From contig JAYKNF010000015.1 in the NCBI GenBank assembly GCA_036172665.1, positions 2,542,001 through 2,606,000 of the forward strand: a DNA stretch of 64,000 nucleotides, in the 5' to 3' direction. The notes beneath the pieces were generated by a model. It was not told where the DNA came from. It saw only the letters and a list, made by a program, of their open reading frames with translations, and did no database searches. The DNA comes from Prosopocoilus inquinatus. Its lineage: Eukaryota > Arthropoda > Insecta > Coleoptera > Lucanidae. A program made the position numbers and the translations under genes. Positions 1 to 64,000 of the stretch are shown here, piece after piece (the stretch's first letter is position 1; every line of letters starts with the position of its first letter).

Positions 1-11
1 TATTTACTTAC

Positions 12-691
12 CTGGATTGAGTAGTAGCCTTTACGATTGATGTATGACTCTGCATCATTCTCTGGTTTATCTATTTTTAAATGGCTCCCATCAATAGCAC
101 CTATAATACCAGGGAAATCTTTGTCTCGATAATACTGTTCGATCTCTCTCTTCTCATTTTCAGTAGGCCATCTTATTATTTGTGGAGAGAGGTTGCTTAT
201 AAAAACAGAAACTTTGGTGATGCAGCGATGTAACGAACTCAAACTAATACCAAATCGGTCTGCAACATCCTGGAAACTAGCCGTTTGATGGCCAATATAC
301 CATAAAAATATCAAAATCTAAAATAATAATTAACTACATATTGTTTAAACCACACATTTCACAATAATTACCAGATTTAATGAAGAAATTTTGCCATATT
401 GTCCGCTTTGTTCTTTATAATAGTTACTTCTTTCAAATTGTTGGGCTAGGTTATGTGCATGTTCACGTCGAATGCGAAAATGAACAGTAAAGGTTTCCTC
501 ATCATATTGGGGAACAGTGTTTTCTATAATTTGAAAATATTTATATGTTCAATTACATCAACAAAACCTAAATAAATGCAATTACCTAAATAATTTTCGT
601 TTTTTATTCGTGGTATACCCAATAACACTTCTAAAATTTCATCTTCGCTTGAATCGGAAGCCAAGTATTCGTCTCCGCTGTCGTCACTCAT
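12..691 (-). CDS. HARBI1-like nuclease (PIF/Harbinger transposase or domesticated derivative), 3 exons, runs off left edge
   Basis: Minus-strand gene with three visible exons: 691-586, 523-372 and 317-12. Introns are 585-524 (GTAATT...TATAG) and 371-318 (GTAATT...TTTAG), and a third begins at 11 with a good CAG|GTAAGT donor. Phases fit at both junctions. The start is the ATG at 691, giving an acidic N-terminus (MSDDSGDEYLASDSSEDE). Exon 2 holds the VPQYDEETF-type N-terminal domain, exon 3 a helix-turn-helix region (SFQDVADRFGISLSSLHRC) and the first DDE-nuclease motif GIIGAIDGSHL followed by YINRKGYYS. These are hallmarks of PIF/Harbinger transposases and of the domesticated HARBI1 protein. 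The later catalytic residues lie outside the window. No frameshift or stop is seen, unlike almost every other element here, so it is either a young transposon or a host gene. Confidence 0.85.
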
Positions 692-854
692 ATTCACAAT
701 TTTTTTTTTTACAAAATTAATCACTTATTGATCGATTCCGGATTGTGAACATAGAATTGTAAATTGAAAACCGACTGTAGTGCAGTAGATCGCAGTAAAC
801 AAAAAAATTTACGAGGTTAGGTTTAAGTCAACTTTGCGCATGACAGTCTTCCAG

Positions 855-1060
855 TTCTTGCCTAGAACCACGAATCGATTTTACGGTTCTCGGACTCGTT
901 CTGGTATTGGTTCCTAATCTGTTGGAACAGCGCCCATCCCAATACGGGTTCTGATCCTTTGCTCGTTGGAACGATAATTTCAAACAGCGCATGCTCCGTA
1001 CAGTTCTGAACTAGATCACTGTTCTGTTGGAAAGAACCTAATGTCAATGGGTATTTGGCA
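855..1060. repeat. Dense cluster of GTTC/GAAC motifs upstream of the HARBI1-like gene
   Basis: About 12 copies of GTTC or its complement GAAC fall in roughly 200 bp, several inside the longer words CTGTTGGAA and GGTTCT. Chance would give one or two. It lies just 5' of the HARBI1-like start, where subterminal transposase-binding repeats of a PIF/Harbinger element would be expected. No terminal inverted repeat can be matched because the other end is outside the window. The rest of 692-1530 holds no gene that I can support. Confidence 0.4.
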
Positions 1061-1538
1061 TTGAACTCTTAAGAGTGGTTGGCTAATAGGCAAGCTTAAG
1101 AATTGGGCCCACCTAGCACCGACGCTTTTCACGCCGAATGTTCTGTTCACTCCTTCCGCCTATGCGCGGCTGCGATGCTTCTAATTGTCATTGAATGGAG
1201 AGGGAAGATACGCGAGTTAGTTCAGGTTTTCTCTTCGATGACTAAACGATTTAAATGTATTTAATCGTCAAAAGCACATCCTAGAGAGATAATAGAAGAA
1301 ATTTTCATTTTGAAAATATAAAAATGCATGTAATAGTCGCTGCAAATCATCACATACTTTAAATATTTAATTACAAACAATAAAAACGCCTACAAGTTGA
1401 CCGTATTGTGCTCTATGCAGTCACATGAAATAACTCCCTTCCAAAAACTGCGGGCGGAGCTAGTACAGTCCGAGTATTAAATTTTCGTACTGAGCGCGGG
1501 GCAAGTGACCCGATTTCTTTTCCTTGCTAATAAGCCAA

Positions 1539-1813
1539 GCAATTTTTATTCTATTAAATATTTTGTATGATTATAAATTAATAAATTTATAAATTCATTA
1601 AAAATTAATAATTAATGATTATTAAAAATTAATAAATTTATAAGTACAGTTTTTTTAATCTCAATCGGGACAGAAATATGAAGGGAAAACACTCAACGTT
1701 TCGCTACAGATTTATAGCTTCGTCACTCCTGACGATACAATTTTCATCGGACAAGAACAAACTTCAATAATAAATTTCTGTTCTTAAAAAATATTTAATA
1801 GAATAAAAATTGC
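1539..1813. repeat. Perfect 26-bp inverted repeat flanking a Penelope end fragment
   Basis: Positions 1539-1564 are the exact reverse complement of 1788-1813 (arm begins GCAATTTTTATTC). The roughly 220 bp between them hold AT-rich repeats and a Penelope-like 3' end. This is the same inverted-flank style as other Penelope-derived loci in the window, so the arms may be duplicated flanking DNA from an inverted insertion. Confidence 0.5.
1640..1767 (-). mobile_element. Penelope-like 3' terminal fragment with a damaged hammerhead motif
   Basis: The stretch from about 1650 matches the outer ends of the palindromic Penelope element at 25.8 and 28.0 kb: the 'aatctcaa..gggacagaaa' block, the hammerhead region and the tail 'ttttcatcggacaagaac'. 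A possible 10-bp target duplication TAATAAATTT lies at 1630-1639 and 1768-1777, but it is AT-rich and weak. In the hammerhead the base 5' of TGACGA (read on the minus strand) is G instead of C, because a short segment is inverted relative to the intact copies, so ribozyme activity is not expected. Confidence 0.65.
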
Positions 1814-1940
1814 TCTTAGGTTCTGAACTGTTATACGCACCAAAAAATTTAGAACAATTTTTCACGTTTTGGGTGCAAGGCCTTTTTTACATAATATTTC
1901 ATGTTATTGTTTTTTATTTCTTCATAATACATTTCTTATA

Positions 1941-2165
1941 ACCCCAATTTAGTCTAAGCAAACCGAAAAATTGCAAGATTTGAATCTACTTTTTGCTTGG
2001 GACCCGTTTAATATCCGTACTAATAAACTCGATATTTTTCGTAGTAGCCAAAACTATTTACTGTTTGTACTAATGTCGATTTTGTAAGTACGGATTTAAG
2101 CGGATCCGAAATAAAAACTGCATGCAACGCTTGCAAGTTTCGGTCTGCTTAGGCTAAATTAGGGT
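1941..2165. mobile_element. 225-bp MITE with TA target duplication
   Basis: Terminal inverted repeats of about 35 bp: the left end ACCCCAATTTAGTCTAAGCA and the reverse complement of the right end agree at nearly every base (ACCCTAATTTAGCCTAAGCA). TA flanks both sides. No coding capacity. The TA duplication suggests a Tc1/mariner-type family, but no transposase is linked. Confidence 0.6.
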
Positions 2166-2249
2166 TACCAGATTTATGTAATTAACCGCTCGAAACCGCC
2201 TATTTGAACTGTTGTGAACCCTGCTGTTGCGGAATCTGATATATGTTTT

Positions 2250-3370
2250 GTAGATCCTATTATTATTATTAATTTAATGTTTTTTATAATAATAATAATA
2301 TATATTTGCCCAACAGTTATAAAAAACCAAATATAGAGCAAAAAATAGCATAGAAAATAACAGAAAATAACAAAACATCTAAACCTACGCTACCTCTAAA
2401 ACTAAAACTAGGGAAAAGTGAAAAGAGACAAAAGAAAAAAAGAAAAAGAGAAAAAAGAAGAGAGGTAATGACATAAATAAATGAAAGAAGTAAGTAAGTA
2501 AGGAATGAAACAGCGAATGCAAAAAAGGACGTTGTTAAGAAGAGTTGGTATAGAAATTCACCAATCTCTGTCTCAAGCCGACGACATTTAGATTGAAGAT
2601 ATCAATGTCGTTACAAAGATGATTGTAAAGGGTAGAGGCAATATAAATAGGAGAACGTACTATTGGTATTCGAGGTAGGCAAATAAAAAGTCAAAGAGTT
2701 TCTGCCGGTAATGCGCGGTACATGAAAATTAAGCTTTTCCAAGAGAAAAATATCAACTTGATTGTAGGTCAACTTCTGTAAGAAAAGCAAAGCCGAGATA
2801 TGTTTCCTATGAACAAGCGATAAGATATGAAAAACCGAGAATAGAGTTTCATGAGGAAAACCTTTAGGAAGATACACATCATATTCTTTAAACCAAAGAA
2901 ACTTAAGAAACTTGCGCTGAACTTGGATATCTCTACGGTAATTATATATCGGATACCAAATTAGGAATACATATTGGAGCCGTGAAAAGATGAAAGCGTT
3001 AAGGAGAACAATTAATGCAGCGGAATTAGTGAAGTCAGGAGCGTTCCTGACTATAAAGCCAAAAAGAAATATGGATTTAGCTGCAATATTATTGAAATTG
3101 TGATTAAACAAAAGACGGTCGTCAAAAAGAACGCCGAGATCCTTAATAAGAGTGCAGTATTTCAAGTACTGACCATTTAGTTGATAGTGAAACAAAAATT
3201 TGCATTTTTTACGCGAGAAGAAAATGGTTTGCATTTGTCAACATTTAAAGTGAGTCGGTTAGAGGTACACCAGTCAGAAAGGGAACTTAAATACCTTTGA
3301 AGAAGAAAAGCAGCATCTTGGCTGGCTATCAACAATACAAAATAATTTGACATCGTCGGCGTATATTAGG
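2250..3370 (-). pseudogene. 5'-truncated LINE (Jockey-like) reverse transcriptase, C-terminal half and tail
   Basis: On the minus strand the piece starts abruptly at the RT active site IYADDVKLF (3366-3340), continues with a conserved segment (YLSSLSDWCTSNRLTLNVDK), and then an open stretch of about 207 codons (3234-2611) with the C-terminal RT signature (LKYCTLIKDLGVLFDDRL, QVQRKFLKFL). A frameshift separates YADD from the rest. The 3' end (about 2300-2256) is a TAA-type simple repeat, as in many LINE families. 5' truncation next to YADD is typical of incomplete reverse transcription. It is a dead copy. Confidence 0.8.
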
Positions 3371-3378
3371 ATCTTGCT

Positions 3379-4479
3379 ATGTTTGGTGAGAGAAGCATGC
3401 AAGATTTTCAGTACGGAAGGCTATTCACAAGTCGCAATTGCAAAAAATTCAAATGTTCACGCGGTGCTGTGCAATATACGCTAAAACGGTTTAAGGACAC
3501 GGGAAGTTATGACAACCAACCGAAAACGGGACGCAAACGACACACCACCGAAAGAGAAGACAGCCTTTTAGAAAGAATGGCGCTGCAGTACCGCCACAAA
3601 TCGTCTAAAGAGTTAAGTAGCGAATTATCCACGCATCATAGGGTGAGAATTTCAGGAAGTACCGTTAGAAGACGTTTAGTAGTAGTGTCCTTAAATGGTC
3701 GTGTTGCTCACCGAAAGCCTTACCTTGGAGGCGCATAAGAGAAACCGTCTCGCATGGGCAAAAAATACGCAAACTGGACTGTTGAAATTGGTCACGCGTG
3801 ATTTTTTCAGACGAGTCAAACATAGATGTTCTTTTTTTAATTTTATTATCTTATATATTGGTAAGTAAAATAATAATTTACATAACGCATTGCCTAAATA
3901 AAGTAAATTATATCATCTTTTACCACACCTGGTGCAGCTTTTCGGACGACCTGGACCACAATTCGTGCGACGCAGACGGGGTGAAGCATTTAACCCAGAG
4001 TGCTTAGTACCCACCGTAAAACATGGGGCGGCAGCATCGTGGTGTGGGACTGTACGTCAATGGCAGGGGTTGGCGAAGTCTTTGTGTGCGAGGGACGAAT
4101 GAATAGTGATCGCTATATCTCGATGCTGACTTTGGAACCGTCAATTGTGAAACTTTTTGACGAAGCTGAACGTGACTGCTACTATCAACAAGACAACGCC
4201 CCTTGTCATCGTGCAAACGCAACAATGCGATGGTTCATCAACAACAGCGTGCGTCTGCTCCAGATTTGTCGCCCATTGAGCATCTTTGGTCTATACTGAA
4301 AAGAAATATTGCCCAATATCACTGTACCTCAAAAAATCAGCTACAAGACAAAATTATTGAAGAATGGTATTCCATTCCGCAGGAGATACATATGCCACAA
4401 ATTAATGGCAACAATGCCGAAACGCTTAAAAGCGGTAATAAAAGCACGCGGTAGCCCAACCAAATACTCAATTTATTAA
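3379..4479 (+). pseudogene. Tc1-like transposase remnant (DD34E type)
   Basis: Reading in several frames gives an N-terminal paired-type HTH (SRGAVQYTLKRFKDTG, KTGRKR), then FSDESN (first catalytic D, about 3805), a VPTVKHGGGS block (about 4010), YYQQDNAPCH (second D, about 4190) and SPIEHLW (E, about 4275), ending at a stop at 4479. This is the order and spacing of Tc1 transposases. Frames change near 3740, 4000 and 4240. About 110 bp after SDESN does not fit the family; its ends read GTAAGT (3856 region) and TGCAG (3937), so it could be an acquired intron-like insertion. Terminal repeats were not found. It abuts the truncated LINE at 3370. Confidence 0.8.
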
Positions 4480-5401
4480 TAAAAGACTGTATTTAGTAAA
4501 TATGTACGTGTTGTTTTATTACAATTCCTAACATTCTGTTCTTTCATATAGATTTAGAGGGTGCTAAATACATAGGCACATAGCTGTATAACAAATTTTA
4601 ACAATGTTTTTCGCGTCAATAGATGCAAAGATTATTCAAATAACACGCTTAATAGTAACAACGAATACGTTCGTGATAACAGTGATGTCTCCATACAAAT
4701 AACAACCACAGTTATTAGGACAATTAATACACCCATTGGTAACAATTTCTCGCTTGTTGATTATATGATAATATATTATATGGAGTAGCGTCGGTGCTGT
4801 CGAAATTTGTTAATAGCGTTTTCTTAGAGTATTCGAAAACACTATAAGGAAAGTCGTCGAAATTAGTGAATTGTGAACAATACTAAAATTTGTGGTAGTT
4901 CCCTGTGTAACATAAAGTAAGTTAATTTTGATTACTATTTAGTTTGCAGCTCAAATGGATTATTTTAAAATATGTTTCGATTACAGTGATAGTTTCATTT
5001 TAAATTGGAACTACGACTATTTTACTAAAATGGTCAATTTCTTTATCACAGGATGGTCAAGTAAAGGAGAAAAAATAAGAACACTGGTGCAAAAAGTAAA
5101 GAATTGAATATCTACATAATTGGTTTGTAAGTAATATCTATTGGAGATATATTGGTTTCAAAGTTATATTGATATCAAGTCTGGTTTTAATTATTTGCAG
5201 TTTGCTGTTTACGAAATCACTTTTACTTTGCTCATTAATAGGATATTATTTGAAAGAGGAAATAAAAAATAATAAATGAATAAGTTACGTTACGTGAAAA
5301 TAAGTAGTTAATTCTGGTGATGATTTGATTTTGATTATTTTCTGTAATCTGTAAAATCAGTATTTAATGTTCAAACGGTAATTTACAATAATTTTCTGTT
5401 T
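4480..5401. other. No gene recognised; possible LINE 5' region
   Basis: AT-rich sequence with stops in all frames. It precedes the LINE endonuclease at 5402, so part may be that element's 5' UTR or a decayed first ORF, but I see no zinc-knuckle or other gag-like motif. Confidence 0.3.
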
Positions 5402-6800
5402 TTGAATACTTATATTTGGGTTATGTTTTCAGTGGCACATATTAACGCAAGGTCCTTAACTAGGAATTCTGATTTATTGAGACTGCATATCCTATCTAAT
5501 CAGTACGATTTGATCGGGGTATCGGAGACTTGGTTGGCGCCTGGAATTGACAGTGATATTTTTTCTATTGAGGGATATCGTTTTGTCAGAGCTGAAAGAG
5601 CCGATCGCAGACGCGGAGGAGGCGTTGGAATTTTTCCTTAATAGAGGCGGCTTATAATGAAAATTACGAAAATTTGTGGATCAATATTAAGATAACTGGT
5701 TGTGGCGGGTACATGGCATTCGGTGTTATTTACAGACCACCAAATACAAATATTCAAGTTTTATAAGTTCAGTAGAAGATGTTTTTGCAGATTTAATTAT
5801 AACCTCTAGAGAAATCATATGTGTAGGTGATTTTAATATTAACCTGCTAGATAGTCAAAGTGTGGTCTGTCGAAAGTTGATAAATCTGTTCGATACAGTT
5901 GGCTTAAAACAAATTATAGATGAGCCAACTAGAGTAAATAGTTTAAACTCAACATTATTAGATCTTGTCATTACCACCAATTCGATAAATGTAGTTAACA
6001 CTGGAGTTCAAGATCTTGAATTTTCAGATCACCTGTTAACGCATGCGTCATTCAATCTAAACATTTGCAAGAGAGCACCCGTTCAGCGTACATTTAGAAA
6101 TTTTTACAATTTTCAGTACGATGATTTTCTTATTGACTTACAATCTATCCCGTGGCTTTTATTATACACTTTTGACAATATAAATGACATTTTGTATTTT
6201 TTTAACATTAATGTTATTGATTTTTTTTTGATAAACATGCTCCTTACGTAACAAGGAGATTTAACAAAACCCGGGCTCCATGGTTAACTGACAACATCAG
6301 ATTACTCATGTCTTTGCGTGATGAAGCCCTTAAAAGATCAAGACGCCTTGGAACTCGTGCTTATTTTGAGTACTACAAATCTTTAAGAAATTTCACCACA
6401 TCTGCTATTCGTAGAGAAAAGAAGGCTTATATGGTTTATAGTATACAACATAAATCCTCTCAGGAGGTTTGGAAGGATTTGCGTATTCTCAACGTATATA
6501 ATAAAAAAAATGCTGTTGATATTCCTACGCACTTATGTAATGTTAATAATATATAATATATAATATCAGCGATAACTTTTTAAACTTTAACTTCATTCGC
6601 AACCTGAACTGTCGAGTCAATTCCTTTTATAAATCTTTCAGAAAATTTGATTTTCCCAATTTAGTTTCATTTGAAACTGTTAATGAGGAAATAGTGAACA
6701 AATACATTAATCAAATTAAAACTAAAGCTTGTGGTCCTGATGGTATCAGTGCACATATGTTAAAGTCATGTTGTTCAGTTTTACTACCATACGTTACTTA
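5402..6800 (+). pseudogene. LINE ORF2 5' part: AP-like endonuclease and start of RT
   Basis: Endonuclease motifs in order: AHINARSL (about 5436), GVSETWL (about 5515), RRGGGVGIF (about 5610), then after a frameshift VGDFNINLL (about 5823), LLDLVIT (about 5958) and SDHLLTHASF (about 6028). These are catalytic and DNA-contacting motifs of LINE APE endonucleases. The linker continues at 6308-6556 and the RT begins near 6640 with the conserved KACGPDGIS block (about 6725). Reading stops at 6800, exactly at the first base of the gypsy LTR. At least three frame breaks. Confidence 0.85.
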
Positions 6801-7437
6801 TGTTACACGCTGGGGTACAGGCGTGTACACCGTGCCGATAGTAAACAAATAACCAACAAGTCACTATTTGCTTACGCAGAATCTTTAGTTAATTTCCTGA
6901 AAGTACGCGTTTTGACACGTAACTACGAAAGGAAATACAATAAAGAGCCTGATACGTGAGTTCTTGGGTACAGGAAGCGAGAATTAAGAGATGTGTTATT
7001 ATAAAACGAATATACTAAAAATAATACTTAAAAATACTTACACATTGTATTACCCTACATTCACTACTACTAACTTGATTGACTACCACTCTATTACTAA
7101 CTGCCTATCCAAATCTCACTATCACTGCCTCTTAACTTCTTTGCAACCCTATTTAACCGCTTCTAATCCCTACTCCGCTAATTTACGTATTACAAGCCGA
7201 ATAAACTTGCATGCAAATTATGTTATGATCCAATTGCAAAATGATCCATATTAGTAACGTTATATTATCGTAACAAATGAAACAAGCAGTTTACATTTTG
7301 AAATGATAACTTAATATGGGCCAGTTTACATTTTGAAACAACTTCCATAACATAAATAATTTTGGACTACTTAGGAAATTTTCTCAATAATAATAATTTT
7401 GAATAAATACATTTTTCCAAATATTCGACTTGTAACA
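6801..7437 (-). repeat. Gypsy element 3' LTR (637 bp)
   Basis: Direct repeat of 14666-15317 over most of its length, with TGTTACA...TGTAACA ends. Compared with the other LTR, about 50 bp after position 6915 are replaced by unrelated sequence (a deletion or conversion). Contains AT-rich 3' sequence shared with the other copy (the block from ATGTGTTATTATAAAACG). Confidence 0.9.
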
Positions 7438-8540
7438 ATGCCCCAACCTAAGATAGTTTAACATACTTAAGTAGTATTTAAACTACACTTTAAAATGTTA
7501 CATAATATATATGCTTACAGAAATTGTAACTTATACACTCGTAAGGAAACGGCTCGTCCAATGGAGATGACGTCTTGACGTTGTTATATTGGTGACTGGA
7601 ACCTCTGCTAACGGCTCTGATGTTGTGCTGAGCTATCAGAGTGAGTGGCGGAGTCGACCTCTTCAATTCTGCATTACGTTTGCTTCTCAGATTACCACAG
7701 ATTTACTCCACGAATCTTATTGATGCGGTTTTTAGTCGTTGCGTTTATAATGACTCTGTCCATAGATTATGTCTTTGCCTCATGGTTGTTCATCGACACA
7801 TCATTTCAGGGGTCCTGGGCTATAGTGAACAAGGTGATTTCCAGTTATCCGACCCACTTCCACTTTTCCACCAAGTTTAACGTGCTCCATCGATAGATCC
7901 CAAAACAAAAATAAAATTTCTGAGATGTTACGTTACAATGTCCTCACATTTTGGCATAGCTTTCAATCTTAGACAGTTCAAAAACTAGAATTCTATTACT
8001 ACTCCTAGGTATTATTTTAAAACAACCCCTTTTAACCTTAAACCCCATAATGACTAAATAAGTATCCTTCACTTTAATTCTTAAATAGCCAGATATTCTC
8101 TTTAATCGCTAATTATTCTAAATAGTTAAGAGAAGCTCACTTTTCATTAACATAAAAAAAATTCTTACGTACATATTTTTAGTGGCCTTCTCCTAAGGTC
8201 TGCAACTCGGGGTTCGCCTGGTAGGTTGCAATCCTCCAGTTATGTACGCGAGAACAAAGAGGTCTATTATTAGGTGAGAGAGCTTTTCCCTCTTTAATAA
8301 CTCAAGGGCCTAATAAAGAAAAAGATTTAAAAATTAATATACGAGGAGGGCAGAATAAATAGTGCTGTATCAGACAATTTGCTCAGCCTGTTCTCTTTAT
8401 TGTCTTCTAGCCAACCTAGTTATCTATCTAATGTCTAATGTATGTATCAAATTCATTTTGACATGATGTCCTCGTGGCTTTAATAAATTAATGATTTATT
8501 GTCGAACTTATTATGAGCGATACCTTACTTAGGACTAATA
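7438..8540 (-). other. Non-coding 3' part of the gypsy element
   Basis: About 1.1 kb between the 3' LTR and a LINE fragment. Short open stretches on the plus strand near 7641-7896 overlap in two frames and match no family I recognise. There is no membrane-protein-like env ORF on the minus strand, so an envelope gene is not supported. Confidence 0.35.
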
Positions 8541-8542
8541 GT

Positions 8543-9010
8543 TCATTGTTCAATAATATGGGGAGAAGTTGAGTTGATTGGTAGGTTACAAATTATGGTC
8601 TTATACAGCTGTTTCCACCTCTTCCTATCTTGAACTAGTTTGCTCATGTTTCTCCATGGTATATTTCTATTATCTGCTGCTTTTCTCACACTGTTCTCCC
8701 ATGTTTTTCTGGGCCTTCCCCTTCCGGTTTTACCATATGTCCTTGCATTATATATTTCCGTTACCTCACCGTTATTGTCCATTCAGTGGATTTGCCGCAG
8801 CTATCCAAATTGTCTCTCTTCTGTAACATCTTGTATTAGTTTTGTTCCTAATTGTTGTCTAAATGTATCATTCACAATTCTATTCTTTCGTCTCTTGTTT
8901 TGTGTTTTTCTTAAAAACCTCATATCTGTGGCATTTATTCTACTTTCTAATCTGTTCGTTAACCCCCTAAGCTTCTCCTTTAATAAACATATCTGGATCT
9001 GCGGCAGTAA
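8543..9010 (-). pseudogene. LINE endonuclease-reverse transcriptase C-terminal fragment
   Basis: Minus-strand translation gives INATDMRFLRKTQNKRRKNR near 8930, then, after two stops, GRGRPRKTWENSV, NIPWRNM and LVQDRKRWKQLY near 8700-8580. This GRPRKTW...DRKRW layout is the C-terminal tail of a LINE group whose proteins are often named endonuclease-reverse transcriptase or craniofacial-development-protein-like in insect genomes. Only the tail is present, so it is a 5'-truncated insertion or relic inside the gypsy element's 3' region. Confidence 0.7.
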
Positions 9011-9096
9011 CAGTTAATATCTTATTAAGATTGAAGTCTTTCTGCAAAACTTTAAAACAGATTGATTATGAAATACTTAGTAATGAAACTGGCAAA

Positions 9097-10348
9097 TTAA
9101 ATAAATTGTTTATACTCAATTGGCCTATCCATTAACCAAGGAAAACTTGAAGCTGCTTCTCTGCTTCTCGTAGAATAACGACGCGGTGTTTTTGATTCCG
9201 CAACGATCTCCTCTTCTGCTTCTTCATAAATATCAGAATTTTCACCAATATTTTCTTCTTCTGATTCGTTTAATGTTCCGTGCTCCTCATTCTCCTCCTC
9301 ATCTCGGTCCCGAAGTATAAGTACCTTCATGCTGTTGGCATGGATCGTCTCCTTCCATCGTCCACCTATTTTCTGTACTTGATATGTAACTGGTCCTTTC
9401 TGCTCTACAACGATATACGGACCTTCCCACGGTTTTGCTAGTTTTTTTCGTACGGCCTGGACCTACCACAGGATTTTGAATGAGAACTTGATCTCCCACC
9501 TGAAACTTTGGCTGAGCTGATTTCGGATGTTGTTGCCTTTCTTGTTTTTCAGCAGCCAATCTCAGCTTGTCTTTTGCCTTTTCCCACGCGAAATATAGTC
9601 TACCTTGAAGTTCTGCAGCATAGTTTTCGTCCACGTCATATCTCGTTCTTCTTGAATTCATTATATCGTCAAAAGGCAGGTCCATTTCTCGTCCATACAG
9701 CAAATAATGCGGAGATTCCCCTGTAGCACTATGAATCGACGTTCTGTATGCTAACAACGCATATGGAACCCATTCATCCCAATTCCTTTGATCGTAATCT
9801 ACATATTGCGAAATGATATCAGCCAATGTTCGATGCCATCTTTCTATCACGCCATTACATGAGCGATGGTATGGTGTTGTCTGTATTTTAGTAATTTTCA
9901 AAAGAGAACATACTTCTTTAAACATCTTTGACAAGAAATTGGTCACTTGATCTGTAAAAAGCTGGTGAGGAACTCCATGGCGGATTATAACTTTTGTTAC
10001 GAAATCTTTAGCGACTGTGGCCGATGTTTGGTCGGGAATATGAATAGCTTCAGCATATCGTGTTTAGGTATCCATAAAAGTTAGCAAATATTTATTACCT
10101 GCATCACTTCTTGGAAACGGCCCTACTATATCCATTGATGTTCTTTCAAATGGTTTCGAAACTTCTTGGAATCGTTGTATTGGCGCTGCTTTGCTGTGGG
10201 GAGATGTTTTTCGCTCTTGACAAGCTCTCCAATTCTCGCAATAATTCATCACATCAGTCTTCATACTCTTCCAGAAGAACCTTTTCTTAATTTTTTCCAA
10301 AGTCTTTTCGAATCCTAAATGTCCCCCCATCGGTGCGTCATGAAAAGA
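9097..10348 (-). pseudogene. Gypsy integrase and C-terminal region
   Basis: On the minus strand: the H2C2 zinc-binding part and MGGHLGFEKTLEKIKKRFFW with NYCENWRACQERK (10330-10200), the core start MDIVGPFPRS and FMDT (first D, about 10066), TDQVTNF (second D, about 9950; the usual G is V), TPYHRSCNGVIERWHRTL (catalytic E, about 9870), then LAYRTSIHSATGESPHYLLY and an acidic C-terminal tail at 9330-9097. Frames change near 10060 and 9420. The start of the domain is split from the RNase H side by the hammerhead-repeat array at 10362-11179. Confidence 0.88.
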
Positions 10349-10617
10349 TTATAAAATTTTGAAAAATTTTGTGCAAATCGTTTTTAATTGCAGTGAGAAC
10401 CTCGAGCAGCCTCTGGACAGCTGTTTCAGCCCTGCTTGAGGCTTCTTCAGGACTTCAGGGGGACTCATTAGGAGCAAATCCCGCTTCAATTTGTCTATCC
10501 TACTGCAATGTTAGGTCAAAAAGCGATAGTAAGATGTCGCTATTTTATATGTTCATCATTCTTACATCGCATTTGCGAATAAATTGGGCAAGTCGTTTTT
10601 GGTCTGCAGTGGGAATG

Positions 10618-10682
10618 TCGAGCTACGTTTCTGCTGAAGAAGCCCCAAGCAGGGCTGAAACAGCTGTCCAGAGGCTGCTCGA
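10618..10682 (+). ncRNA. Type I hammerhead ribozyme, locus A unit 1
   Basis: Core CTGAAGA at 10634-10640 and GAAA at 10657-10660. Stem II is AGCCC/GGGCT (10641-45 with 10652-56, 6-nt loop). Stem III is the palindrome ACAGCTGT (10660-10667): a 2-bp hairpin with a 4-nt loop, or 8 bp in a dimer. Cleavage is expected after C10668. Stem I is TCTG/CAGA (10630-33 with 10669-72), an internal loop, then TCGAGC/GCTCGA (10618-23 with 10677-82). All invariant core bases are present. Confidence 0.85.
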
Positions 10683-10929
10683 GCTTCTCACTGCAATCAA
10701 AAACGATTTGCACAAAATTTTTCTAAAATCTTTCATTATGCTTTGACAGCAAGCATGGCCGCCTTGCATGGGGGACTCATTAGGAGCAAATCCCGCTTCA
10801 ATTTGTCTATCCTACTGCAATGTTAGGTCAAAAAGCGATAGTAAGATGTCGCTATTTTATATGTTCATCATTCTTACATCGCATTTGCGAATAAATTGGG
10901 CAAGTCGTTTTTGGTCTGCAGTGGGAATG

Positions 10930-10994
10930 TCGAGCTGCGTTTCTGCTGAAGAAGCCCCAAGCAGGGCTGAAACAGCTGTCCAGAGGCTGCTCGA
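10930..10994 (+). ncRNA. Type I hammerhead ribozyme, locus A unit 2
   Basis: Exact equivalent of the motif 312 bp upstream, with one change in the stem I internal loop. Predicted cleavage after C10980, so two cuts release 10669-10980, a 312-nt RNA. Confidence 0.85.
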
Positions 10995-11179
10995 GGTTCT
11001 CACTGCAATCAAAAACGATTTGCACAAAGTTTTTCTAAAATCTTTCATTATGCTTTGACAGCAAGCATGGCCGCCTTGCATGGGGGACTCATTAGGAGCA
11101 AATCCCGCTTCAATTTGTCTATCCTACTGCAATGTTAGGTCAAAAAGCGATAGTAAGATGTCGCTATTTTATATGTTCA

Positions 11180-12460
11180 TTATAAAATTTTGCTTACCAT
11201 TGTTCTCGGAACTACCAATTGATCGTAATCGTCACCAAAATGTCTGGAATGGTATAGTATTCCCTCCTCGTCTAGTGAATATAAATCGTTACCAGGATCA
11301 AGTTTGATCGTTTCCAGAATTTTGAATAAGTCCTTATCTCGCAATTGTTCTTCCTTAATCCTTTGCCTATCCGAAACGGCCTCGTAGCTGTTTTTTTCTG
11401 CAGTATAAATGGGTATTCGTGACAGCGCATCTGCATTTCCGTTTTCTCTTCCCGCTCTGTGAATTAATTCAAAATCATACTCACTTAACGTAATAGCCCA
11501 TCTAGCTAATTTTGATGTCGGATTTTTTAGAGACAGCAACCATTTAAGTGGCTTGTGATCCGTAATTACCTTAAACCTGCATCCATATAGGTAGCACCTG
11601 AAATGTTTGACCGCCCAAATCACACCTAGGCACTCTCGTTCTGTAGCACTATAGCTTTGTTAGCTCTGATTTAAGATTTTTCCTGCATAAGCGATTAGAT
11701 ACTCGAACCCTCCTTCCTCCTGGCTTAAAATAGCTCCAAGAGCTACACCTGAAGCATCTGTGGTTAAGATAAATGGTTTTGAAAAATTCGGATACCTAAG
11801 AATTGGATCTTTTATTAAAGCCTTTCGTAAAATATCGAAAGATTGTTGACAATCTTCGCTCCACTTGAATTCACGGTCTTTCTTCGTTAATTCTGTCAAT
11901 GGCTTGGTTATACGTGAAAAATTCCTGATAAATTTCCGATAGAAACCAACTAAGCCGAGAAAGCTGCGAAATTCTTTAGGGGTTCTTGGTGTCCGATATT
12001 TTTCGATAATTCTTGTTTTATCCGGATCTGGCTGGACTCCTTTTGTCGAAATTATGTGGCCCAGATATTTGGTTTCTTCGCTCAGGAAGTTACATTTGCT
12101 TGGTTTTAATGAGAGATTGTCTTCTCTAAGTCTCTGGAACACCTCCAAATTCCTTAAATGGTCGTCAGTCCCCCCTGAGCTAAAAACAATTATATCGTCA
12201 AGGTAAACAAACAAGATATACCTGTTAATCCGCTCATCACGACGTTCATCAGTTTCTGCCAAGTCGACGGCGCATTTGCGAGACCGAAAGGCATTCGTAA
12301 ACATTCGTAATGTCCATCCGGAGTTGAAAAAGCCGTTTTCTCGACATCACCTCCTTCTATCTCGACTTGCCAAAAACCACTGACTAAATCTAACGTCGAG
12401 GAGAGACGCTCCACCCTGTTGATTAAGTATTAAGTGTTTTTTGTATGTTAGGTATTGGTT
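11180..12460 (-). pseudogene. Gypsy reverse transcriptase and RNase H
   Basis: Minus-strand RT motifs: STLDLVSGFWQVEI (about 12400), MPFGLANAPSTWQKLM (about 12285), FVYLDDIIVFS (YLDD active site, about 12210), GHIISTKGVQPDPDK (about 12050), FRSFLGLVGFYRKFI (about 11960). RNase H follows: ILTTDASGVALGAILS (about 11765) and VITDHKPLKWLL (about 11560), then LIHRAGRENGNADALSR (about 11465). Frames change near 12300 and 11640. The conserved order RT-RNase H-integrase identifies Ty3/gypsy. Confidence 0.92.
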
Positions 12461-13533
12461 AGAAATCTCGCTTTGTATCTGAATTTAGTTCTCTATAATC
12501 TATACAGACTCGTATTTTTGAATCTCCTGTCGCTGATGCCTTTTTATGAACCATTAAACAAGGAGCAGACCATGGAGATGTTGAAGGACGAATGCTTCCT
12601 TCGTCTAACATTCCCTGTATTTGTTCTTTTAATATGTTCCTCTGAGTCCAAGATATCCTGTACGGAGCTTTAGCAATTGGTGGTATATTATCGACTATTA
12701 CATGATGTTTAACTAATTTGGTTGCTTTCAGTTTCTTCCCTTTGCTAAAAAATATGTCCTTATAATTACTTAATAAATTCATCAACTTACCCTTTTGACC
12801 CTCATTTAAGTGGTCAAGGTTGAAGACGTTTTCTAGAGATTCAGTTTCGCTTTCTACAGATCCCACATATTCCTGCAGAGGCTCTTCTTCTTGCTCTGCG
12901 TCGTAGGAAATTCCCATAATTTGACCTCCATCCAAAGCTTTTTGCGATATGTTCATAAGTCGCAAAGGAATCTGTTTGTTCCTAGGACAACACAATATCC
13001 TCGCTGTAACTAATCCAGGAAATTCTTCCGGTGATTGTTCAATTATGACGGATTCTGATGAATTGTGAGTTTGGAGTCCAGCAGTAATTACCTCGCACCT
13101 CGGTGGAATTGTAATATTTTCCGTCAACCTCACATAATTCAATCCGACATTTTCCGACTCTCTGTTTTCTATCTTTTCTATCATTTCTAAAATTAAGTAA
13201 AACTTTATTACATCGCAAAAAATCTACTCCAAGTAATCCGTCTGCTGTCAGACTTAAATTATTATCACACACCACAAAACTATGTTTAATTTTCTTACCT
13301 CCTATTGTAAGTTCAAGACTCGACTTATCTAACACCGGTAACTTATTACCTGAAATACTTGTAATGTTTCTTCCTCTCACGAGTTCCAATATGTTACCTT
13401 TCTTCCCCATTACTTCCCGCTTCACGATGGACACTGCAGCTCTGGAATCCACCAGAAAACATTTAGTTTTCCACTCCACGCTTATGTGTACTGTGCACAT
13501 GCTTGTGCATATTCCGTTAACTGCTGGTACCAT
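12459..13533 (-). pseudogene. Gypsy aspartic protease and N-terminal RT
   Basis: The protease at 13533-13190 carries FLVDSRAAVSIV where family members have D-S/T-G-A, so the catalytic glycine is replaced by R; GLLGVDFL is the second conserved block. A frame change leads into the linker and RT start at 13184-12459 (KHHVIVDNIPPIAKAPYR, MLDEGSIRPSTSPWSAPCL, RVCIDYRELNSDTKRDF). The protease substitution alone would block processing. Confidence 0.88.
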
Positions 13534-13622
13534 AAGAATATTTTGTGACTCGCTTTGTTTTATTGCGCCCTGGGTTGGGGTGTTGCAAGAATCGCATTCT
13601 CGTTTAAAGATTTCCCTTCTTC

Positions 13623-14420
13623 TTAGTTTACCACTCTAATTTGAGCAGTACAATACCTCGCAATGTGTCCCTCTTGATCACACCTAAAACATTTAGTCTT
13701 ACGCGGGTTGCGACAATACCTCGATATATGTCCTTCCTGTCCACACAAATAACATGTTATTTTAGTTTCTCCTGGTATCTGACTGTCGTGTGGAGTACTT
13801 TCAGCTGGGTGAAACTTATTTCTCACTTGCTTCCATTCTGGGGGGTGAGAATTGTTAGTAGTTGATCGGACAGGATTCGAAAATGTTGGTTTAGTTGCCG
13901 CTCTTCTTTCTGTTTGCCGGGCTTCAAAGTTGTTTTGCGGGTGCATGCTATGCCTGAAAACATTTTCTTCCAGAGCTTCTTTAAATGTCTTGGCGTTTGA
14001 AGAAAGTACGTAGCGCTGATATTCTTTCTTCACCCCAATACAGAATTGCGTTAAAAGCTGTTCTTCTAGTACAGCTGTCCGTAGTGGTGAGATATCTTAC
14101 TCCGTTCCTTTATATAAAGTAGCCTGCAATTTTAAGCCGCATTTCATATTCCTTTACTTCGTCATCTTGGCGTTGATAACATGACGCCAATTTTTGAGCA
14201 GCCTGCTGTGGGTTAGGGTCTGTGGAAAATTCTTTAAGTAACACACTTCTGAACTATTTCCATTGCAACTGCAAATGCTCTGGATTTGCGCGTAAAAATT
14301 GTTTGGCATGGCTCTATGGACTCTACAAAATCTTTTACATTATTATTTCGCCCGTTAAATAACAGAACAGAATTTATTAGACTCGCTATTGCTTCACTAT
14401 CGAGTTGTTTCAGGCATCTC
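13623..14420 (-). pseudogene. Gypsy gag with two zinc knuckles
   Basis: At 13760-13650 two CX2CX4HX4C knuckles are visible (CYLCGQEGHISRYC and CFRCDQEGHIARYC), the nucleocapsid signature. Upstream on the minus strand, 14420-14040 has degenerate gag coding (for example ALINSVLLFNGRNNNVKDF-like readings) broken by stops. It lies between the protease and the 5' LTR at 14666, the expected place. Confidence 0.85.
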
Positions 14421-14665
14421 TGTTAATTACTACTTACTATTAAACTAAAATATTATATGATTATTAAAATAATAACACAAATCTCTAATTCAGCTTTCAA
14501 AGCAACGGAAAAACTTGTTACTTATCTGCCCCGTTTTCTTTTCAACAAAATCAATCAAAAACAACCCAAAACAATTACGCATACCCTCAAACTCATTAAT
14601 TGATATAAATCTCGGAAACTGCAAGTTTTGCTAAAAAGAAATTGACTTAGTAAACCTGACACCAA

Positions 14666-15317
14666 TGTTACACGCTGGCGTACGGGCGTGTACACCGTGC
14701 CGATAGTAAACAAATAACCAACAAGTGACTATTTGCTTACGCAGGATCTTTAATTAATTTCCTGAAAGTACGCGTTTTAATACGTAATTTGTCTGGCTAC
14801 GAAACTACGTTGGCCGAGCAAACCTGGCAGACGAAAGGAGTTCTTGGGTACAGGAAGCGAGAATTAAGAGATGTGTTATTATAAAACGAATATACTAAAA
14901 ATAATACTTAAAAATACTTACACATTGTATTACCCTACATTCACTACTACTAACTTGACTGACTACCACTCTATTACTAACTGCCTATCCAAATCTCACT
15001 ATCACTGCCTCTTAACTTCTTTACAACCCTATTTAACCTCTTCTAATCCCTACTCCGCTAATTTACGTATTACAAGCCGAATAAACTTGCATGCAAATTA
15101 TGTTATGATCCAATTGCAATATGACCCATATTAGTAACGTTATTTTATTGTAACAAATGAAACAAGCAGTTTACATTTGGAAATGATAACTTAATATGGG
15201 CCAGTTTACATTTTGAAACAACTTCCATAACATAAATAATTTTGAACTACTTAGGAAATTTTCTCAATAATAATAATTTTGAATAAAATAAATTTTACAA
15301 ATATTCGACTTGTAACA
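14666..15317 (-). repeat. Gypsy element 5' LTR (652 bp)
   Basis: Begins TGTTACACGC and ends TGTAACA on the plus strand. As the coding strand is minus, this is the 5' LTR. The base run just inside it (minus strand from 14665: TTGGTGTCAGGTTTAC) is the place of the primer-binding site; I do not assign a tRNA. Confidence 0.88.
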
Positions 15318-15667
15318 ATTGCATTATAAATGTTTGTCTTTTAAATAATGTTTTTCCTGACTGCTGGAAAGAGGCTCTGGTCTTGCCATTAGCAAAAGTA
15401 CCTCAACCCAATGATTATAAGGATCTGAGACCTATAAATATTTTATCTATTCTGTCCAAAATAGTTGAAAAACGTGTAGCGGTTCAATTACGTTTACATT
15501 TAAATAGTTATCAGATTTTGCCCATCTTTCAGTCGGGTTTTCGACCAGGTTTTAGCTGTGCTAGTACACTTTCCTCAGTCGTTGATGACATTTGCAGAGC
15601 TACTGATGAGAAGAAAATCTCAGTTTCGGTCCTCCTTGACTTCTCTAGAGGTTTTGATACTATAAAT

Positions 15668-16076
15668 CAGGCCTGGGCATAAAATACGAGAAGTGCCACG
15701 TTGTAGTATCTCCCACTATTCCATAGTCGTCATTGAAACGTAAATAAGAATGAGCCAGCCTGCCAGCCGATCGTGTACCAACAGAAGTTATAAAACGTGT
15801 GGCTCTCGTGAAATACAAAGATGAACCAAAATTATGAACTTAAGTATCTGTGTTTTATAAACAGTACAGGTAATGCAGAATGTATTATTTGCGGTAAACT
15901 GTTGAGCGTAAAACGATATAATATTGCTCGTCACTACATTTTCCATAAAGAATATTATCTACATAAGTTTTGTATATCGTTGGTTGTTGAAATTGAAGCG
16001 ACTGAGCGTCAAGCGTGAACCGGCACTGTCTGTACGGTGGTAGAAGGAGAATATTCCCCTCGCATGATTAGGCCTG
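15668..16076. mobile_element. 409-bp non-autonomous hAT element
   Basis: Flanked by a perfect 8-bp target duplication CTATAAAT (15660-15667 and 16077-16084), the hAT signature. Ends are CAGGCCTGGGCAT and its inverted partner (11 of 13 bp match). Inside, a 65-codon ORF at 15821 has a BED-like zinc-finger pattern (AECIICGKLL...RHYIFH), so this is an internal deletion of an autonomous hAT that kept the DNA-binding N-terminus. Removing the insert restores the LINE RT frame (DTIN-HDML). Confidence 0.9.
15821..16018 (+). CDS. BED-like zinc finger ORF, hAT transposase N-terminus remnant
   Basis: 65 codons from ATG to stop. Pattern: aromatic LKYLCFIN, then C-I-I-C and, about 16 residues on, H-Y-I-F-H, resembling the BED or GTF2I-type finger at the start of some hAT transposases (NGxxxCLIC...YNxxRHYxxxH). 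No catalytic domain follows. It could be a leftover or could encode a short DNA-binding peptide; only the pattern is seen. Confidence 0.5.
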   Translation: MNQNYELKYLCFINSTGNAECIICGKLLSVKRYNIARHYIFHKEYYLHKFCISLVVEIEATERQA

Positions 16077-17499
16077 CTATAAATCACGACATGCTGTTAT
16101 CTATACTTCATTATATCGGCCTCAGTGATGAGGCAATTTCATTTTTCAAATGTTATTTATTAAACCGGACTCAAAAAGTTCTTTATAAAAGCAACGTATC
16201 GACAGCTCAGAAAGTCGGGGTATTTTAGGCCCATTACTGTTTTCTATTTATACGAGTTTCATGTTTAATAATTTACAGTTCTGCGAATATTATTTATATG
16301 CTGATGATACTCGGCTTCTACATCATTTTCAGCCGTCTAACGTAGATCAAGCTGTATCGCAAATTAATTCAGATTTATCTCAGGTATTCAATTCGGCAAC
16401 AAATCATTGCTTGTCACTTAATCCCAGCAAGTCATGCGTTCTTGTTTTCGGGAGAAATAAAGCTTGTAATTTGGATTTAACTGATATTAATATATGTATA
16501 AATATAGCGCCCTTAAAAATAACTGATTGTGCTAAAAATCTAGGGCTCTATTTAGATTCAAGTCTGCGTTTTAAAACACATGTAAATAAGTTAGTGCAAC
16601 ATTCTTTTGATAAACTGAAAATGATTTATAATAGTAAGGATTTTTTGAACACCCACACTCAAAAAAAGTTATGTGACTCTCTTGTATTGTCTCAGTTTAA
16701 TTGTGATACAGTTGATGGTCCATGCTTGGATTGTACGGATGTTGCTAAAAACTCATGTTTGCAACTTTGTATATGGTATTAGAAGGAGAAGTAATGTTTC
16801 ACATTTATGTGTTAGGGCTAACTGGTTGAATATGAATACCCGTCGACAATTTCATGCTGCAGTATTTTTTTACAAAATTATTCAAAATATTGATACCTCC
16901 ATATCTCTACAATAAGATTCCCTTTCGTACCGATACGCATAATATCAACATTAGGAATAGACTAACTCCTCCTGTACATTATACTACACTTTTTGTAGAT
17001 CGTTTTCTTATAACGCAGTCAAATTTTATAACGACCTCCCTAATAATCTGAAAATGTGTTCAATTTTGTCATTCGGACATTAAGTCTTACTCCGGTACTC
17101 TGAACTGTTTTATTTGCGTCAATAATATTTGTTATACTGCGGTTTGAGACCTGCAGCCTCATAAGTCTTTGGTATCTGATTATGTAATTGATTAAATCTA
17201 AATAACTTGCTGATGTTACAAACTTTATCTTTTCACTACAAATACTGTTTGACTTTCACTTCTGATTGTACATTGCATTTGCATATTGTTACTAATTTAG
17301 CTCAACTAAAATGATATGTATTAACTTACTAAATTGATTGTATTATTTACTTGATTGTATAATTTGCTTCTGCCATATCACTTTAAAATCTTTCTTTTAC
17401 TTTGTAATGTTTATTACGGGCCTTTGGGGAAGAGCAGCATACCTGATGCTAATGCTGATCCAAAAGCCTTTTGGTTATAAGTTCTTTAAACCAATAAAT

Positions 17500-17548
17500 A
17501 TATTATTATTATTATTATTATAATTATTATTATTATTATTAATAATAT
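17500..17548 (+). repeat. TTA-type simple repeat at LINE 3' end
   Basis: About 48 bp of (TAT/TTA)n following AATAAATATA. The truncated LINE at 2256-2300 ends in the same kind of repeat, as expected for a LINE family that ends in a short tandem repeat rather than poly(A). Confidence 0.75.
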
Positions 17549-18049
17549 CCATGATTTACAGAAAGTGTCACTTTTTGATAAGTTTTTAATTTTAAAAATT
17601 TCTTAGAAAATATTTTTCACTTTTTTTTGTTGATGTATGTGTATATTTTCATATGAAACAAATGCTGCAATTGTCCCAACCAAATTAATAACACAAAAAA
17701 GGATACCAAACTTAAGAATGAAGAATTATACTCGATCTAGAATTCGAGACTTACAACAGTTTTTATTTTCATTGAAAAATCTTTTCAAATCTTCTCGATC
17801 TCAATAATTCCACCCTTCGTATACGTATAATCACTTCTATTTTGTAAGCTTTAACTCATTTTAGTTGACATCTAACATTAATTAAAGAAAAATAATTGGT
17901 TTGTAACCACAGCAATCCACCATTAATATTTCAATGTGTCAGAACAGTCAATTGAAGAAAATACGTTTTTTCAGGAAATATCAGTTATGCTTGTTACTGA
18001 TCAATCATAAGCAGAACAATCATTATAAAATGTTTACAGAATAGACCTA

Positions 18050-20627
18050 GGCTGAGTTGCACCGACGTCTGAAATGCCTTAATACATGTTATTTAATCTG
18101 TGATTAAAATTTAATTCATGTTAAAACATCACCGACGCATTTTTAATTCGAATTAGTTGATTTGCAACCTCACTAATACAGTATCAAAACTGTGACGTTT
18201 AGCATTATGATTGGCCATTTATCTAGTCCGTTTGCATTCAGATGTGTCACTTGAGGCAGTTTCTATTTTATGTGTGTTTAAAATTGAAAAAAGAGAACGC
18301 AGATCTAATATTACAGATATTATTTTCACATGCGTACAGTCGCTGGCGCTGGCTCTAGGAAATCGCCATGTTTGATGAAATACACCAATAATTTTGTTAA
18401 TTTCCATGGGCCATATAACTATAAATTCTCTGGACTTTGCATCAATTTTCTTTGTAACACGTGGAAATATCCTACTGAGCTGAAGGCCCGCAACCTTCGC
18501 ATGTGTCGCGCTAAAACTTGCTGAAAACTTCCAGTAGCAAAAAATTGCAAAGTATTCAGTAACTGAGTAATTGCTGATATTGCAAAATTTCTATTTGTGG
18601 TAAGCTCTAATGCAGTATTTCTCAACCTAGGTTCAGCAAAGGGGTGCTTGGGTTCCTCCGCAAATAAAAACAGAAATCATACCACAAAAAAAATTGTCAT
18701 GTAATAGTAGCATAATGTCGATATTTTGATGAAACATTAGATATCTCATATTTTAGTGCTAAGGGGGTCCCTAAGACCAAAGAAATCCCTTTAAGATTCT
18801 TTAGAAAAAGACATAATTTATAAGTTAATAAACAATTTTGCCTAAGTTGCTGACTGACATATGAGTGACTAACAGCTCAATTTATGTATTAATCATGTTT
18901 TAATTTAAGTTATTAAGTTATACGTGATTAAAATATAATTCATGTTAAAACAAACGCTGTTGCACCGTATTTTTAACTTGAATTAGTTGATTTCCGATTA
19001 AAGTGAAACGTCATTAGTTATGCGTAACGTGTCACGAGTAAGTATAACGTTACGGTTATGGTTTGTCATTATCCAGTCCGTCTGTATCCAATAGTGAATT
19101 TATGTACAACTCACTTGCGCCTTATCTTTTAAAAAGGGAACGTTAAACCAACTTCGTTAATTTAAATTAAATTCATAATAGCAGTTAATTCTTGTTCGAT
19201 GAATTATAATATTGTTTATTATTAGTATTTATGTAAGTAAGAGGGTGTTTAAATAAATATAAAAATATACCGTCAATGTTTAGAATTTAAAAGAATGTTA
19301 GTTCTGGCTTAATTAAAACAGCATTTTGTAACTGAGGTAAGTACTTTATTGACCGTTAAAAACTGGTTGCTTGCTGCTTGTTTCTAAAGTCTTTTATTTT
19401 TCATATAAATTCTGTTAATATACTTCTCCGCATTTATTTTGGTTGGTTGTTGAACGCTTGACCACCCGATTAGGCGTGGGTTTGAATCGTTTCCTGGTAT
19501 GTGTGGATTCTATGTGAGAAAAACAATTTTCATGTATCGGTGAGTGTTCGGATTCTGACCAGCTTCTTGGAATTGGATTTTCTGCGTTTCTCCGGATTAT
19601 AAGTTGAATTCCGAAAGAGTAATAAACATCTGCAAGTCGGTCGCAGTCGCCACGGGCAATATTAGTAACTAGCCAGCCGCCTCCTCAAAGGAATGGCTTT
19701 CTCGAATTACTTGATGGCATTAGAACGAAAATACATGATTTATAACTTCGAAAAAAAAAACAAAATAATTTCGTTGTTGTGGAAACCAAAATTACCAAGT
19801 GACTCGTATTCGGACTCACAATGTCCTGTAAATTCTAAATATGTAAAAGCCGTTCCAATTAGAATAAGAAGGTTGATGTAATTTCCGGTGAAACCGGAAG
19901 TCGTACGATGGCCAGTGCCACGTCAGTTTTTTTTAATTTAATTTATTTGTCCCAATTTTTATGTAAAAAATAAAATTCTAGAAGAGTGAACATATAATAT
20001 AGCATGGACATTGTATTGTGTATTGGATATATTAGAATTTTTTTCTTGTTTTGAACTCTCCTATCACCTGCCAAACGTTGTCCAGGTTTTTTTATTAACA
20101 CCCTGTATATTTTATGAATTTACGTTATTTTTTAATTTTTAAAGAGAAATTTGTATTATTTTCAAATTAGGTTAGTTCAACTACTAATTTCTTCGTGTTA
20201 AACAAACCACCGCTGCTTGTTCCAATATAATAATAATTTATTATTATTTATTCATTTTTATTATTTTTATTTTCGATTATAATCGTTCAGAATAATGCAT
20301 GATGTACGCTTCAGAAATTTATAATATAACCGTTTAACTCGTGTTAAATACTCTAATCAAACAATAATGCCGAATTAACTAATTCAGATTTACTAATTAT
20401 GATTAGGACAAACTACCATCGGTGCAACTCGAAAGTCTCTAATTCAGATTAGTCAATCTGTGTTAATGTTAATTGAGGCTGAAATTGCTGGTCGTTAATT
20501 GCCGAATCAACTAATTCAAGTTTGTTAATCTTAGATTAGGGCAAATTAAGGTCGGTGCAACTGAAAAGTCGCTAACTCAGATTAGTTAATCTATGTTAAC
20601 GTTAATCAAGGTCGGTGTAACTCAGCC
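18050..20627. mobile_element. 2.6-kb non-autonomous TIR element (PIF/Harbinger-like)
   Basis: Terminal inverted repeats of about 20 bp: GGCTGAGTTGCACCGAC at the left against GGCTGAGTTACACCGAC at the right. Flanking triplets are CTA and TTA, a near-match to the 3-bp TWA duplication of PIF/Harbinger. Both subterminal regions are full of copies of the words ATTAGTTAATCT and AATTAACTAATTC, and 18090-18290 is repeated at 18905-19140. No ORF long enough for a transposase is present. It lies exactly in a copia coding sequence (GHIGEKGL at 20670-20631), which dates it after that element. Confidence 0.65.
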
Positions 20628-20630
20628 TTA

Positions 20631-21440
20631 GTCCTTTTTCACCTATATGGCCAAGTCGATTGTGCCATAAATTAGGAATTTGACTCACACAAGACATGTG
20701 ATTTGTTGAATAAGGCTCAAGTGTTAATGAGTAAACCTTTGCTTCTTGTGGAACAGTAGCTACAATTTTTTGTTTGAGTAAATAATAGCTTTTCCGTTCC
20801 CAAAGACAACTTTAAAACCGCCTTTGTCCTTTTTGCTAACAGACAGAAAATTAAAATGTAAACCGGGAACAATGAGGACATTATTTAGCTTTATAGTAAC
20901 TTGCTTCCCCAAACGTGAAGAAAGTACGTACAAAAATGTTACAAAATTCAGTACACTTTAACGTATTAGCTGTTCAGTTTCTTTTTAGATTCAGAATAGG
21001 CCCTGTTAGGGTGACATTTTTGTTGGTATCACAATGAAACATAGATGTCAGAAAATTGATTGACGATCGTTTTCAATTTTATGGTTATATTTTTGAAAAC
21101 TACCACTGCCTCTGTTTCCAGCTCGACTGAAGCAAGACCGAAAAGCATTCCAGTAAAACGAGAAGTATCGTCCCTAGCAAACAGTTGATAATTATTTATT
21201 TTTTCATTAAGAAAGTAATTACATGCATGAGAATTTAAATAGCAGGATCTTCTTGCTGTTGCTGATGACTTAGAGCCTTTTCCATGGTCATCTGGACTTC
21301 ATTTAGAATTCTGGGTATTTCTCTTACCACCTCCAACGCCTATACCTTTATATTCTTCTGCTAACACGGCAGTTCTTCAAATCCGTTTCGTTTTTAATTT
21401 GGGTGATCTTTTATACAATAATTAAACGCCTTCACTATTG
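20631..21440 (-). pseudogene. Copia fragment: pre-integrase region
   Basis: Minus strand reads VTIKLNNVLIVPGLHFNFLS (about 20905), DKGGFKVVFGNGKAIIY (about 20830), then LWHNRLGHIGEKGL (about 20670), the HxxH-type gag-pre-integrase motif of Ty1/copia. Upstream to 21440 are degenerate stretches I cannot place with confidence. The element is cut by the 2.6-kb TIR element on one side and a Tc1-like element on the other. Confidence 0.75.
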
Positions 21441-21506
21441 CACGTTTAGTTCTACCACTTATAACTTTTGGGATTTTGACGAAATTATAATAAAAAAATA
21501 TACCTA

Positions 21507-22815
21507 TGGGCAAAATAATAGCAGTGCCAACGACTATTTGTTGAAAAGTCTCTGAAATTTGTTTTACAAAATATTAATGAGTGATTTCTATTCAGATTAT
21601 GTTAACTGTAATATTTGTAATATTAATCTCAATATTGCTTCAGTTTATAAGCAATCACGATAATGCAACAGTTTAACAAAAAAAAAAAAACACTCGATCG
21701 CTGGTGTGCAAAAAAATAGTAGTACTACAAGAGTATGAGAATAACATAAGAATATTTTATTAGATTAAACTCATATATCATACGTTGTTCAATATTTGGT
21801 AGTATAACCCTTATTTGCTAAAACTACTGCACAAAGTCTAGGAATGCTATCAACTAACCGCTGACACCTTTCAATAGGAATTTGAGACCACGCTGATTCC
21901 ACTACTCGCCAAAGTTCCTCAACATTTAATGGTTTCGCATTAAATACGGCTTGTTTAACATCAACCCAAATATTTTTAATGGGATTCAGGTCAGGAGACT
22001 GAGCTGGCCAGTCCATGACCTGAACCTTATTAGATGCAAACCACTGCTTGGCTAATTTGCTGGTATGTTTTGGGTCGTTGTCTTGCATCAAGACCCGGCA
22101 AAGAGGCATATTTTCTTCGGCCCAAGGCAGCATAATATTATTTAAAATATTTACATAAATTGACGCGTCCATTTTTTGTTTTATCTGAAATATCGAACCA
22201 GTGCCATAATATGAGAAACATCCCCACACCGTAATTTTTGCACCTCCATGCTTTTACTATTTTAGACTCATCCGTCCAAAGAACATTTTGCCATTTATTA
22301 GTTAGCCAAGTTAGATGGTTGTTGGCGAAGCTAATTCTTTTTTGCACATGTCGTGGTTGCAGTAAAGGTGTTTTCCTAGGACTTCTGCCAAATAAACCAA
22401 CTTCAATAAACCTTCGACGTATAGTAGAAGTATTTACTTTCAAATTTAGTTCTTGTTTTACTTTGGTGGATGTTGTAAAGGGATTCATTTTAACAAATCG
22501 CTGTATTCTTCTTGATTCATATGGCCCAATTTTCCTTTTTCTCCCTCGAGTTTCTGGCTTTTGCGTCCATTTCAGTCAAGGATGAATGAATACGTTTTAC
22601 CCTGAGAACGTAATTTTTTTATAAGCTTTCGCTTTTCATCACTGCAATGTTTAGCGCGCCCCATTTTAAGTAATTAAAATGTTTGTTATTCAAAATTCCT
22701 ATCTTAATTCAATTAATTTTACTTATTCTTCCGCCAATTAACAAAATAACGAATGCTTTTTTAGCTGTCACCTTACTTTTGTGTACTTAGCGCTGTAGTG
22801 CTATTATTTTGCACA
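21507..22815 (-). mobile_element. Tc1-like element with TIRs and mutated transposase
   Basis: Ends share GCAAAATAATAGCA in inverted orientation (21510 region and 22800-22813). The transposase reads from about 22665 to 21789 on the minus strand: HTH (VKQELNLKVNTSTIRRRF), NVLWTDESKI (first D), MQDNDPKHTSKLAKQWF (second D), then QSPDLNPIKNIW, where the third catalytic E of the usual NPIENxW motif is K. Frame changes occur near 22570 and 22180. E-to-K at the active site means a dead transposase. Confidence 0.85.
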
Positions 22816-23175
22816 AAACGTAAATCATTTTTTTAAACAATTGAATAATGGTGAGATGCAGGTACTGTTATATTTATTTTAATTCAGTTTAATGGATATT
22901 AGCACTACTTTCTAATAGATGGCGCTCGCGGAGAAACGCTACTAACGATACTTGCGTCATTAAATTAAAAAAAAAAATTAAAAAATTTTACTTTAATTAT
23001 GTCGCCGCAGTCCACGTTGTCTACGTACCGGCAACACAGTCAGTACCGCTGAAGTGACATTGTCATTATTTCTTTCATGTCAGATTTTGACTTCCTTCAA
23101 AATACCTGCACGCAACATAACGAAAAAAAAAGCATAGCCGTCCAGAATCTGAAAAAAGATGAACAGCTAATAGTT

Positions 23176-23480
23176 TCAGTTTTTGCCATAGTTCGGCTTC
23201 AACAACTGCTTTTTGTTTTTTACTAATTTCACAAAATTGTCACTTACCACATGTTCAGTATATCCAGAGTCTAAAAGCCATCTAGTATCAGGACAAGAGT
23301 ATGTTTGAGCACAAACTGGTTCATCATCTTCAACTGAAGTCGTTATCATTAGGGTGAATTCCAAATATTCATCCTCACCTGCGACATTAACTTTATGACC
23401 GTCCACATTCTCACGTAATTTGCGTTTTAGTTTTTGACACTCTGAACGTACAGTTGGGGAAATAGAATGCGGGACAGTAA
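23176..23480 (-). pseudogene. Copia protease fragment
   Basis: Minus strand: TRWLLDSGYTEHVVSDNF at about 23300-23230, the WLLDSGxTxH aspartic protease motif of copia elements, preceded by an acidic linker. It is collinear with the pre-integrase piece at 20.6-20.9 kb and separated from it by the Tc1-like element, so both belong to one broken copia copy. The 22816-23175 interval between them shows no motif. Confidence 0.75.
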
Positions 23481-23862
23481 ACTTTCGTTAGTTTAAACCT
23501 TACTTCTAAATTTCGGTAACTATGGTAATTTATCAACTTTCACATTAAGTAACGTGATTAACCATTCCGGTTATAATTAAAAATTGTAACGAACAAATAC
23601 CTCATACAAATAAACCATATTAGTGTAATAGTTATTTTTTATTTTACTTACAATTATTGCTATGCGAAATGAAAGAAAATAACAGTCATGCAGCCTTTCG
23701 ATTGAATTATTGAATGCAAATGTTGAATTAAGATTTCTAATATACATATTCCACATCCAAAATGTCGAATAGTTCTTCCAAAGGCTTCACTAATTCCATT
23801 TGATTCACTGTGACGATACATTCTTAACTCAATTTGACAAGTTATTTCTGACGTTCACTGAC
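23481..23862. other. AT-rich stretch, no feature recognised
   Basis: No open frame, repeat or motif beyond low complexity; ends at the target duplication of retrozyme locus B. Confidence 0.4.
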
Positions 23863-23874
23863 GGTAATAAATTA

Positions 23875-24449
23875 TTTTAGAAAAATTTTGTGCAAATCAT
23901 TCTTGATTGCAGTGAAAACCTCGAGCAGCCTCTGGACAGCTGTTTCAGCCCTGCTTGGGGCTTCTTCAGCAGAGACGTAGCTCGACATTTCCACTGCAAA
24001 CAAAAACGACTTGTCCAATTTATTCGCAATTGCGATGTAAGAGTGATGAACGGATATTTTATCTGTTCATTATTTTAATAATGTTGTATAGGGGATTTAT
24101 GTTTTATACCAACGTAATGCAACAGGTGGTGGCTTTTTCAGAACAGACACCAGTCATTCGTTGTTATTTTTGTCGGCGTTAAGGACATGCACTGTGGCTT
24201 GCAAGATAAACGCATACACCTGTTTTTCGATGTATTCGAATAAAACAGCTGTCCAGAGGCTGTTCGAGATTTTCACTGCAATCAAGAACAATTTGCACAA
24301 AATTTTTCTAAAAATAATTTTATTATGCTTTGACAGCAAGCATGGCCGCCTTGCATGGGGGACTTATTAGGAGCAAATCCCGCTTCAATTTATCTATCCT
24401 ACTGCAATGTCAGGTCAAAAAGCGATAGTAAGATGTCGCTATTTTATCT
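23875..24449 (-). mobile_element. Retrozyme locus B: inverted composite hammerhead repeat
   Basis: A minus-oriented unit (23875-24240) faces a plus-oriented partial unit (24243-24449). The locus is bounded by a 12-bp target duplication GGTAATAAATTA at 23863-23874 and 24450-24461. The minus unit holds a full hammerhead and then about 170 bp (24076-24240) absent from the 312-bp family but present, inverted, at locus C (25158-25340). The plus part begins inside stem III of the hammerhead (AACAGCTGTCC), so the junction sits at the ribozyme core. Confidence 0.8.
23921..23985 (-). ncRNA. Type I hammerhead ribozyme, locus B
   Basis: Minus strand core CTGAAGA (23969-23963) and GAAA. Stem II GC-rich as in locus A, stem III ACAGCTGT, C at the cleavage position (23935). 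Stem I TCGAGC/GCTCGA (23980-85 with 23921-26). All invariant bases intact. Confidence 0.82.
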
Positions 24450-24461
24450 GGTAATAAATTA

Positions 24462-25157
24462 ATTAGAAAGGTCACGACTGTCACCAAAGAAACTTCACAC
24501 TATCAAAATAATCGGAAATTTCGTTATAAGACTTCAAAATCAAGTAGCCGAGTTTTCATCTACTTTTTGCTTTGTAAATGGGTATTTTGAGAATTTTGTT
24601 ATGTTTCGAGACATAAAGGTTAGGAACGGCAGTTGAAATTATTACTGTTTTTATGAGTAAAACGGTAGTTATTCAATAAATATCACAACATTCCAAATAT
24701 TTAACGGCGTGTAAATGTAATGTAATTTAATCGAAATATAATTGTCGATTGCTGTCCTATTCATATAATTTTTTTTAACACTTATCAAGATTCTTCAAAG
24801 CTCAATTTGTTATTTTCGTCGTGTTGGTGACAAGAGTAGAGGAAAGTTTATTAAAACATGGAATCCCTTGCGGTTTATAATGGATTTATTCTTCAATAGA
24901 AAAAACAGCGACATCCTACGATCGCTTAATTCAGAAGGGCTTTAGCCGAATTGTAAATCGACATTTTTGGACATCTATCTCGAACCATCTTTTCTATTTG
25001 CAAATTTTTCCTCTTCCCACGTATTACTTGTGCTTCATAGTATTTTTATTTAAGCTATAATCTTTTGCTACTGCTGTGAATTACTGATTCGTCTTCTAAG
25101 TTACTCGTTTTCTGTCAGTTTGAATTTTAATTGTTTGACACTGACAAATTAAATCTC
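24462..25157. other. No feature recognised between retrozyme loci B and C
   Basis: AT-rich, stops in all frames, no terminal repeats seen. Confidence 0.4.
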
Positions 25158-25522
25158 CAGCCCAACTTAATACATCGAAAAACAGGTGTATCTTGCAAGC
25201 CACAGTGCATGTCCTTAACGGCGACAAAAATAACAACGAATGACTGGTGTCTGTTCTGAAAAAGCCACCACCTGTTGCATTAAGTTGGTATAAAACATAA
25301 ATCCCCTATACAACATTATTAAAATAATGAACAGATAAAATATCCGTTCATCACTCTTACATCGCCATTGCGAATAAATTGGACAAATCGTTTTTGTTTG
25401 CAGTGGGAATGTCGAGCTACGTCTCTGCTGACGAAGCCCCAAGCAGGGCTGAAACAGCTGTACAGAGGCTGCTCGAGGTTTTCGCTGCAATCAAAAACGA
25501 TTTGCACAAAATTTTTTAATTA
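25158..25522 (+). mobile_element. Retrozyme locus C: single composite unit
   Basis: Plus-oriented copy of the minus unit at locus B (same 170-bp extra segment followed by the hammerhead domain and the GCAATCAAAAACGATTTGC block). Together B and C form inverted near-copies about 0.9-1.6 kb apart. No clear target duplication was found. It is the only locus without an inverted second part. Confidence 0.75.
25412..25476 (+). ncRNA. Type I hammerhead ribozyme, locus C
   Basis: Core CTGACGA (25428-25434) and GAAA (25451-25454). Stem II AGCCC/GGGCT, stem III ACAGCTGT, A at the cleavage position (25462; any base but G is allowed), stem I TCGAGC/GCTCGA at 25412-17 with 25471-76. Intact. Confidence 0.82.
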
Positions 25523-25822
25523 TTAAAATACTAAGTGGGCAAGGTATTTGAAGTTTCATATCACAGCAATTTGTCAAATTAATTTTACTGTTAGATTATA
25601 TACCGGGTGGAAAGTTTCAAACCCGAACATAGCAAACTTGTATCGAAAACTTTGTTTCTGTGAATTGCTGCTCGCCATTTGAAGATACAAAACTGGCAAT
25701 GGTATTAAAGAAAAGAGAAAATTATGGACAATATTATGGTGTTAAAATTATTCCTAAACATTAATACTTTCAAGTAGAAAGTTTTTTTAATCTCAAACCG
25801 GACAGAAAAATGAAGGGAAACA

Positions 25823-25864
25823 CACTCAACGTTTCGCTATAGATTTATAGCTTCGTCAGGAGTG
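25823..25864 (-). ncRNA. Hammerhead motif in left arm of Penelope element
   Basis: Minus strand: stem I CACTC (25864-60), core CTGACGA (25859-53), stem II GCTATA/TATAGC, GAAA, then ACGT-T and stem I partner GAGTG (25827-23). Stem III is the 4-nt palindrome ACGT with no loop, which can form only between two molecules or repeats. One extra A lies between core and stem II. Confidence 0.65.
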
Positions 25865-25986
25865 AAAAAAAGTAAATAAACAAGTTGTCAAGAGAAACAA
25901 GTCGTCAAGAGAAACGAAAAGGTAACATGATTTTTAAACTAAACTACGAGTTGTTCGGAATAAAAGTAACGAGAACTAATTAAAGC

Positions 25987-26039
<53 letters not shown>

Positions 26040-26056
26040 TTAATTAATTGACAGAT

Positions 26057-26790
26057 CTATATCTTGTTTAAAGAGTCCAGAAAACTACAAAATATGTCAT
26101 TTAAATTTTCAAAGTCCGTACGTTTATTAATAGAATTTCCAGACATTTTAATTTTACACATTTCTATGAAACGTCTTTTAAAAATATTAGATTCACTGTA
26201 CAAAATATCAGTATTATCAAAATCAAAATTATGATTATTTACTAATGAATGCTCTACAAGCATTGAATGATTTTGATTATTTTTTTGAATATGATATTTA
26301 TGTTGGTCTAAACGTTTTTTTAAATTTTGGCTCGTTTCACCTATATAAACAGAATTACAATTTGAACATTTGATTTCATAAACCACGTTAGGTTGTTTTA
26401 ATTTCGGTATTTTGGTTTTTAAATTCGAAAAAATTAAATTTAAATTATTCACAGATTTACTGGCTAAAATTAAATTATGTTTTTTGAAAATGTGTTTAAA
26501 TGTATTGTGTAATGGTTCAATATAAGGCAAGGATATGTATTTATGATTCGAAGTTTGTCTAATGTTTTTAGAGACATTTGAATTTTGTAAGTATTTAATA
26601 CGATTTTTAATTACTGATTCAATAAGATTTATTGGATAAGAATTTTGAATAAGAGTTTTCTTTATTAAATTTAAGTTATCATAAATGAAAACTTTATCAG
26701 AAAGTAAAATAGCTCGATCAGTTAATGAAATAATAGTTGCAATTTTATAATTTTTAGGTGTGTACGAGTGAAAATTTATGTACCTACCTG
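26057..26790 (-). pseudogene. Penelope C-terminal domain with GIY-YIG endonuclease, left arm
   Basis: Open from about 26790 to the stop at 26057. The end carries YEIKCSNCNSVYIGETSQ and KRLDQHKYHIQKNN, i.e. the CxC-VYIGET-type GIY-YIG nuclease motif fused to Penelope RTs, then HSLVNNHNFDFDNT and an RRFIEM segment. Only the linker and nuclease remain; the RT palm with its active site is absent. The stop is followed by the homopolymer tract. No frameshift is seen in this arm's nuclease. Confidence 0.9.
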
Positions 26791-27060
26791 GTCAGGTAGG
26801 TACATAAAGCAGGTTATTTTGAATAAGAGTTTTCTTTATTAAATTTAAGTTATAATAAATGAAAACTTTATCAGAAAGTAAAATAGCTCGATCAGTTAAT
26901 GAAATAATAGTTGCAATTTTATAATTTTTAGGTGTGTACGAGTGAAAATTTATGTACCTACCTGACCAGGTAGGTACATAAATTTAATATTTAATTTAAT
27001 ATTTAATACCTGACCAGGTAGGTACATAAATTTTCACTCGTACACACCTAAAAATTATAA
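26643..27060. repeat. Tandem duplication and nested palindromes at the Penelope centre
   Basis: The left arm has a tandem duplication of period 174 bp (GAATAAGAGTTTTC at 26647 and 26821). Around the centre, GTACCTACCTGACCAGGTAGGTAC (about 26951-26974) is itself a perfect palindrome, repeated at about 26784-26806 and 27007-27029 in variant forms. These are expected to form cruciforms or to mark template switches during the inverted insertion. Confidence 0.75.
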
Positions 27061-27749
27061 AATTGCAACTATTATTTCATTAACTGATCGAGCTATTTTA
27101 CTTTCTGATAAAGTTTTCATTTATGATAACTTAAATTTAATAAAGAAAACTCTTATTCAAAATTCTTATCCAATAAATCTTATTGAATCAGTAATTAAAA
27201 ATCGTATGAAATACTTACAAAATTCAAATGTCTCTAAAAACATTAGACAAACTTCGAATCATAAATACATATCCTTGCCTTATATTGAACCATTACACAA
27301 TACATTTAAACACATTTTCAAAAAACATAATTTAATTTTAGCCAGTAAATCTGTGAATAATTTAAATTTAATTTTTTCGAATTTAAAAACCAAAATACCG
27401 AAATTAAAACAACCTAACGTGGTTTATGAAATCAAATGTTCAAATTGTAATTCTGTTTATATAGGTGAAACGAGCCAAAATTTTAAAAAAACGTTTAGAC
27501 CAACATAAATATCATATTCAAAAAAATAATCAAAATCATTCAATGCTTGTAGAGCATTCATTAGTAAATAATCATAATTTTGATTTTGATAATACTGATA
27601 TTTTGTACAGTGAATCTAATATTTTTAAAAGACGTTTCATAGAAATGTGTAAAATTAAAATGTCTGGAAATTCTATTAATAAACGTACGGACTTTGAAAA
27701 TTTAAATGACATATTTTGTAGTTTTCTGGACTCTTTAAACAAGATATAG
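27026..27749 (+). pseudogene. Penelope C-terminal domain with GIY-YIG endonuclease, right arm
   Basis: Inverted copy of the left-arm ORF. Almost identical, but one extra A in the run near 27485 shifts the frame inside the nuclease (after VYIGETSQN), and the frame resumes at 27465-27749. The near identity of the arms points to a single origin or ongoing gene conversion. Confidence 0.88.
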
Positions 27750-27766
27750 ATCTGTCAATTAATTAA

Positions 27767-27811
<45 letters not shown>

Positions 27812-27934
27812 GCTTTAATTAGTTCTCGTTACTTTTATTCCGAACAACTCGTAGTTTAGTTTAAAAATCATGTTACCTTTTCGTTTCTCTTGACGACTTG
27901 TTTCTCTTGACAACTTGTTTATTTACTTTTTTTT

Positions 27935-27976
27935 CACTCCTGACGAAGCTATAATTCTATAGCGAAACGTTGAGTG
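27935..27976 (+). ncRNA. Hammerhead motif in right arm of Penelope element
   Basis: Stem I CACTC (27935-39)/GAGTG (27972-76), core CTGACGA (27940-46), stem II GCTATA/TATAGC (27948-53 with 27958-63), GAAA (27964-67), ACGT palindrome stem III, U at cleavage position 27971. Same layout as the left arm, opposite strand. Confidence 0.65.
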
Positions 27977-28204
27977 TGTTTCCCTTCATTTTTCTGTCCG
28001 GTTTGAGATTAAAAAAACTTTCTACTTACTATTTTCATCGGACAAGAACAAACTTCAATTATTAATACTTTCGGAATATAAATAGAATTTCCAAATTTTA
28101 AACGAAAAATTTAGTCGCCTATGTCAGAACTTTCAGTTCTTTCAATTAATAGAAAATAATTTATACGTCAGTCAAAGAGTATTATGACTTATTGCAAAAC
28201 TTAA

Positions 28205-28447
28205 GTGTGGTTTATACAGTCACTAAAACTAATAACTAAACATTAATAACTATCAACTAAGAAATTAAAAGGCCGTAGTGATACGAAGCGGTTTATACAA
28301 CTTCACTAAAAATTAAGAATTTTCACAGCTAGGTGTGCAACGAGCATTCGTATTTTTTGCTTGTATAAACGGAAAATTTTGCATAGTTTTAATTTTAGTT
28401 TTAGTTAATTTTTAGTTTTAGTTTAAGTGAATGTATAAACCAAGCAT
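28205..28447. mobile_element. Small MITE (about 240 bp)
   Basis: Inverted ends TGGTTTATACAGTCACT / TGGTTTATACATTCACTT, continuing into ACTAA-rich arms; a third GGTTTATACA copy is internal near 28289. No ORF; target duplication not clear. Confidence 0.5.
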
Positions 28448-29100
28448 TATTGTACAGAGCAAATAACAGGTAGGCACTCTTGTCGTTTAAGTTACAACAA
28501 TTCTTTCTTTATTAGAATGATAATTGTATTCTACGTCATTGCATACTAAAATACTGTTCTTTCTGATACTATCAACAAACTTGAAATGATGCCATGGGCA
28601 ATCAATACCGACACATGTCGATACTAAATCAGTTTTAAATTCAATTGTACTAAGAATTAAATAAGTTTCACACTGTTCAAGAATAAGTTCAACGTTGTTT
28701 TGAAATTAATAAGAATACCAGGAAAGTATTTTGTGAAGTAATGCAGGAGCAGGGAAATAAATCCAAAAAGTTTTTCAGCGTCAGTATAGTACACAGAAGA
28801 ATGAAATTTTATTTTGAATAAGAAGCATATGGTACAAAATTCTGGCTTATTGAATTGCAAACTTCAAATCTGACATACTAAGGCGACTACATTTTTCTTT
28901 TGAAATTTAAATATTTAATTTCTATTTCAAAAGTATTAACACAATAGGAATTATTTTAACATGATGACATTGGCCTTAATTTTGTCTTTCATTTAATACC
29001 ATTACCATTTTTGTATTTTTAAGTGGCGAGCAGTAATCTACAGAAATGTAATTCTCAATGGAACTTTGCTGTGTTCGGGTTTGGAACTTTCCACCCGGTA

Positions 29101-29770
29101 ACTTGTATCCATTTTAACAAGCCATTTCAAGTAATTACAGTTTGTTATAAAATTGCTCACGAGCGATAAGGTAAAAACCATGAATTATTAAATTTAGAAT
29201 CAGGAATGTGTTCAGAATGTATAACCTTATTGTTTATTTCAAACATTTGCCAATTTTGTTACCAAATTTTTAACTAGGACACTGTTGTCGGTTGTATTTT
29301 TCACAAGGCCACACCGTCAGTGGTCTTTTAATTTGTGAACAAATTATACTATACTTATACAATTATTTTAGTGTAATGTAGAGATGATGTAGAGATTGCA
29401 ATAAAAATTGTAAATTGACGATAGCACATATCTGTATATTCAGGAATTTGAACACATATCGTAACAATAACAATTGTCTAACCATCACAAACTGTAATGT
29501 ATACAGTTTATCACGTCAGAAATATCTCAATTATTTACTTCAAAATAATGTAAAAATTTACTCGCACGCCTGTATAAATTACAATTGCAGTAAAAATAAC
29601 AGTAATCTTTCTACAATAATTCTAATGTACATCTGACATTAGAATTTTTCTCCGTGTAGGGAACATTTTCTCGACATTATCGATTTTATCGATAATGTCT
29701 TTAAGGCTGTGACCACAACTTGATATTCAGATTGAATTGTTAATAACAAATTGCAAACAATGTCCAATTC
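29101..29770. other. No gene; short palindrome only
   Basis: AT-rich. The only structure seen is GACATTATCGA/TCGATAATGTC at about 29674-29700, an 11-bp stem with a 5-nt spacer. Confidence 0.4.
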
Positions 29771-29777
29771 ATCCAGG

Positions 29778-32700
29778 TTGGCACCAGCAGACTTCATATG
29801 TCATGTATTCGGCCTCTGTCGATGATAAAGCAACTGTTCGTTGCTTACGGGAGCACCATGAAATTGCAGCTCCATATCCAGAATAAGATTTCCGGTCATT
29901 ATTGCAGTTCCCTCAGTCAGCGTCCATGAGCGCCCCAATCAACTCTCTGAACGGGAGTCGTGTCTTTCTTCTTCAGGATACGTGTAAATATCTAACTTGA
30001 TCCCGGCTGCCACTGGAGTCTTCACAGCTTTACAATTAAGCATTCTGAATTTCTGAAATATATCCCCGATGTAAGCGACATAAGGTAATCTTGTTTTCGA
30101 TTTGTTTCACTTCGATGCCTAAACAGTTGAAAGTTCTTTCTTGATCTCTTGAGTTCTCTTCTGGTCTCGAGAAGCGATTAAAATATCATCGACGTAGATG
30201 AGTAGAAAAGCAGGATGTTCTCGTCGTTCATCAGTGTAAATGCATGGATCTGAATTTGTAGGCTTTAATCCAATTGATTCAAGCCTATCAGGACACTGTC
30301 GGCCAGCTTGCCGAAATCTATAAATTGCAAACCTTGTCTACGGATTTTAGTTTTCCAAGCATGCTTCTCGCTTTACCAATGATAACATCGTTCTTCTCCG
30401 CCTCGATAATCTGTTGTGATTCCACTAAGAAGTCTGGCTGTTCCGAAAATAATAGAGTGCCTATATCTCCATTCAGTTAAGCTGTTGATATCCACTTGTG
30501 AAATTTGCAAATTAAATTTGGCTGATTACGCCATGAGTAAGCGAAATGATTCAACTCTAGCTACAGGAGAAAAAGTGTCTATAAAGTCTATTCCCGGCTT
30601 TTGATTGAAGCCTCGTGCGACTACTCGTGCATTTCTTCGTTGTTATTGTTGTTCCGTCTGGATTGTACTTGTTGCGTAGTATTGTTCTGCAGTCAGTCAC
30701 TTAATTGTCGACTGGTCGTTGAACTATCTCCCAAGTATCAGTTGCGACGAAACATTTAATTTCAAAATAAATAGCATTAAACCACTCATCTCGATGTGGT
30801 CCTTCCATCGCATCCCTGATGGGAATCTCCGACGCGTTCGTAGCGACTTGGGCGTCATAAAGAGAATCATCTTCTTTTTCAAACTGACCGTTATTATTCA
30901 AATTTTCAGGAACAGATATATTATCTGTTGATCTGACGTCGTTATAACGTGCTTGTTGCTCAGTAAACTAATATGCCTTGGCAGGTCGACTTCTTCTTCC
31001 CGTCATCACCTTCTTCGGTCTACCAGGTTTTCGCCTCTTTGGAACGTCATTCTGAAGGTTATTCTGATGACTTTTCGTTCTCTTCAAGAACTTCTGATGA
31101 ATTAAACTTTCTTTTAAATCCAAGGAATGACTCTCTCGGAACCATGGAAATGTGAATTGTCATCATTTGAGCTTCCTGAATTCAACAGTTCAGGTCAATT
31201 TCGACCGTTTTCAGTAAGGACGTCTCCTGTTTAAGACGTTTTTCTAAGGTTTGATCATGAAGAATCTTGTTCTTTGAAGAGACGTCTTCATAAATATGTT
31301 CGCGTTCGAACTCGGCCATAAACTTTACGTCTCTAGAGATACGGATTTTACGTTCACTAGGTATCCATACTCTGTAGCCTTCGCAACATTCGGAATATCC
31401 AATATCCTTATATGCCTCTTGGTGGAAATTTTCCCTTGTTTGGTGTTTTTTTCCAAAACGTAGACTTTGTTGCCGAAGATTCGTAAATGCGAGATGTCCG
31501 GCCGTTTTCCCATCCACTTCTCGTACGGGGTTCCATCTTGCAATCCCTTCGTGGTACATCGATTTCGGGAATGATTTGCTGCGGCGATTGCTTCTGCTCA
31601 GAATACTGGCGGTAGCCCGGATTTGATGAGCATGCAACGAGCAGCTTCAACAAGGGTTCGGTTTTTACGCTCCGCAATACCGTTTTGCTGTGGCGAGTAT
31701 GGTATTGTCAAACGTTGATGAATTCTTGCGTTTCTGATATTGGTATTCATCTTTTCGTTGCAAAACTCTTTGCCTTTATCGGACTGAATGGCTTTAATTT
31801 TTCGTCCAGTTTGAGTCTCAACCAGGTTCTTGAATTCGACGAACTTTATTTCTCCTTTATTTCGCAAAAAATAAACTTGACACCATCGACTGAAGTCATC
31901 GATAAATGTAAACAAGTAGCGAGCTCCGCCTTGAGAAGTGTTTCTCATCGGTCCGCAAATATCCATATGAATTTATTTTAAAAGCTCCGTTGAGTGATTT
32001 TCTCGTTTGGTGGAGGGTGCATACTATTATTCCAGCAAAACTGATGCCACATTTTCTCATGTCTTTCGAGTAACCAAAAGGGCTCTTATTTTTGAGCATG
32101 TGAACCCTGTCTTTAAAATTCAAATGACTCAGACGAGCATGCCACATTTCAACTTCGTTTTTGAAATTGTTTGACTGAGAAACTGTGTGCGCATGTTGCT
32201 CTGCTTCACGCAAATAAAACAAGTCATATTGTATGTGTGTTCTTTTTACCGCAAAACTCACTTCATCTCAGATAAACGTCATTTCCGTTCGCGCGAATAA
32301 GTAAGTTTGAATGAGTATTTCAACCTGGCAACTAATAGGATTGCACGAGTGACAAGGTGGAAGATCGAAATCACAGTTCAGATTTACTTGTTCAAGTCAA
32401 CGGAAATGACGTTTATCTGAGTTGAGATACGATTTATGGCAAAAAGAACACGCCTATTGATTCTATCTGCCACAATTTTTACATTTCCGTCAAGGTCTTT
32501 TATAATTGCACATTCTTTCGTTGCCGTGATCGACTACTTTTGCAACTGAGATGGGATTTGTTCGGAGATCCGGTACGGACAAAGTGTTTTTCAGCGTTTT
32601 CGCCTTGTTCGCAGTCTTAATTCGTACGTCACCTTTTCCTCTTACTTGTGTCACAGAATTATCTGCCAATCTCAATTCACTTTTTATTTCTTTAACGATT

Positions 32701-33076
32701 GTGAACGCACTTTAATCTTTACATAAGTGCGAAGTGCAACCGCTGTCGATACACCACAAATAATTTGACTTTGACAGTTCTTTACGAGCAGAAAAACATT
32801 TATGAACTTCATTAGTTGTGTTTGCGATTGTCTTAAGTTCTTTCTGTGAAAACAAATTGATTTTTGGTGTGCTGATTTGCCACAAAAACCACATTTGTAT
32901 TTCGGCATGAATTTATTTGCTTTTGTTTTTCCGTTCCCGCGGTACTGCTAGCATCACTTTTTGATTTGTGAGAACTACTTGAGAACTTTTCATTCGATTT
33001 CACAAACAGCATCACTCGAATTATCATCGCCTTTTTGTTTTCTTCCATTATATTCTTCCAATATTTTTACTTTCAG
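29778..33076 (-). pseudogene. Copia element pol (protease to RNase H) and gag C-terminus
   Basis: Minus strand, in order: gag zinc knuckle CGFCGKSAHQKSIC (about 32890), protease LWCIDSGCTSHL (about 32755), pre-integrase MWHARLSHLNFKDRV (about 32140), integrase MDICGPM (31966), AIQSDKGKEFCNE (about 31785), IPYSPQQNGIAERKNRTL (about 31705), RT-region block RDAMEGPHRDEW (about 30810), YVDDILIASRDQK (active site, about 30195), RNase H VALSSTEAEYM (about 29825). This order (integrase before RT) defines Ty1/copia. Frames change often. It joins in gag to 49419-50042 once the Polinton is removed; its 3' LTR was not found. Confidence 0.9.
32238..32455. mobile_element. MITE of about 215 bp inside copia pre-integrase region
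   Basis: Inverted arms of about 80 bp: outer GTGTTCTTTTT and inner CTCAGATAAACGTCATTTCC appear at both ends in opposite orientation. It interrupts the copia frame (ADRINR ... HIQYDLFYL). Target duplication is unclear. Confidence 0.65.
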
Positions 33077-33082
33077 TGTCTC

Positions 33083-33620
33083 TAAGTAGTAATGCTGGAG
33101 GGATCCTAGGACAACTCGATGGCATGTCCATCCGCAGTGACCACCGTTGAAGGTCATCCCCATGTTTAAGGGTAGTCTTTAATGCTGAAGAAGTAATTGA
33201 GGGGTGGTTCTTCTGTGCAGACGAAGTAACCCCTTTGGTTCTTGTAGCTGAAAACCTGTCGACAATGACGTAATTTTACCAGAAGAGGTTGCTGAGCATT
33301 TTTTTGCTGAGGTGAAAGAGACCGTCGATGATGACCAGAGGTGGTCGCAGAAGAATTTTTTCCTGGTTCTCGAAGAAGTCGTGTAGCTGAAGACCTCCAT
33401 AATGACGTAATTTTACCAGAAGAGGTTGCTGAGGTGAAAGAGACCGTCGACAATGACCAGATGTGGTCGCAGAAGAATTTTTTTCTGGTTCTCGCGAAGA
33501 AGCGCCGTCGTCAATGAGCAGAGGAGGTCGCAAGAGATTTTTTTTTGCTGACGATAGTTCTTGCGTTAACGCGTAATTTTGCAAGAAGTGTGCGCAAAAG
33601 ACGGGTGGAAAACTTTTTCT
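33083..33620. repeat. Polinton left TIR with internal tandem repeats
   Basis: The first 160 bp mirror 49230-49412. Inward, a unit of about 140 bp repeats (TGACGTAATTTTACCAGAAG at about 33264 and 33402, with GTGAAAGAGACCGTCGA). Open frames on the minus strand here are shadows of the repeats. Confidence 0.75.
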
Positions 33621-34441
33621 CAGGTGAAGCGATGTGAGGGCACCCCTAGGCTACGCTTGGCCGAGGTAAAAAAAATGCTTACCTGTTTAAACGGGTGAAT
33701 TGAATTACGAAGGGTAACAGGGCAGCAGAAAGTAGTGTGTATTTCGATGCGAGATTCGCGCGGTAAACAGCATAATCAGGAGGGGTCAAGCAAAAGGTCA
33801 GGAGGATTGATAAAACGTTCGTTCAAAATCATTCATTTATAGATAAAAATTTACTAATTAATAACAGATATTCTAATTGGTATAATTTAAACGTTATAAT
33901 TATTTAGAACTTAAAATATTGTTTCATTACAATACAAATCGTTATTTTCCTTGCTGTTATGTGTTTTTCGCTTATAGCTACTTTTCTTTGTTCGATCGTG
34001 AAAACCTCATGTTTTTGTGATCTGATCAGGAATTGCGTTGTTTCCTGAGTAGAATTATTGAACAGAGCTTGATAATAGTCTTCGAACGAAGTCGAACAAA
34101 GTGCTGAATTTTTTCACACCTTTTGCTTTTTTAATAACATTATTATTTTCAATTTTTGTTGCGTACATTTTTGATCTGAGTCTGATAAATTCCAACATTA
34201 ATATCCCGTTGTTTTCGTCTTTCATTAATCCTAAAAAAAATTTATTCCGAAGAGGTATTTGATATCTGTTAGTAGGTGAATAATCAAATGTATCGAATTT
34301 TGAAATGTCTTCTTTAATGTGATCATCAAGGAAAAGAATTCAGGCCACTTGTTCCGCGAACGGTACAAAAATTTAGTACTCGGACTGTATCAGCCTCGCC
34401 CATAACGTGCGAACGCTCGCATTGCACTCCTTCCCCTTTCA
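33621..34441. other. Non-coding Polinton sequence between TIR and polymerase
   Basis: Includes decayed polymerase C-terminal coding on the minus strand (for example around 34330-34200) without a stable frame. Confidence 0.4.
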
Positions 34442-37006
34442 CTAAATAACAATTCGATGCATCGCAAAGTACATTCGACGTAAAAAGCGTCCAACACTAA
34501 GTGGCCTGAACTCTTTTCCCTGGTGATCATAAATGTCGTCCACGAAAAAGTGATAAATTAAAGAGTCGGTGTCGGTATAGAGTAATTTAGCGCTGTTCTT
34601 AAATTTCGTTTTGATGTAATTGTAATGGAGATCGTACATAAACGTTTTGGAAAGATCTAGTATAATGAAGCCTACGTATATAGGTTTATTAAATTTAATG
34701 TCTAATCGTTTCACTTCGATGATGACCACGTCGTCTTCGAAAATGGTACAACTATGAAAATTTGGTTTCGGTATGTAATATTTTGCACCGTAACGTCCTT
34801 CCCATTTAGTAACCAGTTTTACATCTTTATATTTCCGAACGTTTTCCATAGTTTTATCAAACACTGAATTGTTCATTAATTTGTAGAAATTTTTCTCAAA
34901 ATCATTTTTACTTCTTTTACGTAAATCATTATTTAAATTTATGTACGATTCCATCCAATTAGACTGTTTAAATTTTAATACTCTTAATACTCGTTCAACT
35001 TTCAATCCTAATTGAATTGCTTATTTTAAATTTCTGTAAAGAATAATATATTGCTTTTTATTAAATAATTCATAATTTGGGGATTTTTGATGATGAACGC
35101 GGTGGTACAAGCGTTCAGGATAAAGCGGTAAATCTTTATGTTCTTCAAATTCTTCTTCGAGATAGTGAGGTCGCATTCCAGAATGCAGCCAAATTCAGCA
35201 TCGTTCGATACGTTCATAAGATCTATCAAATAAGGATCAACCCACTCGAACTGTGCGAAAAGTAAAGGTAAGCACATACCTGTGCCGTATAAGTTGTTAA
35301 CGTCGTAATACATTAAATATGACGACGGTTCATCAATGTTAAAATCGTTCATATACTTATTCGCTTTACGGTAACGATTTGAACGTTGAGAAACTTCACC
35401 TCTGATACCTTTTTCGATAAACATTAACATATCTATGTCTGTTAATAATTCTAAGGCAATGAACGTTGTCTTCAGCATGCTGTCGAAAGCTAAACCGGGT
35501 GCGGTATAATAATGCAGGGCATTTAACTGTTAGGTTTGTAAACATGTTGCTCTAAAATTTTTAAAGATGTCCGTTAACAGCAAGACATCCGTTTTCAAAT
35601 ACAGCTCCGCATATTCTTGTAAATTTTAAATATTGAACGTATTCCGTACGTTCAAGGCATGTTCATATTCATCGTCCGAAATGTGAGATTGATTAACTTT
35701 ATTTAAAAAATCACTTTTAGAACATAATTTGGTATCCTGTAATTTCTCCCAATTGTCAAGATATTCGTGCGGAAAAGTACCTTTCCTCTCGAGCAATTTA
35801 AGTTCCGTATCATTTTTACAATTTGATTGATTGATTGGGTAATAAGTTTTTGATCTCTATCTAAATATGATGAAAGTTTGTCTAAACTGCTGGGCATGAA
35901 TCGAAACGAATCCAAAAACCTAAAATTAATATTAGTATTTGAAATATATTTAGAAAATGAAATTTATTTTTCTTTATTAATCGGTAATAAACTAATTTGT
36001 CCTGGAATTTGTGTAGCTAACGCTTTTACATTACATTACATGCTTTTCTAAATTTTCTTGTGATATAATATGATTGAGGCAACGTTCACAAAACCAATTC
36101 TTATTATGTAAACTACCGATTTGTCTGTGAAGTAAACCAAATAACTTTTTTTAATGCAAAATGAAACGCTGTTTTTGAATTTACATTGATTTCATCAACA
36201 TCATCATCATCATTTTCTTCACAAGGTATCATTAATAATTAATTCGTTTTGTGAATTCAAACTTGCTTAAAGAAACTGGCAATACTTCCGTATTTTTCTA
36301 CTGTAAATACGTTAATTGAAAGCTCGTTCATTAATTCAAATTTCTTTACATCTTTTAAACTAATAGGAAAATTAATGCCTTCGAATTTTAAAACGTTTGA
36401 AAAATGAGGATAAGATGAAATGCGCTCAGATTTTTTATGTGCGGGAGCAGGATGTAAGGCTGCTACGATCGCCCAAAGAAAACAATATTCATCATTGTTT
36501 TGCAAATTTAAAACGGACCTCTTATTTTGAATAAATATAGAGATTTGAACGTATGTTGAAATATGTCCATTATTGGGTGCAAAATTATTAATGTTAACTT
36601 TTAATTGAAAAATTTCGTATAAAGCCCAGCCGCTGTCACGTTCTTGAAATTCTTCCAATTTTGATAAATTTTATTTTTAACGTTCGTTAAAAATAAAATA
36701 CCATTCCTTTAAATTTGTAGAATGATCTATTACTTTATTGTTGGTTGTAAAATGTTTTATGTCATTTTCACCGTTTTGAGGCTTGATAAAATTAGCTAAA
36801 AATATTACGTTTACTTTCAAAAGACTTTTCGATAATTCTTTCTTAATTTTATAGTAAAACTTTTTAAAATACTTTTGTAAAAATAAATTTGGATCTTTAA
36901 TGTTTAAATTAATTATTGCACCGGTTCTCAGTCTATTTTTAAAACACGATTCTAAATCCAGCCATACCAAAGCTTTTCTTTTTTGATTTTTTTTTCTCTT
37001 AGCCAT
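34442..37006 (-). pseudogene. Polinton protein-primed DNA polymerase B
   Basis: Minus strand from ATG 37006. N-terminal region: EEFQERDSGWALYEI (about 36650), LQNNDEYCFLWAIVAALHP (about 36500) and a C-x2-C...H finger (about 36100). Exonuclease region: [16 protein letters not shown] (about 35905). Polymerase: [20 protein letters not shown] (about 35400), [14 protein letters not shown] (motif A, about 35310), [19 protein letters not shown] (about 34880), [13 protein letters not shown] (motif C, about 34580). These motifs and their order match Polinton family B polymerases that use a terminal protein primer. At least five frame breaks (near 36670, 36250, 35700, 35490, 35020), so no single product can be made. 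Confidence 0.92.
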
Positions 37007-37013
37007 TGTTTAA

Positions 37014-37115
37014 AAATTTCTCTATAATTCAATAACAGTGTAAGTTTCAAATATTTTTTGGTTAAATTTCTCTATAATTCAATAACAGTGTAAGTTTCAA
37101 ATATTTTTTGGTTAA
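37014..37115. repeat. 50-bp tandem duplication upstream of the polymerase
   Basis: The block AATAACAGTGTAAGTTTCAA starts at 37031 and 37081, giving two copies of a 50-bp unit directly 5' of the polymerase ATG (37006). Confidence 0.8.
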
Positions 37116-37259
37116 AAAAATAGTTTTCCTAATGAACTTTAACCACTTCACGAAATCTTTCTTTGTTCTAACTAATTTACCAAAAGTTTCAATTTTGTTG
37201 ACAATTTCACCTAATTTGTTGTTGAAGCTCATAACTTTTTTCTCTGTTGCGATGTGCGC

Positions 37260-38000
37260 ATGTGATATTTATACACTGACGTCTTTTACACTGGTAAACA
37301 AAATTTTAATTGATTTGCATCAACTAGAAATACCCAGTATAAAAATGTGCACGTTATTATTATTGATGTTGTGCCGTCTTTTACGCTGGTAAACAAATTT
37401 TTACTAAAATAGTAAAGGAAACTGTGGTTTAAGAGATAACTGAAATTTATCTCCGCCCACAATAATTTTTATATCCGTTTATATCCGCTTAGCTACCGAA
37501 ATACGTACGTGTATCTACGGATATAAAAATTGTGGGCGGAGGTCAATTAAACAAAATTTTAATTGATTTGCGTCATCTAGAAATATCGATTATAAAAATG
37601 TACACGAGTTGTTATTGGTGTCGCGCTATTTGTTAATAAAAAAAAATCACTGTAATATTTCAAATGATGGTGATTAAGTTGTTTTCAATTAATTTGCATA
37701 TATGGAATTCCCCGGAAATCTTGCATCATGTTGTTTTTAACATAGAATGTATGGTACACGTACTATGCTTTCTAAATAAATTATGTTTTCCATAAAGCTT
37801 GCAGAATATTTTATAAAAATCTACACGTGTTCAATTGACGTCAGCAAAACGTGTGTAAAAATCATTTTAATATTCGGATAGCAATAAAATTGAAACGCTT
37901 AATTGCATAAAAAAATGTACATGTGTCATGCTTTCTGAGTAAATTATGTTTTCCACAAAGTGTGCAGAATATTTATTTAAGATATACACGTGTTATTTTC
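37260..38000. promoter_or_regulatory. Recurrent TATAAAAATGTACACG-type motif in Polinton intergenic region
   Basis: TATAAAAATGTGCACG (37338), TATAAAAATGTACACG (37591), TATAAAAATCTACACGTGTT (37812) and weaker forms near 37906 and 37983 recur within 650 bp. The first two are each preceded by TTGATTTGC-TCA-CTAGAAATA. TATA box-like words followed by a fixed CACG core suggest repeated promoter elements; this is inference only. Confidence 0.4.
37450..37543. repeat. Hairpin with about 25-bp stem
   Basis: CTCCGCCCACAATAATTTTT and its near-perfect reverse complement at 37519-37543 enclose about 45 bp. Either a tiny MITE or a structural element in the Polinton intergenic region. Confidence 0.6.
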
Positions 38001-38668
38001 AAATTGTTTCCAAAATATGAGAATGTCTGTAAAAATCATTTTTAATAGCATACACGTATTGCTTCCAACAAAAATAGTTGAATTTTATGTAAAATTGTAG
38101 TATTAAAGAGAAAATTAAAGTTTTAGAGAATAGAGTAATATAAGAAACTGAAATTCCTAAATTTAAGGCAGTGTATAATGAAGATGCACATTTATTTGAT
38201 TCACAAAAATATTCTGCAGTAATAGATGATGAATAAAAATATTATGTATATGATTCAATAAAACATAATTAAATATTTAGACTGTTTTATTATAATCTTT
38301 AACAAACCATTGATATAATAAATTAACGTAATCCTTGTTGCAATTTACAATTATATTGATCTAAATCTATTGGTTAATAAAAATAAATAAACTGTAAAAT
38401 ATAGGGGAGGGTGGCCCAAAACGATCCCCTTAAGCTAGAAATGCCTGTGACACGCAGAGTACACAAGAGAAGAAGTTCAAATATATTTTTTTGGAATGCC
38501 GGTACACTGTACATAAATATTGCCTTACCAATTTTTTGATATAGTAGGTAAGCAATTTTTTGAGGGCAGTAATGTAGATAGTTGCAAAAGGATCGTTTTA
38601 CCCTGATAGTTGGGCAAAATGTTCCCCTAGAGTAAGGCAAAATGATCCCTGTTCTAGATGCACTCTAA

Positions 38669-38815
38669 GGCTGGATTTCATAAAAGGGTTAAGCCAGGAT
38701 TAAATATAATCCTAGGTGAGAATGTGACATACAGTATCACGTACAGCATATTGTGTGCACGTTCTAACTTAGGCTTAAATTTAATCTTGGCTTAAAGGTT
38801 TTATGAAACCCAGCC
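38669..38815. mobile_element. 147-bp MITE with TAA duplication (PIF/Harbinger-type)
   Basis: Inverted ends of about 50 bp begin GGCTGGATTTCATAAAA / GGCTGGGTTTCATAAAA. The 3-bp duplication TAA lies at 38666-38668 and 38816-38818. No coding content. Confidence 0.8.
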
Positions 38816-38981
38816 TAAGAGCTTTTCATAATAAAACAACCAATTAACGACAACCAAAATTACTTTATTTACCCAAACCAAATGACATTTAATAAAAATA
38901 AACTTAAATCGCTGTATAAAAAAAATATCAAAAAATGACAAAATATAAAAAACCTGAACTAAAACGCAAAACAAGTTGACT

Positions 38982-40946
38982 TTACAAGTTATCTACTAAA
39001 TGTTTACGCACTTTGTTGACTTTGACATTGTCAATACAAAAGTCACAGCAATATGGATCGCAGTCATTATCGTCGATTCCCGCACATTCATCGTGTGCCC
39101 AACGATAGCACATTGAGCACTGCACCCACCCTTCTCCTGAATGAGACTGCAGAAATGTTTCGGTACAAATAAGACATTCTGAATCTTCTTCCACTTCGGA
39201 TTCTACCGAAGATTCTTCGTCATTTTTGTCGTGTTTTCTTCTTTTATTATTCGTACATTTTCTCACACTTCGCTTTTTATTTCTTTCTTTTGGAACTTTT
39301 TTTTCTGCCAATTTATACTTGTTCTTTAAAGCTTTTCTTTCCGCCTGCTTTTCCTTCTTCTGTTGTTCCTCTAACAATTGATTTTTATATGGAGTGCTCG
39401 TCAAAACTACTGTGCCTCCAGACTTCCTTGATTTTGAGCTACGTTGTTCTTGTGACATTTTAGGGAGTGGATGAACATCATTTGGTAGAATGTTAAAACC
39501 ATTTGATGCCCTCGATGTCGAGGGTTCATTAGCTGAAGCTAAAGATTGTGTAACAGCTGTAGGTAAACCGTCATTTTGCTCATTTTCAATACTTTTTTCA
39601 TTGGCCTCATCATTCTGCTTATGGACCGTATTATTTTCATCTTCGACTTCTTCATTTTGTTCATGGGCGGCATCATTTTCCTCGTGGACATTGTCATTCT
39701 GAGGTTCATTTTGCTCAGTCACTTCAGCAGCTGCGAAATCAATGTCAGTGAAAACATCGGGGTCGTATGGAAAAATTCCAGTCTTCTTGAATCCATTAAT
39801 TGCATTAAGTGGTGTGCAGGATTGCATGTAAGACTCGTTGAAGATTTGTAAGATTTGGAAAACGGTTACAACCCTTCCGGGGTGATTAGTAAGCCACTTT
39901 TCCAATGATTTATCGTGGTAGTGATTGAGTGGGTACATAAAACTCACGTCTAAAGGCTGGAGCCTGTGGGTGGTGTGTGGCGGTAGACATACAATGGTCA
40001 CAAAATTACTTCTGGCTTTTTTGATGACACCTAAGTTTTTTGTGTGTGAAAGGTGGCCATCGAGAATTAAAAGTGCAGGATCCTCTTGTGAAGGCTTAAC
40101 AAAGGAAAGAAAATGGTCAAACCACACCGCAAAAACCTCAAGTTTCATCCAACCAGAATCATTGCAATAGAATGCTGTTCCCGGTGGCGCACCATCTTTC
40201 AACTCTTCTTTCATTCGCTTACGAGCAAAAATAACCATAGGTGGAACATAAGAGCCAGATGCAGACATACAAATTACGGCAGTAGTGGACACACCTCGTT
40301 CTGCAGATACAACTCTACCGACTTGTTTTCTACCTTTTTGAGCTAGAACTTTACAATTTTTACCTGGGACCGTACTCAAAGATGTTTCATCAACATTAAA
40401 GATCCTGTGTGCTGGAAATTGTATTGTGTCATATATTGTCTTTAGCGACGTGAAAAATTTGGTTACAACAGGCCGGTTAAAAGCGCGAGCGCGAGCCGCT
40501 GATGTTGACTCAGGTGATCTTAGTGAAAGTTGAGGGTGCCTCTTGCGAAAACCGGTCAACCAATCTTTGCCAGCTAGACATGTTTCCTTGGAAAAGGGAT
40601 GATCAATATTATTTTTATCTGCAAGCTGATAAGCAATTGATCTCACATCTTTAGTGGTGAGACCGTACATTCTGCTTTCCATGTCAAGTATATGCGCAAC
40701 CAATTCCTCTTCCTGATCCTTTGTGAAAACCAGTCTTTTGCTTCCCAGTTTCTTAACAGCATTAATAGCTATCTTGTTCGTTCCTTTACAGCGTCTCTTT
40801 AAACTCATTAGCGGAACACCAAAGTTTCTGGCTGCAGTTTTGTAAGCTAAACCGCGAGAGACCTCTTCTATTGCTTGTCGCATTTTATCTTCATCCCACA
40901 ACTGCCTCTCAGTTTTTCTTTTATATTTTTGAACCATGATCTGCAA
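38982..40946 (-). CDS. Pogo/jerky-type DDE transposase with C-terminal PHD finger
   Basis: 654 codons, no break. N-terminus: psq-type HTH (residues about 8-60, QAIEEVSRGLAYKTAARNFG), then a CENP-B-type DNA-binding domain (about 75-140). DDE domain: NVDETSLSTV (D about 185), LLILDGHLSHTKN (D about 296), HRLQPLDVSFMYPL (D about 330), i.e. the DDD form common in pogo elements. An acidic, low-complexity linker rich in E, N and Q (about 410-470) and a basic stretch follow. The end (about 592-640) has a C-x2-C...C-x2-C...H-x2-C...C-x2-C PHD pattern (CLICTETF, CSMCYRWAHDEC, YCCDFC). With intact ends and TA duplication it looks potentially active or recently so. Start ATG at 40946; MVQKYKRKTE four codons in is an alternative. 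Confidence 0.92.
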   Translation of the reverse strand: MQIMVQKYKRKTERQLWDEDKMRQAIEEVSRGLAYKTAARNFGVPLMSLKRRCKGTNKIAINAVKKLGSKRLVFTKDQEEELVAHILDMESRMYGLTTKDVRSIAYQLADKNNIDHPFSKETCLAGKDWLTGFRKRHPQLSLRSPESTSAARARAFNRPVVTKFFTSLKTIYDTIQFPAHRIFNVDETSLSTVPGKNCKVLAQKGRKQVGRVVSAERGVSTTAVICMSASGSYVPPMVIFARKRMKEELKDGAPPGTAFYCNDSGWMKLEVFAVWFDHFLSFVKPSQEDPALLILDGHLSHTKNLGVIKKARSNFVTIVCLPPHTTHRLQPLDVSFMYPLNHYHDKSLEKWLTNHPGRVVTVFQILQIFNESYMQSCTPLNAINGFKKTGIFPYDPDVFTDIDFAAAEVTEQNEPQNDNVHEENDAAHEQNEEVEDENNTVHKQNDEANEKSIENEQNDGLPTAVTQSLASANEPSTSRASNGFNILPNDVHPLPKMSQEQRSSKSRKSGGTVVLTSTPYKNQLLEEQQKKEKQAERKALKNKYKLAEKKVPKERNKKRSVRKCTNNKRRKHDKNDEESSVESEVEEDSECLICTETFLQSHSGEGWVQCSMCYRWAHDECAGIDDNDCDPYCCDFCIDNVKVNKVRKHLVDNL

Positions 40947-41051
40947 TAAAAAAAATAAAAATAAAACGATTTAGTATTTGGTAAGAATATTTGAACATTT
41001 GTTGAAATACCCCCCCCCCCCCGCCCATTATTGTATTTAAAATTTTTACAA

Positions 41052-41484
41052 AATTTTGCTGCAAATCGTTTTTGATTACAGTGGATCCATCGAGCAACCT
41101 CTGGACAGCTGTTTCGCCCTTTCTTGGGGCCTCGTCAACAGAAGTGTAGCTCGACAGTTCCACTGCAACCCAAAACGAGTTGTCCATATTTATTCGCAAA
41201 AGCGATGTAAAAGTATATGACAAATAAGTAGCGACATCCTTCGATCGCTTTTTGACCTAACGTTGCCGAAACAGCTGTCCAGAGGTTGCTCGATGGATCC
41301 ACTGCAATCAAAAACGATTTGCAGCAAAATTTTGTAAAAATTTTCATTATGCTTTGATAGCAAGTATGGCTGCCTTGCATGGGTTGACTTATTAATTATT
41401 ATGTAGCAAACCTGGCTTCAATTTGTTTTCCTACTGCAATGTTAGGTCAAAAATCGATCGAAGGATGTCGCTACTTATTTGTCA
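41052..41484 (-). mobile_element. Retrozyme locus D: inverted hammerhead repeat inside the pogo element
   Basis: A minus-oriented unit (41052-41268) joined to a plus-oriented one (41268-41484) that starts at GAAACAGCTGTCC. A 14-bp target duplication TAAAATTTTTACAA flanks it (41038-41051, 41485-41498). Diverged from loci A and E (for example TGGATCCA beside stem I). It lies upstream of the transposase ATG, so it may affect the pogo promoter. A run of 14 C next to the left flank (about 41010) is odd and may be an assembly or slippage artefact. Confidence 0.82.
41090..41154 (-). ncRNA. Hammerhead motif, locus D (core mutated)
   Basis: Same fold as the others (stem I TCGAGC/GCTCGA, GAAA, ACAGCTGT), but the core reads TTGACGA: the invariant C is U. 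Probably inactive. Confidence 0.7.
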
Positions 41485-42039
41485 TAAAATTTTTACAATG
41501 AGAGAAATGTAAATAACGTCGAGCAGGCAAAATGATCCCGGATCATTTTACCCACCCCAGTAAGGGATCATTTTGCCCCGAAAGTGTACAAATTGCATAA
41601 TGTATTGTAACTTGATGTCGGCTCTGTTTCATATTTTCGTAAACTCGTCAAACAGTAGACAAAACTATGTATTTTCATAAAATATATTACAAATTAATGT
41701 TGCTATTACTATAACAACACTGCTACAATAGTTTAAAAGTACTTACCTTAGATCAGACAGCATAAAGAACACGTTTTCACAAATATTTTTATAAAACGAT
41801 ATTACCTCGTTTTTTTTTAAGTGGTCATATAAACATGGCGACTCGACTGACCGTAGTCACCGACTCGAACCACAGAGGGCAGCATAGGTATTAAAAATAA
41901 AAGGGCGGGATCACTATGCCCGCAGGGATCATTTTGGGCCACCGTCCCCTAATTACCATAAAACAAATTAAATTTTTTAGATTTTTTATTTTATAATTAT
42001 TTTTAGGTTACGTAATAAAAGAATTCAAAATTTTTACAG

Positions 42040-42550
42040 TCTTGAACAAACCACTGATACAACAAATTTATATGATCTTTTGCACAATTTAGATTATTAT
42101 TAACGTGTAAATTACATTGATTTTGTGCATAATTTCGCTTTAAAATTCTTAAATTTGGACATTCAAACTGATTTAAATCTACTAACTAATCAAATTAGTT
42201 ATAATTTTATTCAAAACTTTTTCTTTACTGAGTCCTTTGATGAAAACGACTTTGTTTCCGACGATGTCTTGGATGTAGTTACCGATCTTTTCTTGGAGTA
42301 GATAGTAGTCGAGCGGTGTATTCCAATCTAGACCGTGTAAATACCTGGTTGTCCAGTCGATGTGTTTCCTTAATTTCTCAGAAAACCAAGATGAATTTTG
42401 CGGCGATGATCCAAAGGCATGGTGTATAAGTTTTGTCTTTACGTCGAATATTGCCACCTCCCTGATTATAAAGTCGCTCTCCTTATATAGGAAACCTTGT
42501 ATGTCGATTATGTACATTTTTATCGTTTCACAATAAACTATCGTATGCAA
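42040..42550 (-). pseudogene. Polinton conserved protein of unknown role (integrase-adjacent)
   Basis: ORF 42550-42182 begins MHTIVYCETIKMYIIDIQGF and contains a soluble domain with no membrane segment. After an early stop the frame continues with a C-rich tail (CPNLRILKRNYAQNQCNLH, CAKDHINLLYQWFVQDC). I recognise the style of a protein often found next to integrase in insect Mavericks, with a helical Cys/His C-terminus, but I do not know its function. A second copy of the tail (KDYVNLLYQWFVKDY) is at about 38350-38280 across the pogo insertion, suggesting an earlier tandem gene duplication. Confidence 0.6.
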
Positions 42551-42659
42551 AGCTTCGTTGATACTTTTTCACTAACATATTACGGATGGTGGCACGTTTA
42601 TATACTGTGGCATTTTTATTTATTTATTTTTTTAGGTAATTCCTCACTTTATCTTTCGT

Positions 42660-43560
42660 AACATTATTCTTATATATTCAGCTGTTATGTATTTTATCTA
42701 AACGTAACCATTTCACAGACACTTTATTTTTATTCCTCTTTAAAACTTTTTCCATGAGATAAATGTCTGGATATTTTACTTTTTGTAATTATTCTCTATA
42801 GAATCTTCCTAATATATCGTTTCCCGTTGCGTCTAATAAATAAAAGATCGGATTTGTGAGTAGTATTTTTCGAATCGTAAAAATTTCCGTCGACCAATTA
42901 GGCATGTATTTTTTATTAAAAATTCCTCTAATTTTTGAAATGCGTACGTGATCACCGACATTAAATTTTTTATTCTTAACGTCAACTAACTTAATGCTGC
43001 TGTAGACGTGTCTAATAATTTTTTATTCTTTTTCTATTCCAACTACAATCGGCTTTATACCGATAGTTCTGTGATTCGTGTTGTTGTATTTTTCCACAAT
43101 ATGTTTTAATATGTTTACCCATTTGTAGTTACCTTGCAGACTGGATTCTCTAAACATCGATGATTTCAAAGTCCACTGAACGCATTATAATGGTTGACGT
43201 ATTTCTTCATTAATTTCTGAAATTGTTCATTGAAAAATTTTTTTCCTAAATCCGTTTGAAGATTATTCGGTGTCTGTTCCTTAAATAATTTTTCCATAGC
43301 ATTGCTGATTTCTGAACCGGACTTATTCTTCAGAGGAAACGCTCAAACGTATTTTGAAAAGCAATTAATTACGATCAATATGTATTTATAACTTTTATTT
43401 TCCTTAGCGTAAGGAATCATTTCAACTAAATCGCTTGATGTAGATCGTTCGGAGATTTAATTATTACTTTACGCCTTTTGAAATTAATTCTGGCAGGTTT
43501 ATGAATTTCTTTCACTACTTGTTTTTTGATATCTGTAATTAGTTTCGTCATTTTATTTAT
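42660..43560 (-). pseudogene. Polinton integrase (rve core plus chromodomain)
   Basis: Minus-strand reading in several frames: HKPARINFKRRKVI (about 43530), NKSYKYILIVINCFSKYVWA-like core start (about 43400), LQTDLGKKFFNE (second D region, about 43260), VEKYNNTNHRTIGIKP (about 43090), VGDHVRISKIRGIF (SH3-like, about 42950), MPNWSTEIFTI (about 42895), and a chromodomain PDIYLMEKVLKR with VKWLRLD (about 42760-42710). This is the c-integrase layout of Polintons, related to retroviral integrases. No complete frame; the catalytic E region is damaged. Confidence 0.82.
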
Positions 43561-45061
43561 TTATTTGATGACGCGGGCTTCTTTCAGTTCCTCGATTATC
43601 AAGTTTATTTCGTTTATGTGGCTAGTACTACCAGCCTCCGGCGATGCTAACAATAACCTCAACCTGTCAAGCTCGTTTGGGTCATGCCAATAAATGTAAT
43701 CTGTCTTATTATCATTCACTTCCATAAACAATCCACTACCAGTATTAGTACTAATTAACGGAGCAATAATATTTCTATACTTTTGCATTCTGCTGCCATC
43801 TACTTGTTTATTCAAATTATAACGTCGTCCATGAATGTTAGTTTTAAGAATAATATAATAAGAGTTTAGTATAATTATCAGGAAATTTTTTAAATAGTGT
43901 TACGTTTCTAGGGTTTGAATTTGTTTATTTAAACGAACAAAACACTCTGTAAAAACTTAACCGTAATTTATTAATGCTTACAATCTAATTTATTTGTAAC
44001 AATTTATTTACACACTAAATCTAACTTCGACGATCGCTATTTAGATTTCGACTGACTCCTGAGTCAACTCCGGCCGATTTTATATCCTTTGCTGCCGTCT
44101 CGAATTTTTCAACGCTGGAAAAGTCTAGTCTGTTCGATGTAGGCCCCGGTGGCGTGACGGCCGATGACGCATAACAGCGAACCAACTTCTTGACGCCTTC
44201 AGTTTGACGTAGTGCTGAGTGGCTCGCCACAATAGTAAATCGTACAAACCTGGGGTATCTTTGTACCTTCAATTTTTAATAATACAGCTCCGTCGAGATT
44301 TAACGACGAATCACCGATTTTTAGGTTTTTCGTAATTCTATCAAGTCTCACTCCATATTTGTGATCGAATTCTTCATTTTCATCGTCCATGTACATTTCG
44401 TTGATGTATTTTCTAGGTAACGGATGATACTGTTCCAAATAATCGACGTATGCTTTCTCATCGATGTCCTTAAATCGCGTACCTTCCTCGTCTTGTTCTT
44501 CATCTAAAATAAAATCGACTCTTTAAATTTGTCCGATTCGTCTGCTTCATTTGCCGCTTCAAAGTTACTTATCAAACGTTTCTTTAGAGAGGAATATTTT
44601 TGTTTAGGAGTTATGAAATCATGTTTTTGTGACGTTGAAGGTTTTACGTCAACGTTAGGCAATTCCTCTTCTCTTAAATTTTTACTTTTCAGTTGTAATT
44701 TACCTTCAATGTTTTTTAAATGTTTAGTGATGGGATCGAACATCTCTTCCTGCATTAATTCACCATGTTTTAAATAATTTAATTTATTTCGTATATTTTT
44801 GCGTTTCAGTAAAAGTTTCTGTTTCAAATTTATATCGTTAATCATCATCTTGATGAGGAGGAGTAACGAACGGTGCGTATGATATTTCGAACCGTAATAA
44901 CTATCGTACATGTTCATCAAAGGTACATATACATATATCCCTTTCTGTATCTTCCGTCATCAATTCGATTATCTTTAAAAATGGTTACGAATTCATACCG
45001 ACCGCTTTCCCAACAAAGAGAACAGATGTCTTTAAATTTCTCAAAGTTCATGTCCGTTCCC
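43561..45061 (-). pseudogene. Polinton conserved protein of unknown role, split by a solo LTR
   Basis: Segments: start near 45061 (MGTDMNFEKFKDICSLC), coiled, basic 44920-44504 (YLKHGELMQEE, HLKNIEGKL), then DYLEQYHPLPRKYINEMYMD (about 44440) and GVRLDRITKNLKIGDSSL (about 44360), TPGLYDLLFKK (interrupted at 44231) and, beyond the LTR, FMEVNDNKTDYIYW and DPNELDRLRLLLASPEAG (43700) to the stop at 43561. This module order recurs in insect Mavericks in an uncharacterised protein. Frame changes near 44520 and 44265. Predicted coiled-coil in the middle. Confidence 0.65.
43898..44231 (-). repeat. Solo LTR (334 bp)
   Basis: TGTTACG...CCACA with a 4-bp target duplication ATAG (43894-43897, 44232-44235). 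On the minus strand a TATAAAA word (about 44080) and AATAAA-type word (about 43968) are in promoter and polyadenylation order. No internal domain remains, so it is a product of LTR-LTR recombination. Removing it rejoins the Polinton ORF (LYDLLF-KKFPDN). Confidence 0.82.
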
Positions 45062-45099
45062 ATATTATCGTTCTAAACGTGTTTTAAATTTAAATCATC

Positions 45100-45650
45100 C
45101 GAAACCGAACACAGGTGAGAAAAGGAAGTTAAGTTAATTTTTATCGTAAAAAAATAAAACCGAACAGAGGTGAAAAGAGAAAGTTAAAAATAGATGACAA
45201 CGATGACTTTAATGGTAAAAAAATTAAAACAAATCCTGTTATACAACCTAAAATATCTTCAACAATCGACTATGATTATATAGAAAATCCTGCTAAAAGA
45301 AAAGGAGAGTGATATGATGAAGAAGATGATGGTATAATGATTTAATAAATTTCTCAGGTATAAAAATAATACTTCAGTACATAACTAAAATTTGTCGAGT
45401 GAAGATGTAAAAATCACGTAAGTCAATGACAAACTGAAAGAAAAAATCCAAGACAAAGAAAGCAATCAAGCAAATAGAGAAACGCATACTTAAAAAAAAC
45501 CGGTACTCTAAGTACTGTGGTTAAAATAGCTTTAAAGAATGACAACGTCACAATAAATCGATGGAAGCGATAGCGATGGGCAAAGTATTATACTTGAAAC
45601 CGTACAAAACTGGACCCGGACTTTTTCTACAAAAAAAAACTGCAAATTAA
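45100..45650 (+). pseudogene. Polinton minor structural protein remnant
   Basis: Plus-strand pieces include a basic KRKLKIDD-rich part (about 45170), DYDYIENPAKRK (about 45270), a Lys-rich helical stretch (IKQIEKRILKK, about 45465) and a Tyr/Gly/Lys-rich end (VLYLKPYKTGPGLFL, about 45585). Glycine-tyrosine basic tails just before the protease are seen in Polinton minor capsid (protein VI-like) genes; this is a weak family match with broken frames. Confidence 0.4.
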
Positions 45651-45659
45651 AAAAAAAAA

Positions 45660-45990
45660 TCGGCCGACGACTAACATTGATTTAGAAAAATACGTGAAAA
45701 TCATGAAAGTTCCACATTTCAGAGGTGCCTTTATGAGAAACGAGCTACCTAAAAAAATTAGAAAAACTGAAAGAGGTATAATTAATTTGGACAGTGCAAA
45801 TGGACCAGGAAATCATTGAACGGCTTACAAGAAAAATGGACCTCTAGTGATTTATTTCGAGTTTTGGAAATTTGAAACCAGCTCGAGAAATGAGCCATGT
45901 AAAATTATTTATAATCATCAAACTTATAACAGTTCTAATTGTGGGCAATTATGTTTATCTTTTCTTTCTCAATAAATTCTAAGTAAACTA
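45660..45990 (+). pseudogene. Polinton adenovirus-like cysteine protease
   Basis: Plus strand: MKVPHFRGAFMRNELPKKI (45702), ERGIINLDSANGPGNHW (His, about 45800), AYKKNGPLVIYFE (about 45827), and SNCGQLCLSFL (Cys, about 45935). The H...E/D...C order and GxGxHW and NCGQLCL motifs match adenain-type proteases of Polintons and adenoviruses. Frames change around 45770, 45815 and 45860. Confidence 0.8.
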
Positions 45991-46027
45991 TGTTTAGTTT
46001 TTCATTCACACGATAACCTCCGACCTA

Positions 46028-46803
46028 GTGAAAATGCCTCCCTACACGTTTACGTTATCAGGGAAGGAATCTGTACTGAGTGCGCGCATATATCCGTCAA
46101 TTATATTAGATAATGAGAGGTCATACGTTGTAGGACTGATTGATTTTTATTGGTTCAATGCAATTCCAAACATTGATGAAACCAACAATAAATTTTACAT
46201 AAACAGGCACGTCATAGAAATACCAGAAGGTGCTTATGAGATAGAAGACATTGAAAAGTACATCAAGTTCCAATTGACTGAAATTAATTTAGAGAGGAAA
46301 TGAATTAGTAGTAATAAAACGATAGTTTCCGGTACGTACAACCGGAGTTACTTTAAAAAAATACACTCGATGATGATGATATAGTATTGAAAGCAAATAC
46401 CAATCACAATACATTAAAATACGAAATAAAGAGCAACAAAATTATACATTTTGAGAAACCGAATTCGATTGCGCCGCTGTTGAGATTCGATAGGAAAAAA
46501 CTGAATGCAATACGACATACAAATCCTATTTTGCTATTAACATTTCTAAAGTAAATGCGATTTGCTTTGAATGTAATCTAGTTAATAATTCCTATAGCAA
46601 CAACAATCAAGATCATGTGCTACACATATTTTTCCTCCTCCAGGGTTTCGAATAGTGGAAAAAGTAAACAACATTATTTATCTACCGATAAATACGAAAT
46701 ACATCGACGAAATCGTCATTAAAATACTAGACCAAGACAAGAATCTCGTTAATTTCCAAAACGAGATCAGAACGGTAAGACTTCATTTAAAAGAGCTAAC
46801 GTA
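46028..46803 (+). pseudogene. Polinton structural protein (possible penton/minor capsid)
   Basis: ORF 46028-46303 begins MPPYTFTLSGKESVLSARIY and includes YVVGLIDFYWFNAIPNIDE and IPEGAYEIEDIEKYIK, a beta-rich start seen in insect Maverick structural genes. The frame breaks after 46303; degenerate downstream pieces (HVLHIFF, IVEKVNNIIYLPINTKYID at about 46650-46720) run to 46803. Position between protease and major capsid supports a minor capsid or penton role, by inference. Confidence 0.55.
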
Positions 46804-46904
46804 AAAATGGTGTTTCCATACAATACATTTCCGTAACATATAACGTATAAGAGTTAACACCTGTAAGTAAGCAGTTTTTATTATCACTAGGATTCCAATT
46901 ATTT

Positions 46905-48139
46905 CATGGGCTGCTGGAAAAGTTTCTGGAAACGGTATGAAAAAACGCATATGAAATTTGGTAAACGGTATCATTGTTTTTCGACGCATTTGCCTTTGAC
47001 GTCAATACACTTTTGTATATGCTCGAACCAAACCAGTGTTCGGAATGTTTCAACCGCTGCTTCAGCCGACGAAAATCGCTCACCACGCATTTTAATTTTG
47101 ATATTTGGGAACAAAAAGAAATCATTAGGTGATAAATCAGGTGAATACGGTCAATGAGTCATTAATTCAACATTTTTGTTGGACAAAAAATCAAATGATT
47201 GACGGGAGTGAGAGCTGGCATCATGATGGAGAATAATTCGTCGATTTCGATTGTTTTTTCTTATTTGATCGATAACTTCCGGCAAACAAATTGCAGTATA
47301 CCAAGCAGCATTCACGGTTTTTCGATCCTCTAAAGCCACGGTTGCTACATGTCCAGTTAAACCAAAGAAACAAGCAATCATTTGCTTCGCAGCACTGCGT
47401 GTCGGACAACTTTTGTTGGTTTTGGTTCATTTTGAAATACCCAAACGGTAGATTGTTGTTTACTTTCTGGCTCGTACGAATAGATCCACGTTTCGCCACC
47501 AGTAAAGTTGTTATAAACTAAATTTGAACGACCTCCATTGAATTTCTTGAGCATTTCTTCGCACCATTTGACACGACCCTGCTTTTGCGTTTCTGTTAAA
47601 TTGTGTGGGATCCAACGACTGCAAAGCATTCGTACGTTCAAATGATCACGCAAAATCTGGTGTATTGCTTTCATGTCAATGCGTAAGGATGTTTGAATCT
47701 CACGGTATGTCACATGTCGATCTCGCTCAAGCATTTCACGCACAGCATCTACATTACTGGCAACAACAGACATTGATGAACGACCTTCATGAAATTTGTC
47801 ACTGAGAGAGGGTCGTCCACGCTGGAATTCGGCAAACCAATTATAAACACTGCTCTTTGATGGTGCTTCATCTCCAAAAGCCAAATGAAGCCGATCGAGG
47901 CATTGTTTCGGCGTTAGACCACATTTGAAATCGTAAAAAATCATGGCACGAAAATTTTCTCGCGATATTTCCATGTTTACACAAAATTACTTTTCTCAAA
48001 TGCTGTACAAACAAAACTAGTTCACTTGAATAGGAACTATCAATAGAATTATAGGCGAAAAACGTTAAAAATGTGACAGTTGATAACCGCTAACAACTCT
48101 AGACCTACTAGATTCCAGAAACTTTTCCAGGAGCCCACG
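46905..48139 (-). mobile_element. Mariner element inserted between Polinton capsid genes
   Basis: Inverted ends share GGGCTNCTGGAAAAGTTTCTGGAA (left 46907, right end 48137). The transposase fills it on the minus strand. A TA duplication is not clean at either end. Confidence 0.82.
46971..47974 (-). pseudogene. Mariner transposase, DD34D type, inactivated
   Basis: Minus strand from ATG 47974. HTH pair: MEISRENFRAMIFYDFKCGL, KSSVYNWFAEFQRGR, VTYREIQTSLRI. WIPHNLTETQK is the conserved mariner linker. First catalytic motif reads TGGETWIYSYEPESKQQS where mariners have TGDETW (D to G). Second: RRIILHHDASSHS (a residue missing after HHD). Third: YSPDLSPNDFFLFP (D34D). Frame shifts near 47390 and 47155; stop at 46971. 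Confidence 0.88.
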
Positions 48140-48161
48140 TATAAGAAAAAAGAAGAAGAAA

Positions 48162-49333
48162 TATGAGTTTCGGTGTGTTGAACATTGGTGAACACGTTTT
48201 AATAGATAATTCTATTGTAAATTGCCAAATACACAGTCATCCCTCGTATGCAAATACAACGTTAAATAAATCTGACTAATACTATTGCCGATTCAAACGC
48301 AGGACACCTACACCTTACCAGCTGAAAGTTACCTCTACATCGAAGGAAAAATACTCGACCACGACGGTAAAGTGACCAACACGTTGAATTTTGTCAACAA
48401 TGGTATTGCTTTGCTGTTCGATGAAATCACATATGAACTCCGAGGATCGATCATCGATACAGCTAGAAATCCAAGTATCACCTCTGTTTTGAAGGAGTAC
48501 GTCTCTTTTACAAACAACGATTGCATAAGATACAACAACGCATGTTGGAATCACCTTGAAAATCCTATAGTTACCGATCTGCAAGGAAATTTTAGCATTT
48601 GCATCCCGTTGAAGATTCTGATCGGTTTCTGTGAAGATTATAAAAAAAATTTGGTTAATGTGCGACAAGAATTAGTGTTTATTAGAAGTTCTTCAGATCT
48701 CAACGCGACCATTACCACGAAAAACGGGGAAAGACCTAAAATAGAACTTTTAAAAATATTATGGAAAATTCCTCATGTTCAAGTTTCCGACGCCGAAAAA
48801 TTAGAATTCCTTAGATATATCGACAAAGGAAGAAATTTCGAGCTCGCATTTAGAAATTGGGAACTGCACGAACTACCTCTCTTACAACAGACGACGAAAC
48901 ACACCTGGAATGTTAAAGCGAGCAGTCAATTAGAGTAGACGCGTTTCATTATCGTAGGCTTTCAAACTAGCAAAAAAATGATATCTTAGGAAACACCAGT
49001 CATTTAAATCATTGCAACTTAACAAACATAAAATTGTGTTTAAATTCAGAAGTTTATCCCTACGATAATCTAAATTTAAATTTTGAAAAACATCAATTCG
49101 CCATTTTGTACGAAATGTACGCCCAATTTCAACAGTCCTACTATTATAAAACTGCAGGCGAACCGTGTTTTAATTTTTTTAAATTTAAAGATTTAGCAGC
49201 GTTAGTCGTGATCGATTGTAGCCGACAAAACGAAACACGAAAACAAAAAAATACAAGAACCAAGAGGGTTACTTCATCTGCACAAAAAAACCACTCCTCA
49301 ATTACTTCTTCAGCACTAAAGACTACCTCTTAA
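48162..49333 (+). pseudogene. Polinton major capsid protein (double jelly-roll type)
   Basis: Starts MSFGVLNIGEHVLIDNSI (48162), frameshift near 48280, then ORF 48285-48938 with YTLPAESYLYIEGKILDHDG, NNGIALLFDEITYELRGSII, NPSITSVLKEYVSFT and a middle WKIPHVQVSDAEKL. After a break the C-terminal part runs 49034-49260 (NSEVYPYDNLNLNFEKHQFA, KDLAALVVIDCSRQNE). These blocks recur in insect Polinton capsid genes, assigned in the literature as double jelly-roll major capsid. The last codons run into the right TIR, so the native end is lost. Confidence 0.75.
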
Positions 49334-49412
49334 CATGGGGATGACCTTCAACGGTGGTTACTGCGGATGGACATCGAGTTGTCCTAGGATCCCTCTAGTA
49401 TTACTACTTCTA
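49230..49412. repeat. Polinton right TIR
   Basis: Reverse complement of the left TIR over about 180 bp (words GTCCTAGGATCCCTC and ATTACTACTT at the end). Shorter than the left TIR because it lacks the 140-bp internal repeats. Confidence 0.85.
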
Positions 49413-49418
49413 TGTTTC

Positions 49419-50042
49419 CGGCAGTTTATCGCGTGACTCAATAACACAACGGAAATTGTTATCGCTCCTGGGAAGGCTGTATAGAAGCATAATTGTCAGT
49501 AGATCACTGTTAATTTTTCTACAGCATCGAAAAATCCAGCGAGATGTTCCGTCACGTCGTTGCCTTCTTGCATTTTATGCTGACTGAGACGTTTGAGTAG
49601 AGTAGCCTTACGTGCGGGTCCCTTTGAAGCATAAATTGACTCCAACTTCTTCCGTACGTCACGGGAAAAAGCACATCCTCGAATTTGTTTTAACTCAGAA
49701 GGATGAATGGACAATATTAAGTCAGCTTTTGCCTTGCGATCCGCTGCGAACCAAGCTTTATGCACGACTTGTAACGTAACAAGTTCTGTGCCTTCACCTT
49801 TCACTTCAGGTTGAGGGATTTCGCCAGAAACATATGCCCATGTTTCATTATTTACGAGCAAAGCCTTGTAACGTAACAAGTTCTGTGCCTTCATCTTTCA
49901 CTTCAGGTTGAGGGATTTCGCCAGAAACATATGCCCATGTTTCATTATTTACGAGCAAAGCCTGGGCTTGTATTACCCATGTATCATAGCTGTCACGTGA
50001 TAACACTTCGAGTCGCGTCGAATGCGAATTCATATGCGCCAT
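49419..50042 (-). pseudogene. Copia gag N-terminal part
   Basis: Minus strand from ATG 50042: LEVLSRDSYDTWVIQAQALL, then AWFAADRKAKADLILSI, IRGCAFSRDVRKKLESIYAS, LLKRLSQHKMQEGNDVTEHL and AGFFDAVEKL: the copia gag (UBN2-like) signature. About 95 bp (RYKALLVNNETWAY to the LQ end) are tandemly duplicated at 49760-49955, an internal rearrangement. It is continuous with gag at 33076 if the Polinton is removed. Confidence 0.88.
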
Positions 50043-50126
50043 TTCGATGACTAAAAAATTAATCGACTTTCGAGCTTTTCAGGAAGTTTCGCGTTTCTAA
50101 ATAACGCAGTTGTACACCTCTCGCAC

Positions 50127-50141
50127 CCTGGGCCCGTAACC
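50127..50141 (-). other. Copia primer-binding site (initiator tRNA-Met half)
   Basis: GGTTACGGGCCCAGG on the minus strand, directly next to the LTR end (AACA). Copia-type elements prime from an internal cut of initiator tRNA-Met with GGTTATGGGCCCAG; one base differs. The 5' LTR therefore starts at 50142 (TGTTGGGC on plus); its far end is not resolved. Confidence 0.75.
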
Positions 50142-50397
50142 TGTTGGGCTTTATTAATAAAATCGGTCGTTCAAAATTAAGTGGAAATTTAATATTAATA
50201 TGACATACATGTAAATCAATAATAACAATCTAATGCACAGCTGTCTTTGGTGTGCTATATGCAGGGAATATAATTGATCTTCAACAGGGAATATGGGCAT
50301 TTTTGCATACATATATTTTCTTATACATATTAAGTGGAGAGATATTGTTTATAATAGAGGACAAGCTCAATTCATTGATGACAGCAACAACATAAAG

Positions 50398-50815
50398 ATA
50401 TTTTTCGCAACTAACCGGTTACGAATAGCGTGGTTAGAAGTAGTGACGTCATGGTCACGATAATACGTCACGCTTAGTAAGATTCGCCAAAATGAAACGG
50501 TTGCGTTACAGGCTTTGTGACGGTTGAATTTTTAAGTTTGACAATAGTTAAACTATAAATGGTGTATTTAACTGTTACAAAAAAAAGTTGTGATTGAATC
50601 AAGTTGAGGTTAGCACGCAGAACCACGGATCTGTGCAGAATTCACTGAATAAGAGAGAGAGAGCAATGTTCCACAACTCTCTGACCTGGTTAAGGAATTA
50701 GTAACCGGAGTAACATATGTGACGTCATATCAGTAATTAGCGGTAACTCACAAAAATGCAATGGTTACTTATTTTGCCTAACCACACAAAACCGGTTAGT
50801 CGTGAAAAATACCTA
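50398..50815. mobile_element. MITE of about 415 bp
   Basis: Inverted ends TATTTTTC then AACTAACCGGTT / GACTAACCGGTT. TGACGTCA occurs near both subterminal regions (50443, 50720). No ORF. It lies in or just beyond the copia 5' LTR. Confidence 0.6.
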
Positions 50816-51765
50816 ATGATAAGCATAATTAAAATCTGAATTATTATCGTAATTTAACCATCAAAACTTTCTACACGTCGTATTCTTTTATTTGCAGATT
50901 GACACACTTCAAGTTTAGAAAGAAATTCGTCAATTATATTTTTGTTCAATTCAGAGTAAAACATTAATAAAGAGAAATGCAAAAGTACATAATTGTTATA
51001 CAGCTGTAAAAGAAAATTGCTCTAAGCGCATAAACAAATTGCTCTAAAAACACACACCTACATAAAAAAAAATATTTTATGACGCTCTCATAAAACACTT
51101 TTCCCTCTACAGATTCAAGAGCAACATAAAAAATAACCATTTCTTCAGCCACGTTATAAATAAGGGACGATAAACGCTTTACGTCCGGATCGAGCATCCA
51201 CATAATAAAACTCTCGCCATGCGAGCAAGATAAAAACTTGGACGTGGAGGTCGTTACGGCGCTTTCAAGGCGTCCGTTCTCCAAATTTAACATCCCTCAA
51301 CCGATCCACCTCTAAATGATTTATATTTCAGAAACTCGTTAGTCGATTATTTTTTAGTAAATGGAGAATCGCAAAAATTACTAGTAAAACATATTTATTT
51401 GTTAATTGTTTTAGATTGGGAAAAACTACAAGTTTTGTTGTTAATTGTTATATTACTCGTCCAGGTGTTGGTTAACATTGTCCAGCTATGTTTTGAACCT
51501 TTTTCAAAAAAACCTTGCGGTTTCAATTTTTTAACTCCAACCACTATGGGTTGTAGCTTAATTAGTTAATAAATTTTTATGAAAAAGCACTTAATAGGAA
51601 ACTTTTTCGTGTCTTTGTAACTTTTGATAGTTTACTTAGCACTTACATTTTCTTATTTTGTGACTAAACCGTAAGAACTATCAAGGCTATGTTCAAATTA
51701 TTTGACGATAAACATTTGTTTATACATTGTGTTGAATCGTTTTTCAGACATAGCAAAATAGCATG
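50816..51765. other. No feature recognised
   Basis: AT-rich; one 109-codon open frame (51293-50964, minus) has no recognisable motif and a hydrophobic, compositionally biased C-terminus. Confidence 0.35.
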
Positions 51766-52590
51766 TAAAACTAAATACTTGCAATTATTTGGTCTCTTGT
51801 AAATTTTAGAGCAAAACGGGAAAGGAAAATACTGTTTAGAATATTAAAATGCACTTAATATCATATTTACAAATTTATTTTTTGCAGTTGTTTTCTTTTA
51901 AAATGGCAAAAATCTTCTGAAAAATGCACGTACTTGTAATGAAGCATAATTACGCGTGACCTTTCACCCACTGCTTGAACCGGCGCGAGCCTAGATGCAT
52001 CGACCGTGCGATCTGTCCGCGCTGCCCCGCTTCGAACCGACGTCAGCGATGGGAGGAGCCAACCGTTATAAAACTAAGAGCAGAGCCGAGGAACGCTGAC
52101 TTCGCTGGTCATCCGCTTAGACCACTCGTAACCCTACTTGGCATGGTCATCCTGCCGCTTCTTCCTCCAGGACAGCAATAGAGAATCATTACAATTTGAC
52201 TAACAAGTTAGCTATGATCGAAAAATATTTAAGTACTTGTAGAAAGTAACAACTTCAAAATTTGCAATTCTTGCACTTCCTCGAAGAGTAAGGAAGTGTT
52301 ATAATACTCTGTAACGGGGTATTATAATACTCCATTACAATGATTACGAAACGGCAAGGAAAATCTTCTAAGTGCATAAATATACAAATATCTAAATATT
52401 TGTCGGTCATAGCTAACTTGTTAGTAAATTAAATGCATTTTTCAGATTTTTTCAATTTTAAAAGAAAGCGGCTGAAAAATTTAAAGTTCTAAATACGATA
52501 TTAAGTGCAATTTAATATTCTGAACAATATTTTCCTTCGCCGTTTTGCTCTAAAATTTATAGGAGAGCCAATAATTGCTAATATTTAGTT
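51766..52590. mobile_element. Fold-back (long palindromic) element with an inserted LTR
   Basis: Arms read inward from AAAACTAAATA: both share TTTTAGAGCAAAACGG, GAATATTAAA, TGCACTTAATATC, and further in ACTAACAAGTTAGCTATGA. Without the LTR at 51935 the arms of about 280 bp nearly fill the element, with a small loop near 52310. No coding content. Confidence 0.7.
51935..52193 (+). repeat. Likely solo LTR (259 bp, GC-rich)
   Basis: TGTAATGA...TCATTACA ends in one arm of the fold-back element. GC-rich against its AT-rich surroundings, with TATAAAAC at about 52064 as a promoter. No target duplication was found, so the identification rests on ends, composition and the asymmetric interruption. Confidence 0.55.
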
Positions 52591-52769
52591 TTAGTCAGTG
52601 GTTGTAGATATAAAAATGCAGAGAAGAAGATACAAGGAAGATTCTACTATCAACTCTTTTATTTTTTTTATATTACAGATCACTTATTTATTTCAAGGGT
52701 CATTAAAATTAATATTTTAACACTCCCACTTTAATTGTTAGTGATGACTTTAATGTTTACACAAATCTC

Positions 52770-53135
52770 TCATTCCTAACAGTCATCTAAGCTTGTTAAA
52801 CTTGATCGGTGCTAATATTTTTGTAAATATGTCAGCAATTTGCTCTTCAGTTCATTTTTGGTATTTTTCCCTAATAAAGTGATATTTTATTTCAATATGT
52901 TTTGTACGTCTGTGAAACTCAGAATTTTTAATCAATCGTATTGCACTTTGATTATCAATGTACAAATTTGGTTTCTCTTCACAATTGCATAATTACTTCA
53001 ATAGACGTTGAACATGTCAATTCCATGACTGTAGTACAAGCAGCAATATACTCCGCTTCAGTAGTTGACAGTGACAGTGCTATTTGTCTTATACCAACTT
53101 ATGCTACTTGATCCAAACATGAGTACGTATCCTGT
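52770..53135 (-). pseudogene. Copia RNase H C-terminal fragment (another copy)
   Basis: Minus strand: LYIDNQSAIRLIKNSEFHRR (about 52970), TKHIEIKYHF (about 52890), TTEAEYIAAC-like frame (about 53060). These are the RNase H end blocks of copia elements. Distinct from the copia at 29.8 kb, since it retains a later part of the domain. Confidence 0.75.
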
Positions 53136-53545
53136 AGTACTCCTGTATATTATTAGAAGATAAGAGTAAAGATTCGTTTAGATAGAATATTGTGTAAAAA
53201 GTATCATATTGGTTACCTTATTCTTTTGTTGTGGGAATACTGCTTTTACATAAACCACAGATTACTACACAGATGCGAAGGCTCCGGGCAGCACATTTGA
53301 TGTTGTGCGGCAAGATTCCATATCCTTCAGCCATTGTATTGGTATTTGATAACGTGCGAAGTTTGAAAATTGTGGCGTATTGGAATATTAATACATTAAT
53401 GCATATTTCATAAATATGCTATTTCAGTCAACGAATAAAGGTAGTAATGAAAATACTGTGACATCATTCGTTTAATAGTGCACTGTATGTCGTAACCTCA
53501 CAATTTTGAAATATTTGTTTTTATTTTTTATTTATTTTTCAATTA
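53136..53545. other. No feature recognised
   Basis: AT-rich, no motif; a 60-codon ORF at 53231 has no family signature. Confidence 0.35.
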
Positions 53546-53547
53546 TA

Positions 53548-54290
53548 CAGTGACCGGCAAAAAGTTGGCAACATATGGGAAAATTCTTTATTATTGATTT
53601 CTCAGAAAAACTATTCGATATGAAAGCTCCTGCATCTTCCCCGACTCAAGATCCATGTATCAAAATTTGAAAATCTCTTATCATATACCAAGGCAATAAA
53701 AATATTTGAAACCGACATTACATTAAAGTACCTTTATTTTCCGTAGTACGCGCAAATTTTATTTGGAAAAGTTACTCAGAATTATTATGAGATCTCAAAT
53801 ATGAAAACACAGCTACCTACGATGGAAAAAATATGGTTACAAAGAAATGTAATTTTTAGGCCATCAATGTTATTAATCATAATTTCTAGTTGATAGTTGA
53901 GCAAAAGACAAATCTTAGAGTATGTTCATGTCACATTTGAAGAAACGTCCAGCTGTACACATTCAAAATTCTACGATGTTACACGAAAAAAATTGAAAAA
54001 TACGTGAAATTCTATTTTTCATCGTAGACACCCATGATTTGGTGTTTAAGATCTCATAATAATTCTGAGTAACTTTTCCAAATAAAATTTCCGCGTAGTG
54101 TAGAAAATAAATGTACTTTACTTTTATGCCGATTTCCAATATTTTGATTTCCTCGGTATATGGTAGGAGGTATGCAAACTTTGATGAGTACATCTCAAGT
54201 TTGGAAAGATCTTTCATAAAGAATATTTTTTTCTGAGAAATCAATAATAAAGAATTTTCCCATATGTAGCCAACTTTCTACCGGTCACTG
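53548..54290. mobile_element. 743-bp palindromic mariner-type MITE, TA duplication
   Basis: Ends CAGTGACCGG in inverted orientation, flanked by TA at 53546-47 and 54291-92. Arms of about 250 bp pair across the element (GTTGGCAACATATGGGAAAA, TTTGGAAAAGTTACTCAG), so transcripts fold into a long hairpin. No transposase; the minus ORF 54244-53963 is part of the palindrome. Confidence 0.85.
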
Positions 54291-54399
54291 TATAATGGGA
54301 TTCACAAGCATTCGTTTAATTTAATCATTCAAAAGAAATTATTATACCTTTAATTAAGTAAGTAAAGTAATGTTTACTGTGCACAGATGATGATGATGA

Positions 54400-54840
54400 T
54401 ATCCATTTTTCGTCGATAAAATCGTCCTTAATGAGCACGATACGTGGTTGCTTTTGTTCAGCCGTTAATTCTCTGGGAACTTGTCGGGGCCTCTGTTCGC
54501 TTTTCCAATACGATGAAGATGGTTCCCAATGGTGGACTTTGACACCTGGAGTTAGGTTGCCAATCTCCAAACACTAGTCCTTGGATTACCTTCAATGGTT
54601 TGTCGGAAGTCTTCAAGATTATAAGCTAACGGTCTTTCCGAACGATTCTTATCTTTAAGACCTTCTTCCCCATTCCGAAATTTCGCAAACCATCAACGAC
54701 AAGTAGACTCTTTTACCGTTCCCGCACCTTCAATTCTGCATATATTTCTTGCGGCTGCTGCCCCTGAATTCATATAACATTCAATTACGATTTCGTTCTG
54801 TTTCTATGATAAACAATCAATTACTAGAATGTAAAATTAT
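54400..54840 (-). pseudogene. Mariner transposase N-terminal fragment
   Basis: Minus strand: NSGAAAARNICRIEGAGTV, STCRWWFAKFRNG, then LEDFRQTIEGNPRTSVWRLA, a stop, and SKSTIGNHLHRIGKANRG (about 54510). Both HTH motifs of mariner transposases are present (xARNICxxxG, STxxxWFxxFRxG, STIxxHLHxIGK), but no catalytic domain follows. Confidence 0.7.
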
Positions 54841-54849
54841 TTAACTGGG

Positions 54850-55843
54850 AAACGTCAAACTGTTTATGGACAAGTGTACATAATATTAAAAAAAAAAAAA
54901 CTAACAAAAATACCAACTGATTTTACGTTGATTTTATATCGTGGAACATGTGACAATTGTTTTGACATTTGCACTTGAATGGCAATTTAATTAATTCAAA
55001 TTGATACTTAACCCACCATCTAGCGAAGGATAGTCTCAACTCCTTTTATCGTTTACTGCATTCATTTCAAATATTCAAGTTTTTGTTATCAATTTATAGC
55101 ATTTCAAATTTCCCTTTAAGTTTCTCAAAGTTATGTCATCTCTTGCTATAGCTCTTCGCACTTTTATTTGGGTCGCGATCGCAACACGTTTGAAGTTTCC
55201 CGGTCATTGTTGGAATTGCGCATGGCATCCGTTGGTCGCAGAACCGGATCGGAGGGACCATTCGCTTGAGGTGTTTCGTTGAGGCTATTTCAGCATGTGA
55301 TTTCTTCTTGATTTAATTATGTGATTTTAGAAAGTCATCAACCCTCCAATGACAATATAAATTTTAGTTTACACCCTTGGAAGCAAAGTTCTTTTTATGG
55401 AGGGATGCTATTGTGGAGCATAGTTTAAGTATTAACCGTGGAAATATTTCTACTTTTTATGGAGTATCTTGAATATTTTTCCCTTTCTGCCGGATGGGCC
55501 GTATGACCGCCTTGTGAAGGTATCTACCAAAATAATTTCAAACTCACGACGTTTTGATCGAGATCGGAATCGACACGTCCTTGCAAAATCGTATATGGCC
55601 GGTTCCGGTGAGAAGCGCTACCGCTTCCGTTTTTTTTTGTGTTGGCTGAGTCCGGTCCATTTCCCGAATGCGGATTACGATTTTCCCCGCTGAAAACGTT
55701 GGGATCTCCGGAGGCCGTGTCACAGGTTTTTATGATCCAACATTTTCTTGCAACTTCACATCAGTGCAAAATTATTTTGGTATTTTAAATTATTTAAATT
55801 TCAATTAATTCTACTAACCATTTTGTTTCAAGTTAACTTAAAT
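54850..55843. other. No feature recognised
   Basis: AT-rich with one moderately GC-rich block (55490-55735). The 74-codon ORF there is Arg/Phe-rich with no motif I know. Confidence 0.35.
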
Positions 55844-56064
55844 TACTGGGTGTTTCATAGCCTATGGAGGAAATTAAAAGGGTAGCTAGGGGAGATCAAA
55901 TTAAAGATTTTTTCTTAATAAATTTTTGGGAAAAAAGCAATAACTAGAAAGGCGGCCATGCTTGCTGTCAAAGCATAATGAAAGTTTTTAAAAAAATTTG
56001 TTGCAAATCGTTATTGATTGATAGAAAAATTTTGTGCAAATCGTTTTTGATTGCAGTGAGAACC

Positions 56065-56129
56065 TCGAGCAGCCTCTGGGCAGCTGTTTCAGCCTTTCTT
56101 GGGGCTTCTTCAGCAGAAACGTAGCTCGA
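56065..56129 (-). ncRNA. Hammerhead motif, locus E unit 1 (U16.1 mutated)
   Basis: Full layout, but the U pairing with A15.1 next to the cleavage site is C (plus strand G at 56080). Activity doubtful. Confidence 0.7.
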
Positions 56130-56376
56130 CATTCCCACTGCAGACCAAAAACGACTTGCCCAATTTATTCGCAAATGCGATGTAAGAATGATGAACATAT
56201 AAAATAGCGACATCTTACTATCGCTTTTTGACCTAACATTGCAGTAAGATAGACAAATTGAAGCGGGATTTGCTCCTAATGAGTCCCCCATGCAAGGCGG
56301 CCATGCTTGCTGGCAAAGGATAATGAAAGATTTTAGAAAAATTTTGTGCAAATCGTTTTTGATTGCAGTGAGAACC

Positions 56377-56441
56377 TCGAGCAGCCTCTGGACAGTTGTT
56401 TCAGCCCTGCTTGGGGCTTCTTCAGCAGAAACGTAGCTCGA
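56377..56441 (-). ncRNA. Type I hammerhead ribozyme, locus E unit 2
   Basis: CTGAAGA and GAAA intact; stem III is ACAACTGT, no longer self-complementary; C at the cleavage position; stem I intact. Confidence 0.78.
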
Positions 56442-56688
56442 CATTCCCACTGCAGACCAAAAACGACTTGCCCAATTTATTCGCAAATGCGATGTAAGAA
56501 TGATGAACATATAAAATAGCGACATCTTACTATCGCTTTTTGACCTAACATTGCAGTAAGATAGACAAATTGAAGCGGGATTTGCTCCTAATGAGTCCCC
56601 CATGCAAGGCGGCCATGCTTGCTGGCAAAGGATAATGAAAGATTTTAGAAAAATTTTGTGCAAATCGTTTTTGATTGCAGTGAGAACC

Positions 56689-56752
56689 TCGAGCAGCCTC
56701 TGGACAGCTGTTTCAGCCCTGCTTGGGGCTTCTTCAGCAGAAACGTAGCTAC
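56689..56752 (-). ncRNA. Hammerhead motif, locus E unit 3 (stem I truncated)
   Basis: Core, stem II and stem III intact, but the outer stem I strand is replaced at the inverted junction (56750), leaving only the 4-bp inner helix. Confidence 0.65.
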
Positions 56753-56988
56753 AGCTGAAACAGCTGTCCAGAGGCTGCTCGAGGTTCTCACTGCAATCAA
56801 GAACGATTTGCAAAAAATTTTTCTAAAATCTTTCATTATGCTTTGACAGTAAGCATGGCCGCCTTGCATGGGGGACTCATTAGGAGCAAATCCCGCTTCA
56901 ATTTGTCTATCCTACTGCAATGTTAGGTCAAAAAGCGATAGTAAGATGTCGCTATTTTATATGTTCGTTATTGATTGAAGTGAAAACC

Positions 56989-57053
56989 TCGGGCAGCCTT
57001 TGTACAGCTGTTTCGGCCCTGTTTGGGGCTTCATCAGCAAAGACGTAGCTCGA
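56989..57053 (-). ncRNA. Type I hammerhead ribozyme, locus E subfamily 2, minus
   Basis: Core CTGATGA (57037-57031) and GAAA; stem II GCCCC/GGGGC-type; ACAGCTGT; A at cleavage position; stem I outer helix with one mismatch. Confidence 0.78.
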
Positions 57054-57184
57054 TATTCCCACTGCAAACAAAAACGACTTGTCCAATTTATTCGCAATTG
57101 CGATGTAAGAGTGACGAACAGATAAAACAGCGACATCCTACGATCGCTTTTTGACCTGAGTCGTTTTTGTTTGCAGTGGGAATA

Positions 57185-57249
57185 TCGAGCTACGTCTCTG
57201 CTGAAGAACCCCCAAGCAGGGCTGAAACAGCTGTACAGAGGCTACTCGA
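57185..57249 (+). ncRNA. Type I hammerhead ribozyme, locus E subfamily 2, plus
   Basis: Core CTGAAGA (57201-57207), GAAA, ACAGCTGT, A at cleavage position. Stem II has one internal mismatch, and stem I outer helix has CTCGA paired to TCGAG. Confidence 0.76.
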
Positions 57250-57653
57250 GGTTTTCACTGCAATCAAAAACGATTTACAACAAATTTTTTTAAAAACTTT
57301 CATTATGCTTTGACAGCAAGCGTGGCCGGCTTGCATGGGGGACTTATTAGGAGCAAATCCGCTTCTTTTTGTCTAACCTACTGCAATGTCAGATCAAAAA
57401 GCGATCGTAGGATGTCGCTGTTTTACCTGTTGATAAATTTAGAGTTTATTTAATAATAAATTTGCATTTTGTGAAATAATTTTGATTAATTAAGAAGCTG
57501 CAGGTGTAAATTAAAGAAGAAATTAATAAAGTTAAACTGCTGTAACTTTCTTATTATTCGGTTCTGGTCAAAAGCGAATTAAGAAAAAAGCTTTGTTTTG
57601 ATGTCCTACAGCTACCCTTTCAATCTCCTCCATACGTTGTGAGACACCCAGTA

Positions 57654-59022
57654 TATGTACATTTCATTATTAATTCAATATTAAAATAATTGTCATTATT
57701 TAAATTTAATCCTTATTAATTGACAAAGTAATTATTATTAGGTAAATTACTTAATATTCAATTCAAGCAGTTATTTAATTATAATTTTATTTATATTTAT
57801 ACTTTATGATACATAAACTTACATTTTATTTTGAATCCACGAATCCCAGCCTCCGTTTAATAAAAAAAAACTGAGCTCTATTAGTAATGTTGACGTTTTT
57901 TTTATGTCATTTAAATTGATTTTCAATTAACAAGTAACAAATAACGTCGCACGATTTTTAGCGCTTAACGTGGGGTCCCTGATCAACTGGTTTGAGAATT
58001 TGGCCTCTAAAAGAAAATTTCCAATTTGAGTCTATTTGATAGTTAAAATTTTAAAATTTTTTTTATTATTTTTTCGCTTTGTCGCTTAAAAGCAAATTTA
58101 CTTTTGTGAGTAAAATTTTAGGAGCTGCATATCAAACTAACAATTTCGTCGTTCAACCCTATAATATTTTTGTGGAAACTGTAGGATTAACAGGAGTACT
58201 TGATCGCGTGAGAGTACGAATGCCCTCTTTCTTCTTTGATTTTACTATTTGGTAGAAGTCTATTTTTGACAATTTATAAGATATTGCAATTTTCCTTGAT
58301 TAACTGTTGCTGTAATAAAAGTGAGTTTATGTTCCATAGAATAAGAACATCATTGAAAATTTTACATTTCATGTTTTTTTTGTCTCAAGTGAATCATTTT
58401 TTTTTAAGTGTTGTATAGTACCTTTTTTCTCTTGTGTGTAGTGGTGAGGGTGAGACAAAACGACGTTCAATTTCGAATATATGAGAGCTGTGCATCTTGT
58501 GAATAATAAGCTAAGTTATGAGCAAACGGCGGATCTAAGAAAGTGAACTGGTTTCGTCTGGTTTCAAACAGCGGCAGCCCCAGTACGAAACCTGCATTAC
58601 GTTGTTACCCGCGCTCATATCACATCATATACGACTACTCGGGCTTTCGCGCACTTAGATATCCTCAGAATATTCACAGTTGCAAATCCCAATAGATAAC
58701 AATAACTCTGCGCTGCTTTTGAATAGGTAAAATATAATAAATTATTATATAAATATGTATTTAAAATCGCGCGGCGCCCGACCGCTACTGACAGTGAGGT
58801 TTCGCCCGCGCATCTCTGGGCGGACTTCCATTTAACCAGTACAATACTGTGAGTAACACCGCTTTCATTAATGCACTACTACTCTCTAACTCGCCGATTG
58901 TTCAATATTGCTAATCGCGTGAAGCCGGCAAATACGTAGAGCCGCCTAGATATTGAATTTATAATATTTCATCGCTTCGTTGTAATAATAATCCGAACCA
59001 CTTTTTTCAATTCTTTCAGTGG
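57654..59022. other. No gene recognised; likely holds the 5' LTR of the gypsy element at right
   Basis: AT-rich until about 58500, then mixed composition. Gag coding starts just after. LTR ends could not be set because the 3' LTR is outside the window. Confidence 0.3.
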
Positions 59023-59275
59023 TTATGAGTTAAGAATTAGGGGTGTGTTAACTGATCGAAAGGATGTTAGCAGTAAAAGAAAAATTTTGTCTCGTTCATT
59101 AGATAGAGATAGGTCAAGACATAATTTAGAGTATACTGATCGTCTTTATGATTTTAAGACTGAGCAGGAGGTAATTAATCAAACGATTGAATCAATTAAG
59201 AATATCATTGAGGTCTTCGAAGGCCCCAAATCTGACTCTACTTTGATAAGGGCTGGGTGGCGGATCATTTATTTA
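59023..59275 (+). pseudogene. Gypsy gag, N-terminal part
   Basis: Open frame with charged, helical sequence (KILSRSLDRDRSRHNLEYTD, NQTIESIKNIIEVFEGP), ending in RIIYL exactly where the hAT element enters. The frame continues as LIHRIKRIVGNE at 61465. Confidence 0.65.
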
Positions 59276-61456
59276 TAGAGACCGGATTTATAAGTTTTTA
59301 CAAGTTTTTTACGCTGACATACCTAAACTTGGCGTTTTGTATTTATATGTTTGTCGATTAGAGAAGCCCAAAAATGGTAGTTTTATTTCGCATATAACTT
59401 AATATTTTAGGCTTTTAGCGCATATTTATTTATTTATCCATATATTGATATAAATAACATTATAATTCCATATACGGTCAATATTCAAGTCTGCAGCTTT
59501 TCCAAGAAGTAATTTATTCTCCTCAACGTCTGGCCACTTTATTTTACGATTTCCCGGAATGTGATTTTCTGGGAATCTGTAGCGACTTGCACTTGTATTT
59601 TGCACTTATGTTTTGCATTTCAGTTTGAGATAAGAACTCCGTGAATGTGTGTGACTAGTGACTAGTGTATTTATCAACGCGAATTAGTTGTTATTTTCTT
59701 ATTTAATTTAAAGACGAAATAAATTCAGTGCTTATCTTTTCAAAATGCCGAAAGTAGCATCCTCTCGATCCGAGCTATTGAAAAAATGGATTAAAGCATC
59801 TAAACATCTAACTACAGATGGAAAAGTTATTTTTTGCAACGCATACTCAAAACAGGTAGATACCTTACAAATTCTCTTAAAAATCACATTTTCATTTTGA
59901 CAATATTTTAAGGTGTCGTCAGACCAAAAGTACCAGATTGATCAACGTTTGGCTACAAACCTCCATAAGGAGTCGGAGAAAAGATGTGTGTCTAACTTTA
60001 AGCAGTCTTTTATTTCTTCAACAGCCAGTAACTCACAGGGCAGTGACACAGGAAATGAATTCTTTTTAGACTTGTGCAGTGCTATGGCAGAGTCAAACAT
60101 TCCTTGGCATAAACTTGAACAAGCAAGTTTTCGAACTTTTTTGGAAAAATATTGCAATCGTCATATTCCAAATGAATCGACTTTGCGGAAAAACTATCTA
60201 AGTATATGCTACCAGCAACGGATGAAGAAAATAAGAGAGAAGCTTAGCGACAACAATATTTATATAGTAGTTGATGAAACGACAGATGCCTGCGGTCGTT
60301 ATGTAGCAAATATGTTAGCAGGAGTATTAAGCAACACAGTTGCACCAAGATCTTATTTGGTAAATAGTGCAGTTTTGGAAAAAACAAATCATTCAACGAT
60401 CGCACGTTTTATTAACGACAGCTTGACACTTTTATATGCACCTAATCAAGTTAAATCGGAAAATATATTACTAATGGTGTCTGATGCAGCAGCCTACATG
60501 ATAAAAGCAGGACAGGCTTTACAGGTGTTTTACCCAAATCTGATGCACTTCACTTGTATGGCTCACGCAATGAATAGGCTCGCTGAATTGGTGCGACTAG
60601 AATACCCAACAGTAAATAAGTTGATCAATAACGGAAAAAAGGCGTTTCTTAAAGCCCCACTGCGTATACAACACTATAAAGAATTAGCTGCTGACCTGCC
60701 ATTACCACCAGAACCAATAATTACGAGATGGGGTACGTGGCTTGAAGCAGCAAATTTTTACGCAGATAACTTTAAACAATTAAAGGAAATTTTCTTAGAA
60801 TTGGATGATTCCAATTCAGCGGCTTTAAGAATTTGTAAGGAATGCATGTCGAACACAAACATCGGGAATCAATTAGCATTCATTAAAACTCATTTTCGGT
60901 TTTAATATCCACCATTAAAAAGTTGGAATCATCCCAGACGGCTCTATTAGATTCTTTTGAAATGGTCGATGATGCAATTGAAAGTGTAAAATCAATTCCA
61001 GGGGAGATAGGAGAGAAGTTAATGGCAAAATTAGACAAGGTTCTATTACGTAATCCTGACTACAATAAAATGAGGAAAATCTGTTTAGTTTTAAAAGGTC
61101 AAAGTGAAGAGGATTTGGACATGGACCCCAAAGATGTAGCATCCATGAAATTTGCGCCCATTACTTCATGCGATGTCGAGCGTTCGTTTTCCTCTTATAA
61201 AAATATTTTGACAGACAGACGACAAAATTTTACCCCAAATAATTTAAATCAACTGTTGATTATATTTTGTAATCCTACTATTTAAGTGTTAAGTGTTAAA
61301 ATTACTTATATGAAACAATTTATGTTTTTATTATTCTAAAGTATGTATAAGTAAAATAAAATTTTTATCGCATATAATATCCATATTTTGATCCATTTTA
61401 ATCGCATAAAAAAAACTTATTTTCCACTTTTTTAGCACATATAAATCCGGACTTTA
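59276..61456 (+). mobile_element. hAT element with CGGBP1-like transposase, 2181 bp
   Basis: Perfect 8-bp target duplication TTTATTTA (59268-59275, 61457-61464). Ends TAGAGACCGGATTTATA and TAAAGTCCGGATTTATA in inverted orientation. Subterminal words of the type TATCGCATATAA recur near both ends. One transposase gene inside. Removing it rejoins gypsy gag in frame. Confidence 0.9.
59745..61285 (+). pseudogene. CGGBP1-type hAT transposase, two exons, one frameshift
   Basis: Exon 1 59745-59855 (MPKVASSRSELLKKWIKA, with FCNAYSKQ, a degenerate BED-like finger: the second Cys of F-C-x2-C is S), intron 59856-59912 (GTAGAT...TTTAAG), exon 2 from 59913. The DDE/RNase H-fold domain has YIVVDETTDACGRYVAN (D about 60265), SDAAAYMIKAG (about 60480), HFTCMAHAMNRLAE (about 60545), RWGTWLEAANFYA (about 60728) and the C-terminal dimerisation block FAPITSCDVERSFSSYKN (about 61150) with a conserved E. 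A one-base loss in a T run at about 60900 breaks the frame. Otherwise near complete, so a fairly young copy. Confidence 0.9.
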
Positions 61457-61459
61457 TTT

Positions 61460-62155
61460 ATTTAATTCATCGAATTAAACGTATAGTAGGAAATGAGGAG
61501 CTTTCTATTTCATTTAAGAATGAAACTTATGCAACTTGCCTCGAAATAGAAGCTTTACTCTGTGAAAAAGTTGAAACGAAAGACGTTCCTGAAAATGTTA
61601 ATTCATCAATAACATCTCAAAATGCAACACCCGGTGTTTCAAATATTAATTATGTCAATTTTAAACCAACTTCAATTTATAAGTGGGGTATTAAATTCTC
61701 CGGTGATAAGAAAAGTACTCAGTACATCCAGAAAGATTTCTAAAATTGAGCTTTTTAATTCAGCCATTGATCTCTTTTCCGGTAATGCGTTTTTATGGTT
61801 TAGGTCTGTCAAGTCACGTGTAACTGATTGGGATTCTTTAGTTTTTGTATTAAAGCAAGAAATTTTACCAGCTGATTATATCGATGATCTTTGGGAGCAA
61901 ATAAGGACCCGTCTTCAGGAGAAAGAGGAATTGGTTCCTATTTACGTTGCTGTTATGGAGAATCTGTTCAGCAGATTAGGTTCTTATGTGGCTGAATCAA
62001 CTAAGTTGAAATATATACGTAAAAATCTTCAAGCGTATTATACTTCACAATTAGCTTTAACTGAAATTACTAACATACCCTGTCTTTTACAACTTTGCAA
62101 GAAAATTGATGAGGCAAAGGCCCACAAAAAAAAAACATTATTTAAATGTCGCTAA
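61460..62155 (+). pseudogene. Gypsy gag, central part
   Basis: After the hAT element: NETYATCLEIEALL, then IYKWGIKFSGDKKSTQYIQK (about 61675), then in another frame LFNSAIDLFSGNAFLWFRSV (about 61750), WDSLVFVLKQEILPADYIDD, LVPIYVAVMENLFSRLGSYV and KYIRKNLQAYYTSQLALTEI. This KWGxKFSGD...LFSGNAxxWFRS pattern is the capsid domain of a common insect gypsy gag. One frameshift near 61745. Confidence 0.85.
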
Positions 62156-62293
62156 TTTCCATACATCACAGTCTAATTCAGTTCATCGTATTTCGACAGG
62201 TAAAAATAATTACAGTTTAGATTATGAATGATCATTTGATAGGAAATCTAGGAATAAGAAAAAGAGTCCACGAAGGTCAGTAAGTCTACTGTT

Positions 62294-62752
62294 GTGAGAA
62301 CTCAGAGTGATGACATAGGACCAGGTAAAAAAATTCTTTGTTTTAATTGTGATCAACCGAATCACACTTATCGTCATTGTCTTCAGAAAAAAGTTGCCTT
62401 TTGTTACCGTTGTGGTCGGAGAAATGTCATATTATCTCAATGTAACTGTCTTAGGAAATCAAGGGAAGGGGTGTGTACTCCTGAACGCAATAATTCTTCA
62501 TTTTCCTATCCTGATAAATCCAATATTAATACATTTTCTATTTCTGAGGAAGAAAATCTTGTTAAGAAATCATTTGAAATGAATAATTCTGTGAAATTGA
62601 AACTAAAGTCTTCAGATAACAGACCTTATGTTGCAGTAAGTGTTCTGAAAGAACCAGTTGTTGATTTACTCGATTCAGGTGCGACGCACTCTGTCCTGGG
62701 AAAAGATTATAAGAATTTTCTGGCTAAATTCAATTTTAAATTGTATAGATAT
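62294..62752 (+). pseudogene. Gypsy zinc knuckle and start of protease
   Basis: KILCFNCDQPNHTYRHC is a CX2CX4HX4C knuckle; a second Cys-rich repeat FCYRCGRRNVI..C has lost its His. Protease starts RPYVAVSVLKEPVVDLLDSG (catalytic DSGATHSVLG, about 62670). Reading ends at the solo LTR (62753). Confidence 0.85.
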
Positions 62753-63610
62753 TGTCACGCTAAGGGTGGTACCTCCACCCTGTCGCGGTAAGGGGATAGC
62801 GTAGGGTAAAGCTTGAAACAGTTATTTTATAAAAGCGGATACCTCTTATTAATATAAAATATAATATGATGGGGTTTGTTGTTAATTCAACACGGGTGTC
62901 TGCTATTCGGGTCGTCTATGCGCGGCTGGCTTGGTCTGGTGGCGACGGCTTCGACGGCGGTATGTAATGGCGATATCAAGGTCGGCTCGTTGCGGCAGTT
63001 TTACTTTCAGGAACGGATGACCACGGTCTTCTGGCCCGGACGAAATGGCGCTGGTGAAGGAGTGCGGCGATGGCTTTAGCTGGCAGGCTGGCGCGGCTCC
63101 CCGGAACTGGAGTTGACCGGGATGAGATTGGCAGCTTCTGGCTGGGCGTGGACGGTGGTGGCAGAGGGCGTCCTCCGATCGGCGTCAGGATGCTTGGGAT
63201 CACCGTTCCAGGTGGCTCCCCTTCTTCGAGACAGCAGATGTTGCCAATTCGGAGTCGTCCCTAAGCCGACTGCGAAGGCGGCTGCCCTTCTTACAGTAGG
63301 CACTAAGCCTACCGGAGTCGGGTTCGACTGCCTATCTAAATTTTACGCGCACTTTTTATACCAAATTTTTGTTGATTTGCATATTGCGTTATTCGTAACA
63401 TGCCCGGCGTTTAATTGTATTGCTTACTTGATGAAATCATTTGCCCTAATTGTCGCGATTCTGCCGATGTTTGTTTTGAAACAAGAACCGTGTTATATCG
63501 GGTTACCTCACGCATTGTTATGACACTGTTGCCCTCGATTTCACAAGTTCGTGCTTTAATAAATTCTTTATATTATTTTTTATGAAAACTCGAAAACTCC
63601 CATCGTGACA
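62753..63610 (+). repeat. Solo LTR (858 bp), GC-rich, in gypsy protease
   Basis: TGTCACG...CGTGACA ends and a 4-bp target duplication ATAT (62749-62752, 63611-63614). TATAAAA at about 62829 and AATAAA near 63560 give the plus-strand orientation. Much more GC-rich than its host in 62900-63300. The overlapping ORFs here (62876-63523) are shadows of GC-rich non-coding sequence. Confidence 0.85.
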
Positions 63611-64000
63611 ATATCACACTATTCCACTAAACTCAAAGTTACCATGGCTGATGGAAGTGTCCAAAAGGTTTTAGGCTCTGTGTAGGTTCAATTTGTCAAG
63701 TAGTCAAATTTTTAGTTGTTCCCTCCTTAGAGCATTCCGTTATCCTGGAAAGTGATTTTTATCAACAATTTGGGGTCACAATCGATTATAGGGAAGGGAT
63801 TTGGAAGATCCATAGCCAAGTTAGTTGTCTTAATTTTGATGTTCAGAAAGAACCTCGAACTAAGTTTTCACCATCTCCTTTCAAGTTCAAGAAAATTTTT
63901 CGTTCTTCAGTTAAAACAAATTGATGATGTTAGGAAACGTTTCGATCAAATAGGATTAGATAAACATCTGAGTAGGACTCATAAATTGACTCATATAACC
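63611..64000 (+). pseudogene. Gypsy protease C-terminal part and linker, partial
   Basis: KVTMADGSVQKVLGSV (63635), then VVPSLEHSVILESDFYQQFG and VTIDYREGIWKIHSQ (about 63775), the second half of the same aspartic protease, followed by a linker and QIDDVRKRFDQIGLDKHLS at the right edge, where RT should begin. Two frame changes. Confidence 0.78.

Follow-up and report, generated by a model that had tools for sequence, protein, structure and literature searches.

Animal non-LTR retrozymes are described as units of 150-450 bp with target site duplications (TSDs) longer than 4 bp (PMC7229834), and the same source names Penelope-like elements as strong candidates for moving them, because both carry type I hammerheads, both form tandem copies and the two co-exist. 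Penelope insertions typically have an inverted pLTR and a TSD, with a tail on one inverted end (PMC3846280), and a Penelope protein, starting at two internal sites of the RNA, extends both strands of the target (PMC11167929). We describe a retrozyme family in a stretch of 64,000 nucleotides from Prosopocoilus inquinatus (‘the window’; Table 1), and in copies sampled from the rest of the genome, whose insertion shape resembles that of Penelope and so points to what may move it.

Table 1. Retrozyme and Penelope-like features of the window (positions count from its first nucleotide).
Feature	Position	Strand	Remarks
Insertion A	10362..11178	.	short (-) half, then (+) half of 2.3 tandem units
TSD of A	left 10348..10361, right 11179-11192		ATTATAAAATTTTG; 0/500 random draws as long
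Truncated hammerhead (A)	10416-10450	-	core intact, 5' stem I strand missing
Type I hammerhead, intact (A)	10618..10682	+	predicted cut after 10668
Type I hammerhead, intact (A)	10930..10994	+	predicted cut after 10980
Insertion B	23875..24449	.	(-) half, 190-bp foreign piece in common with C, (+) half
TSD of B	23863-23874 / 24450-24461		GGTAATAAATTA
Type I hammerhead, intact (B)	23921..23985	-	
Copy C	25341..25516	+	single orientation; end at site 1
Type I hammerhead, intact (C)	25412..25476	+	cleavage base A
Insertion D	41052..41484	.	(-) half, then (+) half
TSD of D	41038-41051 / 41485-41498		TAAAATTTTTACAA
Insertion E1	56022..56964	.	(-) half of 2.3 units, then (+) half; nested in E2
Flanks of E1	56008-56021 and 56965-56978		identical 14-mer TCGTTATTGATTGA, read by hand
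Insertion E2	55949..57434	.	older retrozyme insertion, split by E1
Hammerhead (E)	56065-56129		T16.1 to C
Type I hammerhead, core intact (E)	56377..56441	-	
Type I hammerhead, core intact (E)	56689..56753	-	part of distal stem I lost
Type I hammerhead, core intact (E)	56989..57053	-	compensatory C-G to U-A in stem I
Type I hammerhead, core intact (E)	57185..57249	+	
Penelope-like element	25772..28060	.	two head-to-head arms, right arm with 33-nt tail
TSD of Penelope-like element	25760-25771 / 28061-28072		ATTAATACTTTC, 12 bp
Open frame with GIY-YIG nuclease domain	26057..26791	-	PF01541, E 1.3e-6
Minimal Penelope hammerhead	25823..25864	-	stem I CACTC/GAGTG, stem III ACGT
Minimal Penelope hammerhead, other arm	27935..27976	+	
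Penelope-like insertion, 128 bp, inverted	1640..1767	.	tail on right end only
TSD of 128-bp insertion	1630-1639 / 1768-1777		TAATAAATTT

A BLAST map places one common unit, with a tandem period of 312 bp and a GC content of 0.43, at all five loci (A to E) that a first-pass annotation of the window had assigned to a single hammerhead family; its count of five loci holds for the shared unit, but locus E comprises two insertions. The ten motifs it had reported, seven of them with a full core and stem I, agree with our alignment of ten full-length hammerheads, in which the catalytic core is intact in eight (insertion D has C3 changed to T in its (-) strand motif) and both stem I parts are kept in seven of those eight, with one distal stem I mismatch each in 56989-57053 and 57185-57249. 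Counting the truncated copy in A brings the intact cores to nine. A strict descriptor (stem II and stem I each of at least 4 bp) finds six matches in the window and none in 100 dinucleotide shuffles, three base pairs of the ten-row alignment are altered on both sides (equalled in 7 of 500 shuffles), and the core is intact in 60 of 72 matches sampled for the family. A pattern search of the genome returned 18 places, against 5 with a reversed control; eight loci were fetched from it, one of which (L001) holds the retrozyme. Unit positions 114-271 fold into a long rod (z -6.86; none of 200 shuffles equally stable), and stem III, the 8-nt palindrome ACAGCUGU, forms 2 bp and a 4-nt loop within one molecule but 8 bp between two when co-folded.

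Rfam, which the first-pass annotation had named among its checks, gives no match above the ‘gathering’ cut-off, an outcome it had listed as refuting its reading. A permissive run on 10300-11300 returns 13 matches, the sole hammerhead family among them being Hammerhead_HH9, at 17.2 and 14.3 bits against a cut-off of 52 and in register with the retrozyme core. Given the base-pair covariation, we argue that the library simply does not include this hammerhead family, and with a best score of 17.2 of 52 bits Rfam was dropped as arbiter of its identity; we built an own-motif model (R1), whose scores on its source rows reflect its construction. By sequence criteria, then, the retrozyme class proposed earlier is supported, as an animal non-LTR retrozyme: a type I hammerhead, a non-coding tandem unit, low GC, dispersed copies and TSDs. 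The unit is divisible by 3 in length, and a single frame of one E1 copy stays open over 284 codons, probably by chance.

Insertion A has pieces of a Gypsy-type pol region on both sides. The TSD of copy C is uncertain: the 12 bp given by script lie in AT-rich sequence, and another reading gives 8 bp, a length that 14 of 500 random draws reached. Neither the head-to-head halves nor the TSDs featured in the first-pass annotation, and these form the informative part. Across 60 sampled loci (39 of them the best genome matches rather than a random draw), inverted halves occur in 36, nearly always head-to-head (joints: 36 ‘-+’, 3 ‘--’, 1 ‘++’, 1 ‘+-’), and 24 have one orientation only, as scored by a script that misclassifies some loci: it places L034 here although the model finds hammerheads on both of its strands. 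A flanking duplication of at least 11 bp is present at 26 of the 60 loci, while mismatched flank pairs show one in 18 of 1179 cases; TSD length is variable, mostly 9-16 bp (that of L044 is a run of A), there is no LTR, and 28 of the 60 have no TSD of at least 9 bp. These counts retain three pairs that are not independent, namely n6 (C15, -6142 to -5198) and n11, whose surroundings n6 repeats in inverted form, L043/L045, which look like inverse copies, and L061/L062, which match alike; n6, L043, L045, L061 and L062 all lie outside the 18 copies scored below. Neither end of the retrozyme insertions showed a poly-A or simple 3' tail.

Of the inverted copies with a TSD of at least 11 bp, 14 of 18 have one outer end within unit positions 263-273 (‘site 1’) and the opposite one within 89-100 (‘site 2’), as scored by script with windows (258-280 and 85-104) that were partly set on the same data. 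Adding E1, which the script merged with E2 and which was read by hand, gives 15 of 19, and lowering the TSD threshold to at least 9 bp gives 17 of 21, or 16 of 20 without L045. Windows noted earlier from raw BLAST ends were 265-282 and 95-110; among 12 inverted copies (TSD at least 11 bp) fetched after that, nine fit the scoring windows and three strictly fit the noted ones, the remainder being 1 to 6 bases off the latter. The four misfits are C8 (site 2 twice), L001, L051 and L069. The odd left end of L001, which by eye resembles site 1 with a jump over the rod after it, was scored as a misfit. The two sites flank the rod, with some 130-140 nt of the unit between them. The idea that inserted copies have their 5' end at the hammerhead cut site found no support, the (+) halves beginning at scattered places and none clearly at 212; five of them (B, D, E1, L033, L056) begin near unit 197-201, beside stem II. 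Priming by target-RNA base matching was likewise set aside, showing only a weak excess (1.04 versus 0.49 contiguous bases) that the choice of TSD can inflate.

The Penelope-like element of the window, which has its own small hammerhead, lies about 250 bp from locus C and was absent from the first-pass annotation; Rfam returns no hammerhead match at the minimal Penelope motif. All four independent complete Penelope-like insertions sampled, namely the window element and three others, have inverted halves and a TSD of 10-12 bp, and in each the tail is confined to one end; L072 shares the flanks of the window element, and as its duplicate is not among the four. Weak fragments were left unscored (C15 -31155, C1 10190-10244, L002, L006, L007 and L008). 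Elsewhere in the genome, in a tandem array, a copy of this Penelope-like family (L071) has an intact 822-aa open reading frame with reverse transcriptase (RT; PF00078) and GIY-YIG (PF01541) domains. The retrozyme and Penelope units of this genome have no detectable sequence in common, and the Penelope start sites are about 33 apart, against 130-140 nt for those of the retrozyme.

We propose a model that we regard as probable taken as a whole, in which the retrozyme is an RNA unit of 312 nt that encodes no protein and bears its type I hammerhead at the end of the long rod. Its transcripts would, as in its class, cut themselves into units and circularise. A Penelope-like RT/GIY-YIG enzyme would then cut both strands of AT-rich DNA about 12 bp apart and extend both 3' ends on retrozyme RNA, one strand beginning at site 1 and the other at site 2; the two cDNAs would be joined head-to-head, giving (-)(+) copies flanked by duplications.

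A LINE might instead move the retrozymes, the inverted halves arising by ‘twin priming’, which leaves the 5' part inverted ahead of a 3' part in sense orientation, likewise with TSDs. LINE-like open reading frames, recognised by eye only, are present in the window, and L1 copies with 5' inversions are named in PMC2912911. Twin priming has a variable second priming place and variable breakpoints, however, whereas the retrozyme outer ends sit at fixed sites, and inversion at so many loci together with the lack of a 3' tail also speaks against it; we judge this account improbable on a comparison of architecture that covers the retrozyme and Penelope-like copies of the genome. Somewhat less doubtful, but still unlikely, is that a Penelope enzyme is at work but a single cDNA, by priming itself or switching template, produces the inversion in place of extension of both target strands. 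Self-priming is how PMC3846280 reads the head-to-head palindromes of Penelope, repeated strand changes at the stem II palindrome mark a 700-bp Penelope array on C1, and the inner joints are close (gap or overlap of at most 8 bases in 25 of 31 two-segment ‘-+’ loci); yet one cDNA from one start leaves the second fixed outer end site unexplained.

Tandem units, inverted halves and the lack of an Rfam match above cut-off would all fit a satellite of the ordinary kind, or a fold-back DNA transposon, with a chance hammerhead-like stretch. A plain satellite was rejected on the TSDs and on ends that are fixed and different. The outer ends also differ in sequence instead of forming inverted terminal repeats, TSD length is variable, and core conservation and covariation argue against this reading as well; we hold it to be very improbable.

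That Penelope machinery moves retrozymes is a published hypothesis, to which the insertions described here add structural evidence rather than proof. The two-site, head-to-head scar common to the retrozyme and Penelope families of one genome is a signature that could be read in other genomes. We also speculate, as a proposition on which we are evenly divided, that animal retrozymes are moved by Penelope-like enzymes, the two target strands being extended from one each of two RT entry sites that flank the rod, so that every insertion would be a head-to-head pair of cDNAs; the rod would serve as a ‘docking handle’ recognised by its shape and not by shared sequence. If so, a Penelope enzyme copies an RNA to which its own shows no sequence resemblance.

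In its type I hammerhead, non-coding tandem unit of about 300 bp, GC under 0.45, self-paired RNA, long TSDs and presence alongside Penelope elements in the same genome, the family is like the animal non-LTR retrozymes of PMC7229834. Those are published as direct tandem repeats, unlike most TSD-flanked copies here, which are head-to-head with two fixed outer ends, an arrangement for which we found no description in the available part of that paper. Hammerhead satellites of newt and axolotl (PMC7229834) likewise have a very short stem III and are expected to be active mainly as dimers; stem III here is the palindrome given above. Plant LTR retrozymes (PMC4918200, PMC7229834, PMC7761336) are also non-autonomous, hammerhead-bearing and thought to use circular RNA, but have a type III hammerhead in their LTRs and 4-bp TSDs, and with its type I hammerhead, longer TSDs (9-16 bp) and no LTRs the present family was not assigned to them. 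With endonuclease-containing Penelope-like elements (PMC3846280, PMC11167929) it has in common head-to-head inverted halves, AT-rich targets, TSDs (there about 8-12 bp), a one-sided extra outer stretch and a hammerhead near the RT start sites; unlike them it codes for no protein, it shares none of the sequence of the genome's Penelope unit, and its extra stretch is some 130-140 nt, against about 31-33 in those elements.

The 312-bp retrozyme unit stands in tandem at 10458-11180 and 56022-56750, the remaining loci of the window being partial copies. Alignment of the window copies gives a type I hammerhead in the full units, with CTGANGA, stem II AGCCC/GGGCT, GAAA, a two-part stem I, the palindrome ACAGCTGT as stem III, and C or A as the cleavage base. 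Six hammerheads in the window fit a strict descriptor, which matches nothing in 100 dinucleotide shuffles; the first-pass annotation had proposed an Rfam check of its hammerhead, and this returned no family above its own cut-off for the unit. Among ten aligned copies three pairs are altered on both sides (as many in 7 of 500 shuffles; none in slid controls), and a larger alignment of 72 matches in 65 distinct rows, which is structure-fitted and biased towards hammerhead structure, has four such pairs and six such cells (shuffles 8/500 and 3/500, respectively; slid controls at most two pairs and three cells). The catalytic core is intact in 60 of the 72 sampled matches, and 47 of them have in addition uninterrupted stems I and II, each 4 bp or longer. 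An open frame of 284 codons (55968-56822, minus strand) spans 2.3 units in E1, for which we make no coding claim; the unit length is a multiple of 3, and the longest open frame at locus A contains one stop in each unit.

Exact target site duplications (TSDs) at insertions A, B and D (see table; each 0/500 random draws), together with an identical 14-mer on either side of E1, itself inside an older retrozyme copy, led us to widen the sampling beyond the window. We took in 100 kb around it, 120 kb on four other contigs at round-number positions fixed beforehand, eight 3-kb loci out of a pattern search, and 39 of 40 places scored out of 74 first-look candidates when the genome was searched with the unit, the fortieth being locus A. 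This partial sample of the genome (650 Mb, 173 contigs) comprises 60 loci, each containing 60 bp or more of the unit; the 120 kb held eight retrozyme loci, including one 46-bp fragment, which scales to a crude genome total of some tens of thousands.

Both orientations are present at 36 of the 60 loci, and 36 of 41 joints between neighbouring segments are ‘head-to-head’, the 5' ends of a (-) and a (+) half meeting, the others being three '--', one '++' and one '+-'. The flanks of the two ends share a stretch of at least 11 bp at 26/60 loci, compared with 18/1179 mismatched flank pairs, and of at least 9 bp at 32/60, compared with 108/1179; these 32 TSDs are 9-16 bp long with a GC content of 0.12, and 15 of the 36 inverted loci lack, by script, any TSD of 9 bp or longer. 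The ends of inverted copies with TSDs of 11 bp or longer lie, by script, at unit 263-273 (site 1) and unit 89-100 (site 2), one at each, in 14 of 18, or 15 of 19 with the hand-read E1; the exceptions are C8, with both ends at site 2, and L001, L051 and L069, each with one end elsewhere. Were the sites chosen evenly and independently, the probability of at least 14 mixed pairs in 15 would be about 0.0005 (a hand-calculated binomial, the sites being partly defined from the data). Eleven copies have one orientation and a TSD of 9 bp or more; their RT-side end falls at site 2 in six, site 1 in four and elsewhere in one.

A 190-bp sequence (24052-24242 and 25151-25345) adjoins unit ~89 of the retrozyme at both B and C, inversely oriented; it may represent a captured flank or a variant source RNA. 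On contig C15, between about -11,600 and -5,150 relative to the start of the window, the flanks of one retrozyme copy exactly repeat those of another in inverse orientation, which would fit the inverted duplication of a larger stretch.

The Penelope-like element at 25772-28060 consists of two head-to-head arms, 98.8% identical, the right exceeding the left by 33 nt; it has a 12-bp TSD, a GIY-YIG domain and, close to each outer end, a small hammerhead of minimal type (stem I CACTC/GAGTG, stem III ACGU). In all four independent Penelope-like insertions with both ends seen, the tail is confined to one end. The 700-bp insertion on C1 is built from short, hammerhead-bearing pieces whose orientation alternates, with a strand switch at the stem II palindrome. 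Tail copies are numerous (40 scored of 740 first-look candidates, giving 41 matches), and an array of nine scored, near-identical tails at C3:41,907,275-41,935,214, five one way and then four opposite, is spaced mostly at 2.8 kb but at 5.4-5.6 kb in two places; this arrangement points to recent activity and to a large palindrome. Within the array, copy L071 encodes RT and GIY-YIG domains in an intact ORF of 822 aa. Of 1609 protein relatives, five among the best 120 bear an organism name, four being ants and one a ladybird; a fly is named as well, and the host may accordingly be an insect. Elsewhere in the window, the frames at 34442-35529 are what we take to be a Polinton-like polymerase B; that at 34442-35020, the sole one scanned, had no Pfam match.

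Mobile-element features in the window and on other contigs
Feature	Location	TSD	Tail
Retrozyme insertion A	10362-11178	14 bp	
Retrozyme insertion B	23875-24449	12 bp	
Retrozyme insertion D	41052-41484	14 bp	
Penelope-like insertion, 128 bp	1640-1767	10 bp	one end only
Penelope-derived insertion, 700 bp	C1:30,000,001-30,030,000 (L019-L021 joined), 9269-9978	12 bp	one end
Penelope-like insertion L070	C4	12 bp	one end only
Gypsy-type pol region, host of insertion A	9299-13635		
pogo/Tc5-type transposase	38982-40970		
mariner-type HTH frame	47378-47986		
DUF659 frame	59901-60905		

Penelope copies in the literature combine an adjacent inverted pLTR with a TSD and may have a 31-bp tail at one inverted end (PMC3846280), and a purified Penelope protein cuts the target and extends on both strands, its reverse transcription starting at two adjacent internal sites and the tail being the stretch between them (PMC11167929). 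The retrozyme insertions share these features, with two sites of their own, and on the simplest reading retrozyme RNA was copied by a Penelope enzyme from both cut strands. The retrozyme authors regard Penelope elements as strong candidate movers (PMC7229834), and a curation guide holds that retrozymes may rely on them (PMC8969392). Searches of a mainly open-access literature turned up no account of retrozymes inserted head-to-head with two end sites.

Copying by a Penelope enzyme has its weak points. The retrozyme and Penelope units have no detectable sequence in common, which counts against it, and the extra stretch is about 130-140 nt in the retrozymes as against 33 in the Penelope element. 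A further one is that the inverted halves might instead stem from LINE twin priming, which also produces the '-+' order.

Past the hammerhead, stem I is predicted to extend into a ‘rod’, with unit 114-166 paired with 220-271; the fold of 10547-10740 has a z of -6.86, and none of 200 shuffles is equally stable. Within a single molecule stem III has two pairs and a four-base loop, and in co-folding all eight of its bases could pair between two molecules; the retrozyme stem III resembles that of those amphibian hammerheads which cut well only as dimers (PMC7229834).
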